This document shows, in pieces, positions 1-54,424 of a stretch of DNA of 54,424 nt. Each line of letters opens with the position of its first letter. The stretch's first letter is position 1. Source of the stretch: an uncultured Lachnospiraceae bacterium. Its GTDB lineage: Bacteria; Bacillota; Clostridia; Lachnospirales; Lachnospiraceae. A program made the translations under genes and the position numbers. The stretch is taken from the NCBI GenBank assembly GCA_947384285.1, contig CANDGI010000020.1, forward strand, positions 1-54,424, given 5' to 3'. A model generated the notes under the pieces. That model had not been told where the DNA came from, ran no database searches, and saw only the letters and a list, made by a program, of their open reading frames with translations.

Positions 1-73
1 TCCTCAAACATAAAAAGCGTTCCTCAAACATAAAAAGCGTTCCTCAAACATAAAAAGCGTTCCTCAAACATAA
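1..73. repeat. 20-bp tandem repeat, three full copies plus a partial
   Basis: Three exact head-to-tail copies of a 20-base unit that begins TCCTCAAACATAAAAAG occupy 1-60. A fourth copy breaks down after its first 13 bases at 73. The array begins at the window edge, so it may be longer. It directly abuts the palindromic element that follows. No gene is visible here. Confidence 0.9.
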
Positions 74-79
74 GGCACC

Positions 80-301
80 GGAAAATAGGCGGCAGCGGAC
101 GGCAAAGCAGGGCTGCGCTTCCCCTAAGCAAACTATTTATGGGCGTATTTAGTGTAGACGAAATCCACTGCTTACAGAGACTTTGGAACGAAGGCTTTCC
201 TGAGTTCCTTAGTCTCTGTAAGCAGTCAGCTCGCCGGAGCACTGCCCAGTTTGCGTGAGGAAGCGCAGCCCTGCTTTGCCGTCCGCTGCCGCCTATTTTC
301 C
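80..301. repeat. 222-bp palindromic element with nested inverted repeats
   Basis: The ends 80-120 and 261-301 are a perfect 41-bp inverted repeat. Further in, 168-182 and 211-225 form a perfect 15-bp inverted repeat, and the bases around 118-135 and 248-264 pair imperfectly, so most of the element can fold into one long hairpin or cruciform. It lies 3 bases beyond the sdaAA stop codon, so it could end or stabilise that transcript. Its size and perfect ends look more like a small palindromic mobile repeat than a plain terminator. Confidence 0.85.
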
Positions 302-304
302 CCT

Positions 305-1180
305 TCAAAAATTTGAAATCAGCTTCTTTTTGATTTCCACCCCCGCTGGTGTGGCGGCAAGCCCTCCTTCCCCTGTTTCCTTCAAAGAACAGGGCAGGGC
401 CATTCCCACCGTTCGCATGGCGTCAATCACCTCGTCCGGCGGTATCCGGCTTATAATCCCTGCCATTGCCATATCAGCGCTGGACACGGCATTGACCGCG
501 CCTATTACGTTTCGTTTTACACAGGGCACTTCCACAAGTCCTGCTACCGGGTCGCATACCAGGCCTAACAGGCTTTTCAGTGCAATGGCGCAGGCGTGGA
601 TAATTTCTTGTTCTCCGCCGCCCATAAGATATGCCAGGCCGCCGGCTGCCATAGCGCTTGCGCTACCGATTTCCGCCTGGCACCCTCCGGTGGCTCCTGC
701 GATAAATGCCCGCTCTGCTATGACTGTGCCGATACCTGCAGCGGTAAACATGGCTTCTGTCATTTTTTCATCCGAAATGGAAAAATGTTTTTGGTAAGTG
801 AGGAAAACTGCCGGCATCACACCGCAGGAGCCTGCGGTAGGCGCTGCTACAATCCGCTTCATACAGGCATTGGATTCTCCCATCTTAAGAGCTCGTATCA
901 TCACCTCGCTCATGAAGACGCCGGAAATCGTCTTTCCTGCCCGCAAAGCCTCTTCCATTTTCTGCCCATCATTTCCCACCAGCCCGCTGGCCGATTTCAT
1001 TCTGCCATCGTAAGATTCATCTGCCTTTCGCATGGTATCATACATATTCTGCATGGTGCGAAAGGATTCCTCCTCCGATACCATCCGCTCTGACATATCA
1101 TCCTCCAAAACAATACGGAAAAAAGATTTTTTCTGCTGCTGGGCAGCGGTTACAATTTCTTTCAATGATTGAAAACTCAT
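305..1180 (-). CDS. sdaAA: L-serine dehydratase, iron-sulfur type, alpha subunit
   Basis: Catalytic alpha subunit of the two-part [4Fe-4S] L-serine ammonia-lyase, which turns L-serine into pyruvate and ammonia in the cytoplasm. The 291-residue protein carries the family's conserved glycine- and cysteine-rich segments: PTAGSCG near residue 114, ATGGCQAEIG near 163, and CDPVAG...VPC near 209-220, which supply likely cluster ligands. The start at 1180 has a GGAG ribosome site lying inside the end of sdaAB, 2 bases upstream, so the two subunits are translationally coupled. It is the last gene of a three-gene unit (flavodiiron protein, sdaAB, sdaAA). The assignment is secure. Confidence 0.96.
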   Translation of the reverse strand: MSFQSLKEIVTAAQQQKKSFFRIVLEDDMSERMVSEEESFRTMQNMYDTMRKADESYDGRMKSASGLVGNDGQKMEEALRAGKTISGVFMSEVMIRALKMGESNACMKRIVAAPTAGSCGVMPAVFLTYQKHFSISDEKMTEAMFTAAGIGTVIAERAFIAGATGGCQAEIGSASAMAAGGLAYLMGGGEQEIIHACAIALKSLLGLVCDPVAGLVEVPCVKRNVIGAVNAVSSADMAMAGIISRIPPDEVIDAMRTVGMALPCSLKETGEGGLAATPAGVEIKKKLISNF

Positions 1181-1182
1181 GA

Positions 1183-1857
1183 TTACACTCCATGTTCATC
1201 TATTAAGCTTAAATATGTCACTTTATAGATTCCTTCTAATTTTTCCAGCCATCGGATTGACTCTCTTGGGACTTCCTTATCACACTCTAGAACCAGTACT
1301 GCGCTTCCGCCCCGCTTATCCCGGTAAAGCTGCATCGTTGCAATATTCACTGATTTGTGAGCCAGCATGGAAGTGACCTCCGCCACATGCCCCGGCTGAT
1401 CTTGATTGCGGACAATCAGCGTGGGGTAATCCCCGCAGAAATTGGCTTCCAAGCCGTCAATCTCACAGACCTTAATCCGTCCGCCGCCCAAAGAAGCTGC
1501 AACTACTTCCAGATACCGGCCTTTTGTCCCGGTTAATTTCATCAGGACAGAGTTGGGATGGGCATCCCGCAATTCAATTCCGGCAAAAGAATAGGAAAGC
1601 CCAGCCTCATCCGCCAACGCAAAGCTGTCTGGAACCCTCTCGTCGTCTGTCCTCATGCCCAGCAGGCCTGCAATCAGCGCCCGGTCTGTCCCATGCCCTT
1701 TCCCTGTTGCCAGAAAAGAGCCATGCAGATAGATTTCGGCTTTTGCCACCGGCTCATTCAAAAGCCGCCTGCCAATGTGCCCGATTCTCACTGCTCCCGC
1801 CGTATGGGAGCTGGAAGGGCCGACCATCACCGGCCCCACAATGTCAAATAAATTCAT
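1183..1857 (-). CDS. sdaAB: L-serine dehydratase, iron-sulfur type, beta subunit
   Basis: Beta subunit of the iron-sulfur L-serine dehydratase. The N-terminal half has the beta-domain signature GPSSSHTAGAVRIG (residues about 12-25). The C-terminal part, from about residue 148, is an ACT domain (TLIVRNQDQPGHVAEVTSML), the usual small-molecule binding fold of this subunit. Length, 224 residues, is normal for the split enzyme. The gene begins 6 bases after the stop of the upstream flavodiiron gene, without a strong ribosome site of its own, so it probably depends on coupled translation. Confidence 0.96.
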   Translation of the reverse strand: MNLFDIVGPVMVGPSSSHTAGAVRIGHIGRRLLNEPVAKAEIYLHGSFLATGKGHGTDRALIAGLLGMRTDDERVPDSFALADEAGLSYSFAGIELRDAHPNSVLMKLTGTKGRYLEVVAASLGGGRIKVCEIDGLEANFCGDYPTLIVRNQDQPGHVAEVTSMLAHKSVNIATMQLYRDKRGGSAVLVLECDKEVPRESIRWLEKLEGIYKVTYLSLIDEHGV

Positions 1858-1863
1858 ACCATT

Positions 1864-3030
1864 TTATCTTGCAAGAAGCTCTTCTGCAAGGGCTTCCATT
1901 TCTGCAATGTTTCCCTCCTTCATCACAGATTTGATGGAAACTGTCTTTTCACAAAGGGTAATCTCCTTCATCTGCTCCAGAATCCCTTTCATATTTTTTG
2001 CTGCCATAGGCGCCCAGGTGCCGTTTTCGATTAAGGCAGCCCTGCGTTTCTGGAAATTCTTACTCTTTAAATGATGGAGAAAATCTTCCATGCAGGGGAA
2101 CATGCCGCCGTCATATGTAGCTGCCGCAAGTACCAGTTTATCATAACGGAAAGCATCTTCAATGGCCTCTGCCATATCATCTCTGGACAAATCGGTAATG
2201 GCCACTTTTTTCGCACCTTTTTCCTCAAGAATTTCTTTCATCTTGATTGCCGCTTTTTTCGTATTTCCATGGATGGATGCATAAGCCACCAAAACCCCGT
2301 CATCTTCTGGCTCATAGCTGCTCCAAATCTGATATTTTCCCAGATAATATGCCAGGTTTTCTTTTAAAACCGGCCCATGCAGAGGGCAGATCATTGCAAT
2401 ATCCAAATTTGCTGCTTTTTTCAATAATGCCTGTACCTGAGCGCCATATTTTCCAACGATATTAAAATAGTAGCGTCTTGCCTCGCATGCCCAGTCTTCC
2501 TCTGTATCCAATGCACCGAATTTTCCAAATCCATCTGCAGAAAAGAGGATTTTCTCTGATTTTTCATAGGAAACCATAACCTCCGGCCAATGCACCATAG
2601 GAGCCATTACAAATGTCAGTTCATGGGTTCCCAGACTCAAGGAATCTCCTTCCTTCACCATCACGGTCCGGCCGGATAGATCCATGGTAAAGAACTGGGA
2701 GAGCATCGGGAAGGTCTTTGCATTTCCCACTAATTTCATCTCAGGATATTTCTCTGCAAGAACCTGGATATTTGCTGCATGGTCTGGCTCCATATGGGAA
2801 ATAACCAGGTAATCCACACTTCTCCCTGCCAGTGCCTGCTCCAGGTTTGCCAGCCACTCATCCTTTTTCCTTGCATCTACCGTGTCCATAACAGCTACTT
2901 TTTCATCCAAAATCACATAAGAATTGTAGGACACCCCATTGGGGATGATATACTGGCTTTCAAATAAATCTAAATCCTTATCATCTGCACCGATATATAA
3001 AATATTATCTGTAATTGTTACGTCTTTCAT
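1864..3030 (-). CDS. Flavodiiron protein (FprA-type A-flavoprotein)
   Basis: Soluble oxygen- or nitric-oxide-reducing flavodiiron enzyme of anaerobes. Residues about 1-245 form the metallo-beta-lactamase-like diiron domain with the full ligand set: H79-x-E81-x-D83-H84, H147, D166 and H218. Residues about 255-388 form the FMN-binding flavodoxin domain (YASIHGNTKKAA). No rubredoxin domain is fused. The start is placed at 3030 because AGGAGG lies 8 bases upstream; a further in-frame ATG at 3090 would add 20 residues read through the leader. It is the first gene of a unit with the oxygen-sensitive serine dehydratase, and inference suggests that it protects that enzyme. Confidence 0.93.
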   Translation of the reverse strand: MKDVTITDNILYIGADDKDLDLFESQYIIPNGVSYNSYVILDEKVAVMDTVDARKKDEWLANLEQALAGRSVDYLVISHMEPDHAANIQVLAEKYPEMKLVGNAKTFPMLSQFFTMDLSGRTVMVKEGDSLSLGTHELTFVMAPMVHWPEVMVSYEKSEKILFSADGFGKFGALDTEEDWACEARRYYFNIVGKYGAQVQALLKKAANLDIAMICPLHGPVLKENLAYYLGKYQIWSSYEPEDDGVLVAYASIHGNTKKAAIKMKEILEEKGAKKVAITDLSRDDMAEAIEDAFRYDKLVLAAATYDGGMFPCMEDFLHHLKSKNFQKRRAALIENGTWAPMAAKNMKGILEQMKEITLCEKTVSIKSVMKEGNIAEMEALAEELLAR

Positions 3031-3065
3031 TCCTTTATTCCTCCTGTATTTTATAATTAAAACAA

Positions 3066-3088
3066 GGATTGCCAGAAATTGGCAATCC
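3066..3088 (-). promoter_or_regulatory. Perfect 9+9 bp palindrome ahead of the flavodiiron gene
   Basis: GGATTGCCA and TGGCAATCC flank a 5-base spacer, 36 bases upstream of the start codon of the flavodiiron gene. On the minus strand it is followed by an AT-rich stretch containing TATAAA, so it may overlap the promoter as an operator, or form a short hairpin in the leader. No known operator was recognised. Confidence 0.5.
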
Positions 3089-3107
3089 ACACTTCCACCC
3101 CTGCTTA

Positions 3108-3318
3108 ATGAAAGCTGAAGCTTCCATAAATAAGGATGACCATCCGGCCTGTCCTACGATAGGCTTTACACAATAGAAGTTTGCCGGAAAGTCCCCGGCT
3201 TCCATTGTAAGGATGGCCATCCGGCCCACCAAACGGTAAACCATGCATGATGGGGGGTACTATGAAAACCTCCGGCTTCCATTGTAAGGATGGCCATCCG
3301 GCCTGCTGTAATACAGGC
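3108..3318 (+). repeat. Dispersed intergenic repeat, three tandem copies
   Basis: Three diverged copies of a repeat lie head to tail, with cores near 3121-3152, 3197-3222 and 3274-3302. The shared core reads GCTTCCATTGTAAGGATG followed by GCCATCCGGCC; GGATGGCCATCC is itself a perfect 12-bp palindrome. Related copies lie at 7068-7106, 12170-12382 and 13838-13942, so this is a genome-dispersed element that fills spaces between genes. It takes up most of the 304-base gap between the flavodiiron gene and nfnB. Confidence 0.8.
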
Positions 3319-3334
3319 TGGACATGACGGAAAT

Positions 3335-4720
3335 TTATTTACCGGAAAGGTATTCATCAATGCCTTTTGCAGCAGCTTTTCCTGCGCCCATGGCAAGAAT
3401 CACCGTTGCTGCCCCTGTCACCGCATCACCGCCTGCAAATACTCCCGGCTTGCTGGTAGCCCCGTTTTCCTCTTCTGCCACAATGCATTTCCAACGGTTG
3501 GTCTCCAACCCTTCTGTGGTAGAGGAAATCAGCGGGTTGGGGGAGGTTCCCAGAGACATAATCACTGTATCCAGCTCCAAATCAAATTCAGAACCTGGAA
3601 CCTCCACGGGTCTTCTTCTACCGGATTCATCCGGTTCTCCCAGCTCCATACGGATGCAGGTCATCCCTTTGACCCATCCGTTCTCATCCACAAGAACCTC
3701 TTTGGGATTGGTCAGCAAATCAAAAATAATCCCTTCCTCTTTTGCATGGTGCACTTCTTCCACACGGGCTGGAAGCTCTTCCTCACTTCTTCTATATACA
3801 ATATGAACCTCTGCACCCAAACGGAGCGCTGTCCTGGCTGCGTCCATGGCTACGTTTCCGCCGCCTACCACTGCAACCTTCTTTCCTTTCATGATAGGCG
3901 TATCGTATTCTTCCTTAAAAGCCTTCATCAGATTATTTCTGGTAAGGAACTCATTGGCAGAAAATACACCGTTGGCCTGCTCGCCAGGAATTCCCATAAA
4001 TTTGGGCAGCCCAGCACCGGAGCCGATAAATACTGCTTCAAAGCCTTCCTCTTCCATCAGTTCATCAATGGTTCCTGCTTTTCCGATGACTACGTTTGTC
4101 TCAATCTTTACTCCCAGAGATTTTACATTCTCAATTTCCTTTGCCACTACAGCACTCTTGGGCAGACGGAATTCTGGGATTCCGTAAATCAATACGCCCC
4201 CTGGCTCATGCAGGGCTTCAAAAATCGTCACATCATAGCCCATTTTTGCCAAATCCCCGGCACAGGTCAAGCCCGCAGGGCCGGAACCAATGACGGCTAC
4301 CTTGTGAGCCTTCTTCTCTGCGGCCGGCTGAGGCTTAATATCATTTTCCCTTGCCCAGTCTGCAGCGAAACGCTCCAATTTCCCGATGGAAACCGGCTCG
4401 CCTTTAATCCCACGGATGCATTTTCCTTCACACTGGCTTTCCTGGGGGCATACTCGTCCGCAGACTGCCGGAAGGGCACTGGATTTACTGATGGTCTGGT
4501 AAGCATCCTCAAAATTTCCTTCTTTTATCCGGGAAACAAATCCTGGAATATCAATGGCTACCGGGCATCCTTTTACGCACTGGGCATTTTTACAATTCAG
4601 GCATCTTTCCGCCTCTTCCATAGCTTCCTCTTTATTATATCCCAGGCAAACCTCCTCGAAATTCTTGGCACGCACCTGAGGCTCCTGCTCTCTTACCGGA
4701 ACTTTCTTCAAAACATCCAT
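3335..4720 (-). CDS. nfnB: NfnB-type subunit: NADPH-binding glutamate synthase-like flavoprotein
   Basis: Large subunit of the electron-bifurcating NADH-dependent ferredoxin:NADP oxidoreductase, or of the related SudA/GltD-like complex. The N-terminal part has two cysteine groups for [4Fe-4S] clusters (CLNCKNAQCVKGCP near residue 40, CGRVCPQESQCEGKC near 88). It is followed by two dinucleotide-binding folds: GSGPAGLTCAGDL near 145 for FAD and GGGNVAMDAARTA near 285 for NADPH. Length is 461 residues. Its stop-to-start junction with the upstream gene overlaps by one base. Pairing with the SudB/NfnA-like gene directly upstream favours Nfn over a biosynthetic glutamate synthase, since no large GOGAT subunit is present. 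Confidence 0.9.
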   Translation of the reverse strand: MDVLKKVPVREQEPQVRAKNFEEVCLGYNKEEAMEEAERCLNCKNAQCVKGCPVAIDIPGFVSRIKEGNFEDAYQTISKSSALPAVCGRVCPQESQCEGKCIRGIKGEPVSIGKLERFAADWARENDIKPQPAAEKKAHKVAVIGSGPAGLTCAGDLAKMGYDVTIFEALHEPGGVLIYGIPEFRLPKSAVVAKEIENVKSLGVKIETNVVIGKAGTIDELMEEEGFEAVFIGSGAGLPKFMGIPGEQANGVFSANEFLTRNNLMKAFKEEYDTPIMKGKKVAVVGGGNVAMDAARTALRLGAEVHIVYRRSEEELPARVEEVHHAKEEGIIFDLLTNPKEVLVDENGWVKGMTCIRMELGEPDESGRRRPVEVPGSEFDLELDTVIMSLGTSPNPLISSTTEGLETNRWKCIVAEEENGATSKPGVFAGGDAVTGAATVILAMGAGKAAAKGIDEYLSGK

Positions 4721-5613
4721 TATTTGTCACCTCCGCAATGTCCGCATCCGCCGTGGTGGGTATCTCCCTCTGTAAGCTTCAGCATACTTCTTCCTTCTTC
4801 TGTCTTGTATAACTGCTGGCGTTTCATGGCCTGGTCAAAGTCTACCAGATGCCCGTCAAATTCCGGTCCGTCCACACAGGCAAATTTCACCTGGTCTCCT
4901 ACCGTTACCCGGCAGGCACCGCACATCCCGGTTCCATCCACCATAATAGGGTTCAGGGAAACGACGGTTGGAATTTCTAATTTCTTGGTGAGAAGGCATA
5001 CAAATTTCATCATAATCATAGGGCCGATTGCAATACACAAATCGTATGTATTTCCATTCTTTACAAGCTCTTCCAGTTGGTTGGTGCCCATTCCGTGGAA
5101 CCCATAGCTGCCATCGTCGGTCGTCACGTAAAGATTTCCTGCCACCTGTCTCATTTCCTCTTCCAGAATCAGCAAATCTTTCGTCTTGGAACCCATAATC
5201 ACATCACAGCTTACCCCTTGCTCATGAAGCCATTTTACCTGGGGATACACCGGGGCAGTTCCTACTCCTCCGGCAATAAATACGATTTTCTTCTGTTTCA
5301 GCTCCTCCAAAGGCGTCTCTGTCAATTCAGAAGCACAGCCTAAAGGACCTACAAAATCCTGGAATGCGCCGCCTTCCTCCAATGATTCCATCCGCTGGGT
5401 GGACGCTCCGACAATCTGGAATACAATGGTAACTGTTCCGGCATCTTTGTCATAATCACAAATGGTAAGCGGAATCCGCTCCCCTTCCTCATCCATTTTC
5501 ACAATCACAAACTGCCCAGGCAGACAGGACTTTGCCACACGAGGTGCCTTTACATCCATAAGAAAAATCTTATCCGCCAGTTTTCTCTTTTTTACGATTG
5601 GGTACATATTCAA
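4720..5613 (-). CDS. nfnA: NfnA-type subunit: FAD/[2Fe-2S] ferredoxin-NAD(P) reductase
   Basis: Small subunit of the Nfn transhydrogenase, related to dihydroorotate dehydrogenase electron transfer subunits and SudB. The 297-residue protein has the ferredoxin-reductase FAD-binding start (GQFVIVKMDEEGERIPLTI, near residue 34), an NAD-binding GGVGTAPVYPQ (near 114) and a C-terminal [2Fe-2S] cysteine set (MCGACRVT near 230). It also ends in an unusual Cys/His/Gly-rich tail (HHGGCGHCGG) that could bind a metal. It is the first gene of the nfnAB pair and has its own promoter just upstream. Confidence 0.9.
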   Translation of the reverse strand: MNMYPIVKKRKLADKIFLMDVKAPRVAKSCLPGQFVIVKMDEEGERIPLTICDYDKDAGTVTIVFQIVGASTQRMESLEEGGAFQDFVGPLGCASELTETPLEELKQKKIVFIAGGVGTAPVYPQVKWLHEQGVSCDVIMGSKTKDLLILEEEMRQVAGNLYVTTDDGSYGFHGMGTNQLEELVKNGNTYDLCIAIGPMIMMKFVCLLTKKLEIPTVVSLNPIMVDGTGMCGACRVTVGDQVKFACVDGPEFDGHLVDFDQAMKRQQLYKTEEGRSMLKLTEGDTHHGGCGHCGGDK

Positions 5614-5683
5614 ACCTCCGCATACTTAATCTTCTACGTGTCCCGGAAGCAGCGGTCTCTCCGTCTGCCGCCATCCGTTTTCT

Positions 5684-5712
5684 ATTCTAATATATTTCTG
5701 TGGAAAATTCAA
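5684..5712 (-). promoter_or_regulatory. Sigma-A-type promoter for nfnAB
   Basis: On the minus strand TTGAAT (5707-5712) and TAGAAT (5684-5689) are 17 bases apart, and the nfnA start lies about 70 bases downstream. The hexamers each differ from consensus at one or two positions. Nothing else is apparent in the 244-base gap. Confidence 0.65.
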
Positions 5713-5857
5713 TTATTTTATGGAAAAGAATACACCATTGAGATATCAGACAGTATTTCTGAATGCGTCATCTCCGCATCATCATTTAATGTTACCTATG
5801 GGTACATCATCATCCCAATCTCCCTCCATATTTGATTGCTGTTTCTGCATTGGAAAT

Positions 5858-6187
5858 CTACATAGAAACCGCCACGGCTCCAGCCAGAATCAGCGCAACC
5901 CCCATGATTTTTTTCCCGGTAATCTTCTCCTTCAAAATGAAATATGAAAAAACCATCGTCCAAATATAGGTAAGCGACGTCAGGGGCAGCACCACAGAAT
6001 AATCCAGATACCGCAGGACATAAATATTTAAGAGTGCAGATGCCAAATACAAAAATCCGCCTGCATAGAAATGGATATTGCAGATTAAGGCCATAATCCC
6101 TTCTGCGCTGGATGCCTTCTTTAAAAATAAAGATGCAGCAGAGCCCAAAAGCGTCATCACAAACAACAGCATGAAATAAAGTGTCAT
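5858..6187 (-). CDS. Small multidrug resistance/EamA-like membrane protein, second of a pair
   Basis: A 109-residue, four-helix membrane protein of the small multidrug resistance/EamA type. Hydrophobic helices span about residues 4-22, 32-55, 60-83 and 92-108. A helix boundary carries FSYFILKEKITGKKIMG, the typical end-of-repeat signature of half-size drug/metabolite transporters. Its start overlaps the stop of the upstream paralogue by 4 bases (ATGA). Adjacent unequal SMR genes usually make a heterodimer. The substrate cannot be read from the sequence; polyamines, cations, undecaprenyl carriers and guanidinium are all known for such pairs. Confidence 0.85.
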   Translation of the reverse strand: MTLYFMLLFVMTLLGSAASLFLKKASSAEGIMALICNIHFYAGGFLYLASALLNIYVLRYLDYSVVLPLTSLTYIWTMVFSYFILKEKITGKKIMGVALILAGAVAVSM

Positions 6188-6525
6188 TCCTTGTCACCTC
6201 CTGCAATCAGAATCACCCCGGCAATGATGACAAGGACGCCAATGCATTTGGGGATTGTGATTTCCTCTTTCAATACCAGCGCAGCCAAAAAAATGCTTAA
6301 GACATAATTCAGGCTGAGCATGGGCTGGAGGACAGACAATTTCCCGTACCGGTAGGCAAGAATCATAACCAGCGCCCCTGCCCCGTAAAATGCAAATCCT
6401 GCCAGCATTATCCAAATCCCCTGCTCTGCCGACAGCTTCCACAAAAGCTGGCCGATGCAGACGCAGATGGAAGATACCAGCATCAATAAAATTCCTTTTT
6501 TGTTTTTTTGAAATGATTCTACCAT
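6184..6525 (-). CDS. Small multidrug resistance/EamA-like membrane protein, first of a pair
   Basis: A 113-residue four-helix membrane protein, paralogous to the gene it overlaps. It contains a conserved early-helix segment (SICVCIGQLLWKLSAEQG, residues about 19-36) with the glutamate region expected of the family, and a closing FLAALVLKEEITIPKCIGV. A GGAGG site lies 8 bases before the ATG at 6525. The positively charged N-terminus (VESFQKNKK) suggests opposite or dual orientation to its partner, which fits a heterodimeric exporter. Confidence 0.85.
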   Translation of the reverse strand: MVESFQKNKKGILLMLVSSICVCIGQLLWKLSAEQGIWIMLAGFAFYGAGALVMILAYRYGKLSVLQPMLSLNYVLSIFLAALVLKEEITIPKCIGVLVIIAGVILIAGGDKE

Positions 6526-6701
6526 AATAAACCTCCACTTCTACGGCTCTATAACCTGCACGTGAATCGCCCTCTCCTGATTGCCATTTCGAACAATTTT
6601 GCAGCTGACCTTTTTCCCACATATGACGCATCCATACCAGGATTATCAAATCTACAAAATCCGGCATTATCTTTTATCCATAACATCATACGCTGTTTTG
6701 A

Positions 6702-6980
6702 ATTCTTGATTCTTACCTGAAAATCTTCTCCAATTATATCATATACCGCAAAATACGCAAGAAAATAAACGAAACTCCTGATGCCATCGGCCAGGAAGCT
6801 TTTGACACCATGAACGAGATGCCAGGCCTGCTCAGGCAGCATAAAGAACTGCTGGAAAGCGATGAAGAGATTGAAGAAGACCAATTGAACGAGATGATTG
6901 CATGGTATGGCACGGCTGAAAAGCGGGCAGCAGACGTAAAAGCAGCCTTCCAGCAGCAAGAAGGCACAGTATCCGAGTAA
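6702..6980 (+). pseudogene. Plus-strand open remnant with no start, C-terminal helix-rich fragment
   Basis: After a TGA at 6699 the plus strand stays open to TAA at 6978. The 92-codon stretch is acidic and helix-rich in its last 70 codons (INETPDAIGQEAFDTMNEM ... ADVKAAFQQQEGTVSE). There is no start codon with a ribosome site and no gene upstream on this strand. Its composition looks coding, whereas the minus-strand frame across the same bases looks like a shadow. It is most likely the C-terminal piece of a decayed gene. The family was not recognised. Confidence 0.45.
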
Positions 6981-7067
6981 AAACAGATGGTTTTCAAGAA
7001 CACCTTGAAACTGTGGACGAAAAAACAGAATAAACCCGGCATCCTGTTTCACATATCGTTCCACAGT

Positions 7068-7219
7068 CCCCATGGCCATCCTGCTGTGGAGGCCAGAGAC
7101 TTTCATAAATACTTTATGCGGGGCTGTCGGGAAATGATAAGTTATCCGCAATATATGCTGTGACTCTTTCAGTGGCACAACTACATATTGCAGACAAATT
7201 CCATTTCCCGACAGCCCCG
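7068..7219. repeat. Dispersed-repeat copy followed by a 102-bp MITE-like palindrome
   Basis: 7068-7106 is one reverse-oriented copy of the dispersed repeat described at 3108. Next to it, 7118-7135 and 7202-7219 form a perfect 18-bp inverted repeat (CGGGGCTGTCGGGAAATG and its complement). The 66 bases between are partly self-complementary (CGCAATATATG against TACATATTGC). On the plus strand the right arm is followed by TTTTTAT, so it could act as a terminator in that direction; as an element it resembles a MITE. This region plus the remnant before it fills the 734-base gap upstream of the SMR pair. Confidence 0.75.
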
Positions 7220-7259
7220 TTTTTATATCATCCAGCAGACCAATATCCATATATGAATA

Positions 7260-9215
7260 TCACTGCCGCTCCACAATCGTACCTTCCCGGTACGCGCACA
7301 GCAATTTTTCCAAATCAATAATATTCTCTTTAATTTCTTTCCCCACATCGGTATCCGCCACGGTTTTCCGCAGATTCACATGCTGCACCAGCATCATGTG
7401 GGAATGGATGTCGTTTCCATCCTGCACCGCCTTTTCCACCGACTCGAAGGGCTCATGGGCTGCAAGGAGAAGCCCATAGGAATTGTAAATCAACGTGTAT
7501 CCTGCAATCCCCGTCTTTGGCTGGTATGCTTTGGAAAAGCCGCCGTCGATAATCAACAGCTTTCCATTGCACTTTACCGGAGATTCCCCACGAGCAGCTT
7601 CCACCGGCACATGCCCATTGATAATGTGGGAATCCTCCCCTTCCAGCCCGAACTCGCGGAGGATTTTATTTACGATTTCTTCCTGCTCCAGCAGCCGGTA
7701 GTATGGATTCTTCGGCTCCTTATGGGTGGCCTTATCCGCAATAAAATACCGCTCGAAGGTGGTCATTTTCGCTTTTCCAAATACCGGGGAATTGGCGTTC
7801 TGCCAGATAAACCACAGAATGTCCAGGCCTTTCTGCTTTTCTGACGGGTCTATGGAATAATAGCCTTTCCTTGCATAATGCTCCAACACATCATACAGCT
7901 CTTTTCCGCTGTATTCCTTGTCAAACACACGCACCTTTTTAAAGCTGCCATCCTCATTAAAAGGCACGCAGCCATGGTACAGAAGATTTCCGTTATACAC
8001 CTTGTACAGGCTTCCTTTGGTGTACAAAAACCGGATATGCTTCTGCAATTTTTCGCAGTTTATGAAAGCTGTTACCAGCCGGTCCACCACATCCGCTTCC
8101 TCCGGTGACAACTCATAAGGATTTTTCATGTCTACCGTTGGGAAACAGGTATCTTTCAGCGGATAGGTTTTTCCTTCCACTGTCACTGTCCCCTGTTCCA
8201 AATCCATTTTGTCCAGCAAAAGACGCTGGTCCATCTGAAACTCCGGACGCCTTTTCATCAGCTGCCCTTCCAGCTTAAACTGAATGATCGCAATGGCTTT
8301 GTGCATTTTCTCATCCAGCTGGACATCCTTAATGTCATACTCGTCCTCCCGGTAATCCAGGTGGAAGGCATCGCAGGGATCGCTGTCGTATTGTTCTAAC
8401 GCAAACCGCACCAGGGGAATCAGGTTGATGCCATATCCATCCTCCAAGGTATTCAGGTTCCCGTATTTTGCAGAAATGCGGATGACATTTGCAATGCAGG
8501 CTGGATTGCCTGCCGCCGCGCCCATCCACAGCACGTCATGGTTGCCCCACTGGATATCCACGGAATGATGCTCCATCAGGGTATCCATAATCAGATTTGG
8601 GTATGGCCCCCTGTCATAAATATCACCTACCACATGCAGATGGTCTACAATCAAACGGCGGATGAGATTGCAGAATGCAACCACCAGCTCAGACGCTCTT
8701 CTGGTCCGAATGACGGAATTGATAATCTCACTGTAATAGGCTTCCTGATCCGCCACATCCGGCCGTCCTGTCAAAAGCTCTTCGATGACGTAGGCAAAAT
8801 CTTTTGGCAGCGCCTTGCGGACTTTGGAACGGGTGTATTTGGAAGAAGCTCCTTTGCAGATACGGATTAAACGGTACAGCGTCACCTTGTACCAGTCCTC
8901 TAAATTATCCTCCTGCCTTAACACCTGTTTTAACTTCAGCTCCGGGTAATAAATTAAAATTGCAATTCCTTTTTTCTCCGCTACCGAAAGGCTATTGCCA
9001 AATTCTTCTTCAATTTTCCGCTTAATAGCGCCGGAGCCATTCTTCATCACATGCTGGAACTGATCATATTCTCCATGAATGTCCGTGATAAAATGCTCCG
9101 TCCCTTTCGGCAGGCTTAAAATGGCCTGTAAATTTACGATTTCCGTAGCTGCTGCCGGAATCGTCGGATACTGTTTTGCTAAACCCTTTAAATACCTGAT
9201 TTCTCCTGTTTCCAT
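7260..9215 (-). CDS. fbp: Fructose-1,6-bisphosphatase class III
   Basis: Gluconeogenic phosphatase of the large Firmicutes class III (651 residues, normal length), which hydrolyses fructose 1,6-bisphosphate. It belongs to the calcineurin-like phosphoesterase fold. The metal-binding motifs are present in order: DIHGEYDQF near residue 44, GDIYDRGPYPN near 197, GNHDVLWMG near 225, and INGHVPVE near 534. AAGGAG lies 9 bases before the ATG. It stands alone, with a short 84-base gap to dapB upstream. Confidence 0.96.
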   Translation of the reverse strand: METGEIRYLKGLAKQYPTIPAAATEIVNLQAILSLPKGTEHFITDIHGEYDQFQHVMKNGSGAIKRKIEEEFGNSLSVAEKKGIAILIYYPELKLKQVLRQEDNLEDWYKVTLYRLIRICKGASSKYTRSKVRKALPKDFAYVIEELLTGRPDVADQEAYYSEIINSVIRTRRASELVVAFCNLIRRLIVDHLHVVGDIYDRGPYPNLIMDTLMEHHSVDIQWGNHDVLWMGAAAGNPACIANVIRISAKYGNLNTLEDGYGINLIPLVRFALEQYDSDPCDAFHLDYREDEYDIKDVQLDEKMHKAIAIIQFKLEGQLMKRRPEFQMDQRLLLDKMDLEQGTVTVEGKTYPLKDTCFPTVDMKNPYELSPEEADVVDRLVTAFINCEKLQKHIRFLYTKGSLYKVYNGNLLYHGCVPFNEDGSFKKVRVFDKEYSGKELYDVLEHYARKGYYSIDPSEKQKGLDILWFIWQNANSPVFGKAKMTTFERYFIADKATHKEPKNPYYRLLEQEEIVNKILREFGLEGEDSHIINGHVPVEAARGESPVKCNGKLLIIDGGFSKAYQPKTGIAGYTLIYNSYGLLLAAHEPFESVEKAVQDGNDIHSHMMLVQHVNLRKTVADTDVGKEIKENIIDLEKLLCAYREGTIVERQ

Positions 9216-9299
9216 TTTACGTTCTCCTTGTTTTCTTCTGAATATTCCGTATCTAGTACTCCATAGAGCGTGTTTGAAAAATTATCGATTGGCAGTTCC

Positions 9300-10064
9300 T
9301 TACCGTTTTGCTGCAATGACATCTTTCATATCATATTTCCCCGCTGGCTTCCCTGCCAGAAATTTTGCCGCTTCCACTGCGCCCTTTCCAAAAATCCCCT
9401 TGGAATAAGCGGTATGCTTGATTTCTATCACTTCATCCAGCCCGGCAAAAATAACCTCATGATCCCCCACAATGCTGCCGCCCCGGACCGCCTGTATTCC
9501 TATTTCATTTTTTTCCCGTTTCTTCCTCTCCCTTGTCCTGTCATACTTGTACTGATAGGAATTTCCCAATGCTTCATTGATGGAATCTGCCAGCGCCAGC
9601 GCCGTACCGCTGGGTGCGTCCACCTTCTGATTGTGGTGCTTCTCTACAATTTCCATATCAAATCCTGCTGGAGCCAGAATTTTAGCTGCCGCCTGCAGGA
9701 GATCCATCAGCACATTTACCCCCAGGGACATATTTGCAGATTTCAGCACCGGGATTTTCTGGCTGGCTTCTTCTACTCTTGCCAACTGCTCCTTGCTTAA
9801 TCCCGTAGTGCATAAAACCACTGGAAGCTGGTTTGCCAGGCAGTACTCAAGAAGGCTGTCCACTGCCTGGGCTGCTGCAAAATCTACAACTACATCTGCA
9901 TCCACTTTGCATTCTTTAATATTTGAAAATACCGGATATGGATTCTTGATTCCGTCATATGGGTCGATTCCCGCCACAATCTCGATTTCGCCGTCCTCCT
10001 GGCAGATAGCGGAAATCACCTGGCCCATCTTGCCATTGCATCCGTGCATCATCATTTTTACCAT
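9300..10064 (-). CDS. dapB: 4-hydroxy-tetrahydrodipicolinate reductase
   Basis: Second dedicated step of lysine and diaminopimelate synthesis: NAD(P)H reduction of the dapA product. The 254-residue protein has the N-terminal nucleotide-binding loop HGCNGKMGQ (residues 7-15) and the signature EKHHNQKVDAPSGTA with the catalytic H143/H144 and K147. An AGGAGG site lies 8 bases before the ATG at 10064. It follows dapA on the same strand, 159 bases away. A hairpin between the two may act as partial terminator or processing site. Confidence 0.97.
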   Translation of the reverse strand: MVKMMMHGCNGKMGQVISAICQEDGEIEIVAGIDPYDGIKNPYPVFSNIKECKVDADVVVDFAAAQAVDSLLEYCLANQLPVVLCTTGLSKEQLARVEEASQKIPVLKSANMSLGVNVLMDLLQAAAKILAPAGFDMEIVEKHHNQKVDAPSGTALALADSINEALGNSYQYKYDRTRERKKREKNEIGIQAVRGGSIVGDHEVIFAGLDEVIEIKHTAYSKGIFGKGAVEAAKFLAGKPAGKYDMKDVIAAKR

Positions 10065-10131
10065 TTGTATTTCCTCCTAAAGTATGTTTGATTTTTCTCA
10101 ATCTGGTTTCTAAGCGCTTTGGCTGTTATAC

Positions 10132-10172
10132 GCAATGGAGCTGCCCTTAATTTGGACAGCTCGCAGCATTGC
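10132..10172. terminator. Intergenic hairpin between dapA and dapB
   Basis: GCAATGGAGCTG pairs with CAGCTC...CATTGC across an AT-rich loop, with two small interruptions. No clear T-run follows on the minus strand, so this may be an mRNA-stability or processing hairpin rather than a full terminator. Confidence 0.4.
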
Positions 10173-10223
10173 AAGGCCGGAGCGTGTTTTCAATTCCTTC
10201 CTGGCGTCTGCCGGAAAACAATT

Positions 10224-11120
10224 TTAGGCATGCTCCAGAGGAATGCCAAATTCCTCCATTGCCTTTGATAATTTTTTCACATTCTCTGGCTCCATATCGC
10301 CCAACGGCGCACGCAGGGAACCTACGTTCCATCCCATCAGGTTCAGCGCCGCCTTCACCGGGATTGGGTTTACCTCGCAAAACAGTGCATCCACCAGCGG
10401 AAGCACCTTTATCTGCATCCTCAAAGCTTCTTCCTGATTCCCATTCAGATAATTCATTACCATATCATGGGTAAATTTCGGCGCAACATTGGAAAGCACA
10501 GAAATCACCCCGATTCCGCCGCAGGCCAAAAGAGGAATGACCTGGCCGTCCTCACCGGAATACACATCAAAATCTCCCTGGGTCTGCTCCATCAGCTTCA
10601 GCGTATAGGAAATGTCTCCCACGGCATCCTTCATCCCCACAATGTGTTGGATTTCCCGGTTCAGCGCTGCCGCTGTCTGGGCTTCAATCTTGCAGCCCGT
10701 TCTGCCTGGAATGTTGTACATGATAATAGGAATATCCACTTTTTGGGCTATCTGCCTGTAATGAGCCATCAGCCCCTTCTGGGTTGCTTTATTGTAATAG
10801 GGCGTTACCACCAAAAGCCCGTCTGCACCTGCAAGCTGTGCCTGATGAGATAATTCCACCGCTGTCTTGGTGCAGTTGGAGCCGGTTCCTGCAATCACCG
10901 GAATCCGGTTTTTCACAATGGAAACGGTTGCGCGGATCACTTCAAGATGCTCCTCCACGGTCAGCGTGGATGCTTCTCCTGTAGTCCCTGTAATAATGAT
11001 GCTGTCTGTTTCATTTTTAATCTGGTCTTCCAAAAGCTCTGCTAACTTGTCATAATCCACTTCCAGGTTTTCTTTCATGGGTGTCACAAGCGCAACGCCC
11101 GCACCTTTAAAAATTGCCAT
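10224..11120 (-). CDS. dapA: 4-hydroxy-tetrahydrodipicolinate synthase
   Basis: Condenses pyruvate and aspartate semialdehyde, the first dedicated step towards lysine and diaminopimelate. The 298-residue TIM-barrel protein has TGTTGEASTL near residue 44, Y135 in MYNIPGRTG, and the Schiff-base lysine K164 in GMKDAVGD. AGGAGGAAG lies just upstream of the ATG at 11120. Its mRNA has a leader of about 370 bases with a lysine riboswitch and terminator, so expression should fall when lysine is plentiful. dapB follows downstream. Confidence 0.97.
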   Translation of the reverse strand: MAIFKGAGVALVTPMKENLEVDYDKLAELLEDQIKNETDSIIITGTTGEASTLTVEEHLEVIRATVSIVKNRIPVIAGTGSNCTKTAVELSHQAQLAGADGLLVVTPYYNKATQKGLMAHYRQIAQKVDIPIIMYNIPGRTGCKIEAQTAAALNREIQHIVGMKDAVGDISYTLKLMEQTQGDFDVYSGEDGQVIPLLACGGIGVISVLSNVAPKFTHDMVMNYLNGNQEEALRMQIKVLPLVDALFCEVNPIPVKAALNLMGWNVGSLRAPLGDMEPENVKKLSKAMEEFGIPLEHA

Positions 11121-11239
11121 ATACCTTCCTCCTTTTCAATGAAATGCCCCTTCGTTCCGGCGGCAAATCGTCGGAAGGCATTCCGAATAATGCTTCGCAT
11201 CAGCCTTCCTCCTTAACAACAGTCTGCGTGGGTACGCAT

Positions 11240-11266
11240 AAAAAAGCCGACTGGATAAGTCGGCTT
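11240..11266 (-). terminator. Riboswitch-controlled intrinsic terminator in the dapA leader
   Basis: On the minus strand AAGCCGACT pairs perfectly with AGTCGGCTT over a 5-base loop and is followed by TTTTTTATG. It lies between the L-box aptamer and the dapA ribosome site, so it is best read as the expression platform of the riboswitch. Confidence 0.9.
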
Positions 11267-11313
11267 AAAGATTCTGACATTTGCAGAAAACCATGTTCCC
11301 TGCTGATAAATCT

Positions 11314-11481
11314 GTGATAGCGCTCCATCCATCTTGAGATGACAGTCATATAATTATTCACTATATGCCCAAGAACCTCTCTACAGGAAAAGCATTCTTT
11401 CGGCGTTCTTCCCTTTCCATTATCTTCTACTGTGCCTGCCACATCCGATAAATTACTCATGAATCACGCAACCTCTATCCA
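11314..11481 (-). ncRNA. Lysine riboswitch (L box) controlling dapA
   Basis: Read on the minus strand, this leader matches the L-box consensus in order. It opens with GGATAGAGGTTGCG (P1 strand and loop-E side) and then TTCATGAGTA. Next come AAGGGAAGAACGCCGAAA (the conserved GCCGAA element), TTCTTGGGCATATAGTGAA with its partner ATATGACTGTCA, and the closing GGAGCGCTATC, which pairs with the opening GATAG. A sigma-A promoter lies just upstream and an intrinsic terminator downstream. The 86-codon minus-strand frame across the same bases is therefore a chance frame. The identification rests on remembered consensus; a covariance-model search would settle it. Confidence 0.88.
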
Positions 11482-11501
11482 TTCATATTATTCTTAACGC
11501 T

Positions 11502-11530
11502 AATATAGCATTTTCTATCTGCAAAGTCAA
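11502..11530 (-). promoter_or_regulatory. Sigma-A-type promoter for the dapA leader
   Basis: TTGACT (11525-11530) and TATATT (11502-11507) on the minus strand are 17 bases apart. Transcription should start near 11495, about a dozen bases before the first paired strand of the riboswitch. Confidence 0.85.
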
Positions 11531-11542
11531 TAACGATATTTA

Positions 11543-12025
11543 TTATTCTGCATGTATTTCATAAATTTTTCCAATATATTTCCGCAACGCCTCATTCACA
11601 TGTTTTCCAGTGAGCATAAGTTCCGTATCCTCTGACCTGGCGTTCATCAACGTCTCCAAATCTTCCTGTGAAACCATTTTATTCTCTAAAAGCTCCAAAA
11701 AACTATCTAAAATTAAAAGATTGCACTCTCCTGTCACCAGAACCTTCTTTGCAAAATTAAATCCGTTGCGTATGTTCATGCTTTCTTCTTCCTGCTCCTC
11801 CCTGGAAAGCTCGGTAAAATCCTTCTCAAATCTTGCAAAACTAAAAAACTTTATCTCCGGCTCCAGCCTATGCAGAAGTTCCAGTTCCTCTTCCTTTTTT
11901 CCTTTTAAAAATTGAATGATAATCGCACTGTTGCCCTGAGCTGCAAACTGCATCGCATATCCAAGCGCTGCTGCAGTCTTGCCTTTTCCCTCCCCGCAAT
12001 AAACAGTAATCTTTTCTTTACACAT
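11543..12025 (-). CDS. Cob(I)alamin adenosyltransferase-like P-loop protein (CobO/BtuR family)
   Basis: A 160-residue protein of the CobA/CobO/BtuR family, which transfers the adenosyl group of ATP to reduced corrinoids. It begins with the P-loop YCGEGKGKTAAALGYA (Walker-type residues 11-17) and then IIIQFLKGKKEEELELL, the usual second motif. The C-terminal part is shorter than in classical CobO, but NLLILDSFLELLENKMVS matches the family's conserved acidic strand. No other cobalamin genes are nearby. It could serve an uptake or repair role, or be a diverged member with another nucleotide substrate. Confidence 0.85.
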   Translation of the reverse strand: MCKEKITVYCGEGKGKTAAALGYAMQFAAQGNSAIIIQFLKGKKEEELELLHRLEPEIKFFSFARFEKDFTELSREEQEEESMNIRNGFNFAKKVLVTGECNLLILDSFLELLENKMVSQEDLETLMNARSEDTELMLTGKHVNEALRKYIGKIYEIHAE

Positions 12026-12169
12026 GCCATTTTCCTTTCTTTATAAAACAAAACCTTTTCTTAAAATACCACAAACCCTCGGAAAATGCAAATTTTTGTC
12101 AAATTGTTGTTTGTAAATAATTTTTTTGCAGTATGTATCCTTTCTTTCATGATTCAGCCCCATGTTGCA

Positions 12170-12382
12170 TAACCTATCCCGCGACAGGCCGCATGGCTAT
12201 CCTTACTATGGAAGCTTTCGCTTTCATGGCAAATCCCCATCATGCCAAACTTCCGTCCAGCGGGCCATGCCCATCCTTATTGCGGAAGCTTTCGCTTTCA
12301 TGGTAAACCCCATCATGCACAGTCAGCCGTTCGGCGGACCCCATGGCCATCCGTACTATGGAAGTCGGAGACTTTCATAGGT
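12170..12382 (-). repeat. Dispersed intergenic repeat, three tandem copies, reverse orientation
   Basis: Read on the minus strand, three copies of the repeat described at 3108 follow each other. Each has a GCATGATGGGG ... CCATGAAAGC ... GCTTCC ... AAGGAT(A/G)(G)GCCATG core, spaced about 70-75 bases. It fills most of the 374-base gap between the cobalamin gene and the SSB-like gene. The short frames through it are repeat-derived, not genes. Confidence 0.8.
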
Positions 12383-12399
12383 AAATACCATTATTTTCT

Positions 12400-13026
12400 C
12401 TATTCTAAATATTCCACCTTGCTTACAGATACTTCATAAGCAATCCTGTGTTCCACTTCTGTCTCGGAAAGCTTTTTCACATATTCCCTGCTCTGTATCC
12501 TTCCATACACCTGCACATGGCCTCCCACCTCAAAACTGGAAGCATATCTGGCATTTCTTCCCCAGCAGATGCATGGGATATAATCTGATTTTCCATAAGA
12601 ACGGTTCACTGCAATCAACAAATCTGCAATTTCTCTGCCCAGCGGCGTTTTCCGGTAAATGGGCTCCTTGCAGATATATCCATCCAGGAATATCTGGTTG
12701 CTTTTCTCTCCTTCTGGAATCTCGTCTACAAATTCCAGTTCCCTTACAAATACTGACAGCACAAGGCGGTTTCTCTTCTCTTCATGCCTGTTATAGGAAC
12801 GGAACTGTCCATCCACCCGGATAAACTGCCCGATATAGCTGCGCTGGGTGTCAATCAGCCGCTCAGAAATCATCATGGGAATGATATCTGCAAAATTGCT
12901 CAATCGGTTTACGGACACTTCCACCATATAAAATCCTTCCCCAAACACCTCGTGACTATACTGGAAATCTGAAACGACCTCGCCAGTAATTGTAACCTGA
13001 TTGTTTTCAAATATTTTATCTGCCAT
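12400..13026 (-). CDS. Single-stranded DNA-binding-like protein with two OB folds
   Basis: A 208-residue protein resembling a tandem OB-fold SSB paralogue common in Clostridia. Residues about 1-105 (VTITGEVVSDFQYSHEVFGE ... RLVLSVFVRELEF) and about 115-205 (IFLDGYICKEPIYRKTPLG ... VSVSKVEYLE) both follow the SSB pattern; the second half has TPLGREIADLLIAVNR, close to the SSB core. It lacks the acidic C-terminal tail used for protein recruitment. The start was set at 13026, where GGGG lies upstream; an earlier ATG would add 11 unsupported residues. It is divergent from the cyclophilin gene, and its promoter region holds a 69-bp duplication. Confidence 0.8.
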   Translation of the reverse strand: MADKIFENNQVTITGEVVSDFQYSHEVFGEGFYMVEVSVNRLSNFADIIPMMISERLIDTQRSYIGQFIRVDGQFRSYNRHEEKRNRLVLSVFVRELEFVDEIPEGEKSNQIFLDGYICKEPIYRKTPLGREIADLLIAVNRSYGKSDYIPCICWGRNARYASSFEVGGHVQVYGRIQSREYVKKLSETEVEHRIAYEVSVSKVEYLE

Positions 13027-13097
13027 GAGTATTAGTCCCCTTTCGTATATCGATGGCACATCGATGAAGTATAAATTTTTCTAAAAGAATACCATTG

Positions 13098-13236
13098 GGT
13101 TTCTGAAAATATTCGCACTTCCTGTCGACAGGATTTACTCTTTACGAAATCGACAATCCAGGATATGGTTTCTGAAAATATCCGCACTTCCTGTCGACAG
13201 GATTTACTCTTTACGAAATCGACAATCCAGGATATA
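13098..13236. repeat. 69-bp tandem duplication containing the palindrome CCTGTCGACAGG
   Basis: 13098-13166 is repeated almost exactly at 13167-13235, with one mismatch in the first 20 bases. Each copy holds the perfect 12-bp palindrome CCTGTCGACAGG and the TTTACG box. The second copy ends on the TATAAT box of the cyclophilin promoter, so the duplication may double an operator or promoter element between the two divergent genes. Confidence 0.9.
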
Positions 13237-13238
13237 AT
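13210..13238 (+). promoter_or_regulatory. Sigma-A-type promoter for the cyclophilin gene
   Basis: TTTACG (13210-13215) and TATAAT (13233-13238) are separated by 17 bases, about 40 bases before the start codon. The first copy of the tandem duplication has the same -35 box but ends GGATATGG, so it lacks a good -10 box. Confidence 0.7.
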
Positions 13239-13276
13239 ATGCAGGTAGGATTATATTTCGAAAAGAGGTAAACATT

Positions 13277-13798
13277 ATGGCTCAAAACCCAATTGTAACA
13301 TTTGAAATGGAAAACGGTGACAGGATAAAAGCAGAGCTTTATCCAGAAACTGCCCCTAACACGGTAAATAATTTTCTCAGCCTGGTAAACAAGGGATACT
13401 ATAACGGCCTTTGCTTCCACCGTGTCATCCGGGGATTTATGATTCAGGGCGGATGCCCGGAAGGAACCGGAACCGGCGGCCCTGGCTACAGCATCCGGGG
13501 TGAATTTTCCCAGAACGGTTTTTCCAACGATTTAAAACACAGCGCAGGCGTCCTTTCCATGGCCAGGACAATGGCTCCCGATTCTGCAGGCTCCCAGTTT
13601 TTCATTATGCATCAGGATTCTCCTCATTTAGATGGCGCCTATGCAGCTTTTGGAAAAGTAACTGAGGGCATGGATGCAGTAAACCGCATTGCCGAGACGG
13701 CTACGGATTATTCTGACCGCCCAATGGAAGACCAGATTATGAAAACTGTGACAGCCGAATGCTTTGGCGTAGAATATCCAGAACCTGAGAAATGTTAA
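13277..13798 (+). CDS. Peptidyl-prolyl cis-trans isomerase, cyclophilin type
   Basis: Cytoplasmic cyclophilin that speeds proline isomerisation during folding. The 173-residue protein is close to the minimal bacterial cyclophilin size and has no signal peptide. It contains the family core FHRVIRGFMIQGG (near residue 54) and SAGSQFFIMHQDSPHLDG (near 110), including the catalytic arginine of the first motif and the conserved Q/F pair of the second. AGAGG lies 8 bases before the ATG. It is one of the few plus-strand genes here and diverges from the SSB-like gene. Confidence 0.95.
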   Translation: MAQNPIVTFEMENGDRIKAELYPETAPNTVNNFLSLVNKGYYNGLCFHRVIRGFMIQGGCPEGTGTGGPGYSIRGEFSQNGFSNDLKHSAGVLSMARTMAPDSAGSQFFIMHQDSPHLDGAYAAFGKVTEGMDAVNRIAETATDYSDRPMEDQIMKTVTAECFGVEYPEPEKC

Positions 13799-13837
13799 AC
13801 CGCCTAACTAAGACATTTATTTGAATACGGAAGAAAA

Positions 13838-13942
13838 GACAGGATTGCCCCTTGGCCCGCCCAATCGGAGGCTTTCACAGTCAGCACGCTATCATGCGCG
13901 GCCTATCGTTGGGCAGGCTGCATGGCAGTCCTGTCTTTCCTG
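13838..13942. repeat. Single dispersed-repeat copy flanked by an inverted repeat
   Basis: GAAAAGACAGGATTGCC at the left pairs imperfectly with GGCAGTCCTGTCTTTCC at the right. Between them is a diverged copy of the dispersed repeat, recognisable from GGAGGCTTTCACAGTCAGC, ATCATGCGCGGCC and GCATGGCAG. It lies just after the cyclophilin stop and could serve as a terminator for it. Confidence 0.55.
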
Positions 13943-13985
13943 TGTACCGGACTATAAAAAGCTTGCTGCAATTCGAAGGAATTCT

Positions 13986-14834
13986 CTAAACCTCTATCCC
14001 TGCCATCCGTAAAATCAATTTTGCAGTTCTTGTGAGTTCACGCTCGAATTCCCCTTCTCTCCCATTCCCTGCCATACATCTTCTAACCGCTTTTTCCACC
14101 CTGCCGCTTCTTGCCGCTTCCCTTAGCTGCAGGTTGTAAGGTATAGCTCCAAGCAGGTTTTCGTCCACCCGGTAAAGACGCTGTAAATTTTCCCTTGTAT
14201 ACAAACCATCCGCAAAATAATTCCCCACCAGAAAAAAGATCTTCCCTGGAAAACCAGGAGGATTCCTGTAATAATCTCCGATTAATTCTGATTCCTGATT
14301 CATATTCAAAACACAGATATCCGCTTCCTGCAGTATGCTCTGTGTAAAATCATCCTTCCGGCTGCCGCAGTCAAAAAATACCAAGCCAAAGCAGTCCTCT
14401 ACCGCATGCATCACCTGCTTTAGCCTTACAAAAAGAGAATCCTCCTGCCACCATTCCTGCTCTTTTCTCCTGCTGCCGGGCAGACAGTAGAGCTTATCTT
14501 TCACAATCTGCTTCATATTTGCCCTGACTGTCTGTCTGGTCAATTCATCCTTCTGCTTACCCAGCAGACAATCCAGTCCGGCGGCAAGAAAATATTCCTG
14601 CTGTTCTGCTGCCAGAAAGGCCTGCCCTGTATGCCCGCGTTCCTTTTCCACAGGCTGCCTTAATACGGAATTTCCTCTTTTTCCAGAAAAACTTTTTTCC
14701 AGCTCCCTTCCGCTGTAACCTCCTGTAACCACCGCGATAGACTGTGGGCTTATGCGCACAGCCGCGCAGGCAACCAACGACATATGGAAGGCAGTCTCCA
14801 CCTGTTCCTCTTCACTCCAAAATGCTATTTTCAT
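13986..14834 (-). CDS. MinD/ParA-like protein without a recognisable P-loop
   Basis: A 282-residue protein of unknown function with the late part of a MinD/ParA-like fold: LVFFDCGSRKDDFTQSIL (near residue 155) resembles the Walker B/switch region, FFLVGNYFADG (near 202) and GAIPYNLQLREAARSGRV (near 230) follow the usual MinD pattern. The N-terminal region, where the deviant Walker A lysines should lie, has only AVVTGGYSGRELEKSF and no GGxGKT. It is therefore probably not an active ATPase, or binds nucleotide differently. AAGGAGAAG sits 6 bases before the ATG at 14834. It stands alone. Confidence 0.6.
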   Translation of the reverse strand: MKIAFWSEEEQVETAFHMSLVACAAVRISPQSIAVVTGGYSGRELEKSFSGKRGNSVLRQPVEKERGHTGQAFLAAEQQEYFLAAGLDCLLGKQKDELTRQTVRANMKQIVKDKLYCLPGSRRKEQEWWQEDSLFVRLKQVMHAVEDCFGLVFFDCGSRKDDFTQSILQEADICVLNMNQESELIGDYYRNPPGFPGKIFFLVGNYFADGLYTRENLQRLYRVDENLLGAIPYNLQLREAARSGRVEKAVRRCMAGNGREGEFERELTRTAKLILRMAGIEV

Positions 14835-14927
14835 CGACACTTCTCCTTGTACTTTTTCCAATTTTAAAAAGGAGAATCATCCTAAGACATTCCGACGCAA
14901 GACGTTATACCCCAGCGCATGCTTATT

Positions 14928-15117
14928 TGCCAAACCATTTGCTGTTCCTCTGATAATCATACGAAGCTGCTGGCAAACCATTTGCTGTCCCTCTGATAAT
15001 CATACGAAGCTGCTGGCAAATCAGTTGCTGTCCCTCTGATTAATCATATAAAGCTGCTGGCAAATCAGTTGCTGTCCCTCTGATTAATCATATAAAGCTG
15101 CTGGCAAATCAGCTGCC
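14928..15117. repeat. 43/44-bp tandem repeat, four copies plus a partial
   Basis: Units begin at 14928, 14971, 15014 and 15058, with a partial at 15102. Each reads TGGCAAA(C/T)CA(T/G)TTGCTGT, then CCTCTGAT(T)AATCATA, then AAGCTGC. The last two full units are identical and 44 bases long; the first two are 43. The array lies upstream of the MinD-like gene and downstream of the amidase. The remaining 190 bases to 15306 are AT-rich with nothing recognised. Confidence 0.9.
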
Positions 15118-15306
15118 TCACGAGTATAAAACAAACCATAATTACCGTAAATCTGGAAATTCCGCACAAAGATAATTGTACGTTGAACAAAAGATATATT
15201 CATCATACAAAAACCGCCGGGAATTGTAAATACTTTTTTCTGTTTTTATAAAAATTTAAGACTTTTTCTTGATTGGCAACGATTTCCTCTCCGGCTGTTT
15301 ACTGAA

Positions 15307-16065
15307 TCACAGTGTTACTACAAGCGTATCGTATCCATCCCGGCGAAGCTGCGCCTGAAGCTCCATTGCATCCTCCAGGCTGTCCTCCCTGCCCACAATC
15401 ACTGCATAATAAGGATCCTCCCAGCGGATGGAAGCAAAATATCCCTGATCCTCCAGCTGCTCCCGCATATACTGGGCATTGGATTCATAGCGATATAAAC
15501 CTACCTGGACGCCGTATTTTTTCGCTGGCTTTTCCAGCGGAAGGGCTTTTTCCACGCCTGTCACGATAGCATCCACCATTTGGTCAAATTGCTGGTCGAA
15601 CAATTGATTATCTGCATCATTGTTGATAAAGCCCAGCTCCATCAATACCGCCGGCATCTGGGTTCTTCTAAGCACTACCAGCCCAGGCCGCTCCACCACG
15701 CCAAGATCCTTAAAGCCAAAATCCACCAGCTCCTGGTTGATGGACTCGCCCAGCCGCTCCGCTTCTGTACCTGCCTCGTATACCAATGCCTGGGTTCCGC
15801 TGTAGGTATTGGGATTTATCCCGGAATTCCGGTGGAAAGAAATAAAGTAATCAGCCCCGGAACGGTTTGCAATCTGAGATTTTTCAAAAGGGGAATCGTA
15901 GCGGTCTGTGGTTCTGGTATAGAGCACATTGTATCCGGCGTCCTCCAGTTTTTTTCCGACTGCAAGGGTGACATTAAGGGCATCATCCTTTTCTTTTCTC
16001 CCATTAAAGGAAGCTCCATTGTCATAGCCGCCGTGCCCTGCATCCAATATAATTGTAATTGCCAT
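15307..16065 (-). CDS. N-acetylmuramoyl-L-alanine amidase with C-terminal SPOR domain
   Basis: Zinc-dependent cell-wall amidase (Amidase_3) that cleaves the bond between muramic acid and the stem peptide. The catalytic domain covers residues 1-175 with LDAGHGGYDNGA (H11), YFISFHRN (H78) and VLMELGFINN (E143). Residues about 182-252 form a SPOR domain (KKYGVQVGLYRYESNAQYM ... DGYDTLVVTL), which binds denuded glycan at division or spore septa. There is no signal peptide at the chosen start, and the upstream GGAGG supports that start. CwlD-like spore enzymes or a released mother-cell lysin are possible. The export route is not evident. Confidence 0.9.
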   Translation of the reverse strand: MAITIILDAGHGGYDNGASFNGRKEKDDALNVTLAVGKKLEDAGYNVLYTRTTDRYDSPFEKSQIANRSGADYFISFHRNSGINPNTYSGTQALVYEAGTEAERLGESINQELVDFGFKDLGVVERPGLVVLRRTQMPAVLMELGFINNDADNQLFDQQFDQMVDAIVTGVEKALPLEKPAKKYGVQVGLYRYESNAQYMREQLEDQGYFASIRWEDPYYAVIVGREDSLEDAMELQAQLRRDGYDTLVVTL

Positions 16066-16224
16066 AGTTCCTCCATGGTTTTTCTTTTATATTATGCATG
16101 GGAGAATCAATCTGTTCGCCTGGCTTTATGTACCATCTGCCATTTTCCTGCCGGTTTTCCGTCGTATTATTTAAAAAATTTAAGAGAAAGATTTTGTTAC
16201 CCGCAATCAGCATCAGCGGCTGAA

Positions 16225-16397
16225 TTACATCTTGTCCTTTAACTGTTCTTCTGATAAATCTGGATATTTTTCATCTTCCGCAGAAAATTGAGCTAAGGTA
16301 ATCCCAAATCCTTTACACACTTTCTCCAATGTTGTGATTCTCGCACATTTCCTTTATCATATGCGCTTCGTATGCGCTGTGCCAGAAAAGTTTCCAT
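16225..16397 (-). pseudogene. Remnant of an XRE/Cro-type HTH regulator
   Basis: The C-terminal part of a short XRE regulator is intact on the minus strand up to TAA at 16225: ITTLEKVCKGFGITLAQF, then a tail DLSEEQLKDKM, typical of this family. Upstream, METFLAQRIRSAYDKG gives the beginning, but the middle of the HTH is missing and the frame changes near 16320. It is a decayed gene. The promoter of the neighbouring fabH gene now lies at its 5' end. Confidence 0.75.
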
Positions 16398-16425
16398 TGA
16401 CAAATCCAACGCTCTTTGGTATATT
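16397..16425 (+). promoter_or_regulatory. Strong sigma-A promoter for the FabH gene
   Basis: A perfect TTGACA (16397-16402) and TATATT (16420-16425) are separated by exactly 17 bases. The FabH start codon follows 50 bases further on. Confidence 0.9.
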
Positions 16426-16474
16426 AAACACATATTTATTTTGATTATCAAACTATTAAGGGCAGGGATAACAT

Positions 16475-17443
16475 ATGAGAGCAAAAATTATTGGAACCGG
16501 AAGCTGCCTTCCGGATACATCCGTTACAAACGACTATCTTTCCACGATTGTAGATACCAACAGCCAGTGGATTCAAAGCCGAACCGGCATTCTTGAACGC
16601 CATCTGGTATCTTCCGAACAGGAAACCACTTTATCGCTGGCTGTGCATGCCGCAAAGGCTGCATTAGAAGATTCCGGCCTTCTGCCAGAGCAGATTGACC
16701 TGATTCTTGTGGCAACCGTCTCTTCCGATTATGTCACTCCAAGCGCCGCATGCATGGTGCAGAAAGAACTGGGAGCCTGCCGGGCGGTATCCTTTGACGT
16801 CAACGCAGCCTGTTCCGGCTTTCTGTTTGCCCTAAACACGGCAGACGCTTATTTTCAGGCAGGAATTTACCAGACTGCCCTGATTATCGGCGTAGAAACC
16901 CTCTCCAAAATCATTGACTGGTCAGACCGTTCCACCTGCGTCCTTTTCGGCGACGGCGCCGGAGCCGTGGTTGCCAAAGCCTCTGAACAAGGAATGATTG
17001 CCTCCCTCCAAGGCTCCGACGGCAGGGGAGGAGATATCCTTACATGCAAAAACCGCACCAACAACAATCCATATGTTTCCACAGAGACAAGCCTGAATTA
17101 CCTGTACATGAACGGCCAGGAGGTGTTTAAATTTGCTGTCAAAAAAGTGCCGGAATGCATTCATTCCCTTTTGGAGCAGGCAGGAGAAGATGCCGCCAAC
17201 GTAACTTACTACCTGCTCCATCAGGCCAATTACCGTATCATTGCCTCGATTGCCCGGAAATTAAAGCTCCCCATAGAAAAATTCCCCTCCAACGTGGACC
17301 ATTGCGGAAATACCTCTGCAGCAAGCATCCCCATCCTTCTGGATGAAATTCACAAGGCAGGAACGCTTACCGAAGGCGACCTCCTTGTGCTGTCCGGCTT
17401 CGGCGCAGGGCTGACCTGGGGAGCCGCCCTTTTGAGATGGTAA
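16475..17443 (+). CDS. Beta-ketoacyl-ACP synthase III (FabH family)
   Basis: Condensing enzyme that joins a short acyl-CoA to malonyl-ACP to start fatty acid synthesis. All three catalytic residues are present in the 322-residue thiolase-fold protein: C113 in VNAACSGF, H249 in LLHQANYRI and N279 in HCGNTSAAS. GGCAGGG lies upstream of the ATG. It stands alone: no other fab gene is nearby, so it may be a second FabH with its own acyl-CoA preference or part of a specialised lipid route. A strong promoter drives it. Confidence 0.93.
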   Translation: MRAKIIGTGSCLPDTSVTNDYLSTIVDTNSQWIQSRTGILERHLVSSEQETTLSLAVHAAKAALEDSGLLPEQIDLILVATVSSDYVTPSAACMVQKELGACRAVSFDVNAACSGFLFALNTADAYFQAGIYQTALIIGVETLSKIIDWSDRSTCVLFGDGAGAVVAKASEQGMIASLQGSDGRGGDILTCKNRTNNNPYVSTETSLNYLYMNGQEVFKFAVKKVPECIHSLLEQAGEDAANVTYYLLHQANYRIIASIARKLKLPIEKFPSNVDHCGNTSAASIPILLDEIHKAGTLTEGDLLVLSGFGAGLTWGAALLRW

Positions 17444-17533
17444 AAAATATCTGGCAATTCAGCCCTTGCATGAGGCGCCGCTATCACACAAAGCGTGGGA
17501 TACCTGGCGCGAAGGGAATACCTGGCGCGAAGC

Positions 17534-18310
17534 TTAGTGGATTCCTTCGTGCAGATGGCAGGAGTTTTCTGATAAAAACACATATGTATTTTTATCAGAA
17601 AACTCCTCCTCATACCGATAACCCAGGCCGCAGAATTCCTTCACCCCTTCCAAATCTTCTACCCCATTCTGAGCCAGGAAACGCACCATCTCGCCCCGTG
17701 CCATCTTAACCTTCGTCCCCGTCTCCACTATTTTTCCTTCCCTGCATTCCCCAAACCGGCAGGTCAAAAAATGTTTCCCAGCTGGCAGATGGCTGGATAC
17801 GCACTTGCTGTACTCCTTCGAGGCAAGGTTCAGGATAATCTCTGCATCTTGGCATACCTCCCTGGCAATTTTCCCTCCCCAGTAATCGTAAAGGCTCCGG
17901 TAATTTCCAAACTCAATTTTCGCCTGCATTTCCAACCGGTAAGGCACAACTCCGTCAAAAGGCCTAAGAACCCCATAAAACCCAGACAAAATAAAAAGAT
18001 GCTCCCTGGCATATGCAAAAGACTGCTCCTCAAACACCGCCGGAGCCATATACTGATACTGTATCCCTTCATATGCCAGCAGCGCAGGGGTTAAATCCTT
18101 CCGCAAATCCATCCGCGCAAACCTTTCCACATTCAATTCCGTAATTTTATCATTGCATTTCCAAAGATTTTTCGCTTCCTGAAAAGACAAACTCTTCACA
18201 TACTCCCCCAGTTCCTCCGCCTCCCCCAGAAAAACAGGCAGCCCTTGACATGCAAGCGTATCTGTATCCTGCCGCATCTTCTTTGCAGGAGAAATAATTA
18301 TTTTTATCAT
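17534..18310 (-). CDS. yaaA: YaaA family peroxide stress-response protein
   Basis: A 258-residue protein of the YaaA/DUF328 family, DNA-binding proteins that in other bacteria lower free iron and limit Fenton damage under peroxide stress. It begins MIKIIISPAKKMR, the family signature, and keeps FLYGVLRPFDGVVPYRLEM-like (FYGVLRPFDGVVPYRLEM near residue 115) and NLASKEYSKCV. The start at 18310 has GGAGGAAG directly upstream. The final 30 codons run through a strong palindrome, so the end of the protein may have been altered or the terminator may overlap coding DNA. It is the last gene of a run from hflX. Confidence 0.9.
   Translation of the reverse strand: MIKIIISPAKKMRQDTDTLACQGLPVFLGEAEELGEYVKSLSFQEAKNLWKCNDKITELNVERFARMDLRKDLTPALLAYEGIQYQYMAPAVFEEQSFAYAREHLFILSGFYGVLRPFDGVVPYRLEMQAKIEFGNYRSLYDYWGGKIAREVCQDAEIILNLASKEYSKCVSSHLPAGKHFLTCRFGECREGKIVETGTKVKMARGEMVRFLAQNGVEDLEGVKEFCGLGYRYEEEFSDKNTYVFLSENSCHLHEGIH
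17560..17607. terminator. Perfect 19-bp palindrome overlapping the end of yaaA
   Basis: AGGAGTTTTCTGATAAAAA and its exact complement flank a 10-base loop. The AT-rich stem sits between the convergent fabH and yaaA genes, but inside the last codons of yaaA. It probably serves as a bidirectional terminator, although T-runs lie inside rather than after the stem. Confidence 0.55.
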
Positions 18311-18405
18311 AACTTCCTCCGTTTCCCAAACACTGCCCAATTTGTGTGCCAAAGGGCAATCCTGCATTTTCGTCCGTATCCAAAGATAAAAATCCTGCCA
18401 TAACG

Positions 18406-19308
18406 CTATCCCATAAATTCCTTCACCATATCCAAATTGAATTTGGACAGAACACGGTTCAAATGATTGTCCGTATACCCGAAAATATATGCATCCAGTT
18501 CCTCCCGGCTGAACCCGAATTCACTCTCCAATTGCTTTTGATAAACTGCATCATAGGCTTTTGATTTTATAATAATTTCCTGCACATTCTGCTTCAACTG
18601 CTGATATCTGTGCTCCAAGTCAAACAGCCTGATTTCTTCCTTATCTTCCTGGGTAAGCTGGCTTTCTTCAATGGCAATGCGAAAATTCTGGGATTTCCCC
18701 TGCAGGTAATCTAAGTCAAGCTTATCATCAAACACTGTTTTAAATTGAATGCTGCTCTGTTTTTTGTACTGATATGGATGAGCAATCTCTGCCTTTTGGC
18801 AGGATTTCAACTGATTGCAGACCTTGCAGACCGGAATCAGGTTATACAGGCAGACGGCCAATTCGGGGTATGTTTTCTTATCGTAAAAATGATCCAGGCT
18901 GCCCCAGTATCGGAGTTTCCCTTCCTGATATACAAGATTCAAATGGTTTTGGTTGCAATAGGGGCAGACGGTAAGATTCATCACCTGGACAATCTTTGCC
19001 GCCTGGGAATTCCTGAAATTTTCGTATCTTGCCTTCAAGTAATCTTCTGTTTCCTGCTTTATGTACTTGTTCTCTGCCCTCATATTGTCAATGCGGCTTT
19101 TCTGCCGTTCCAACTCATCACAATCTGAAAAGAGGTATGTTTTCAATGCATCCAGGAGGTCTGCTTTCCCATCCATAACCAATTCTTTGAATATGGCATC
19201 CTTTGCGATTATGGCCAGCAGCTTTTCGAGATGGTATCTTTCCATCCAGTTCCAGTATATGGCTTCCATTTCTTCTTTTTGTTTCTCTGAGATAGGTATC
19301 CGAATCAT
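18406..19308 (-). CDS. HNH endonuclease, PtuB-like partner of a Septu-type ATPase
   Basis: Probable nuclease effector of an anti-phage module. The 300-residue protein has a helical N-terminal half and then a zinc-ribbon HNH domain: C115-P-Y-C118, the D139-H140 pair in GSLDHFYDK, N156 in LYNLIPVC, and C161-K-V-C164. This is the TIGR02646/PtuB arrangement. A long helical tail follows. The gene comes right after an ATPase of the PtuA class on the same strand, which defines Septu-like systems. Its first codons are part of a 68-bp duplication that left a second, decoy start upstream. Confidence 0.85.
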   Translation of the reverse strand: MIRIPISEKQKEEMEAIYWNWMERYHLEKLLAIIAKDAIFKELVMDGKADLLDALKTYLFSDCDELERQKSRIDNMRAENKYIKQETEDYLKARYENFRNSQAAKIVQVMNLTVCPYCNQNHLNLVYQEGKLRYWGSLDHFYDKKTYPELAVCLYNLIPVCKVCNQLKSCQKAEIAHPYQYKKQSSIQFKTVFDDKLDLDYLQGKSQNFRIAIEESQLTQEDKEEIRLFDLEHRYQQLKQNVQEIIIKSKAYDAVYQKQLESEFGFSREELDAYIFGYTDNHLNRVLSKFNLDMVKEFMG

Positions 19309-19403
19309 GGCTTTCCAATATGTTCCTTGTCTTATATTTCTTCTTTTTGTTTTTCCGAGATAGGTATCTTAATCATGGCTTTCCAATATGTTCCTTATCT
19401 TAT
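19268..19403. repeat. 68-bp tandem duplication at the ATPase/HNH junction
   Basis: 19268-19335 and 19336-19403 are near-identical (about five differences). Each copy includes the last codons of the ATPase gene and the first 13 codons of the HNH gene. The copy next to the ATPase provides the true ATPase stop; the other supplies the true HNH start. Confidence 0.92.
19332..19376 (-). other. Decoy 14-codon reading frame left by the duplication
   Basis: The ATG at 19374-19376 overlaps the ATPase stop, as the HNH start probably did before the duplication. It reads MIKIPISEKQKEEI and then stops. The real HNH gene starts again 24 bases further with MIRIPISEKQKEEM. If translated, this short frame could couple or dampen HNH synthesis. 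Confidence 0.6.
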
Positions 19404-21426
19404 CAATTTTGCTCTCGTCCGTTTCCAGCAGCAGTTTTTCAGCTAATTCTGTTTTTGAAGCATCCTGCTTTTTATATAATTGCAGCAGCTTCTTTTTCAC
19501 TGTTTTTTCACCCACTCTGTCAATCACCTTTTTGATGTTTTCCAGCTCTTCTTTTCCGATTTCTTCTCTGCCGCCCAGACGCTTTATGATGCGTTTTAAC
19601 TGTTTCCTGGAATACTCGCCGAAGGTATTTTCCAGCATAAAGGAATCCATAAGCAGATAGTAAATATTTGTGGCATAGGTTTCCTTCTTATTCTGGATGC
19701 TCCGCTTCCCATCCCTCATATCTATGGCATACACGCTCTCTGGAAGAATGTCTGTAACCAGAAAAGGAGAATGGCTGGCCAGCACAATCTGGATGCTCCT
19801 GTCCTTCCATGGATGGATGCTCTTAAGCAAGGTATCCAGGAATTTTCTTGCCAATTCAGGATGCAGCGCCCTGTCCGGCTCGTCAATCAGAAGCACCAGG
19901 GTATCCTTCGGCTGTACTGCAAATATGGCGCTTACCGCTTTTGCCACGATATCTAAGAATACCCGCTGTCCCTCGGACATTTTGGGCAGCTCCACACACA
20001 GCAGCCGGAAAAGATGATTGCTTCCATATTCTTCATTTCTGATTCCGTAATAATAGTCGTACAGCCCCAGCAATTCCCTTATTTTTTCCTGGGGATCTTC
20101 TGTTTCACAGTCAATGGTAATCTCCTTCTCACCTGTGAAATAATGCTGGGGCAGCCCTTCCAGCAAATCTATGAATCCCAGCACCGCTTCCCTGTCTAAA
20201 ATATCAATGGTAAATTCTGCGGCATGCTGCACCCTGTTTAAAACATATTTTAGGACTTTTTTCAAATCAATGGTTCCATCTGCCCTGGTATGTTCCTGTA
20301 TGATGCAGTGCAAATAAGCATACTCCTCATGAAATTCCATCAAAGCCTGGGAACCCTGCTCCACAATTTCTTTTTCCTCCCTGCCTGACGCTTCCATCTG
20401 GGCTTTTATCTCTTCCACACCAGGAATCGGCGTGCCAGGCTCAATTTTTACTCCTTCTCTTTCCCCCCATCCCACAAATGCTTCCAGAAAATAATATTCA
20501 ATAGCCTGGGCATAAAAAGTCTGCAAAAAAATGTCTTTCCTGGTTCTGGTATCCTCTGCCGGCTCTTTTTTTAATATCTTTTTTTCTATTTGTTTTTGTA
20601 TGCTGCTTTTCAAACGGAATATCTCGTCCAGCTCCCGCTTTCTGTCATGGAGGTAATCCCCTCTCTCTTTGTCATCATCCATCAGATGATCCTCGATTTT
20701 TATGCAGTTCTTTATCCTTATGGACTTTTCCTGCATCAGTTCGTTATTTATTTCTTTTAACCGGATAAAGTATTCGTACAAATACGCATAATTATTTTCC
20801 TCCAGATAATAGTTCCTTTCAAACAGATAATCCTGAAAATGTTTGACTCGCCTGCCGTCGATTCTGTAGTTGTATCTGTCGGAAGTGATATAAGCGTATG
20901 TTACCTGATTTTCCACGCCCTGCTTTTTCAGCCATTGGAGTAAAATATTATCGCAATATTGGAATATTCCATTTTCATATTTGAAAATCGTTCCCATAGG
21001 CAGCTTGTACAAAACGCCGTCCACTTTTTCATTCCGCATATCAACATTGCGGATTCTTCCTTCTCCCTCCAGGAAACTGTGGTCCACGAATTCAAATGCA
21101 AAATAACTGTCATACAAATGGTACAGCATGAAATACGAAAATTTTGCCTTCCGCTCCTCATCCTGTCTCTCATAGGTATCATTCATCCTGTCATCCCGCT
21201 TCATCCCCAGGATATCCAGCAGGGAGGATTTTCCCATTCCATTCTGCCCCAAAAACAGGACGACATTGTTTACATTTTTTCCATAATACTCTTTGACTGC
21301 CTCTTTGTCTTCCCGGAGCGTCAGCTGATGGTTTTGGAAGACAGCCGTATAATTTGATGAAAAATTAAATGCTTCATCCGCAAAGACAGTTCCATATTTT
21401 CTGATATATAGATAAATCAGCTCCAT
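19369..21426 (-). CDS. ABC/SMC-like AAA ATPase, PtuA-like, of a Septu-type defence system
   Basis: A 685-residue soluble ATPase. It has a Walker A GQNGMGKSS at residues 60-68, a central helical region (about 230-330) rich in charged residues as in SMC-like hinge arms, a segment LPKMSEGQRVFLDIVAKA near 487 matching the ABC signature, and a Walker B VLLIDEPDRALHPELA near 520 followed by IVLASHSPFLVTDILP. These are the marks of the OLD/RecF-like class used by PtuA. The start is set at the ATG at 21426, with AGGCGG 5 bases before it, only 9 bases after the hflX stop. The HNH partner follows. Housekeeping hflX and yaaA flank the pair. Confidence 0.87.
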   Translation of the reverse strand: MELIYLYIRKYGTVFADEAFNFSSNYTAVFQNHQLTLREDKEAVKEYYGKNVNNVVLFLGQNGMGKSSLLDILGMKRDDRMNDTYERQDEERKAKFSYFMLYHLYDSYFAFEFVDHSFLEGEGRIRNVDMRNEKVDGVLYKLPMGTIFKYENGIFQYCDNILLQWLKKQGVENQVTYAYITSDRYNYRIDGRRVKHFQDYLFERNYYLEENNYAYLYEYFIRLKEINNELMQEKSIRIKNCIKIEDHLMDDDKERGDYLHDRKRELDEIFRLKSSIQKQIEKKILKKEPAEDTRTRKDIFLQTFYAQAIEYYFLEAFVGWGEREGVKIEPGTPIPGVEEIKAQMEASGREEKEIVEQGSQALMEFHEEYAYLHCIIQEHTRADGTIDLKKVLKYVLNRVQHAAEFTIDILDREAVLGFIDLLEGLPQHYFTGEKEITIDCETEDPQEKIRELLGLYDYYYGIRNEEYGSNHLFRLLCVELPKMSEGQRVFLDIVAKAVSAIFAVQPKDTLVLLIDEPDRALHPELARKFLDTLLKSIHPWKDRSIQIVLASHSPFLVTDILPESVYAIDMRDGKRSIQNKKETYATNIYYLLMDSFMLENTFGEYSRKQLKRIIKRLGGREEIGKEELENIKKVIDRVGEKTVKKKLLQLYKKQDASKTELAEKLLLETDESKIDKIRNILESHD

Positions 21427-21435
21427 ATGCACCGC

Positions 21436-22704
21436 CTATTCTTTCTTTTCCAAATTCATTTCCAGGTTTTTATACAATTCCGCTGGGACAAAGGCTTTCA
21501 CATAGATACCATTTTCCCGGTATTCCTCTTCCAGCAGCTCCCCGTATTTTCGGATTACGGTAAGCTGGCCGCCCTTGTCATAGGGAAAAATCCCTTCCAG
21601 AAGCTGCTTGTCTTCCCGCAGGATTTCTTCTAATGTTTCCAGAAGCTGTTCCAGTCCTTTTCCGGTTTTTGCAGAGATTTTTAACGTCTTATCCGCCTGG
21701 GCATCTTTTAGCAGTTCCGCCCCCTCCACTTTGTCCTGCTTGTTGAACAGCGTAATGATTTTCTTGCCGGACACGCCTAAATTCCGCAGCGTCTCGTACA
21801 CAATATGCATCTGCTTTTCCCGCTGGGGATTGGAAGCATCCACCACATGGATGATCATGTCTGCATATTTTGCTTCCTCCAGGGTGCTGCGGAAGGCTTC
21901 AATCAAATGGTGGGGGAGCTTGCGGATAAATCCCACCGTATCTGTCAGCAGGATTTCCTGTCCGCTGTCCAGCTTCAGATTTCTGGTGGTGGGGTCCAAG
22001 GTGGCAAAAAGCTTGTCCTCCTCCAGCACAGACGCGTTGGTCAGGTGGTTCAACAGCGTGGATTTCCCGGCATTGGTATAGCCCACAATGGCAGCCACCT
22101 TCACCTGGCCGCGCTCCCGCTGGCTGCGGGTTACCTCCCGGTGCATCTGCACCTGTGACAGTTCCCGGTTCAGCTGGGCAATCCGGCTCTTAATCAGCCT
22201 TCGGTCCACTTCCAGTTTCTTCTCTCCCGGCCCTCTGGTGCCAATGCCTCCCCCAAGCCTGGACATGGAAATTCCAAGGCCAGCCAGCCGACTCATCCTG
22301 TATTTCAGCTGGGCAAGCTCCACCTGTATCTTTCCCTCGCTGGTGGACGCCCTGGAGGCAAAAATATCCAGAATCACCAAGGTCCGGTCCATCACCTTGC
22401 ATTCCAGGGCATCCTCCATATTCCTAAGCTGGGCTGGGGACAGCTCGTCATCGCAGACAATGCCTGTGGCGTCCAGCTCCAAAACCATCTCTTTCAGTTC
22501 CTGCAATTTTCCCTTTCCCACATAGGTGCCTGGGTGGATGGATTCCCGGTTCTGGATGGTTCTTCCCACCACCTGGGCGCCTGCTGTCTTAACTAGCTCT
22601 GCCAGCTCTGTCAGGGAATCCTCTGTGTCGTCGTTATCCTGCTGGCGGATGCCTGTTAGGATGACGCGTTCTGTTATCTCTTCTATTTTTAACGGTTCTG
22701 CCAT
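21436..22704 (-). CDS. hflX: GTPase HflX
   Basis: Ribosome-associated GTPase that splits stalled 70S ribosomes under stress. The 422-residue protein has the N-terminal HflX domain (GRTIQNRESIHPGTYVGKGK near residue 45), the glycine-rich linker GGGIGTRGPGEKKLE near 155, and a G domain with G1 GYTNAGKST (about 207-215), G3 DTVGFIRKLPHHLIEAF near 255 and G4 NKQD near 320. AGGAGG sits 9 bases before the ATG. The Septu-like ATPase begins 9 bases after it and may share its transcript. Confidence 0.96.
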   Translation of the reverse strand: MAEPLKIEEITERVILTGIRQQDNDDTEDSLTELAELVKTAGAQVVGRTIQNRESIHPGTYVGKGKLQELKEMVLELDATGIVCDDELSPAQLRNMEDALECKVMDRTLVILDIFASRASTSEGKIQVELAQLKYRMSRLAGLGISMSRLGGGIGTRGPGEKKLEVDRRLIKSRIAQLNRELSQVQMHREVTRSQRERGQVKVAAIVGYTNAGKSTLLNHLTNASVLEEDKLFATLDPTTRNLKLDSGQEILLTDTVGFIRKLPHHLIEAFRSTLEEAKYADMIIHVVDASNPQREKQMHIVYETLRNLGVSGKKIITLFNKQDKVEGAELLKDAQADKTLKISAKTGKGLEQLLETLEEILREDKQLLEGIFPYDKGGQLTVIRKYGELLEEEYRENGIYVKAFVPAELYKNLEMNLEKKE

Positions 22705-22747
22705 GGTTTTTCCTCCTGTTTTTGAGTTTTGCCGGAATCCTCTGATC

Positions 22748-22885
22748 CCTCCGGGCGCATTCAGGGCTCCTTTCGGATCTCACTTTTTTGGTGATTCTTT
22801 TTCTTTGCGCCGGGTTCCTCCGGGCGCATTCAGGGCTCCTTTCGGATCTCACCTTTTTGGTGATTCTTTTTCTTTGCGCCGGATC
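22748..22885. repeat. 69-bp tandem duplication upstream of hflX
   Basis: Two near-identical copies start at 22748 and 22817. Each contains CCTCCGGGCGCATTCAGGGC, TTTCGGATCTCAC and TTTTTGGTGATTCTTTTTC, ending in TTTGCGCCGG. They lie in the leader or promoter region of hflX. The unit also contains an imperfect GATCCG/CGGATC-type symmetry. Its function is unknown. Confidence 0.9.
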
Positions 22886-22946
22886 CTCCTCAATGCTAAT
22901 TATACCACACCATTACCGTAAATATAATATAAGAAGAAAACAAAAT

Positions 22947-24215
22947 TTACATCCTTATCTTCTTTTTAATTCCCAAATATGCCTGGCGCATGGTCAATCC
23001 TTGTATCACTGTGGTGAAAAACACAATGGCATAGGTTCCTCCCATCACAACCGGATAAACGGTTTGCCCTAAAAACTCCTGTGCGCTCATGGCCAGGGCA
23101 ACGGAAAGGCCGCCCCGAAGGCCGCCCCAAGCCAGCAGTTCTACAAAGGGAAGCCTGCTGTATCCATCCGGCAGAGGACCAACAAGGAAAGAGGAAACCC
23201 CAAGGCTTGCGGACCGCGCTATCAAATTGGCAAGAACCGCTGCCAAGGACAAGAGCAGCACATGGGGCATTGATAAAATATGGAGAAAGGACAGCCCCAG
23301 CATCACATACAAAACAGAATTGAAAAGCGCGTCCAATATAGCCCAAAAGCTTTCAAACTGCTGCAGCTGCATCTTTTGCCCTTCTTTTTCCTCCCTGCGG
23401 CTGCGCAGGGTAGAAAAAAGGACGCCGCACACAACCGAGGCGATGGCTCCTGAAAAACCGAATCCCTCGCAGATGGCGTAGGCCATGGAAACCGCCAAAA
23501 GGCTGGTAAAAATCTGCCTTGCCTCATCCTTTGTCCGCCAGAAGATGGCAAAGCAGAGAAATGTTACAACGGCTCCCACAACCACCGCCCCTGCCAGCTC
23601 CTTTACCATAACAGCAAAAAAGCCGCCGCTTTCCTCCGCCTTCACCATACCGGAAAAAAAGACAAACAGCGCCACGCCCATCCCGTCGTTTAACAGCGAT
23701 TCCCCTTCTATGATAAAGCCGATTCCGGGAGGAAGATGGAATTTCTTTAAAATGCTGGTTGCCGCAATGGGATCTGTAGGAGCCACAATGCTTCCAAACA
23801 TCAGGCAGATGGGAAGGGTCAAGGAGAGTCCCAGAAGCTTCGCCGCCCCATAAAACAGCAGTCCATAAAATACGGCTCCCAAAAAAGTTCCCACAACAGC
23901 CAGCACAAAAATCGCTCTGGCATGCTGCTTAAACTCCCCAAGGTGCATGTGGCAGGAGCCGGCGAACAGCATAAAGCAGAGCGCTCCCTCCATTAGAAAC
24001 CCTTCCAGCTGGAAATACTGCACATTTGCAAGAACCTCCAAAACAGTTTCCGAACCCTTTACACCGATTCCCGCCAGCACCAGCGCTGCCCCAAGAACAG
24101 ATGCAAACAACATCAACGCAATCTCATGGGTCAGCTTCGTTACCTTTTCATTGAAAAAACCAAGCGCTACCACGAGAGCCAGCAATATGGCGGCGTTAGC
24201 CAAAAATGTATTCAT
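22947..24215 (-). CDS. Cation:proton antiporter, CPA1 type
   Basis: Membrane antiporter of 422 residues with about 12 hydrophobic helices, probably exchanging Na+ or K+ for H+. The transport core is recognisable: FGSIVAPTDPIAATSILKK (near residue 135), with the helix-breaking TDP motif, and IIEGESLLNDGMGVALF (near 165), with the ND pair of electroneutral CPA1 exchangers. The start at 24215 has GGAGG 8 bases upstream. It follows the CIS operon by 79 bases. It is probably an ordinary neighbour, not part of the injection system. Confidence 0.92.
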   Translation of the reverse strand: MNTFLANAAILLALVVALGFFNEKVTKLTHEIALMLFASVLGAALVLAGIGVKGSETVLEVLANVQYFQLEGFLMEGALCFMLFAGSCHMHLGEFKQHARAIFVLAVVGTFLGAVFYGLLFYGAAKLLGLSLTLPICLMFGSIVAPTDPIAATSILKKFHLPPGIGFIIEGESLLNDGMGVALFVFFSGMVKAEESGGFFAVMVKELAGAVVVGAVVTFLCFAIFWRTKDEARQIFTSLLAVSMAYAICEGFGFSGAIASVVCGVLFSTLRSRREEKEGQKMQLQQFESFWAILDALFNSVLYVMLGLSFLHILSMPHVLLLSLAAVLANLIARSASLGVSSFLVGPLPDGYSRLPFVELLAWGGLRGGLSVALAMSAQEFLGQTVYPVVMGGTYAIVFFTTVIQGLTMRQAYLGIKKKIRM

Positions 24216-24294
24216 TGTCAACCTCCTGTCTGCTGTCATTGAACCGCCGCACAGCACAGTGCTCAATGGCTATTCCTCTATTTTCAAACACACT

Positions 24295-24831
24295 CTAATC
24301 TTCCTCCATCAAGGCGCCGATGGCCTGCATCACCTCTTCCACAGGGCTGCCGTCCATAAAAAGCAGCAGGCTGCTGCACAAAAGCTCATACGCCTGCATC
24401 AGCATCCTAAGCACATACACACATTTCTCCCATTCCTTTTCACAATCCAGATCGGTCAGCATGGTATAGCGGATTCCGATTCTCTTGTCTTTCTCCCCTT
24501 CATCCATAAAAAGCATCTGGCCTATCGGCAGCATATGGTTCAATGCGTCAATCAAACATAAAACCCTCTCTTTTGCCATGGCCTTTGGCTCCTCCTCCAT
24601 CATCTCCCCTATCACAAGCTGCCCGTAAAACTGCAGGATGCTTCCCATATCCGGCACCTCCACGAAATTACAGGTGATGTCAATGCTCAGCTCCTCGCCG
24701 ATTTTAAGGGGAATCATCAAAGAATCCATGGGAAGCTCCCTGGTTTCCTCCAAAAACATGCTGGAAACCCCCATGCGCTTTAAATATTCCTCCAGTGTTT
24801 TTAACCCTTCCCGCAGCTTTCTTTTTTCCAT
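24295..24831 (-). CDS. Small acidic protein at the end of the CIS operon, possibly chaperone-like
   Basis: A 178-residue acidic protein of unrecognised family. The alternating strand and helix pattern (LPMDSLMIPLKIGEELSIDI near residue 33, GSILQFYGQLVIGE near 62, then helices ERVLCLIDALNHMLPIGQM and EKEWEKCVYVLRMLMQAYELL) resembles YbjN/type III chaperone-like alpha-beta proteins, but that is a fold impression, not a match. It begins 12 bases after the AAA ATPase gene with its own GGAAGG site, so it is co-transcribed with the CIS genes. A cargo chaperone is the working guess. Confidence 0.6.
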   Translation of the reverse strand: MEKRKLREGLKTLEEYLKRMGVSSMFLEETRELPMDSLMIPLKIGEELSIDITCNFVEVPDMGSILQFYGQLVIGEMMEEEPKAMAKERVLCLIDALNHMLPIGQMLFMDEGEKDKRIGIRYTMLTDLDCEKEWEKCVYVLRMLMQAYELLCSSLLLFMDGSPVEEVMQAIGALMEED

Positions 24832-24843
24832 TTTCCTTCCTCC

Positions 24844-27066
24844 TTAACTTTTATACATATGATACTCTTTTAGCTCTTCTTTTCCAAGGGTTTTCCCGGC
24901 TTTTTGGTATTCCTGCTGGAGGGAAGCCATAATATGCTCCATCCCCACCACCTGCCCTTTGGACGCCGCCAAAAAAGAAGCGTTGATTGCAATATTTTTG
25001 ATGGACGCTCCCGACAGTTCGAAATTGAAGGCCAGATAGTCCATGTCAATATCCTCACCCAAAGGCATCTGGACGGGAAAAACCTTTTCCCAAAGCTTAA
25101 GCCTCTGCTCCTTTTGGGGAAGCGCAAAAGAAATCATGTATTTTATCCGCCGTTTGTAGGCGTCGTCAAAATTCTGCATCAGGTTCGTAGCCAGAATCGT
25201 GATGCCGTCATACTCTTCCATCTTCTGGAGAAGATACGCCGTCTGGGCGTTGGCGCTGATATCCCTGGCGTCTGTCACATTGACGCGCTTTCCAAACAGC
25301 GCGTCCGCCTCATCAAAAAACAGGATGCTCCTGCTCTTTTTCCCTTCCTCAAAAATCTCTTTTATGTTTTTCTGGGTTTCTCCGATGTATTTTGACAAAA
25401 CGCTGGAAAGGTCTACCCGGTAAAGCTCCAGATTCAGCTGGTTTGCAATCACCTGGGCCGCCATAGTCTTCCCCGTCCCCGGAGGCCCGAAGAACAGCAT
25501 GGACACGCCGCGCCCATAAGCCATTTTCTGCCGAAATCCCCACTCCTCATAGACGCGATACCGAAATGTGACATGGCTGCAGGCCTGCTTTAACAGTTCT
25601 TTCTGATTATCCTGCAGGATCAGATCTTCCCAGGTATATGCGGCGTTTACCCTGTCAGCCCACTGGCCCAGGCGGTGGGAAATCTTCTGCTGGCATACCT
25701 CATAGATTTGGATGCTCCCAATCCTTCCTCCGCAGGCGTCGTCTGCCTTCTGCTTTACTTCCTTTGCCGCTTCTTTCATCATCCCCGGAGAAAATTCAAA
25801 TTGCGCTGCCAGCATTTCAAAGGAAATGGCGTCCGCCAGATCCTTGCCGGACAAAAATTCCTTCCAAAGGCTGATCCGCTGTTCCATATTGGGAGGAAGC
25901 ATCTCAAACTGCTCAATCTGGTAATCTTCCAGCAGCGTTTCGTCCGGCTGTCCAAACATTTCCGTTACGACAAACACAACCGAAAAGAACAGCCCGGCTT
26001 TTCCCAAAATTTCCAAAATTGTTCCGTTATCCCAGACGCCCCCTTTTTCAAGCGCTTCCCAGTGATAGCAGCATAGGCAGGACTGGCTTAACGCCGCCCT
26101 TACCACCGCATCCTTGATTCGTTCCTTTTTCTGTTCTCCCTGGAGCTTTTGGATTTCCTCTATATCCAAAAACAGCGCCGTGCACCCCTGGGCTCTGGCC
26201 GCCATCTTCACCTGTCGCTTCCTTCCGCTGCCTTTCGCTCCCTTTAACACAAACAGCCTTTTTCCTTCTGGAGATTCCTCCCTTAGATACTGGCAGATCC
26301 GCCGTTCCACCTGAGGATTTACGCTGATTCCCACTTCCTTCCCAGGGGAATTCCCTCTGGTCTGCGCTTCCTCCCCACAGAAGTTTTCTCTGGCTTGCGC
26401 TTCCTCCCCCTGGGGGACATACAGATAGTATTCTATCTTCCGTTCCAGCAAATCCGATTCATAAAAAAACAGGTATTCCGCCAGATCCCGGCGCAGGCGC
26501 AGCTTCCAGGAGGGGCCGCTTCCAGCCCCGTCCCCTCTTTTTTGGAACAGGCATTGAAGAAGCTCCCTGCGCCGTTCCACCTGGTGCAAAAGCTCTTTCT
26601 GCCGTATAGAATCCATGGTAAACATTTTCATGCAAAGGTCAAGGGTTGGGGCGCCCAGGTTCCTGTCATCCTGGAGATAGCAGAACATCCGCTCAAATTC
26701 CCGGTTCAGCTCCCTGGAAGCGGCAAGGCAGACGCAATACGCTTCAAATTCCGTCAGCCGGAATCTGCATATCATATATTCCAGGGGAATCATAACCCCT
26801 TCCTTCAGCTGCCTTCTGGCACTCTCATGAAAGAGATTCCATTCCTCCCGCAGAGTTCTTCTCTCCTGTCCATACTTCTCCCAATCCATGGACACAAATG
26901 CATCCTCCAGGATATTCTGCAGCTCCTCCTTGAATATCCTTGTCTGATAGATATGGCGGATTCCGCCGTCCTCCCTGGTTCTTACCGCATACCGCACATA
27001 CAAATCCAATTCTTTTTTCACCAAAGAAAGCATTGTCTCCAGGTATTGTGACGCTTCCAAATCCAC
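24844..27066 (-). CDS. AAA+ ATPase of contractile injection system (Afp15/Pvc15-like)
   Basis: The single AAA ATPase found in nearly all extracellular-type CIS loci, where it is thought to aid assembly or cargo loading. The C-terminal AAA module is complete: FFGPPGTGKTMAAQV (Walker A, about residues 526-540), a pore-type SKYIGETQKNI, ILFFDEADALFGKR (Walker B, about 578), TILATNLMQNFDDAYKRRI (sensor 1 and arginine finger), and GASIKNIAINA (sensor 2). A second, degenerate ATPase-like region precedes it (KGAKGSGRKRQVKMAAR near 275). The start is placed at GTG 27066, with AGGAGG 5 bases upstream, rather than the TTG at 27084. Confidence 0.93.
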   Translation of the reverse strand: MDLEASQYLETMLSLVKKELDLYVRYAVRTREDGGIRHIYQTRIFKEELQNILEDAFVSMDWEKYGQERRTLREEWNLFHESARRQLKEGVMIPLEYMICRFRLTEFEAYCVCLAASRELNREFERMFCYLQDDRNLGAPTLDLCMKMFTMDSIRQKELLHQVERRRELLQCLFQKRGDGAGSGPSWKLRLRRDLAEYLFFYESDLLERKIEYYLYVPQGEEAQARENFCGEEAQTRGNSPGKEVGISVNPQVERRICQYLREESPEGKRLFVLKGAKGSGRKRQVKMAARAQGCTALFLDIEEIQKLQGEQKKERIKDAVVRAALSQSCLCCYHWEALEKGGVWDNGTILEILGKAGLFFSVVFVVTEMFGQPDETLLEDYQIEQFEMLPPNMEQRISLWKEFLSGKDLADAISFEMLAAQFEFSPGMMKEAAKEVKQKADDACGGRIGSIQIYEVCQQKISHRLGQWADRVNAAYTWEDLILQDNQKELLKQACSHVTFRYRVYEEWGFRQKMAYGRGVSMLFFGPPGTGKTMAAQVIANQLNLELYRVDLSSVLSKYIGETQKNIKEIFEEGKKSRSILFFDEADALFGKRVNVTDARDISANAQTAYLLQKMEEYDGITILATNLMQNFDDAYKRRIKYMISFALPQKEQRLKLWEKVFPVQMPLGEDIDMDYLAFNFELSGASIKNIAINASFLAASKGQVVGMEHIMASLQQEYQKAGKTLGKEELKEYHMYKS

Positions 27067-27122
27067 AGGCACCTCCTTTTTCAATGAAATGCCTTCGCTC
27101 CAGCGGCATTCCAGCCTTCCTC

Positions 27123-27737
27123 CTATACCAATCCAGAAGCCAGGATATTCTTAAAATCTTCCAGCTTCCTGGCTTTTACCAGCTGTCCCTGGGGAACGCC
27201 CATCATCTGCATCATCCCCTCCGTGCTGGCGTACAGCTGCAAGGTAGCGCCGGCCTTCCTCTTTAAGTCGCTTTTTATTTCATCGTCTTCTTTTGTAATG
27301 GCTGGATTGTCCGATGGCGGTAGATTAAACTCATTTGCCAAAGCTTCCTCCAGATATTTCAGGCCGTGCTCATCCTTGCCCAATGTTTCTATTTTTTCAT
27401 ACAGCCGTTCCTTTACCGCCTCGCTCCTGTCATCCTTCCCATTCGTCAGCCTGCTGCCCAGCCGCACCGTGGAAGACCCAATGGTGGTAAGGTTGGCAGC
27501 CATTCCCATGGCAAGGGACGCAGTGCCCGCCACCTGGCTGGCTTTCCTCCAATCATCGCTCCTGGTTCTTGCCGCTCCCTGGGAGGCGACAAATTTTCCG
27601 CCGGATATGATGCTGGTGCAGAGCCCTACGGCGCAATTTACCGCGGAAGCCGCCATCTCCGCTTCGTCGTGCTTTTGTTTCCTAATCCTTTTTGACAGCC
27701 CTATGTATACGATCAAATCGTCTTTTTTCTTTTCCAT
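27123..27737 (-). CDS. Unknown 204-residue protein with two hydrophobic Gly/Ala helices; CIS cargo candidate
   Basis: Unrecognised protein encoded directly before the AAA ATPase. It has a basic N-terminus (RIRKQKHDE), two hydrophobic small-residue stretches (about residues 26-52, MAASAVNCAVGLCTSIISGG; about 65-95, VAGTASLAMGMAANLTTIG) and a charged C-terminal half. Such glycine-rich amphipathic helices are seen in membrane-active toxins and in tail-lumen cargo, but also in structural proteins. The large gene at 32142 has a hydrophobic middle of similar character. Before the AT-rich island was inserted the two were probably adjacent. Function is inference only. Confidence 0.6.
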   Translation of the reverse strand: MEKKKDDLIVYIGLSKRIRKQKHDEAEMAASAVNCAVGLCTSIISGGKFVASQGAARTRSDDWRKASQVAGTASLAMGMAANLTTIGSSTVRLGSRLTNGKDDRSEAVKERLYEKIETLGKDEHGLKYLEEALANEFNLPPSDNPAITKEDDEIKSDLKRKAGATLQLYASTEGMMQMMGVPQGQLVKARKLEDFKNILASGLV

Positions 27738-27826
27738 GCTGGAATCGCCTGCTCCATCCCTTGGATGTTCCTGTGTAGCCGCTCAAAATTCTTGTCAAAG
27801 TTTCTCAAAATAATTGACAAAAAAGA

Positions 27827-27867
27827 GAATGAATAAATATGCAAATATAGCACATATTTATTCATTC
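27827..27867. terminator. Bidirectional 15-bp perfect terminator hairpin
   Basis: GAATGAATAAATATG and its exact complement flank an 11-base loop. TTTTTA follows on the plus strand and CTCTTTTTTG on the minus strand. It lies 92 bases downstream of the HTH regulator gene and marks the left edge of the AT-rich island. Confidence 0.85.
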
Positions 27868-27958
27868 TTTTTATACAGCCGGAACTATGAAATTAAAACA
27901 CACATTCTATGAAACTTTAATAAAAGTATACCACTCATTTATTCTATACACTTTTAAT

Positions 27959-28195
27959 TTATGATTCAACCTTTTTTTGAATCTGATTTATTTCATCAGG
28001 TATATATTCTAAAATATCCCCTGGCTGACACTCTAGCAAATTGCACACTTTGTTTAATGCCTTTTGTGTCAAAAGTTTATTATCCCTCATTTGTTGTAAT
28101 TGTGCTTCTGTGAAAATTTTTTCTTTTCTTATCTTATTAGTGTTATATCCTACATTTTTCAGTGCTAAAAGTAAATTGATTTTATATCTAATCAA
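27959..28195 (-). CDS. Small HTH regulator, Cro/CI-like
   Basis: A 78-residue DNA-binding protein. It reads as a short HTH_26/YozG-like domain: MIRYKINLLLALKNVGYNTNKIRK, then FTEAQLQQMRDNKLLTQKALNKVCNLLECQPGDILEY, the typical end of the helix-turn-helix. Divergent small genes and two palindromes share the adjacent control region, so it probably represses its own and the plus-strand promoter. Base composition is AT-rich like the rest of the island. Confidence 0.85.
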   Translation of the reverse strand: MIRYKINLLLALKNVGYNTNKIRKEKIFTEAQLQQMRDNKLLTQKALNKVCNLLECQPGDILEYIPDEINQIQKKVES

Positions 28196-28233
28196 AAAAT
28201 CACCATCCCTTCATTAGACATAATACCATTAAA

Positions 28234-28325
28234 TTACATCAAAATTAAATGTAAAATATACACAAAAAAAATGATGTAAATATTGTGTACTCTGTCAATA
28301 GAATTACACTAAAATATGATGTAAT
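28234..28325. promoter_or_regulatory. Operator-like inverted repeats between the divergent HTH and small genes
   Basis: TTACAT-N9-ATGTAA (28234-28254) and ATTACA-N11-TGTAAT (28303-28325) are two dyads of the same half-site. A third partial site, GATGTAAATATTGTGTAC, lies between them at 28273-28290. They are likely binding sites of the 78-residue regulator. The plus strand also offers TGTGTATAAGAT-like promoter bases just after the last dyad. Confidence 0.7.
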
Positions 28326-28414
28326 ATATGTGTATAAGATAAAGCAAGGGCAACGACCTAGCAAATCAAAACCCTTGCAATATCTTAAATACAACAGAAT
28401 AGGGGGTGTTAGTC

Positions 28415-28504
28415 GTGTATACCGATTACGGTTATATTGGAAAAGCCGACAACGTAACGTATGCTACCGAGCAGGAAGCGTTAGAAGCTAATCCAGACAA
28501 CTAA
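28415..28504 (+). CDS. 29-residue peptide gene
   Basis: A small plus-strand frame starting at GTG 28415 and ending at TAA 28504. A run of five G's (AGGGGGTG) lies 8 bases upstream and is a convincing ribosome site. The peptide reads MYTDYGYIGKADNVTYATEQ and ends EALEANPDN. It is acidic, without a membrane segment. A longer overlapping frame in another phase (28285-28491) is rich in Arg/Tyr and lacks a ribosome site. Function is unknown. Confidence 0.5.
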   Translation: MYTDYGYIGKADNVTYATEQEALEANPDN

Positions 28505-28622
28505 CCAGATGGGGCATAGCCAAATGGCTTATAAGTCCCCATCATAAAACCTATTCGCAACCAGTAAAGGCGGTTGCATATATATTATATCAGACCGCCG
28601 CCAAAAAAGAAAGGTGGTAATT

Positions 28623-28787
28623 ATGGCTAAAAAAATGAACGTTTTACAAAAGATTGATAACGGAATCTTGCAGGTAAAGGAATTGCAACGGAAAGTAGAG
28701 CAAAACACCATCATAGAGGAAAAAGCAATCCAGTTAATATCCGAGTGCAGGTTTAAGGAAGCTATGAAATTATTGGAAGGAAGATAA
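28623..28787 (+). CDS. 54-residue helical peptide gene
   Basis: Starts at ATG 28623 behind AAGGTGG and ends at TAA 28787. The product is basic to neutral and almost wholly helical (VLQKIDNGILQVKELQRKVE ... AIQLISECRFKEAMKLLEGR), with heptad-like leucine and valine spacing. It probably forms a short coiled coil. It lies 118 bases after the 29-residue gene on the same strand. The gap contains an inverted repeat (GACCGCCGCC/GGCGGTTGC-like). Family unknown. Confidence 0.6.
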   Translation: MAKKMNVLQKIDNGILQVKELQRKVEQNTIIEEKAIQLISECRFKEAMKLLEGR

Positions 28788-28870
28788 TTCCCAAAATCTA
28801 TTATAAAGACTAAATTAGTTCTGGCTACTTGTAAAAATGTAGTTCCCCAAAAGCAGAAAGGATGACTTAT

Positions 28871-29116
28871 ATGAGTGCAATAGATGATATTAAATTTACT
28901 GTTATTTCCAACTGTGTAGCATCTGATTTACTTTCAATAGAACAAGACGATTATACAGAAATAATAATGAAGATGAAAAGCCTTCCACGGCACAATCTGG
29001 AAAGTGTTCTCGAAATATTAAACATGCATGTTGTAGGTAACATAAGCAGTAAAAAGAAAGTAAACAAACACTCTACAACAAGCGATTTCAAAATAATTAA
29101 AAACAACTCTCTTTGA
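28871..29116 (+). CDS. 81-residue protein of unknown function
   Basis: The start is placed at ATG 28871, with AAGGA 8 bases upstream; the in-frame ATG at 28862 overlaps that site and would add three residues. The protein (MSAIDDIKFTVISNCVASDL ...) has a helical body, MKMKSLPRHNLESVLEILNM, and a basic Ser/Lys-rich tail. It is the last plus-strand gene of the island and converges on the Mor gene across a shared terminator. No family was recognised. Confidence 0.6.
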   Translation: MSAIDDIKFTVISNCVASDLLSIEQDDYTEIIMKMKSLPRHNLESVLEILNMHVVGNISSKKKVNKHSTTSDFKIIKNNSL

Positions 29117-29120
29117 ATTT

Positions 29121-29177
29121 ACAGAAATACTCCTGTTATAATAGCGTTATAACGCGTAATAACGCGAGTATTTCTGT
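29121..29177. terminator. Bidirectional terminator between the 81-residue gene and Mor
   Basis: ACAGAAATACTC (29121-29132) pairs exactly with GAGTATTTCTGT (29166-29177). TTTTAG follows on the plus strand. The 33-base interior contains a second palindrome, GCGTTATAACGC, and a near-repeat of its half. Confidence 0.8.
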
Positions 29178-29205
29178 TTTAGTGTAAGTATCCTTAGACT
29201 ATCAT

Positions 29206-29487
29206 CTAAAGCGAATTTGAGCCTTTTAAGATATTTTTTATCTGCTTCACTGTCAAGTTGTACTTCTTTGATAATTCCCCAAGGTTATAACCATTATATT
29301 CCTGCAAAATCAGCCTGTTTCTTGTGCTGCATAATACACTTTTACGCATAGGAAAATAAAGTTCATCCCCCATAGCATATTGGCAGAGTTTTAAGAAATT
29401 ATCCAATCCAATCAAACTAATAACAGGCTGGTAAGTTTCTGGTATATCAGATACATGCACATTTTTCAGAAGTTCGTTATCATCCAT
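29206..29487 (-). CDS. Mor-family transcription activator (Mu middle-operon regulator-like)
   Basis: A 93-residue activator of the Mu Mor/C family, which recruits RNA polymerase to phage promoters lacking a -35 box. It shows the family layout: an N-terminal dimerisation part (VSLIGLDNFLKLCQYAMGDELYFPM-like; PVISLIGLDNFLKLCQYAMG) and a C-terminal helix-turn-helix (LILQEYNGYNLGELSKKYNLTVKQIKNIL). The start is placed at ATG 29487 because GAGGGG lies 8 bases upstream; it overlaps the protease gene by 8 bases. It is the last gene of the capsid operon, so it would be a positive feedback activator of it. Confidence 0.85.
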   Translation of the reverse strand: MDDNELLKNVHVSDIPETYQPVISLIGLDNFLKLCQYAMGDELYFPMRKSVLCSTRNRLILQEYNGYNLGELSKKYNLTVKQIKNILKGSNSL

Positions 29488-30037
29488 CCGCATCACCCCT
29501 CACACCATAATTGACAAAATCAGCTTCACTTAAATTCAGCATCCTGCAAATCTTTTTCTGCATCTCATTTAATTGGGTGTCGGCTTGTAAAGGTGGCTTT
29601 ACTGAATTAACAATAGGCATCATGCCATTTATGGCAGGGGTGTTTGTCAATGCGACAGAATGAATCTGTGAAGCCTTATGGTCTTTTTTCCGTACCATCA
29701 CAACAGGGGAAAGATACCTATATTCCCTGTTCTGTAAATAGTCCTTTGCCCTTTTCGTCCATTCCACCCTGGCAAAGATACCGTCACTTTTCAAAACAAG
29801 TTCTTTTATCCATCCCCCTGCCGGGGCTTGCATGCCCCTTAAAGTCTGGTGTTCATAATCAATAACAATGTCAACCGCCCTATGCTCCATGTGTTCCTTC
29901 ATCATTTGGAAACTTTCGCTGTCTACTAAGAAATCACCTTTTTCTGACGATATATAGCCCAACGGAAGCACCCTGATATATTCAGGGGCTTCCGTCAGGT
30001 TTGCCGTCTGTGACAATATTTCTGTATACACTTCCAT
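29480..30037 (-). CDS. Mu-like prophage protease (protein I type), short form
   Basis: Head-maturation protease of the Mu I family, 185 residues. The conserved core is clear: LPLGYISSEKGDFLVDSES (about residues 25-43), VDIVIDYEHQT (about 57), APAGGWIKELVL (about 72), REYRYLSPVVMV (about 104) and VALTNTPAINGMMPI (about 128). Mu protein I is about twice as long because a scaffold (Z) is encoded in the same gene; here only about 45 residues follow the protease core, so the scaffold part is reduced. It follows the capsid gene by 12 bases, a reversed order compared with Mu. Confidence 0.85.
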   Translation of the reverse strand: MEVYTEILSQTANLTEAPEYIRVLPLGYISSEKGDFLVDSESFQMMKEHMEHRAVDIVIDYEHQTLRGMQAPAGGWIKELVLKSDGIFARVEWTKRAKDYLQNREYRYLSPVVMVRKKDHKASQIHSVALTNTPAINGMMPIVNSVKPPLQADTQLNEMQKKICRMLNLSEADFVNYGVRGDADG

Positions 30038-30049
30038 ATTAATTACCTT

Positions 30050-30961
30050 CTATCCTTTGGCTGTTCCCTCTGCTGTTCCGGTACTTCCATAGGCTAACTG
30101 CCATAAGCCAAAGCCGACATTGTACCTTGCCTTGATTCCATAGATGACTTCATCATCAAAGAAAACATTGTCATCATTCTCTTTGTTCTTGCATACCAGC
30201 TTCGCCTTTTCCCTTTCCTGGAACACAAACGGCTTGATATAACGTTTTGTGCAGAATAAGTACCACTGCTCTGCGTAATCCGATAATTCCGGGACAACCA
30301 GAAGGTCACAGGTATTCTTGTTTACATTGGAGCTTCCTGCAATCAAATCTGCAAATAAAAGTTCCCTTGCAACAGCTTCCTTCTGTGGGGCAACCACCAG
30401 AAGGTCAGGGACAATGTTAAGCGACCTGTGTGACTCACCTTTCACTGTCATCATCTGTGACCTTGCTTCTGCATAGGATTCGGCATTCAGCTTTTTATTT
30501 CCCTTGTTGGACTGTACAGCTTTATCATTTCCGCCCATAGGATGCTTGTCACTGAAAAAGCTGACACCATCATAGCATTTTTTGTTGAATCCGTCACCAA
30601 GTAGGTCAAAAGTCAGGGAATCAGGATGCTTCTTTGCAGATAACCCCATTTCAGAAATAAGAGGAGTGTAAACCCCATACTGGTCATCTGCAATGTCATT
30701 CACAGGGATTTTTGTTGTCAGCTCAAAGGTTCTGTTCTTGATTACATAATCATGTGCAATCAGGTTCTGGATTTCCCTTGAGCCAATCCATTCCCTCATG
30801 TTCGGAATCTGCCCCATCCACGCATAAGTTGTTTCCCTTGTTTCGGATGGAACGGTCATGGCGATTTTAGGATAGTTCACAGGGGTTTCACTGAATGCCT
30901 TGTTAAAAGCCGCTGAATATCCGACATACAGACCGTTTAAGCTCTGCTGATTTATTACCAT
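30050..30961 (-). CDS. Mu-like major capsid protein (gpT family)
   Basis: Full-length gpT-type capsid protein of 303 residues (Mu gpT is about the same size). It starts with LNGLYVGYSAAFNKAFSE, then TYAWMGQIPNMREWIGSR near residue 45 and IPVNDIADDQYGVYTPLISEMG near 83, all typical of the Mu-like head subunit family. FSDKHPMGG near 135 is the usual loop after the first capsid subdomain. The gene overlaps the decoration-type gene by 7 bases. All key segments are intact, so there is no sign of decay. No portal, terminase, or tail genes of Mu type accompany it. Confidence 0.92.
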   Translation of the reverse strand: MVINQQSLNGLYVGYSAAFNKAFSETPVNYPKIAMTVPSETRETTYAWMGQIPNMREWIGSREIQNLIAHDYVIKNRTFELTTKIPVNDIADDQYGVYTPLISEMGLSAKKHPDSLTFDLLGDGFNKKCYDGVSFFSDKHPMGGNDKAVQSNKGNKKLNAESYAEARSQMMTVKGESHRSLNIVPDLLVVAPQKEAVARELLFADLIAGSSNVNKNTCDLLVVPELSDYAEQWYLFCTKRYIKPFVFQEREKAKLVCKNKENDDNVFFDDEVIYGIKARYNVGFGLWQLAYGSTGTAEGTAKG

Positions 30962-31392
30962 TCAAGCTCACTCCCTTCGCTGATGCTTATTTTCACAAGG
31001 ACACGCCCATCTTCTCCCACACTTAAGACTTCGCCAGCCTTTGTCGTGTTTATGTTGTCCAGTGTCACGGAATTGTTTCCGTTGAAATAGCAAATCCGCC
31101 CAATATCGGTGTCAAGGATTTTATGCTCCGGCAGTTCCGCATTGTTGATGATGTAGATGCCGTCTTTGCAGATTGCCGACTTTGCACCATGCTCATCCGT
31201 TACGATTCTGACCGCACATCCAATGGCATAATAGCCGCCCTCTTTTTTTGCCTTGCTTGCCTGTAAGGTTCTGGTGTTTACGACAACCAAATCACCTTTT
31301 TCAACTGTTTCCCCTTTGGCAATAGGGAAAATGGACACCTTCTGTCCTAAAAGGTTTAATAAAAATTGTTCATTTCTTAATGGTCTTTCCAT
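30955..31392 (-). CDS. Putative head decoration-type protein of the Mu-like operon
   Basis: A 145-residue beta-rich protein that opens the capsid operon, with GGAGGTAA 8 bases before its ATG. It contains beta-strand segments spaced by glycines: VSIFPIAKGETVEKGDLVVVNTRT (about 19-42), YYAIGCAVRIV (about 54) and KAGEVLSVGEDGRVLVKISISEG (about 118-140). These resemble the DUF2190/capsid-stabilising beta-tulip proteins that sit beside phage capsid genes. The assignment comes from context and fold impression. Confidence 0.6.
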   Translation of the reverse strand: MERPLRNEQFLLNLLGQKVSIFPIAKGETVEKGDLVVVNTRTLQASKAKKEGGYYAIGCAVRIVTDEHGAKSAICKDGIYIINNAELPEHKILDTDIGRICYFNGNNSVTLDNINTTKAGEVLSVGEDGRVLVKISISEGSELEW

Positions 31393-31437
31393 AATGATTT
31401 ACCTCCGTTTTATTTGAATTTTATTTGATGTAATATC

Positions 31438-31482
31438 ATTATAGAAAATATTCCCGGAAATTTTTAGGGGAAGTATTTCCCC
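31438..31482 (-). promoter_or_regulatory. Putative Mor-dependent promoter of the capsid operon
   Basis: On the minus strand a perfect TATAAT (31438-31443) has no -35 hexamer at 16-18 bases. Instead the dyad GGGGAA-N4-TTCCCC lies at 31467-31482. With transcription starting 7 bases after the -10 box (31431), the dyad centre is at -43.5. That is the position remembered for the Mor site of Mu Pm. The decoration-type gene starts 39 bases downstream of the predicted start point. Confidence 0.65.
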
Positions 31483-31489
31483 GAAAATA

Positions 31490-31613
31490 AATATTTATTA
31501 TTATGGATTATTTATAACCCAAATAGCAAAATTATTTTATACATAAAAATGAATATTTATTATTTTGTAAGGATTACTTATAACCCTAAATTGTCTCTTT
31601 GTTTTATACAAAC
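31490..31613. repeat. Degenerate 62-bp tandem repeat in the AT-rich leader
   Basis: AATATTTATTATT...GGATTA(T/C)TTATAACCC and TTTTATACA recur at a spacing of 62 bases, at 31490 and 31552. The rest of the 749-base gap (31614-31911 and 31948-32141) is AT-rich with several short inverted repeats such as AACGTTATAACG, and no convincing gene on either strand. Confidence 0.6.
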
Positions 31614-31911
31614 ATATATTCTCAAAAACTGGCTTAAACCCTTGAAAACAGGGCAATACGACATACTATTTTTAAGGTCTCCATTTTGTCCTATTGAAAA
31701 AAGATAATTTTCCTATATTTCTTTCGAAAAATAACGCTGACTTTATAAAACGTTATTTCCTGTAACGCTTATTTTATAAGGATTTTTCCATGTACATAAC
31801 AAAAAGAGAATTTAAAAAATGACACATTAACGCAACGTTATAACGATTTTAAAAATATCCCTTAAATTGCTACAATCTTTATCTGATATTTTCCCTTCTC
31901 TATAATTGTGT

Positions 31912-31943
31912 AAAAAAAGAAACCCTTTAAAATAAAAGGTTTC
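31912..31943 (-). terminator. Intrinsic terminator downstream of the large Ala/Glu-rich gene
   Basis: On the minus strand GAAACC and GGTTTC, extended by AAA/TTT around one bulge, form a stem that is followed by CTTTTTTTAC. It would end transcription of the CIS genes coming from the right before the capsid operon. Confidence 0.75.
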
Positions 31944-32141
31944 CCTATCCTATCTCCTTTTTCTTTTATTATTTCATCCAATTATCAGACAATTTCTCTC
32001 ATTCTCAAAATTGCTGTCAAAGATGCTTTATTTTTTCTCTGTCAAATTCGCTTTAACCCTTTATTTATCGGGGTTTCCCGGCATTTCCCACCTCTTCACG
32101 GATGGTCTCACGTTGACATGTCCTTTTTGTCAGTTATTCTG

Positions 32142-33545
32142 TTAGGTTACATCCTGCAATGCTTCCAAGGCCCGCTGGGCCTTTGCCAAACGCACGTCTG
32201 CCTTTTGCGCGTCTTTTTTCTTCTGAGCCGCCATGGCTTTGGCGGCTGCCTTGGCATCCGGGGCTGCCCCCTGGCCGTTTCCTGCCGCTGCCTTCTGCCC
32301 CTCTCCCTCGCCCTGCTTTGTGCGCCCTTCCGGAGCCTCCTCCTCTTTCCCCTGGCTTCCCTCAGACCCTTCCTGGCTGTCTGCCTTGTCCTCAAGGGCT
32401 TCCTCGGTGGACTCGGAGCTCTCCACAACCTCTTCCAGGCTGTCTGTCCCCTCCTCCGAAGCTTCCTCTGCAAGCACGTCTCCTTCCAGGCTTTGCTGCC
32501 CTCTTTTTCCTAAAATCTCATGGACGGCCTCTTTGGCCTTTGGCCATAGCTGGGCTTTCCTCATCTCCAAAAGATTAATCCCTTTCCATCCCTTTGCCAA
32601 TCCCCGGGAGACATTCAACAGCGAAATGGCCTGGCTGGTTCCACTGGCTAAGAACATCCAGTTGGAAACCTTATTTAAAATAGGGAGATTCACATGGGCA
32701 TAGGAAGAAATTGTTTTGGCGATAGCCACCGCCTTGGCAAAGGCCAAGGCAAAATCCCCCAGCATCCCTATGCCCAAAAAGGCATTTTCAAACCATGCCT
32801 GCCCGGACTTTTTAAACTGAAGCTTCTTTAATTTGGTGTAAAAATTGCGGATGGAAGAGATCAGCGTGACAAAATTTGTCACAAGGCCCACCGCCTTGTA
32901 CACCGACTGGCTTTTTGCGTTCTTGTCAAAGGTGGAGAGCAGGCCGGTAAATCCGGTTACCCCGGCATTTATGTCCGCCACCGTCGCCCATTTGGAGGAA
33001 TTTACCGCCCTGGAGAAGATACCGGACGCCATGGGATTCGACTTATTTTCCTTTAGCAGCTTAGATACCAGAACGGCCTGGTAGAGGCTTCCCTCCCGCC
33101 TTTCCCCCACTTTCTTTTTCAGCTCACTGGCATTCTCATCCCCGACGGAGACGGATTCATACCCTCCCCTGTCCACTGGGAGCTTGTCAAAATATTTGTC
33201 CCCTTCCCCATCCTCTCCCTTTTTTTTCATCCCTGTTCCACTTCTCGTCTCCTGCACCATGGTCAGGAGATTCTGGTTCACCTCATCCACCGCCTGGCTT
33301 TCCCCAGGTGCTTCCTCCTGTGCTCCTTGGGCATCCTCCTGCCTTGCCGCTTCCTGCTGCTGCATGCTTCCCGTCTCTTCCTGCACCGCCAGAGCCGCAT
33401 CCTGTATGGGCGCGGCGGCCTGTTCCCCCTCCTGGGCCGCATCCTCCATACTCTGCTCTAACGTCTCTTCTATGCGCTGATCCGTCCCCGTTCCTGTTTC
33501 CACCCGTGTATCATCCTTTTTAATTTCCTTTGGGATACCGCCCAT
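32142..33545 (-). CDS. Large Glu/Gln/Ala-rich CIS-linked protein with hydrophobic centre
   Basis: A 467-residue protein of unrecognised family. Residues 1-110 are disordered and rich in Glu, Gln, Ala and Thr. Residues about 145-330 form a helical, partly hydrophobic body (VYKAVGLVTNFVTLISSIRNF, AFLGIGMLGDFALAFAKAVAIA, WMFLASGTSQAISLL). The last 120 residues are again disordered and acidic, ending in an Ala/Lys-rich helix (AKAAAKAMAAQKKKDAQKAD). The start at 33545 has GGAGGTG upstream. It is 19 bases after the receptor gene. A membrane-inserting cargo or an inner scaffold are both possible. Confidence 0.6.
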   Translation of the reverse strand: MGGIPKEIKKDDTRVETGTGTDQRIEETLEQSMEDAAQEGEQAAAPIQDAALAVQEETGSMQQQEAARQEDAQGAQEEAPGESQAVDEVNQNLLTMVQETRSGTGMKKKGEDGEGDKYFDKLPVDRGGYESVSVGDENASELKKKVGERREGSLYQAVLVSKLLKENKSNPMASGIFSRAVNSSKWATVADINAGVTGFTGLLSTFDKNAKSQSVYKAVGLVTNFVTLISSIRNFYTKLKKLQFKKSGQAWFENAFLGIGMLGDFALAFAKAVAIAKTISSYAHVNLPILNKVSNWMFLASGTSQAISLLNVSRGLAKGWKGINLLEMRKAQLWPKAKEAVHEILGKRGQQSLEGDVLAEEASEEGTDSLEEVVESSESTEEALEDKADSQEGSEGSQGKEEEAPEGRTKQGEGEGQKAAAGNGQGAAPDAKAAAKAMAAQKKKDAQKADVRLAKAQRALEALQDVT

Positions 33546-33564
33546 ACGTTCACCTCCATTTTTC

Positions 33565-36189
33565 CTAAAAGCGCCCAAGCTCTGTTTCTACCGCTTTCCC
33601 TTCCGGTTCTTTATAATATTTGTCGCACCGGTACAGATATTCCTTTGCGGCTTTATCCTTCCGGTATTGCTTTAATACCTCCACAAATGCCAGCCTGGCT
33701 TCATAAAATTTTTTTGCCAAAAACAGCTCCACGCCATGCTCAAACAGGGGCTTTGTCAGCTCCTTATAATAAAAATCCTCTTCCCTGTCCCCATCGTAAA
33801 CATCATAAATGCCCTCCAATGCACCGCTGATGGAAACAATTCCCAGATATCTGGCATGATACTGCCCCTCAAAATCTGGAATCTGCTGGCAGGCCGGATG
33901 GGTAAGCAAAATCCTTGCCCCATAATCATTTCCCTTAAGCCGCAGAGCCTTCGCCAGGTCTGAATGCACGGAAATGGTGGACACCTCCATCCGGCCTTCA
34001 TACCCGATCACGCCAGTCATAATCCTCCCGTAGGTAATAGCGATAGCCCTGTGCTCCCCGTATCCAAGGGCATCCAAGGACCGGTGCGCCTCAATGGCAG
34101 CCTTCAGGGCCTGGCCGCTGTTTTCCGTAAAAAAGGCGGACAAGCCGTTATCCTCGAAATGTTCCACCACGCCGCCATGTTCTGCGATTGGCGCTTCCAG
34201 GACGGCCAGAACCTCATTGATCTCCCGATACACCTCCTGGGGCGGACGCATCCGCCCCTGCTTGGGATAATTGAGGGCGTACATAGATAGAACCGCCATA
34301 TGGACGGTAATCTCATCCCCCAGCTTCACCTGTTGTATGGATTCCTTGCCCAAAAGCTCCAGGATTTTTGCAGGGATAAACCGGTAATATCCATCGGACA
34401 TGCTGCGAATATCCTCCACCTGCCTGGCTATCCCTAAGGACATCTGGTTAAAGGCCCTGGAAATATCCGCAATTTCATCATGCCCATGCACTGGAACCGT
34501 AACCCCAAGCTCCCCCTTTGCCAATTGCTTTGCGCTTTTCTTCAAGCTGCGCAGGGGCATCAAAAACAGCACCAGGACAACCAGCAGCACAAAGGATAAC
34601 ACAAGCAAAAGCCCCAGGGACACAAACCTTAGATTCTGCTGGTACTGCCAGATCCGGTAATCCAAAAAATCCGTGGCTGACGATACGGCCAATATCCCGT
34701 ATACGTGGCCGTCGCTTAACACAAGGGGCAGAAACCGGGTGTGAAAGGTCCCGTTTTGATTCTGCTGCTTATGGCTGGCTGGTTTTTCCGATTCATAGCA
34801 TTGGTTTACCACCTCCAATGTCTGCCCATCGTAATGGTATTGTGCCAAAATGCCTGTGTATTCCCACATGGATTCGCTGATCCTTAGCTGCCCGTCTTTT
34901 CCTCCTTTTAAAATGGTATACACATATGGCAGCATTTCATTTACATCCCCCGCTTTTTGGCTTTCCTCCAACCTGCGGCGGCTTAACGCCCAATCCTGGC
35001 CGCCCAGCGGAAACTGCTTTCTATTTTCCTGAAGCTGCCCTGTGATATGCTCCCTTTGCTGCTCTCCCATGACAGCCAGGGTCAAAGCCTGGTTCCGTTC
35101 AAGCTGGGCTTGTATCGTCTGCCCCAGCCACCGCTCCAGCGCATGGTCTGCCAGAAGCAGCCCTAGCATAAATACCAGCGCCAGCCGCGCAAGGATTGTC
35201 TGCACCTGGTATCTGCAATAGATATACCAAAGCGCCCACAACAGCGCCCCCGCCAGAAAGAGCGCTCCCATAAGGGGCAGCAGCCTGCCCAGCAAAGCGC
35301 CAAAAGACAGGGTAACGCTCCCCTCCTTGGAGATCCATTCCCAAAACGCCGGGTCGGAAGCCTGCCCTTCTGCCGCTTCCTGGGCGGGCAGGATTTCTGC
35401 CGCCATGGCTTCCAGGTCAATCCTCCTGACACACTCCAACTGGCTGTCAAAAACATACCCATTCCTTTTTCCATCGCCAGAAAGGTTCATAAACCTGTTT
35501 TCCACCCCTGTAATCCCCTCTATCTCCAGCTGGGCGCCACTTCCCAGTTCTTTTACAAAAACCTGCCCGCTGTAATCCATCCACAACAGCACCTGATCCT
35601 GGCTTAAGAAAAACTGCGACTTTAAAAAAGGATGCTTCAGGGAAACCGTATCCAGCCTTTGCACCCTTCCCTTGCGGTCCATAGCACACACATAGGCTTT
35701 CCCCATATCCTCCTGCGTCTCCACCACCTGAATGTAATAAACCTTTCCATCCTGAATCCGTTGGACATGGACGCAGCTTCCCTCCTTGCTGGATTCCGTA
35801 AGGTCATAGGCCGTCTCCACCAGCCTTCCCCGGTCGAAGTCACAGCGGAAAATTCTGCACCGCCAAGTCTGGAAGGAAGAGGCCTTTATCTCTTCTTGCA
35901 GCACATAAGCTTCCCCCTGGCCGTCAAAAAACAACTGCTGCAATCGATGATACCCTTCCTCCCCAAAACGAGGACAGCGTATCATATCTGCGCATTTCCC
36001 TTGACTGTCCATCCGAAAGATTCGAAAAAAATTTTTCTCCCTGTCGATGCAATACCGGTTCCCCTCATAAAAACAAAGCTCCTCGATGCCCTTTAACGTT
36101 TTCTTCCTCTGAAAGCATCCGATCACAATCAATATTGCCAATGCTGCAAGAACGATCGCAGCCGCACCCAACAAACATTTTCGTCTCAT
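33565..36189 (-). CDS. Membrane receptor with HAMP and degenerate nucleotide-cyclase domain
   Basis: An 874-residue membrane protein. In order: an N-terminal helix (about 7-25), a beta-propeller-like extracytoplasmic part (about 35-290), two helices (about 300-330 and 335-355), a sensor-like segment (about 360-515), a helix (about 520-545), a HAMP linker (MPLRSLKKSAKQLAKGEL), a class III cyclase-like domain (about 600-800) and a helical, TPR-like tail. The cyclase core keeps EHFEDNGLSAFF and GRIMTGVIGYEGRMEVSTI. The first metal Asp (FADI/FSDI position) is replaced by SMYAL, and the N..A.R motif reads SDLAKAL. Catalysis is therefore doubtful; ligand sensing or a protein-binding role is more likely. 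Confidence 0.8.
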   Translation of the reverse strand: MRRKCLLGAAAIVLAALAILIVIGCFQRKKTLKGIEELCFYEGNRYCIDREKNFFRIFRMDSQGKCADMIRCPRFGEEGYHRLQQLFFDGQGEAYVLQEEIKASSFQTWRCRIFRCDFDRGRLVETAYDLTESSKEGSCVHVQRIQDGKVYYIQVVETQEDMGKAYVCAMDRKGRVQRLDTVSLKHPFLKSQFFLSQDQVLLWMDYSGQVFVKELGSGAQLEIEGITGVENRFMNLSGDGKRNGYVFDSQLECVRRIDLEAMAAEILPAQEAAEGQASDPAFWEWISKEGSVTLSFGALLGRLLPLMGALFLAGALLWALWYIYCRYQVQTILARLALVFMLGLLLADHALERWLGQTIQAQLERNQALTLAVMGEQQREHITGQLQENRKQFPLGGQDWALSRRRLEESQKAGDVNEMLPYVYTILKGGKDGQLRISESMWEYTGILAQYHYDGQTLEVVNQCYESEKPASHKQQNQNGTFHTRFLPLVLSDGHVYGILAVSSATDFLDYRIWQYQQNLRFVSLGLLLVLSFVLLVVLVLFLMPLRSLKKSAKQLAKGELGVTVPVHGHDEIADISRAFNQMSLGIARQVEDIRSMSDGYYRFIPAKILELLGKESIQQVKLGDEITVHMAVLSMYALNYPKQGRMRPPQEVYREINEVLAVLEAPIAEHGGVVEHFEDNGLSAFFTENSGQALKAAIEAHRSLDALGYGEHRAIAITYGRIMTGVIGYEGRMEVSTISVHSDLAKALRLKGNDYGARILLTHPACQQIPDFEGQYHARYLGIVSISGALEGIYDVYDGDREEDFYYKELTKPLFEHGVELFLAKKFYEARLAFVEVLKQYRKDKAAKEYLYRCDKYYKEPEGKAVETELGRF

Positions 36190-36261
36190 ATATGTATATG
36201 CCTTTCTTTTACATTGGAATGGCCCTGCATCCGGGGACAGGCCAAATCCCCCTCCACAGGC

Positions 36262-36996
36262 TCAGGAAAGCTTGCACTGGTTCTCTTTCTGCCCGAAAAT
36301 TTTTATCTCCCCAAAGCCCCCCTCCCCACTGGAATAGCAGAGGGTATATTCTTGTTCCTTCAGCTGTCCAAAAAGCAGGAAAAACGTTCCATCTTCCCCT
36401 GCGGGACATTCCCAGGCCGGATAGATTGCCGCGTTCTTTTTCCGGTAATCCCCCGTTAAGGGAGCGCATAAGCGATGGGCCTCCCCCTCCCCGTCTTCTG
36501 GATACACCTGGAAATATTCTCCCGTTTTCTTTCCCTTGTCCCAGATAAACCAGTTTCTTCTGCCGCCCTGGCCTTTTTTCAAAAAGATGGCAATCTGGTC
36601 CTGGCCTTTCTGGTAATCCCACAGCAGCCTGCACTCCTGGCTTTCTTCCTTTATATGGCACCAAAACGCGGCGTATGGGGATGTGCTTCCCCGCACCACG
36701 GTACAGCCTTCCCTGCGCGGATATCCCTTGGAAGGGTAAAGATATACTTCCTCCACCCTTCCGCCCCCGTCTGCGGCAAGGAAAAGCTTCCTGGGCTGGT
36801 AGGCGGGAGAAGTGATTTCCACTTGAAATCCCCCCTGCCCGGTATGGAAAAACAGGCAGTACCCTCCTGGCTTTCTCAAATAATGCCCGCCCTGGCCAAC
36901 TTGTATCTGTAAGCCATTTGCCACCGTTTCCTCCGAAAACGCATCCTTAAAAAGAACTGCTTTGGATAAACGGATATCAATTCTCTGTCGCGCCAC
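36262..36996 (-). CDS. CIS-linked beta-rich protein of unknown function
   Basis: A 244-residue protein with a GTG start at 36996. Its first 90 residues (RIDIRLSKAVLFKDAFSEET ... PRKLFLAADGGGRVEEVYLYPSKGYPR) read like a carboxypeptidase-regulatory/transthyretin-type beta sandwich. A second part follows from TVVRGSTSPYAAFWCHIKEE, again beta-rich with aromatic residues. Similar two-domain proteins occur next to the Pvc16-like gene in other CIS loci. It may sit at the distal end of the tail or bind sugar or lipid. No enzyme motif was found. Confidence 0.6.
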   Translation of the reverse strand: MARQRIDIRLSKAVLFKDAFSEETVANGLQIQVGQGGHYLRKPGGYCLFFHTGQGGFQVEITSPAYQPRKLFLAADGGGRVEEVYLYPSKGYPRREGCTVVRGSTSPYAAFWCHIKEESQECRLLWDYQKGQDQIAIFLKKGQGGRRNWFIWDKGKKTGEYFQVYPEDGEGEAHRLCAPLTGDYRKKNAAIYPAWECPAGEDGTFFLLFGQLKEQEYTLCYSSGEGGFGEIKIFGQKENQCKLS

Positions 36997-37020
36997 CCTT
37001 CTCTTCCTTTCCTAATCCTG

Positions 37021-37608
37021 CTATAGTTTGCCTTCTTTTTCATCCGTAAGCCAATACTGCACTTCCCGTACCCTGCTGACCGTTTTTCTCCTGGCAGATT
37101 TTATCTCCGCAGGCCCTGCCTTATAAAACAGGGACGTCTTATAAGGCACGTTTGGTACGGTCCAGATCCTCATTTTCTCCTCTGTGGACAATTCCTGCAT
37201 TTGAATCCGCACGCCCATGCCGGAAGGCTCCGGCACGAGCCCCGCGGCCTCCTCTTCCAGCAGCGCATGATCCTTCAAGGTCTGGATAATCTTTCCCATA
37301 ATCTGATGCTCCTGGATGGCCCTGTACTTCAAATCACTCTGTAAATACAGGGTAATCATATACCGCAGCGTCACATAGGCGGAGGGATAGCGCTGGGATT
37401 TGTGCCCCAGGTTTACCATTTCGTGCATCTGGATATCCGTATCTTCCCGGATGTCGTACAGCCATATCCCCACCGCAAAATCCCCATGGTCTTCCGGGGA
37501 GCAGAGCCCCACCTGATCCACGCTGCTCAACAGCTCCGGCACAAGAGCCTCTTTTAAAAGCGCAAGGATACCGCTCCCGATCTCTGCGATTCTCGTATAA
37601 TCCGCCAT
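37021..37608 (-). CDS. Pvc16/DUF4255-type tail terminator of the CIS
   Basis: A 195-residue protein of the DUF4255 family, which caps the sheath and tube at the end opposite the baseplate. Conserved features include the N-terminal helix YTRIAEIGSGILALLKEALVPELL, GDFAVGIWLYDIREDTDIQM (about residues 44-63), PSAYVTLRYMITLYLQ (about 75) and the late WTVPNVPYKTSLFYK. GAGGGAAAGGA lies just before the ATG. Its presence in a locus with gp25, J and AAA ATPase supports an eCIS-type particle rather than a P2-like phage tail. Confidence 0.88.
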   Translation of the reverse strand: MADYTRIAEIGSGILALLKEALVPELLSSVDQVGLCSPEDHGDFAVGIWLYDIREDTDIQMHEMVNLGHKSQRYPSAYVTLRYMITLYLQSDLKYRAIQEHQIMGKIIQTLKDHALLEEEAAGLVPEPSGMGVRIQMQELSTEEKMRIWTVPNVPYKTSLFYKAGPAEIKSARRKTVSRVREVQYWLTDEKEGKL

Positions 37609-37624
37609 TCCTTTCCCTCACTTT

Positions 37625-37782
37625 CCGGCCTTTGGCGCCATTCCTGCAGCCCTTTAGACGCCTTCCCCGTTACCGGCATCCTGATCTGCTTCCTCCTCCC
37701 CTGCCGGCCTTTGGCGCCATTCCTGCAGCCCTTTAGACGCCTTCCCTGTTACCGGCATCCTGATCTGCTTCCTCCTCCCCTG
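37625..37782. repeat. 79-bp tandem duplication over the end of the MORN gene
   Basis: 37625-37703 and 37704-37782 differ at a single base. The right copy contains the last codons and stop of the MORN gene. The left copy is therefore a non-coding duplicate of the gene's end placed downstream of the stop. Confidence 0.95.
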
Positions 37783-40072
37783 CCGTATCCTCCTCTTCCT
37801 TCTTTTCCTCTTCCTTCTCCTCTTTCACCAGCGTTTTTTTCACCGTGGCTGCGTTGTCCTGCTTTGTCAGGGTGACGCTTTCGTAAGGACTGTCTATGGC
37901 ATAGCCCGAAGGAGGGCGGAAACATACCCGGTAGCTTCCAAGGGCATGGTTTGCAAAGGCAATTCGTCCCTTTTGATCCGTTACCCCTCCCTGTCCATCG
38001 CTCAAATCCACCTCCACATTGGGCACAGGCTTCCCTTCTTCATCTACCGCTTCACAGTAAATAATGCCGTACTGTACCTCCACCTCATCCGATGCCGTCA
38101 CCAGCACGCCATTTTTAAACTGGCCCGACTCTTTGACCTTCCCGGTGTACCTATCATAGAGAATTCCAGAGCCGTAATAGCTTCCAGCGATAAAATCCCC
38201 CACGTAAATCAGATTCCCATCCCGGTCCCACAAAGTTCCCTGGCCGTGGTAAAGGCCGTTTTGAAACTCCCCGTCGTAAATCTGCATATTGGCTGCCGTA
38301 TCGTAAAGCTTTCCCTTGCCTTGATAGGCTCCTTTGTAAAATTCCCCGTTGTATGCCAGATTTCCGGTAACCACATCCGTCAAAACCCCGGCTCCCTGAT
38401 AGAGTCCGCCTGCGAACGTCCCGTCATACAAAAGAGTTCCGGCAGCTGGATCGTACAGCCTGCCTGTCCCATCATAAAGATCGTTCTTATATGAGCCATC
38501 GTAAACCAGCCTGGCATCCTCATCATAGGATTTCCCAAGCCCTTCTTTCTTTCCGTCCGAAAACCCTCCCTCATAGGACAATTTCTCTTCTGCAAAAAGT
38601 TTTCCTTTGCCGCTGTAGCTGTCTTTTTCAAAATCCCCTTCATACAGAAGGATTCCGCCTTTCTCGTAGAGCTTCCCTGCCCCCTCCTTCTTTCCATCCA
38701 CAAAGCTGCCGCTGTAGACCAGCTCCCCCTCTTGGTAAAGTTCTCCTTTTCCGCCGTACTCTCCATCTTCAAAGCTGCCGCTGTAGACCAGCTCCCCCTC
38801 TTGATAGAGCTCCCCTTTTCCGTCGTAGGTGCCATTTTGGAACCTTCCCCTGTAGATGAGCGCCGGCTCCTTTTCGCTGGCATTTTCCTCTGCAGGCTTC
38901 GATGCGCTGGTTTCTTCGCCACCCAGCGTCTCATCGCTGGCATTTTCCTCTGCAGGCTTCGATGCACTGGTTTCGTAAAGCTCCCCTTTTCCACTGTACT
39001 CCCCTTCTTCAAAGCCGCCGCTGTAAATTAAAGCGCCTTCCTCATAGAGCTTCCCTTTTCCACTGTACACCCCTTCCGCAAAGCCGCCTTCATAGGCCGC
39101 CTGGCCATTTTTATCGTATTCCTTCCCTTGGCCCTCCTTCTCCCCGTTGGAAAACCCTCCCTCGTAGGCAAGGACTCCGCCTTCATAAAGAGCACCCTCT
39201 CCCTGGTATTCTCCGTCCCCATTGACGGTTCCCTCATAAAGGAGGTTCCCGGCTTCATCTTTCCATTCCACTGATTTTAACAGGGGCTCCCCATTTTCAA
39301 ATTCCCCCTGCGCTACAACCTCTCCCTGCTCATCGTATAACGTCCCTTCTCCCTGCATGGCGCCGTCCGCAAAAGAGCCTACGTACTGCTCCTGCCCGTT
39401 TTCAAAATACAAGGTTCCGCTCCCGTTAAAATTCCCCTCTTCAAATTCCCCTTTATAAACCAAGTTCCCATTTTCATCGTAAAGGATGCCCTGCCCCTGG
39501 TATTCATTTAACACAAAAGAGCCCTTGTATTGTACGGCCTTGGTATCTTCGTAGTAAAGCTCCCCCTCCCCATAGTAGGATTCCATCTGGAACTCTCCGT
39601 CGTACAGAAGGCTCCCGGAATGGGTGTAAAGCTTCCCTTTTCCATTGATGCGCCCCTCCTCCATCTTCCCTTCAAACAAAAGAGAGCCGCCTTCCTCCCA
39701 AAGAAGCCTTACCTTTCCAGAATAGCCCGCCATTTCCTCAGAATTTACCGCCATCGTCTTGGTAAAAAATTTGGAAACCATCAGAGGGTGCAGCAGCTTC
39801 ACATACAAAACCGGCAGCACCAGCAAAAGCAGCAAAGCCAGGTAGGCCGCTTTTTTCAGCACGTAATAACGCCGAAAAGAGAAGTAGTCCGTTAAGGAGC
39901 GCTCCTTTTGTTTGTCCTTTTTCCCGATTCCCTTGCGAACGTCCCACACCACCTGGGACGCAAAGGAATCCGGGTTCCATATTTTTCTTATTTTTCGGTA
40001 CAAAACCTGGAATGGCGTGAGAAAAACACGTTCCAGCCTTTTCGCCGTGCGCTCAATCAATCCGCCCTGCAT
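37733..40072 (-). CDS. Membrane-anchored MORN-repeat protein of the CIS locus
   Basis: A 779-residue protein with about 70 N-terminal residues on one side of the membrane, one hydrophobic helix (about 72-95, KAAYLALLLLLVLPVLYVKLL), and then about 20 MORN-type repeats from about 115 to 655. A typical unit is LVYSGSFEDGEYGGKGELY. Inside the array is a duplicated linker with TSASKPAEENAS. Then comes a Cna-B/SpaA-like beta sandwich (about 670-745, VEVDLSDGQGGVTDQKGRIA) and an acidic Glu-rich tail. MORN arrays bind membranes or other proteins. The protein probably forms a long surface for particle or envelope contact. Confidence 0.85.
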   Translation of the reverse strand: MQGGLIERTAKRLERVFLTPFQVLYRKIRKIWNPDSFASQVVWDVRKGIGKKDKQKERSLTDYFSFRRYYVLKKAAYLALLLLLVLPVLYVKLLHPLMVSKFFTKTMAVNSEEMAGYSGKVRLLWEEGGSLLFEGKMEEGRINGKGKLYTHSGSLLYDGEFQMESYYGEGELYYEDTKAVQYKGSFVLNEYQGQGILYDENGNLVYKGEFEEGNFNGSGTLYFENGQEQYVGSFADGAMQGEGTLYDEQGEVVAQGEFENGEPLLKSVEWKDEAGNLLYEGTVNGDGEYQGEGALYEGGVLAYEGGFSNGEKEGQGKEYDKNGQAAYEGGFAEGVYSGKGKLYEEGALIYSGGFEEGEYSGKGELYETSASKPAEENASDETLGGEETSASKPAEENASEKEPALIYRGRFQNGTYDGKGELYQEGELVYSGSFEDGEYGGKGELYQEGELVYSGSFVDGKKEGAGKLYEKGGILLYEGDFEKDSYSGKGKLFAEEKLSYEGGFSDGKKEGLGKSYDEDARLVYDGSYKNDLYDGTGRLYDPAAGTLLYDGTFAGGLYQGAGVLTDVVTGNLAYNGEFYKGAYQGKGKLYDTAANMQIYDGEFQNGLYHGQGTLWDRDGNLIYVGDFIAGSYYGSGILYDRYTGKVKESGQFKNGVLVTASDEVEVQYGIIYCEAVDEEGKPVPNVEVDLSDGQGGVTDQKGRIAFANHALGSYRVCFRPPSGYAIDSPYESVTLTKQDNAATVKKTLVKEEKEEEKKEEEDTAGEEEADQDAGNREGV

Positions 40073-40084
40073 TTTTTCGCTCCT

Positions 40085-40945
40085 TTATCTCTCAATCTTT
40101 AAGGTTCCGATTTGTTCAAAGGTAATCCCATGGTCTGATACGGCAGGATTTTTCAGGTTCCACAACAAAAACACCCCCGACGCCACAATCAAAAGCGTGG
40201 CCAGCATGGCTTTTATCACAGGAATCTTCTCTTTGAAAGCTTCCCAGGCCTTCCACCAAATGCGCCCTGGGCGTATCTGGCCCGCCGCTTCCTTCCTGGT
40301 TAAATGTTCGCAGATCTCATCACATTTTTTATAGCATTCCCAGATATCCTGGATGCGTCCCTGGGACAGGCATTTGGAGAAATCCGCCAGCTCCCGGATG
40401 CTTTTTTCCGCCAGCTCCTTTTGAAATAATTCCTGGACAAGGCCGCTGATCCGCTGCAGGCAATCCCTTTCCTGCACCTGCCAGTAATAATCCACTTCCG
40501 AGAAAAAATAGTTGAACCGGATTTCCAAAGCTTCATCCACCACAATATTGTCCTTCCGCAAGGCTTCATAGATAAAGCACAACGGCATATTCAACAGGAT
40601 AATCTGCTCCAGGATATTCTTCATCAAGGTAAGCCGTTCCTTTAAGCTGCGCTCCTGCTCCTGGAGGGTTTTTTGAAGGGTCTCCCCCTTGGCATATTGG
40701 AATACGATATAATATTTCCCATCTGCGTTAAAGCTCTCCTGCAGGTCCTTAAAGGCAATACTGGTATTTTTCTTGGTGGTGACTAATATCAGCTTTCTGG
40801 CCAATTCCCAATCCTTGACGCACACTACCGTATAGGCTTTCTGCCCCGCATCGTCCAGATCCTTTGCCACGTACAGGTCTAACGCATCGGAGGCCTTGCG
40901 CTTTTGGATGACCTCATAGCGTTTATCCAAAAATTTTATCAGCAT
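40085..40945 (-). CDS. Membrane-anchored pseudokinase of the CIS locus
   Basis: A 286-residue protein with a protein-kinase-like fold and a C-terminal membrane helix (about residues 243-264, KAMLATLLIVASGVFLLWNL). The N-lobe resembles a kinase (LDKRYEVIQKRKASDALDLYVAKDL ... AYTVVCVKDWELARKL), the hinge reads YYIVFQYAKGETL, and the catalytic loop region is EALRKDNIVVDEALEIRFNYF. The HRD aspartate and DFG motif are both missing, so phosphotransfer is unlikely. It starts right after the 585-residue gene (the ATG follows the stop by 2 bases) and precedes the MORN gene by 12. A role as a membrane-tethered scaffold is likely. Confidence 0.7.
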   Translation of the reverse strand: MLIKFLDKRYEVIQKRKASDALDLYVAKDLDDAGQKAYTVVCVKDWELARKLILVTTKKNTSIAFKDLQESFNADGKYYIVFQYAKGETLQKTLQEQERSLKERLTLMKNILEQIILLNMPLCFIYEALRKDNIVVDEALEIRFNYFFSEVDYYWQVQERDCLQRISGLVQELFQKELAEKSIRELADFSKCLSQGRIQDIWECYKKCDEICEHLTRKEAAGQIRPGRIWWKAWEAFKEKIPVIKAMLATLLIVASGVFLLWNLKNPAVSDHGITFEQIGTLKIER

Positions 40946-40949
40946 TCTA

Positions 40950-42707
40950 TCACCCCTGCCATTCTTCTTCCTTTTCCCGGACTACCACAAAGGTGGACGC
41001 TCCGATTTCCGGAAAAGAAGCGCTTGCTGCACTGACCCGGTATACCCCGGCGGTCTGCGGCGCGGTATACCTTCCATTTTTGTCAATGGCCCCGCCGTCC
41101 GCATCCTTCACGCCCCACAGTATCCTCTCATCCTGGAAGCCCTCGGAAACCGTAGTAAAGGTGATGGATTCCCCCACATGGAGGTTGGGAATATCCGGCT
41201 GGATATACAGTCTCTTCTTTTGGATTTCTAATTTTTCCACAGGCTGTTTCCAAGCAGTCCAGCGCACTCTCACTTTTTTTGCTTTCCCCCGCTTCACCAC
41301 CCGCATCCCGATTACAAAAGAGCCTTCCTCTGTCTCCAGCTTTGCGCCCAAGGATGCCGCAAAGCCATCCTTGGATGCAGGAAAGACAGAAGCATCCCCA
41401 AAAAAGCTTTCCTGCACCTGGCCAGGCTCCGGCTCCTCCTCATATCCCAGTACAAGGGACACCGGATGCAGGCCCAATCCATGCAGAATCCGCTGGGAAT
41501 AGACCACATCCCCCGGCTTTGCTTTTTCCAGATCCAGAACCGTCTCCCCACAGGCAGTTTCCACCTGCTGCGCCCGGCTCCCATTTTCATTTCCCCGAGG
41601 AAGCTTGCGGGCATTCTGCCTCTTTAACTTTTTTACATCCTCCGACAGCTGGTAAAAAAGGGCAGTGGAAATCTCCGTATGCTGGATGCATTGATGGAAG
41701 GGAAGGGGCTCAATCCGCTGGATAAGGCATAAGTCCGCCGTCCTCACCACATATATTTTTGCCAGATAAAGGCTTTGCCGGGACGCATCGTCCACCATCT
41801 GCTCCATTGCGCCTTTATAATACCGCTCCAGCAGAACCCTGCCTGCATCCTCCCTGCTGATGGTTCCCCGGCTGGATTTTGACTCCTGCATCGTGTATTC
41901 CCGGGTTCCCACTTTCAGGGAAAAGCTTCCGGGAACCAGGGAGGCTTCCGCTTGCACGTCATGGAGATAGGCTGCTTTCAAGGGATATTCCAGCACGTAT
42001 CTCTGACTTTCTGCGCAGCCCTTCTCCTGAAACTGCACCTTAAGGGAGGCTTCGTCCTGAAAGGTCAAAAAGGACAGGGATAATTCGTATTGGAGCGAAA
42101 TCTCCCGCTGCCCATCCTTCTCGATTTCAATCCGCAGCACACTCTCGTTTCCCATCTCCAGGTAACGGGGAAGCGTCTGGACGATACGCACCCCATTCCC
42201 GCAATAAACCTCCGTCCTGCCCTCATAGAGCCGCACCGGCGAGAACACTTCCCCTTCCGGCTCTGTCTGGGTCACAAACACCCGGTATGTTTCCCGGTAT
42301 TTGTTAAATTCCCCTTCTCCGCTGGGGGCGGCACCCAGGGCATTGTGCATCAATTCCACCGGCTTTTCCTGGTATTCCAGGCAGAGATAATAAAATCCCT
42401 TGTCCTCCTCCAAGGACAGCTGGCTGTCGTAGCCTTCCAAATCCACAATCTTTTTCACCAAGGGTTCATCCACCAGGATCTCCCTGCCTGCAAAGTCCAG
42501 CGCAATCCCCCGCTCCAGGGAAATGCTTTCATCGTCCACCTCCAATACATGAAGGCCGCACACAACCCCCTCTCCAAACAGGAAACGATTTATAGTCCGG
42601 CGTTTATCGTTAAAATATTTCTGCTCTGTCTCAAAGTCCTCCACAGACAATAATTTCCCGTAGAAATATCGGTTTCTTTCAAATGGAAAGCTCTTTAAAT
42701 TCTTCAT
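40950..42707 (-). CDS. CIS-associated 585-residue accessory protein with C-terminal Ig-like domain
   Basis: A protein with a distinctive N-terminus, FERNRYFYGKLLSVEDFETE ... NRFLFGEGVVCGLHVLEVD (about residues 9-58), which is remembered from other CIS and phage-tail-like loci but has no established job. The middle is beta-rich with a conserved helical stretch. The C-terminal 80 residues (LYIQPDIPNLHVGESITFTT ... GVYRVSAASASFPEIGASTF) read as a bacterial Ig-like domain. GGAGG lies 9 bases before the ATG. It follows tail protein I by 36 bases. It may decorate the baseplate or act as a spacer for a binding domain. Confidence 0.7.
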   Translation of the reverse strand: MKNLKSFPFERNRYFYGKLLSVEDFETEQKYFNDKRRTINRFLFGEGVVCGLHVLEVDDESISLERGIALDFAGREILVDEPLVKKIVDLEGYDSQLSLEEDKGFYYLCLEYQEKPVELMHNALGAAPSGEGEFNKYRETYRVFVTQTEPEGEVFSPVRLYEGRTEVYCGNGVRIVQTLPRYLEMGNESVLRIEIEKDGQREISLQYELSLSFLTFQDEASLKVQFQEKGCAESQRYVLEYPLKAAYLHDVQAEASLVPGSFSLKVGTREYTMQESKSSRGTISREDAGRVLLERYYKGAMEQMVDDASRQSLYLAKIYVVRTADLCLIQRIEPLPFHQCIQHTEISTALFYQLSEDVKKLKRQNARKLPRGNENGSRAQQVETACGETVLDLEKAKPGDVVYSQRILHGLGLHPVSLVLGYEEEPEPGQVQESFFGDASVFPASKDGFAASLGAKLETEEGSFVIGMRVVKRGKAKKVRVRWTAWKQPVEKLEIQKKRLYIQPDIPNLHVGESITFTTVSEGFQDERILWGVKDADGGAIDKNGRYTAPQTAGVYRVSAASASFPEIGASTFVVVREKEEEWQG

Positions 42708-42743
42708 GGATGCCTGCCTCCTTTTTTGGCCTTTCCCAGCAGT

Positions 42744-43928
42744 TCAGATGCCTTCTGCCTGAGCTGCCTCTATCTTTCTTCTTTCCTCCTCAGTTTTTGC
42801 ACCGCCCACTATGGATGGAATCAACGACTGGCCGTTCAGCTGCGCCCTCTGGTAGGAATTCAGCACACTATTGATCCCCAGATAGACATTCTTATCCAGA
42901 TAAATGTATGGCTTCAAAAAAATCAGATGGATCTCTAAATGGGCTGGTTTTATGTCTTCTATCATTTCTTTTAAAGCTCTCTGCTCCCGCCGGGTGGGAA
43001 CCGCTTCCTCCCGTATCAGCAGGTTCACCATGCAGGGGTGGCGGGCATACTGCCTTAGCAGTTTTTGATAGGATCCAGGTTGTCCCTTGTACTGCTCAAT
43101 CTCCCCATATTCTACAAAAATGGGGCGCTCCCCGGTAAAGGTTTCGATGAGGTTTTCCATATAAGCCCTTGTGCCCCGGATTAGGTTCTTCCTTACAATC
43201 CCCTGCAGGAGCTTTCGCAATTTTTCTTCCGGCCACAGGTGCACCTGGGAGATTCCCACCCACCCGGCCATCCATTTCAGGAATTCCAGCTCCGCCGTCT
43301 GCGGGTCAAGCTGGCAAGGCGCGGATCTTATCTCCTCATCCAGCTTCTGGTATACCCCCTCAAAAATACTTAAATATCGTTTTAAGAAATCATTTTCTGG
43401 TTGATTTTGATATATTTCTGGAAGATATTCAATAAAACTTTTATTTTCTGCATATATCTTCATATGGTAGATTTCCGGGATGGATGTCCCCTGTGGGAAA
43501 AGCTGGATTTCCATCCACAGATAACGCCCCCTGGCATGGTACAACAGGATATCCTGGGGATTTAATACGGAATGCGCCAAAAAGGGTTTCATGATCTTCC
43601 GCTTTTTGGCGGCATCCAGGCTGGCGCTTTTTATTACCTCAAGCCACTCCATCTGCTCTCCCTGGTAATAAACCTTGGGAGAATCGCTGCAATAAAAGAA
43701 AAAACGAATGGAATCGTCCCCATATCCCACGCTTTTTACAATGGCACGGTGCCACTGGTTCCCTTCCCTGCCGCTGTCCAAAAGACGGGTGAAAAATGTT
43801 CCCTGCTGGCCTTTGCCCCCATCCCATTGAATTCCTCTGTCGGTAAGGGAAATATGCTCCATATATCCGTGGAGGTAATCTCTTTTTTTATTAAACACAA
43901 AATATTTTAAAGCCCCCAAACCTTTCAC
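42744..43928 (-). CDS. Phage tail protein I-like baseplate protein
   Basis: A 394-residue baseplate protein. From about residue 165 it has the tail protein I/TIGR02242 domain: YLPEIYQNQPENDFLKRYLSIFEGVYQKLDEEI, then LEFLKWMAGWVGI, LRKLLQGIVRKNLIRGTRAYMENLIETFTG. The N-terminal part (about 1-160) is beta-rich with a distinct fold. The GTG start overlaps the stop of the upstream J-type gene by four bases (GTGA), so the two proteins are coupled. In P2-like tails, protein I connects the J wedge to the fibre. Here no fibre gene follows. Confidence 0.85.
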   Translation of the reverse strand: MKGLGALKYFVFNKKRDYLHGYMEHISLTDRGIQWDGGKGQQGTFFTRLLDSGREGNQWHRAIVKSVGYGDDSIRFFFYCSDSPKVYYQGEQMEWLEVIKSASLDAAKKRKIMKPFLAHSVLNPQDILLYHARGRYLWMEIQLFPQGTSIPEIYHMKIYAENKSFIEYLPEIYQNQPENDFLKRYLSIFEGVYQKLDEEIRSAPCQLDPQTAELEFLKWMAGWVGISQVHLWPEEKLRKLLQGIVRKNLIRGTRAYMENLIETFTGERPIFVEYGEIEQYKGQPGSYQKLLRQYARHPCMVNLLIREEAVPTRREQRALKEMIEDIKPAHLEIHLIFLKPYIYLDKNVYLGINSVLNSYQRAQLNGQSLIPSIVGGAKTEEERRKIEAAQAEGI

Positions 43929-46051
43929 CTCTCATCCGCCGTATAAATGCAGAATTCCAAGTCCTTTAAAAACGCCAATCCGTTGGGCGGCAGGCCGATA
44001 TCGCCGTTTGCCAGATACCAGCATCCCTTCCCACGGGCATTTACCGACAAGGATTTTACCTGGCCAACGCACGGCAGCGTATCTAAAATCCCGTACAGCA
44101 CGCTCAAATGCACCTGCTTTCCGATGTCCCATGTCCGTTCATCCAAATATTCCTTTACGGCTTCCTCCATCTTTTGCTCCGCATCCAAAAACTGGGGCTT
44201 TACCAGAACCTCACCGTAGACGTCCACCGCGATATATTCTGGATCTAAAAGGCGTATCCTGGTTCCCAGCATCTTTTGGCTCTGAAGAACTCTTGTTAAA
44301 TTCTGCTTATATTTCCTGCTCAACCCTTTATGCTGTCCGGGAAAACAGAAGGGCTGCACTACAATGGAAATCTCATTCTCTGAAACGTTCTTATCCCGTT
44401 CTTTCCATTCTCTGGGGGAAACCACACGGCTGTTTAGAATCAAAAGGCCTGGCGCCTTCCTTGCCAATGCTTCATAATCCCCATAGGTGATTCCTCGCCG
44501 AATCTCCTTTAATTCTCCGCAAAACCGTTCAAAGCACTGTGAAAGCTCCTCTTCATCCCGTCCGCCGCTGAACGCCCTGCTCTGCCTTACCAAAAGCTCC
44601 GGGTGCGGCCCGCATTCTTGAATCTGGCCTGCTTTGATATTTCCAGCGCTGCCAAGGCTCTGCCTCAGCCGGATAATCTTAATCTCTCCGCTGGGAGCCA
44701 GCCCCCGTTCACAATCGCCAAACAGAAGCTTTTCCCTTTCCGTATCCAGGATGTAGACGGCATCCTCCGGGGTGCATCCGTCAAAATCTTCTGCCTTTTG
44801 GTACCTGACATAGCAGCCTTCCTCCTTGTCATAGGCAAGAATTTCAAAATCATCATAGAGGATGTTGGAGACATTCAGGTCAAATTCCTGATTGGCAAAC
44901 TCATCCCCCCATCCCACAATCCTCTTTTCTTCCATTTCCCTTTCAAATACCGCCAGCAGGCAGCGGCGCTTCCCCTCTGCCCAGGCAGGCCGGGCAAACC
45001 AAAACCTGGTATCTCCTTCTTCCGTAGCCTCCCGGCTCTGCTCCTTTAGCAGGTGAAAGCCCCCTTCCCCTTCCAGATACAGCTCCACTCTGCCGGATTT
45101 TGCCAGATATAAGCTGCTCTTTAGGGAAAAACTCTCTTCTTCCTGGGAAAATTCCAGGGCAGCCTCTTCATAATCGCAGGCCGTATACTGCTGCCTGGCC
45201 TCCATTTCATTCAAATAAATATTCTGTATCAAGGGCGCCACATCCAGGTCGTTCTCCAACAAAGCCACACGAATCTGATAGGCTTTCAGCTGCGGCTCCT
45301 GAACCATTTCCTCCGCCGTATGGAACCGTATGGCGCCGCTCTGCAAAAAGCCATATGTCCAGTCAAAGTCCACCGCCAGCTCTTTCCAGCCCCCGGCGGC
45401 ATAATATTCCCATTTCAGCTTTGCCAGGGGGAGGAACCCTTCGTCGGCAGGATTCCTGGACACAGCGTACTCGGTGCAGATATCAAAATAAATATCCGTT
45501 TTCCACAGAGGGTTCAAAGGGCCGTCAAGGATAAAGCAGCACTGGTTCCCTTCCTTTGGCACTTCTCCAAAGGGATACAGCTTCATCTGCTTTGCCGCGT
45601 CATTTTCAATATGGTAATAGCCTTCTATCCCCTCTTTCTGGGCCATGCAGGCTCCAATGAGGTGGACCGGATGCAGCCACTCCTTTTCCACAAGCTCAAA
45701 GGGAATATCCTCCGCAAAAAACCGTGTGCCCTTTAAGAGCGGCGTCCGTCTCTGCGCCCCGGAAAAACCCAGCCCCCAAAAGGGCTCCGCCCCCACCGCG
45801 CCCACAGCCGGGCGCATACGATAGGGCCTCACCCCCAACAGCTTTAAATATTTTCGGCGCTTGGCCTGGCTTGGCTGGCTTAAATGGTACTGCTGCACCT
45901 CTGTCAGCCAAGAAAACAGCTGGATCAGGGTAATCCCTGGATCAGACGCATTGTAGCTGGTCCATTCCGGGTACTCCCTTGGGATATGGAATATCGCTTC
46001 TTTTTCAATTTCTCCATAGGACCTGCCGTCCAGCTTCCAATCATAAAGCAT
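43925..46051 (-). CDS. Putative baseplate assembly protein, J/gp6-like, smaller copy
   Basis: A 708-residue wedge protein of the TIGR02243/gp6 class. Its N-terminus has the family start ASDPGITLIQLFSWLTEVQQYHLSQPS (about residues 35-60), which fits the D-x-G-x-x-L-I-x-L-x-A/S-W signature of CIS baseplate proteins. The C-terminal part (GDYEALARKAPGLLILNSRVV, about 505; then IDVYGEVLVKPQFLDAEQKM, about 615) is the J core that joins neighbouring wedges. The start at 46051 has GAGGAA upstream. Two such genes in a row are usual in eCIS loci (Afp11 and Afp12 types). Confidence 0.88.
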   Translation of the reverse strand: MLYDWKLDGRSYGEIEKEAIFHIPREYPEWTSYNASDPGITLIQLFSWLTEVQQYHLSQPSQAKRRKYLKLLGVRPYRMRPAVGAVGAEPFWGLGFSGAQRRTPLLKGTRFFAEDIPFELVEKEWLHPVHLIGACMAQKEGIEGYYHIENDAAKQMKLYPFGEVPKEGNQCCFILDGPLNPLWKTDIYFDICTEYAVSRNPADEGFLPLAKLKWEYYAAGGWKELAVDFDWTYGFLQSGAIRFHTAEEMVQEPQLKAYQIRVALLENDLDVAPLIQNIYLNEMEARQQYTACDYEEAALEFSQEEESFSLKSSLYLAKSGRVELYLEGEGGFHLLKEQSREATEEGDTRFWFARPAWAEGKRRCLLAVFEREMEEKRIVGWGDEFANQEFDLNVSNILYDDFEILAYDKEEGCYVRYQKAEDFDGCTPEDAVYILDTEREKLLFGDCERGLAPSGEIKIIRLRQSLGSAGNIKAGQIQECGPHPELLVRQSRAFSGGRDEEELSQCFERFCGELKEIRRGITYGDYEALARKAPGLLILNSRVVSPREWKERDKNVSENEISIVVQPFCFPGQHKGLSRKYKQNLTRVLQSQKMLGTRIRLLDPEYIAVDVYGEVLVKPQFLDAEQKMEEAVKEYLDERTWDIGKQVHLSVLYGILDTLPCVGQVKSLSVNARGKGCWYLANGDIGLPPNGLAFLKDLEFCIYTADER

Positions 46052-46118
46052 ACTTCTGTTCCTCTTTTCAAACGCTAAAGTTCAGCCCCCGGCTTCCCTT
46101 CCGCCCATTGCCAATCTC

Positions 46119-49040
46119 CTACACCTCTATCTGTATCTCATGGTTTCCGCTCTCCGGCAGCAGATAGCGGGGAAGCTCTTCTTCCCCCGCTTCCACCTGA
46201 TCTGTGCGCCCCTTTAAAAATTTGCGCAAAGACAGCTGGCGGATATGCCTGATTCCCTCCACACGCTTTAGGGCATGCATCACCTGGTTCTTGCCTGGAA
46301 CCGTCCCAATCTCCCATCCTTCTCCATAAAAATTTCCTTCCAGAGGATGAAGAAACCGTTCCAGCTCCTTTGCAGCCCTTTTTCTCACCGAAATCGCCTC
46401 TTTCTCGTCCATCAGCGCAACGGTAACCTTCACATCCAGCCGGAGCATATCCGGCCTTACAATGGAAAACCTTCCAGTATCCAGAATATTTCCATCCATC
46501 TTTGCGGAAATAAATTCAAGAATCTGCATCCTTGCTTTCTCAAAGCTGTAAGGGTTTTCCTTATATTCTTCCGGCAGTATCACCAAGGTTACGTTTCCCG
46601 GCTGTTTCCTGCCATTTTGATCATGCCCCGAAAAACATTTTACTTTGCAAAGATTCCGAGCCGCTTCCCGTGCCATATCCTCATAATCCCTTGCGGAAAC
46701 GCAGCGGTAACCATGGCGCAGAATCTGCGCGTTCCTGTCCACCGCCTCCAACACCGTTTCCCTGGGGACTCCGCCCCCGGAAGCCACCGGGTTATAGCTG
46801 CTGTTGATAAATCCCACCGTCTGCTCCAAGCGGTTAATGTCCCCTTCCTTCAAGTTTCCCTTCTCGCCCTGGCAATGTTGATACCGGACACGCACCCTAA
46901 TATCCTCTGTCTCGTCAAAGCAGGCTTGATCCATATATTTTGGAAATGTGATAAGCCCCGTCTGGCGGTGGATGGAAAATTCTTTCCGTTCCCCGCTTTG
47001 GCTGTCCAAGCATTCCGCTTCTTCCCATTGCTCCCAGGCTGTCCCAAGCATTCCTTGGCGGTAATCCCATTTCTTGAATACCCATATTGCAATCTCTGCA
47101 ATATCCCCATAAGGGAGCTGTATGGTCTTTTCCTGTCCGTAAAGGGGAATCTGGTATTCCTCCTCCAAGGTTTCAACCCCCAGGATGCGGGCGCAGTTGG
47201 GACAAATCTTCTCTACTCTGGGACACCATTCCACCCTGTTTTTCTGGTGGTATCCATCCTCCTGATCCAGTATCCGCACCCAATACAGTTCCCGCCCAAA
47301 CAAATTTTCACGGCGCATGTCATAATTTCCCGACCAAGATATCATCCCCGTGTGATGGAACCGCTTTGTCCCATCAATAGGGTGCATCTCCTTCCATCCT
47401 CCTTCCCCCAGATATTCCCATTTTACCATGGGCATATCCTGGCGCATGGAGTCCTCCATCACAAACAGGAATTTCAGAGGCGCTCCCATAGGCGGCTGCA
47501 GAAATCCCAGATAACAGGCTGTTTTTTTATCTGGATTCCTCTGGCAGAAAGAAACGCGGTATCCCTCCCTTGCCATTTCTTTTTCTGAAATTTCTTCCCT
47601 TTGCAGATGGTTCCATTTTATGATGGCACGGGGAGTCAGAGGCTCCCTGCCATAGTCGTAAGAAAGCAATACCCTTCCAGCCAAAGGCACAATATAAGCC
47701 CCCCGGGTCTTATAAGCATTTCCTACCCGCAGAACCCTGGCACGTATGGCGTAGGTCTCCGCGGAACCCACCAACGCCCGCTGGATATCCCAAGGGCATA
47801 CAAACTCCATCCGCATCCGCGCTCCCCGAACATCCTCCTTTGGGGTAAACAGCTTTCCGTAAGCGCTCCCTCCTGGCAGCCTTGCCCACCCGTATCCATT
47901 GAAATATTCCCACAACACCTCCTGAATGGTAATGTCGTATTCTTTTTCCGGTATGAAATCCCTCTTTTTCATCACCGTCTTCCACCGTATCATTTCTTCC
48001 TGCTCTGCTTCCAGAGGAAGCTTTACAAAATCCAGGTCAAACTCTATCCGGATCATGGCTCCAGCTTTCCCCAGCACTTCCTCACTGGCAATGTAACATT
48101 CATCATAGAGAGACGGGGTTCTGCCAAATACAAAAAAATCTTCCATCTCCTGATCCATCCCGTTTCCATAGATGAAATCCGGCCCTATTCCCTGGCTTTT
48201 TATGGAAAGGGCGGGGGCGGAAAAATAAATCTGGGAAAACAGCTCTGGGTCTGAAATATCAGCCTGTATCACATACATGGATTGATATTCCTCCTTTACC
48301 GCTATCCCCTCCTCTCCCCCTGCAAGTTCAAAGAAAACAGCGCCATCCTCCGCTTTTCCATGGATGGGCCGAAACCCTTCCTTTGTCCCGTAGGAAAAAC
48401 AGATTTTCCCCTGCTCCACAGCCTGCTGCCAATCCTTTCCGTCCCCTGTGGCAGATTCCAGTTGAAAAGAAAACACAGCCTGTGCCCGGGACATAATTTC
48501 CAAGCCTTTTTCAAAGCAGAACACAATCTTATGCCGCTGCAGGTTAGGCCCCTTCCCCTGAAAGAGAAGAAAGGACATAGGCTCTTCCTGGTCTTTTTGG
48601 TATATCTGGTAAATGCCATCCTCCTGGGGGCGGCTCAAAAAGATGCGCTCCAGCTCCATCTGGCGCACGAACGCCTCCTCCTGGGTCTCGAATACCACCA
48701 TCTCCCCCTGGCCCTGGGATAAAAGCTTTGTCCCAGGCAAAACCTCCTCTTCCCCCTCATACCCCTGAGGCAGCGCAAAGGCAGCAAACCCCTCCGCCGG
48801 CCTGGCCGGAAGCATCTTTGCATGGAGCTCGTCAAAAAAGGAAAGCATATCCCCTGCCACAGTCAAGTTAAAACGTTTTACCGTATCGCACATCATATCT
48901 GCAAACAGAGAAGCCAGAGCCGTCCCGGCATCTGGATTTTTTGTATCGTAACGCCACTCTGGCACATACTGTTTCGCACATGTTTTCATATATTCAATGA
49001 TTTCTTCCCTTGTCCATCTTTCCTTTTTTGGAATATGCAT
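46119..49040 (-). CDS. Putative baseplate assembly protein, J/gp6-like, larger copy
   Basis: The larger wedge protein, 973 residues. The N-terminus reads KNPDAGTALASLFADMMCDTVKRFNLT (about residues 29-55), parallel to the start of the smaller copy. The C-terminal third has the J core: YRCVSARDYEDMAREAARNLCKVKCFSG (about 775) and RLDVKVTVALMDEKEAISVRKRAAKELERFLHPLEG (about 870). Start 49040 (ATG) is preferred because GAGGAGG-like bases lie upstream; an earlier in-frame ATG at 49139 would overlap the hairpin after gp25 and lacks a ribosome site. Confidence 0.88.
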   Translation of the reverse strand: MHIPKKERWTREEIIEYMKTCAKQYVPEWRYDTKNPDAGTALASLFADMMCDTVKRFNLTVAGDMLSFFDELHAKMLPARPAEGFAAFALPQGYEGEEEVLPGTKLLSQGQGEMVVFETQEEAFVRQMELERIFLSRPQEDGIYQIYQKDQEEPMSFLLFQGKGPNLQRHKIVFCFEKGLEIMSRAQAVFSFQLESATGDGKDWQQAVEQGKICFSYGTKEGFRPIHGKAEDGAVFFELAGGEEGIAVKEEYQSMYVIQADISDPELFSQIYFSAPALSIKSQGIGPDFIYGNGMDQEMEDFFVFGRTPSLYDECYIASEEVLGKAGAMIRIEFDLDFVKLPLEAEQEEMIRWKTVMKKRDFIPEKEYDITIQEVLWEYFNGYGWARLPGGSAYGKLFTPKEDVRGARMRMEFVCPWDIQRALVGSAETYAIRARVLRVGNAYKTRGAYIVPLAGRVLLSYDYGREPLTPRAIIKWNHLQREEISEKEMAREGYRVSFCQRNPDKKTACYLGFLQPPMGAPLKFLFVMEDSMRQDMPMVKWEYLGEGGWKEMHPIDGTKRFHHTGMISWSGNYDMRRENLFGRELYWVRILDQEDGYHQKNRVEWCPRVEKICPNCARILGVETLEEEYQIPLYGQEKTIQLPYGDIAEIAIWVFKKWDYRQGMLGTAWEQWEEAECLDSQSGERKEFSIHRQTGLITFPKYMDQACFDETEDIRVRVRYQHCQGEKGNLKEGDINRLEQTVGFINSSYNPVASGGGVPRETVLEAVDRNAQILRHGYRCVSARDYEDMAREAARNLCKVKCFSGHDQNGRKQPGNVTLVILPEEYKENPYSFEKARMQILEFISAKMDGNILDTGRFSIVRPDMLRLDVKVTVALMDEKEAISVRKRAAKELERFLHPLEGNFYGEGWEIGTVPGKNQVMHALKRVEGIRHIRQLSLRKFLKGRTDQVEAGEEELPRYLLPESGNHEIQIEV

Positions 49041-49069
49041 CCTGCCTGCCTCCTCTCTTCCTATACTTG

Positions 49070-49135
49070 GAAACTGCCGCAGAATAAAAGGTACAAATTG
49101 CCCATAAGTTGTGCATTTTATTTGGCGGCAGTTTC
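49070..49135 (-). other. Long hairpin between gp25 and the large baseplate gene
   Basis: GAAACTGCCGC (49070-49080) and GCGGCAGTTTC (49125-49135) are exact complements. The interior also pairs imperfectly (AATAAAAGGTAC against GTGCATTTTATT). It sits immediately after the gp25 stop in an otherwise tightly packed operon. No T-run follows, so it may set relative expression of upstream and downstream genes by RNA processing or partial termination. Confidence 0.6.
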
Positions 49136-49549
49136 TCACTCCCCTTCATTGATATAAAAAGGATATACCATGTTATAGGGGTTATTGGTAGCGCGGACCA
49201 TGTAGCTGATAGAGACAAGAAGGCATCCCTGTTCCGCCCGTTCGTCGCTGACCGCGGCTTCTACCTTGCTGATTCTTGGCTCCCAACGCACCAGGGCGCG
49301 TTCCACCTCATTTTTCATGGCATACAGGGTGGTGTAATCTACAGTCTCAAAAGAATACTCCCAAATCCTGCACCCAAACTCTGGCTCCATCATCCGTTCC
49401 CCCCTGCGGGTGCCCAGGATAATCCGCACCGACTCCTGAATATTTTCTTCGCTGGAGGCCATCTTGATTCGTCCGGTGGCGCCGTCTACGGCAACCGGGA
49501 ATTTCCACCCTGATCCAAGAAAGGATCTTACGTTTTTTTCATGTTCCAT
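49136..49549 (-). CDS. Baseplate wedge protein gp25/GpW family
   Basis: The short, highly conserved wedge protein, 137 residues, that helps start sheath polymerisation. The family core is present: ASSEENIQESVRIILGTRRGERMMEPEFGCRIWEYSFE (about residues 30-68), with the EPEFG motif common to gp25/lysozyme-like baseplate proteins, and a closing beta part MVRATNNPYNMVYPFYI. GGAG lies 8 bases before the ATG. It lies between the spike gene and the large J-type gene, the normal CIS order. Confidence 0.93.
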   Translation of the reverse strand: MEHEKNVRSFLGSGWKFPVAVDGATGRIKMASSEENIQESVRIILGTRRGERMMEPEFGCRIWEYSFETVDYTTLYAMKNEVERALVRWEPRISKVEAAVSDERAEQGCLLVSISYMVRATNNPYNMVYPFYINEGE

Positions 49550-49576
49550 CTCTGCTCCATCCCTGCCTGAAATCCT

Positions 49577-50356
49577 TTAGTTCACCTTTACCATGCTTCC
49601 TTTGAGCTGGGCAGCCCCGGTAGCTTCCAGCCCCAGCTGCCCGTTTGCTTTCACCTTTACGCTGGTTCCGCTTAACTCTGCAGTCTGTCCCTTCATCTTT
49701 AGGCTCTGGGTTCCTTCCAGCTGGAGGGTCCCAGCCCCAATCTTTACCGTATTGCTGTCTGCCGACAGCACCTCCTTGCTCCCCACCTTCAGCTTAATGC
49801 CGCTTTTGGCAATCACCGTGACTTCACCGCCATCGCCATCCACCATTACGCAGTTCTCTTTCCCTTTGTCCTGCAAGGTGATGCTCTTTTTTCCATCGTC
49901 TATGGTAATCTCCAATTCCTTTGGCGTCGTAACCGTAATTTTTTCTTTGTCCTTCTCATCGGAAAAGGAAATCTTATTGCCCGCCTTTGTCATAATGGTC
50001 TTGGTATGATTTTCCTCCCCCGGCACCCCTTCCGGCTGGGCGTCCGTTTCATTCCACAAACATCCCAAAACCACAGGCATATTCAAATTTCCCTGGATGA
50101 ATCCAACCACGACCTCCGTCCCTATCTCTGGCAGCCAGTAATTGCCGTAGCCTTTTCCGCCATAGGGGGTTAAAACCCGTACCCAGTCCGAGGTCTTATG
50201 GTCTTTTTCCCCCAAAAGGTACTCCACCTTGACCATGCCTTTGTGCTTTTCGTCCCATATCTCCTTCACCACCCCGTTCAAAAGCCCGGGCGCTGTCACG
50301 GAAGGGAGGGTATCTTGTTCCTTTTTCACTTCCAGCAATTCATCGTAAAAATTCAC
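49577..50356 (-). CDS. Central spike protein (gpV/VgrG-like OB fold)
   Basis: A 259-residue spike with the gp5-type OB domain at about residues 22-105 (LLNGVVKEIWDEKHKGMVKVEYLLG ... WVRVLTPYGGKGYGNYWLPEIGTEVVVGFIQGN). The C-terminal half is repetitive beta structure, with short strands such as TVIAKSGIKLKVGSKEV and QSLKMKGQTAELSGTSVKVK, likely a trimeric needle. The GTG start overlaps the hub stop by 4 bases. No enzymatic domain is fused, so it looks like a plain puncturing device. Confidence 0.93.
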   Translation of the reverse strand: MNFYDELLEVKKEQDTLPSVTAPGLLNGVVKEIWDEKHKGMVKVEYLLGEKDHKTSDWVRVLTPYGGKGYGNYWLPEIGTEVVVGFIQGNLNMPVVLGCLWNETDAQPEGVPGEENHTKTIMTKAGNKISFSDEKDKEKITVTTPKELEITIDDGKKSITLQDKGKENCVMVDGDGGEVTVIAKSGIKLKVGSKEVLSADSNTVKIGAGTLQLEGTQSLKMKGQTAELSGTSVKVKANGQLGLEATGAAQLKGSMVKVN

Positions 50357-51411
50357 CGTTTCCAGCCTCCCGCTTCAAAATACGTGTGATATCCGTCCCC
50401 GCTGTAAACATGCCTTACCTCTTCCAGGCTGTAGGTGCCGTCTATCAATTTTCCATCTCCGCCTTTTATCTTTACAAAGCCCCCTGGCAAAAGCTCCGGG
50501 ATTCCAATACAGCTCCCGCTGGCCTGCCTGGCTTTCTTTTTTTCCTTTTCCGCTTTGTACCCGGCAATCTTCTTGGCATTTTCGTTATCCTGGATGTCTG
50601 CGGCCATCTCCGTTATTTCGCTCTGCACCAGCGATTTCTGGCTATCGTCCGCTTTCACTGCAACCTCTGCCGTCACTTCCTCTTTTTTCTTCAAATCCTG
50701 CCCTAAAATTTTCACTACCGTGTCCTGGAAGGACGCCCGTCTTTGAAAGGAGATGACATCCCCCGGCCATTCCAGCTCCACCGTGTCAAACAACTCTTCA
50801 GACAATTTTTTGAAATACAAAACCCCTCCATGTACAAAAAACTCCCGCTCCCCTTTTTTGCAGAGTTCCTCCGTGATAAATTTATAATCGTTTCCATTTT
50901 GTATGATGCATTCCATATTTTGGGGGGTATCGTCCACGCTGGAGCTTTTATAGGCGGCCTTATATTTCTTTGCCACCTCCAAAAAAGCCTCCGAATAGCT
51001 GGTGACCGTATGGGTGATATTGCTTTTCTTACTCCCCATCATAATCTTTCTTACGTCCACCGCCGTCACATGGACCTGGGGAGATTCCGACAGCTCATAG
51101 TTAATCTCTTCCACATATCCGTAAAACAGGGAGGAGCATTTTGACCCGTAGCCCATTTCCACCTCCACCAGCTCCCCCAAAATAAAATCCGAGCTGACGT
51201 CCTGGCAGAAACGGCGGTTTTTAAGGTCATATACGTTGGTAAGCTTGATGCTGGCGGCGCTTGCAGCCTCCTTGGACAAGGTCACTTCCACAGAATCTAT
51301 GACATATTCACTGTTTCCAGAAACATCCTGTCCAGCCACTTTTACTTTCACTGCTGGCACAAGGAATTCTTTATATTTTGAAGCCAGGCTGGACATAGAC
51401 ACTGACGCCAT
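50353..51411 (-). CDS. Hub protein, phage late control D (gpD/VgrG N-terminal) family
   Basis: The 352-residue hub that joins tube to spike. Features include the early beta segment VPAVKVKVAGQDVSGNSEYVIDSVEVTLS (about residues 16-44), LGELVEVEMGYGSKCSSLFYGYVEEINYEL (about 81-110) and the central MECIIQNGNDYKFITEELCKKGEREFFVHGGVLYF (about 167-202). It ends with GGFVKIKGGDGKLIDGTYSLEEVRHVYSGDGYHTYFE (about 310-347), the typical late OB strand. GGGAGGGG lies before the ATG at 51411. It directly precedes and overlaps the spike gene, as in Afp8-like loci, where hub and spike may be fused; here they are separate. Confidence 0.92.
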   Translation of the reverse strand: MASVSMSSLASKYKEFLVPAVKVKVAGQDVSGNSEYVIDSVEVTLSKEAASAASIKLTNVYDLKNRRFCQDVSSDFILGELVEVEMGYGSKCSSLFYGYVEEINYELSESPQVHVTAVDVRKIMMGSKKSNITHTVTSYSEAFLEVAKKYKAAYKSSSVDDTPQNMECIIQNGNDYKFITEELCKKGEREFFVHGGVLYFKKLSEELFDTVELEWPGDVISFQRRASFQDTVVKILGQDLKKKEEVTAEVAVKADDSQKSLVQSEITEMAADIQDNENAKKIAGYKAEKEKKKARQASGSCIGIPELLPGGFVKIKGGDGKLIDGTYSLEEVRHVYSGDGYHTYFEAGGWKR

Positions 51412-51465
51412 AAATTTCCCCTCCCTTTTCTTGGCATTATAGCCAGCGACAATTATTTCTGTCGT

Positions 51466-52146
51466 TTACGATAAAGCAGGAAGCTTCACCACCTGCCCTG
51501 CCTTGATATCCAATGGATTCATAATCCCGTTTTCCTTGGCGATTACCTTCCACATGTCCGGGTCTCCATACTCCGCAAAGGCAAGATCCCACAGCTGGGT
51601 TCCTTCCCGGATGGTGCGGTATTTGGTGCGGTCCGGGGACTCAAAGGGCGACTTGCGCCGGTTTTCCTTCAGGGACAATAATGATTTAAAGGTCAGATTT
51701 ACTTTTGCCCGCACAGGCATCCCGCTTTCCGCAAACATGGTGTACGTGTGGTTTACCTTCGTGATGATTCCCTCAAAATTCAAGGATCCCCATTGAAAGG
51801 TCACTTTCGGGGGACGATGAAGGCTTCCGTCAATGGATGTCGTCTCTGCAATCTCCCTGGTAATCTGGGAAACATCCGTAGAGTGATCCGACCTTCCCAC
51901 CCCTGGGATGGACACTGGGAGAAGGGGCGGCGCAGGGGGCACATACGTATCCAGAAAAAGGCTAAGGCTCAATTCCGTTGCTTCCCCGGAAATATATTGT
52001 GTAATCGGCCCGTCCAATCCTGGGACTTTTTTTTCTGAGTAGGAAGCGCCGTCGGTAAGCTGATATTCGGAAGGGTTAAACAGCACGTCAATATTCTTGC
52101 TTCCCGTTTCTTGTTCAATAATCAGCTTCGCCTTTGTCAAGCCCAT
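51466..52146 (-). CDS. CIS tube-adaptor protein with C-terminal LysM (Afp7-like)
   Basis: A 226-residue protein. The N-terminal domain KAKLIIEQETGSKNIDVLFNPSEYQLTDGASY (about residues 5-36), followed by LSLSLFLDTYVPP, fits the CIS tube-adaptor family, which links tube to hub. The C-terminal 50 residues are a LysM motif (RTIREGTQLWDLAFAEYGDPDMWKVIAKENGIMNPLDIKAGQVV). In CIS particles this LysM packs within the baseplate and does not necessarily bind cell wall. GGAGGGATGGAAG precedes the ATG. Confidence 0.9.
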   Translation of the reverse strand: MGLTKAKLIIEQETGSKNIDVLFNPSEYQLTDGASYSEKKVPGLDGPITQYISGEATELSLSLFLDTYVPPAPPLLPVSIPGVGRSDHSTDVSQITREIAETTSIDGSLHRPPKVTFQWGSLNFEGIITKVNHTYTMFAESGMPVRAKVNLTFKSLLSLKENRRKSPFESPDRTKYRTIREGTQLWDLAFAEYGDPDMWKVIAKENGIMNPLDIKAGQVVKLPALS

Positions 52147-52229
52147 CTTCCATCCCTCCTGTCGCCTGCAGTCTTTTTTCCCACGCCTTGATGCTGCTTT
52201 CCATCAAGCATCTCATACTGGTAACCGTC

Positions 52230-54424
52230 TTAAAGCAGCCCCCGGCGCAGCCGTTCCATATGCAGCTCTTCGTGAAGCTGCTTTTTCACTTTTTCTGTAA
52301 TATCCCTCACATTTTCCTTGGGTATCCCATGGCTTTCCGTCTGTTTCAGCTTCTGCTCCACTTCTTCCACCCGCACTTCCAGCTGGCGGTGCAAAGACTC
52401 CATCCGGGCGGCTTCCTCCTGGCGCTGCAGTTCTTCCTTTTTCCTCTGGGTGGAGGAGGTATTTTCTGGAAATGCATACTTCAACATTGGGGATTGCAGA
52501 TTTGGCTGCACTTGTAACTTTCGCTGCACTTGTAAATTTTGCTGCATCTGCGTTGGCAAGGCGTTTGGATCTGCTGGCCATTCCGATGGTTTTTCCATAC
52601 TCTGCGCCCATTCCAACGGATTTTCTGTGCCTTGCTCCCACTTCGGCGGATTTTCTGTGCCTTGCCCCCATTCCGATGGTTTTTCCCGCTGCATCCTTCT
52701 GCGCTCTCTCAAAGAAAGGGGTTCTTCGCCAAAAAAATTCTCTCTTTTCTGCAATCGTTCTCTCTCTTCATACTGCTTTATTTCTTTTTCCAACCCAGCC
52801 ATTTTCCCCCGGGCTTTTTGTATGTCTGCCTGATACTGTTTTCGCCGTTTCTCCTCATAGAGCGGCGCCAGATACAACAGCCTTGCATAATGCTCTTCTA
52901 TTTTCCGCTCTTTTTCCGGCTCTGCCTCCTCCGATGGCCTTTGAAATGCAGCCCTCTGTGAAAATACCCCTTCTTCCGGTTTTCCATTCTCCCAAGCTGG
53001 CTCTAAGGACTGCGGATGGGCTGCGGGCATATGCTGGGCGTATATGAGCTTGCCAGATAACGTTTCTACCTTCTCCGGCGGCTGCAGATTGGCTGTGGCC
53101 ATTCGCTGGCCGTATGCGTGCTTGCTAGACAACGTTTCTACCTTCTCCGGCGGCTGATGTAAATGGCCTGGCTGGCTGCCAGTTGGCAAACGGCTTGGCT
53201 CTATGGGATTTTCCCCTGCCTTCCATGCTTCCTCTGGCTTGCGCAAAATCATATGGGAAAGACGGCTGACAAGCCTTCCATATCCTTCCTCCCCATCCGC
53301 TTCTGCCTTCGCAAGCAATCTGCGGATGGCACTGTTCGAAAGCTGCTCTTCCCCAAAGGAAATCTGGATTCCGCTTCCCTGAAGCTGGCGGTTTATCTGC
53401 ATCATCAGCTGCTGCAGCCGTACACGTTCCTTGGAACGCTCAATTTCCTGGCGAATATTTTCCATAGATGGACTGGCCGGCTGGCTGATAAATGGATCTT
53501 CTTCCATAAATGCATTGGGCGATTGCTCCTTTGCGGGGTGCTCTTTCTCAGGTAAGGATTTCCTCTCCTTTTTCATCTCCTGGGTGGAATGCGTTAAAAG
53601 AATATCCCGCCATTCCCTGAACTCCTCTTCCTCTTCTATTAGAGACTGCTCCGAAATCATATGGGAAAAATGGCTGGCAAGCCTTTCATATCCTTTCTCC
53701 CCGTCTGCTTCCGCTTCTGTTCTTGAACACCATCTGCGGATGGCACTGTTCGAAAGCTGCTCTTCCTCACTTGACGCTAAAACCATATCCGCCAATATCT
53801 GTACCATTTTCTGATACGCTTTCTCTCCTCCCTGCTCCAACTTAATAAGCGCCTGTACAAGGGAGGGCTCTAAAAGCATCTCCTTTTCATACCGTAAATG
53901 GATGCCGCTTTTTTCCAGCTGTCCATTTAAGTTGGAAAGCAATTTCTGTAACAGAAGGTAAATTTCAGCCTGTCTTTTCTGCTGCTTCCCAGCATTCTCC
54001 GTCCGCAAATAAATTCCTAGGGAACCATTCTCCAAATACGCCTTCTGGCTTCCTTCGTACTCCCTCTGCTGATGCGCCTTCCTGCTTCTTTCGAGTTCAC
54101 TTTCCAGATGCACTCTCACGCTTTCCTCGGGTTTCCTCTCCTGATGCGCCCTCCTGCTTCCTTCGGGTCCACCCTCCAAATGCGCCTTCTGGCTTCCCTC
54201 GGGTTCACTCTCCAAATACACCCTCATGCTTTCCTCAGATCCGCTCTCCAAATGTACCTTCCTGCTTCCCTCGGGTTCACTCTCCAAATACACCCTTATG
54301 CTTTCCTCAGGTCCGCTCTCCAAATGCACCTTCCTGCTTCCCTCGGGTTCACTCTCCAAATACACCCTCATGCTTTCCTCAGGTCCGCTCTCCAAATGCA
54401 CCTTCCTGCTTCCCTCGGGTTCAC
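52230..54424 (-). CDS. Long repeat-rich, coiled-coil CIS protein, 5' end beyond the window
   Basis: The frame is still open at the right edge, so the N-terminus is missing; at least 731 residues are visible. The visible start is a run of 12-residue repeats of the type VHLESGPEESMR/VYLESEPEGSRK. Two related helical segments follow, each with a QLSNSAIRR motif and a GYxRLxSxxSHMI ending (about 200-240 and 350-395), indicating internal duplication. Then come Gln/Pro-rich linkers and a charged coiled coil, ending LHEELHMERLRRGLL. It precedes the LysM gene by 83 bases, where a sheath/tube-side protein is expected. Function is unknown; a tape-measure or inner-tube filler are options. Confidence 0.7.
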   Translation of the reverse strand, partial: EPEGSRKVHLESGPEESMRVYLESEPEGSRKVHLESGPEESIRVYLESEPEGSRKVHLESGSEESMRVYLESEPEGSQKAHLEGGPEGSRRAHQERKPEESVRVHLESELERSRKAHQQREYEGSQKAYLENGSLGIYLRTENAGKQQKRQAEIYLLLQKLLSNLNGQLEKSGIHLRYEKEMLLEPSLVQALIKLEQGGEKAYQKMVQILADMVLASSEEEQLSNSAIRRWCSRTEAEADGEKGYERLASHFSHMISEQSLIEEEEEFREWRDILLTHSTQEMKKERKSLPEKEHPAKEQSPNAFMEEDPFISQPASPSMENIRQEIERSKERVRLQQLMMQINRQLQGSGIQISFGEEQLSNSAIRRLLAKAEADGEEGYGRLVSRLSHMILRKPEEAWKAGENPIEPSRLPTGSQPGHLHQPPEKVETLSSKHAYGQRMATANLQPPEKVETLSGKLIYAQHMPAAHPQSLEPAWENGKPEEGVFSQRAAFQRPSEEAEPEKERKIEEHYARLLYLAPLYEEKRRKQYQADIQKARGKMAGLEKEIKQYEERERLQKRENFFGEEPLSLRERRRMQREKPSEWGQGTENPPKWEQGTENPLEWAQSMEKPSEWPADPNALPTQMQQNLQVQRKLQVQPNLQSPMLKYAFPENTSSTQRKKEELQRQEEAARMESLHRQLEVRVEEVEQKLKQTESHGIPKENVRDITEKVKKQLHEELHMERLRRGLL
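54042..54424. repeat. 36-bp coding tandem repeat
   Basis: At least ten 36-base units encode 12-residue repeats in the CIS protein; the array continues past the window edge. Units alternate between a VHLESGPEES form and a VYLESEPEGS form, so the real period is 72 bases for the three outermost pairs, and units diverge toward the inner end. Confidence 0.92.

Follow-up and report, generated by a model that had tools for sequence, protein, structure and literature searches.

A Lachnospiraceae contractile injection system with three conserved membrane proteins, proposed to dock at the membrane of its producer

The window analyzed here, a stretch of 54,424 nucleotides from an uncultured Lachnospiraceae bacterium, encodes much of a contractile injection system (CIS). 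Its genes form a run that was confirmed by Pfam, all on the minus strand. Between 54422 and p478, neighboring genes are separated by -14 to 124 nt. In the order of the run, the features are:

52230-54422, minus strand: large repeat-rich protein, C-terminal part, between the second tube and CIS_tube
51466-52146, minus strand: CIS_tube/tail adaptor protein (PF19266, E 4.9e-33)
50353-51411, minus strand: baseplate hub (YQBQ, 4.4e-09; Phage_GPD, 2.2e-4, under cut-off)
49577-50356, minus strand: spike (Phage_base_V, 1.3e-23)
49136-49549, minus strand: gp25 baseplate wedge/sheath initiator (1.9e-25)
46119-49139, minus strand: baseplate J-type wedge 1 (Baseplate_J, 5e-06; TIGR02243, 6.9e-30, under cut-off)
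43925-46051, minus strand: baseplate J-type wedge 2 (Baseplate_J, 4e-06; TIGR02243, 8.6e-41, under cut-off)
42744-43928, minus strand: tail protein I, CIS12-like (Tail_P2_I, 1.1e-4)
40950-42707, minus strand: p585 (585 aa), encoded next after tail protein I, with a CIS13-type anchor (under cut-off), a macroglobulin-like region and a C-terminal Big_2 domain
40085-40945, minus strand: membrane pseudokinase, with a kinase fold, one predicted transmembrane segment (TM) and a short conserved tail, F-x-x-I-G-T
37733-40072, minus strand: membrane MORN-repeat protein, with a TM near the N-terminus, then MORN repeats and an Ig-like C-terminal region
37021-37608, minus strand: cap/terminator (Pvc16_N, 6.3e-23)
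36262-36996, minus strand: p244, a conserved cluster protein of unassigned function, found in 50 of the 60 loci whose flank is long enough
33565-36189, minus strand: sensor, a HAMP-pseudocyclase receptor with four predicted TMs, HAMP, a degenerate class III cyclase domain and a C-terminal extension
32142-33578, minus strand: candidate cargo gene, N-terminal part (a single gene in relatives)
27123-27737, minus strand: the same candidate cargo gene, C-terminal part, past a Mu-like fragment
24844-27084, minus strand: AAA+ ATPase with a winged-helix domain (1.8e-29)
24295-24831, minus strand: small protein that ends the run, 12 nt after the AAA gene

The phage-tail parts of this CIS (sheath, tubes, hub, spike, gp25, wedges, tail protein I, cap and AAA) are ordinary. 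PHROG matches of the hub are to tail protein and baseplate hub, and tail protein I matches TIGR02242 above cut-off (8.3e-21) and CIS12_fam under it (1.3e-38). The sheath and gp19 tubes are encoded on the next contig (C30). It and the right end of the window overlap within a tandem repeat (111 bp, 1 mismatch). We infer that the window contig (C20) joins C30 and that the large repeat-rich gene, for which no Pfam family scored above its cut-off, continues there (L003:2-2077). With this presumed join, sheath, tube, hub, spike, gp25, J wedges, cap and AAA are co-oriented, which identifies the run as a CIS. The first-pass annotation had described a co-oriented run of gp25, hub, spike, two J-type wedges, tail protein I, terminator (its DUF4255) and AAA ATPase that includes three membrane genes, and had proposed a look to the right for sheath and tube; these assignments are borne out. 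Also encoded upstream on C30 are two large regulators, of BTAD and LuxR/MalT type.

The ATPase is indeed part of the run, but the AAA end (24.3-32.1 kb) also contains a Mu-like phage fragment (gpT, protease and Mor) that parts the N-terminal from the C-terminal portion of the candidate cargo gene. A hydrophobic segment is predicted in the window copy of this cargo and in some relatives. Capsid genes were rejected as CIS parts, as gpT, protease and Mor resemble a Mu-type fragment. For the small protein that ends the run one relative was seen (in L150), and no Pfam family matched. A PAAR-like tip was not found in the window by six-frame profile search; a copy stands alone on contig C34. Rfam models at gathering scores identified only a lysine riboswitch and a GA-cis RNA, both outside the cluster.

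The three membrane proteins carry signaling-type folds, with TMs and membrane side predicted from hydropathy and charge alone. The catalytic residues of both the kinase and the cyclase domains are degenerate. The HRD catalytic Asp occurs in 0 of 60 pseudokinases and the DFG Asp in 4 of 60 (columns placed by hand). Identity of the pseudokinases to the window copy is low (15-33%, nearest relative excepted). The sensor, with matches to HAMP (2.6e-11) and CyaB (6e-08, profile) and TMs from hydropathy, lacks the metal-Asp pair in all 19 sequences compared, with a single Asp in 1 and 2 of 19 (columns placed by hand from a loose CyaB alignment). The MORN protein (PF02493, 2.8e-26; SdrD_B, 1.4e-4, under cut-off) is predicted to span the membrane once in 69 of 70 relatives; its repeat number varies between species, and the two sides of the predicted topology differ little in charge (mean +2.1 versus +1.5). 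Pfam scans of the three identified neither a DNA-binding domain nor a solute-binding-like domain.

Single-pass pseudokinases have a counterpart in EssB/YukC of type VIIb secretion in Firmicutes, where the kinase fold likewise lies in the cytoplasm and is presented as a non-catalytic scaffold in the available text of PMC12599244. Unlike EssB/YukC, the pseudokinase has only some 20-30 residues past the TM. Membership of that family was rejected: a YukC match was found in 0 of 60 members (Pfam, E 0.01), and EssB/YukC is absent among the 50 fold matches listed. Thus, we suggest only that the protein works like EssB.

The trio follows this CIS type across genomes. Among 299 genomes of the family, the pseudokinase was found in 23 of 24 with a CIS_tube gene versus 0 of 275 without (E <= 2.6e-9; Fisher test applied). 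The margin is thin, with the weakest call at 2.6e-9 (G086) against 1.2e-8 in a CIS-negative genome; therefore the weakest calls lean also on frame length, and those in G086, G085 and G149 also on their place beside p585. Across the phylum, 7 of 17 CIS_tube-positive genomes encode the pseudokinase, the other 10 do not, and it occurs in 0 of 381 CIS_tube-negative genomes. Because greedy gene calling missed genes, counts were made with six-frame profiles. Among loci with enough flank from the best 80 of 557 p585 relatives, the pseudokinase is present in 78 of 78, the MORN protein in 65 of 65 and the HAMP-pseudocyclase in 52 of 56, the last by a stricter pseudocyclase profile used instead of the full receptor profile (53 of 56). 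The pseudocyclase is absent from L146, L150, L196 and L198, from the second CIS of the genome itself (contig C2) and from the G085 stretch, and receptor relatives also occur in two CIS_tube-negative genomes (G125 and G200). Two flanking genes taken as informal controls, a Na+/H+ exchanger and gpT, labelled no gene in other stretches (single-sequence phmmer, E 1e-3, best label only). Co-conservation in related loci had been set beforehand as a test, and the membrane genes were kept; they are core parts of this CIS type. Because other genomes have the same three genes in their CIS loci, the arrangement is not chance, and we reject the possibility that these are accidental neighbors.

The gene order is tail protein I, p585, pseudokinase, MORN protein. 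An earlier statement that no tail fiber is visible cannot stand as worded, as residues 9-154 of p585 match CIS13_fam (4.8e-24; 85 bits, under the model cut-off of 370). A variable receptor-binding tip is not found in p585: its length is almost constant (569-592 in 25 loci) and the tip is conserved, with a mean pairwise identity of 0.44 over residues 481-585 (65 sequences). The pseudokinase frame starts -152 to +431 nt after p585 in all 96 distinct loci with both genes (104 loci included 8 genomes twice), and in 8 of these tail protein I sits 18-31 kb away. Phylum loci with full-length p585 encode the pseudokinase and MORN protein in 4 of 4 cases. Where only the p585 anchor occurs, on a different body, the trio is absent from the stretches read in 4 of 4 phylum CIS loci, and no comparable pseudokinase was found genome-wide. 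In G444 the MORN protein and pseudocyclase are present, the pseudokinase is absent and p585 lacks Big_2; in G604 p585 also lacks Big_2, and none of the trio is in its stretch. The body of p585 is coupled to the presence of the pseudokinase. Thus, in its behavior p585 is closer to an invariant adaptor than to a variable fiber, and we propose that it links the baseplate to the membrane module.

In Lachnospiraceae and related bacteria of the Clostridia, nearly every carrier genome examined has the pseudokinase and the MORN protein, and usually the dead-cyclase sensor, which suggests docking and triggering at the cell's own membrane, not simple release. The trio is conserved, no lysis gene was recognized among the scanned genes beside the cluster and the gene in the fiber position is adaptor-like; hence the best reading, which we regard as probable by a modest measure, is a membrane-docked, sensor-licensed CIS that acts from inside the producer at its own cytoplasmic membrane. 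We take the host to be monoderm because the nearest named relatives are Lachnospiraceae. In such a system p585, keeping the fiber anchor domain, would replace the variable target-binding fiber on the baseplate, and the single-pass pseudokinase encoded right after it could contact it as a cytosolic docking receptor. The MORN protein, predicted to cross the membrane once and presumed to have its repeats outside, may supply the external portion of the dock. Most loci also encode the HAMP receptor, which, with its dead cyclase, would pass an envelope signal by a change of shape, and this signal may license docking or firing. The tube might be driven outward into a neighbor or might kill the producer. 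The first-pass annotation had proposed a docked CIS under the control of an envelope sensor, and this is partly supported: the membrane genes were not absent from related loci. Docking and firing control are what we infer from these genes. Two features sit less easily with a docked particle: the Big_2 domain of p585 could bind a target, and the anchor is of the kind that PMC12923769, in its available part, takes as the mark of a tail fiber.

The principle of docking has precedents in CisA of Streptomyces (PMC12237407), the tCIS (PMC8894136) and an archaeal T6SS (PMC11566945), here taken from the available text of each. CIS-Sc of Streptomyces coelicolor likewise combines a monoderm host with a proposed sensor or checkpoint, and here, as for CisA, a gene downstream of those for the baseplate encodes a membrane protein (TM by hydropathy). 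The cytosolic part of CisA is mostly unstructured and its outer domain is solute-binding-like, whereas three membrane proteins occur here; no fiber protein was found for CIS-Sc in the available text, whereas the window encodes the CIS13-type p585 (PMC12237407). The tCIS of Anabaena is anchored in thylakoids through Cis12/Cis13 extensions, and, unlike here, no pseudokinase or MORN proteins are mentioned in the text available (PMC8894136). In the haloarchaeal T6SS a CIS is bound to the cytoplasmic membrane, as we propose here, and one CIS group is correlated with a conserved protein that is a putative membrane anchor; unlike the trio, this protein is predicted to have six TMs, with a cytoplasmic domain of about 150 residues (PMC11566945, available part). 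The same text describes a Halogeometricum cluster without a Cis19 homologue. In our cluster, a match to the crown-type N-terminal domain (Cis19) at E 0.0015 fell to 0.82 with a larger alignment, and strong crown homology was dropped; the structure match in that comparison is chain AB of 7b5h, whose equivalence to the crown protein is only assumed. In the literature searched we found no description of pseudokinase, MORN or pseudocyclase docking parts, and met Lachnospiraceae together with CIS only as a term in a reference list. The first-pass annotation knew of no described system with this layout. In how it works, the system is best compared with docking by CisA, the tCIS or a T6SS; its parts were not met in the publications searched.

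A more far-reaching form of the docked reading, which we hold only tentatively, is a docking station that resembles the one of the T6SS but consists of unrelated parts and serves cells with a single membrane and a thick wall. The pseudokinase would be the receptor inside, the MORN protein a tower into or through the wall, and the dead-cyclase receptor would license firing by a change of shape, with the fiber gene recast as a baseplate-to-membrane adaptor. The number of MORN repeats could match wall thickness. No match to T6SS membrane families (TssJLM) was found in the scanned cluster genes, a comparison only as sensitive as Pfam itself.

The foremost alternative is a released extracellular CIS (eCIS). 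Here p585 would be a short CIS13/eBAP-type fiber (macroglobulin plus Ig) directed at a conserved target, and the trio would govern how particles are assembled or released, or how the producer is protected. The CIS13_fam match favors it, as does a likeness to eBAP tail fibers: p585 follows Tail_P2_I in layout A and has an N-terminal anchor, MG and Big_2, a make-up similar to that of the "C3b/BIG" fiber of eBAP3 (PMC12923769, available part). Against these fibers, known to us by description only, p585 is near-invariant in length and tip and tied to a membrane module, unlike the bodies in loci without the trio; it also keeps to the pseudokinase even when parted from tail protein I. In addition, no lysis gene was recognized beside the cluster among Pfam-scanned genes, small ORFs aside, of C30 1-19.7 kb (to galT/galK) and of the window from 17.5 kb onward. 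Fiber and lysis genes just outside the window had been named as evidence against docking; none for lysis was recognized in those scans, and the gene in the fiber position exists, inside the window. We consider release unlikely, although an ordinary fiber role for p585 is lowered rather than discarded.

Less probable still is a self-directed death device of CisA type. Envelope stress would draw cytoplasmic particles to the membrane of the producer, and they would fire across it, with the module as a checkpoint and not a channel across the wall. This would be the closest tested biology that we found, and in a monoderm (PMC12237407, available part), and it accords with the HAMP receptor in most loci and the hydrophobic segment of the candidate cargo. 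However, the solute-binding-like domain of CisA was not recognized in the trio by Pfam, and a long, presumably extracytoplasmic MORN array seems unneeded for self-killing. Finally, that the trio is a signaling cassette regulating CIS transcription and never touching the particle is very improbable despite the HAMP-type receptor and the regulators on C30, given the degenerate active sites, the lack of a DNA-binding domain in Pfam scans, the position of the trio inside the structural run and the coupling to the body of a baseplate protein.

How contractile machines that lack a classical fiber find a membrane and time their firing is an open question in the field, for which CisA is the example that we found in a monoderm bacterium (PMC12237407, available part). 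The module identified here is a conserved, gene-defined set of apparently non-enzymatic signaling folds, and it warns that an anchor domain alone is not proof of a released, fiber-bearing eCIS. Carriers include Petralouisia muris (L125) and Sporofaciens musculi (L132), strains that we take to be cultured mouse-gut isolates; as the module is present in named Lachnospiraceae strains, docking and licensing are directly testable.

A contractile injection system (CIS) is encoded by a run of genes on the minus strand of the window (54.4 to 24.3 kb), in a 3.2 Mb genome (74 contigs, 83% complete) whose nearest named relatives are mainly Lachnospiraceae. The window is one complete contig (C20). The first-pass annotation was sound in describing this run with its membrane genes; its claim that no tail fibre is visible did not stand. 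The run and its continuation comprise:

54.4-24.3 kb, minus strand, structural genes: CIS_tube, hub, spike, gp25, two Baseplate_J wedges, tail protein I, Pvc16_N cap, AAA ATPase
54.4-24.3 kb, minus strand, other genes: p585 (585 aa, CIS13-type anchor domain), membrane pseudokinase, membrane MORN protein, p244 (conserved cluster protein), HAMP receptor
Contig C30, strand as in the CIS run: two gp19 tubes, sheath, second AAA ATPase, BTAD regulator, LuxR/MalT regulator, then galT and galK

Genes of the run, as far as p478 (part of a candidate cargo gene), are spaced by -14 to 124 nt. The right end of the window overlaps the start of C30 by 111 bp with one mismatch, within a tandem repeat. We infer a junction of the two contigs, with which the single 1447-aa gene between tubeB and CIS_tube in genome G016 fits. 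Extended rightward across this junction, the locus would include the sheath and both tubes. Lysis genes had been proposed as a point to check; scans of the genes from 17.5 kb onward in the window and up to 19.7 kb on C30 recognised none. Between the second tube and CIS_tube lies a large protein with coding tandem repeats (window 52230-54422 and L003:2-2077, on C30), the length of which varies widely among relatives. The two large regulators (L003:8578-14117) are directly upstream of the run.

Co-conservation of the three membrane genes with the CIS was borne out. A scan of GTDB genomes returned 557 relatives of p585, and the best 80 were used, so that counts lean to close relatives; loci were scored by six-frame profiles, with loci having enough DNA to the right as denominators. 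The pseudokinase (78/78) and MORN protein (65/65) occur at every readable locus in this set, and the sensor, the pseudocyclase receptor, is usual (52/56 by a strict profile; missing from L146, L150, L196 and L198). Also frequent are Pvc16 (57/61), PAAR-like (53/58) and p244 (50/60) genes.

Genome surveys not seeded with the membrane genes agree. CIS_tube was found in 24 of 299 genomes of the family, and the pseudokinase (E <= 2.6e-9) in 23 of these versus 0/275 of the remainder, where the best match (1.2e-8) is in a 618-aa frame; the margin is thin at the weak end. The exception is G138, whose CIS_tube match is weak and contains two stops. Pseudokinase frames in the 23 are 280-313 aa, apart from those of G106 (823 aa) and G278 (888 aa), for which gene calling predicts 285 and 286 aa. 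Most adjoin p585; in G176 and G277 the pseudokinase match and CIS_tube are on different contigs. Among 398 genomes of the phylum, 17 have CIS_tube (one below the cut-off), and the pseudokinase (E <= 4.3e-19) occurs in 7 of these versus 0/381 others (best match 8.6e-7). G000 (the window's genome) and G180 are common to both surveys. Fisher p values are 1.7e-33 (family) and 6.5e-11 (phylum), which are not strict probabilities because the genomes are related.

The pseudocyclase was identified in 20 of the 24 CIS_tube-positive family genomes; it was not found in the stretches read of G085, G104, G138 and G176, where coverage differs. It is also present in two CIS_tube-negative genomes, G200 (946 aa, L113) and G125 (916 aa, L114), with no CIS structural genes in the stretches read around these receptors.

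Two layouts were recognised. Layout A has the order tail protein I, p585, pseudokinase, MORN, Pvc16, p244, (PAAR), sensor; in layout B a block of p585, pseudokinase, (sensor), MORN and Pvc16 is upstream of the sheath. The pseudokinase frame starts -152 to +431 nt after p585 in all 96 distinct loci with both genes (within 400 nt in 95). Tail protein I is 18-31 kb distant in eight of these loci and absent from the stretch in three. Given this fixed spacing and the distant tail protein I in the eight, p585 travels with the pseudokinase rather than with the wedge gene. A second CIS of the window's genome (G000:C2, ~55-95 kb; L093, L094) is arranged as layout B. It has p585, the pseudokinase and MORN, and CIS_tube is present twice; the pseudocyclase receptor was not found there. 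In the CIS loci of G444 (L220-L221) and G604 (L232), p585 is without its Big_2 part, and by eye the genes after it seem to encode a substrate-binding protein and a transporter-like protein with 12 TMs. In G483 (L222-L223), G395 (L228-L229) and G678 (L230-L231), the p585-like anchor is part of a fusion with a PTI-rich repeat body, and by eye the gene after it looks like a glycosyltransferase gene.

A membrane-docked, sensor-licensed CIS is the best supported reading, resting on genomic coupling and fold inference. Membrane-linked CIS are already known as a kind; no published account of this set of parts was found. In the literature searched, which leaves out most subscription papers and bioRxiv preprints, 'contractile injection' does not occur together with 'pseudokinase' in any paper, nor 'contractile injection system' with 'MORN repeat'. 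One paper, a Geobacter transcriptome study, contains both 'contractile injection' and 'HAMP domain'.

The structural genes of the window CIS are open, but its cargo gene may be lost. In L121 a single gene of 561 aa, between sensor and AAA, matches p478 over its N-terminal part and p204 over its C-terminal part; other near relatives have longer single genes there that match both in this way. In the window the two are separated by a Mu-like fragment, unless the contig is misassembled at this point. The fragment (29206-31392) encodes, with T before I, a virion structural protein, the gpT major head protein, a shortened I protease and the Mor activator. The PAAR-like gene that usually adjoins the sensor is also missing in the window, and a PAAR-like (spike tip) copy is at G000:C34:13507-13887, apart from any CIS gene. 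Elsewhere in the window, Rfam identifies a lysine riboswitch (11310-11485) and a GA-cis RNA (11136-11216) in close proximity on the minus strand.
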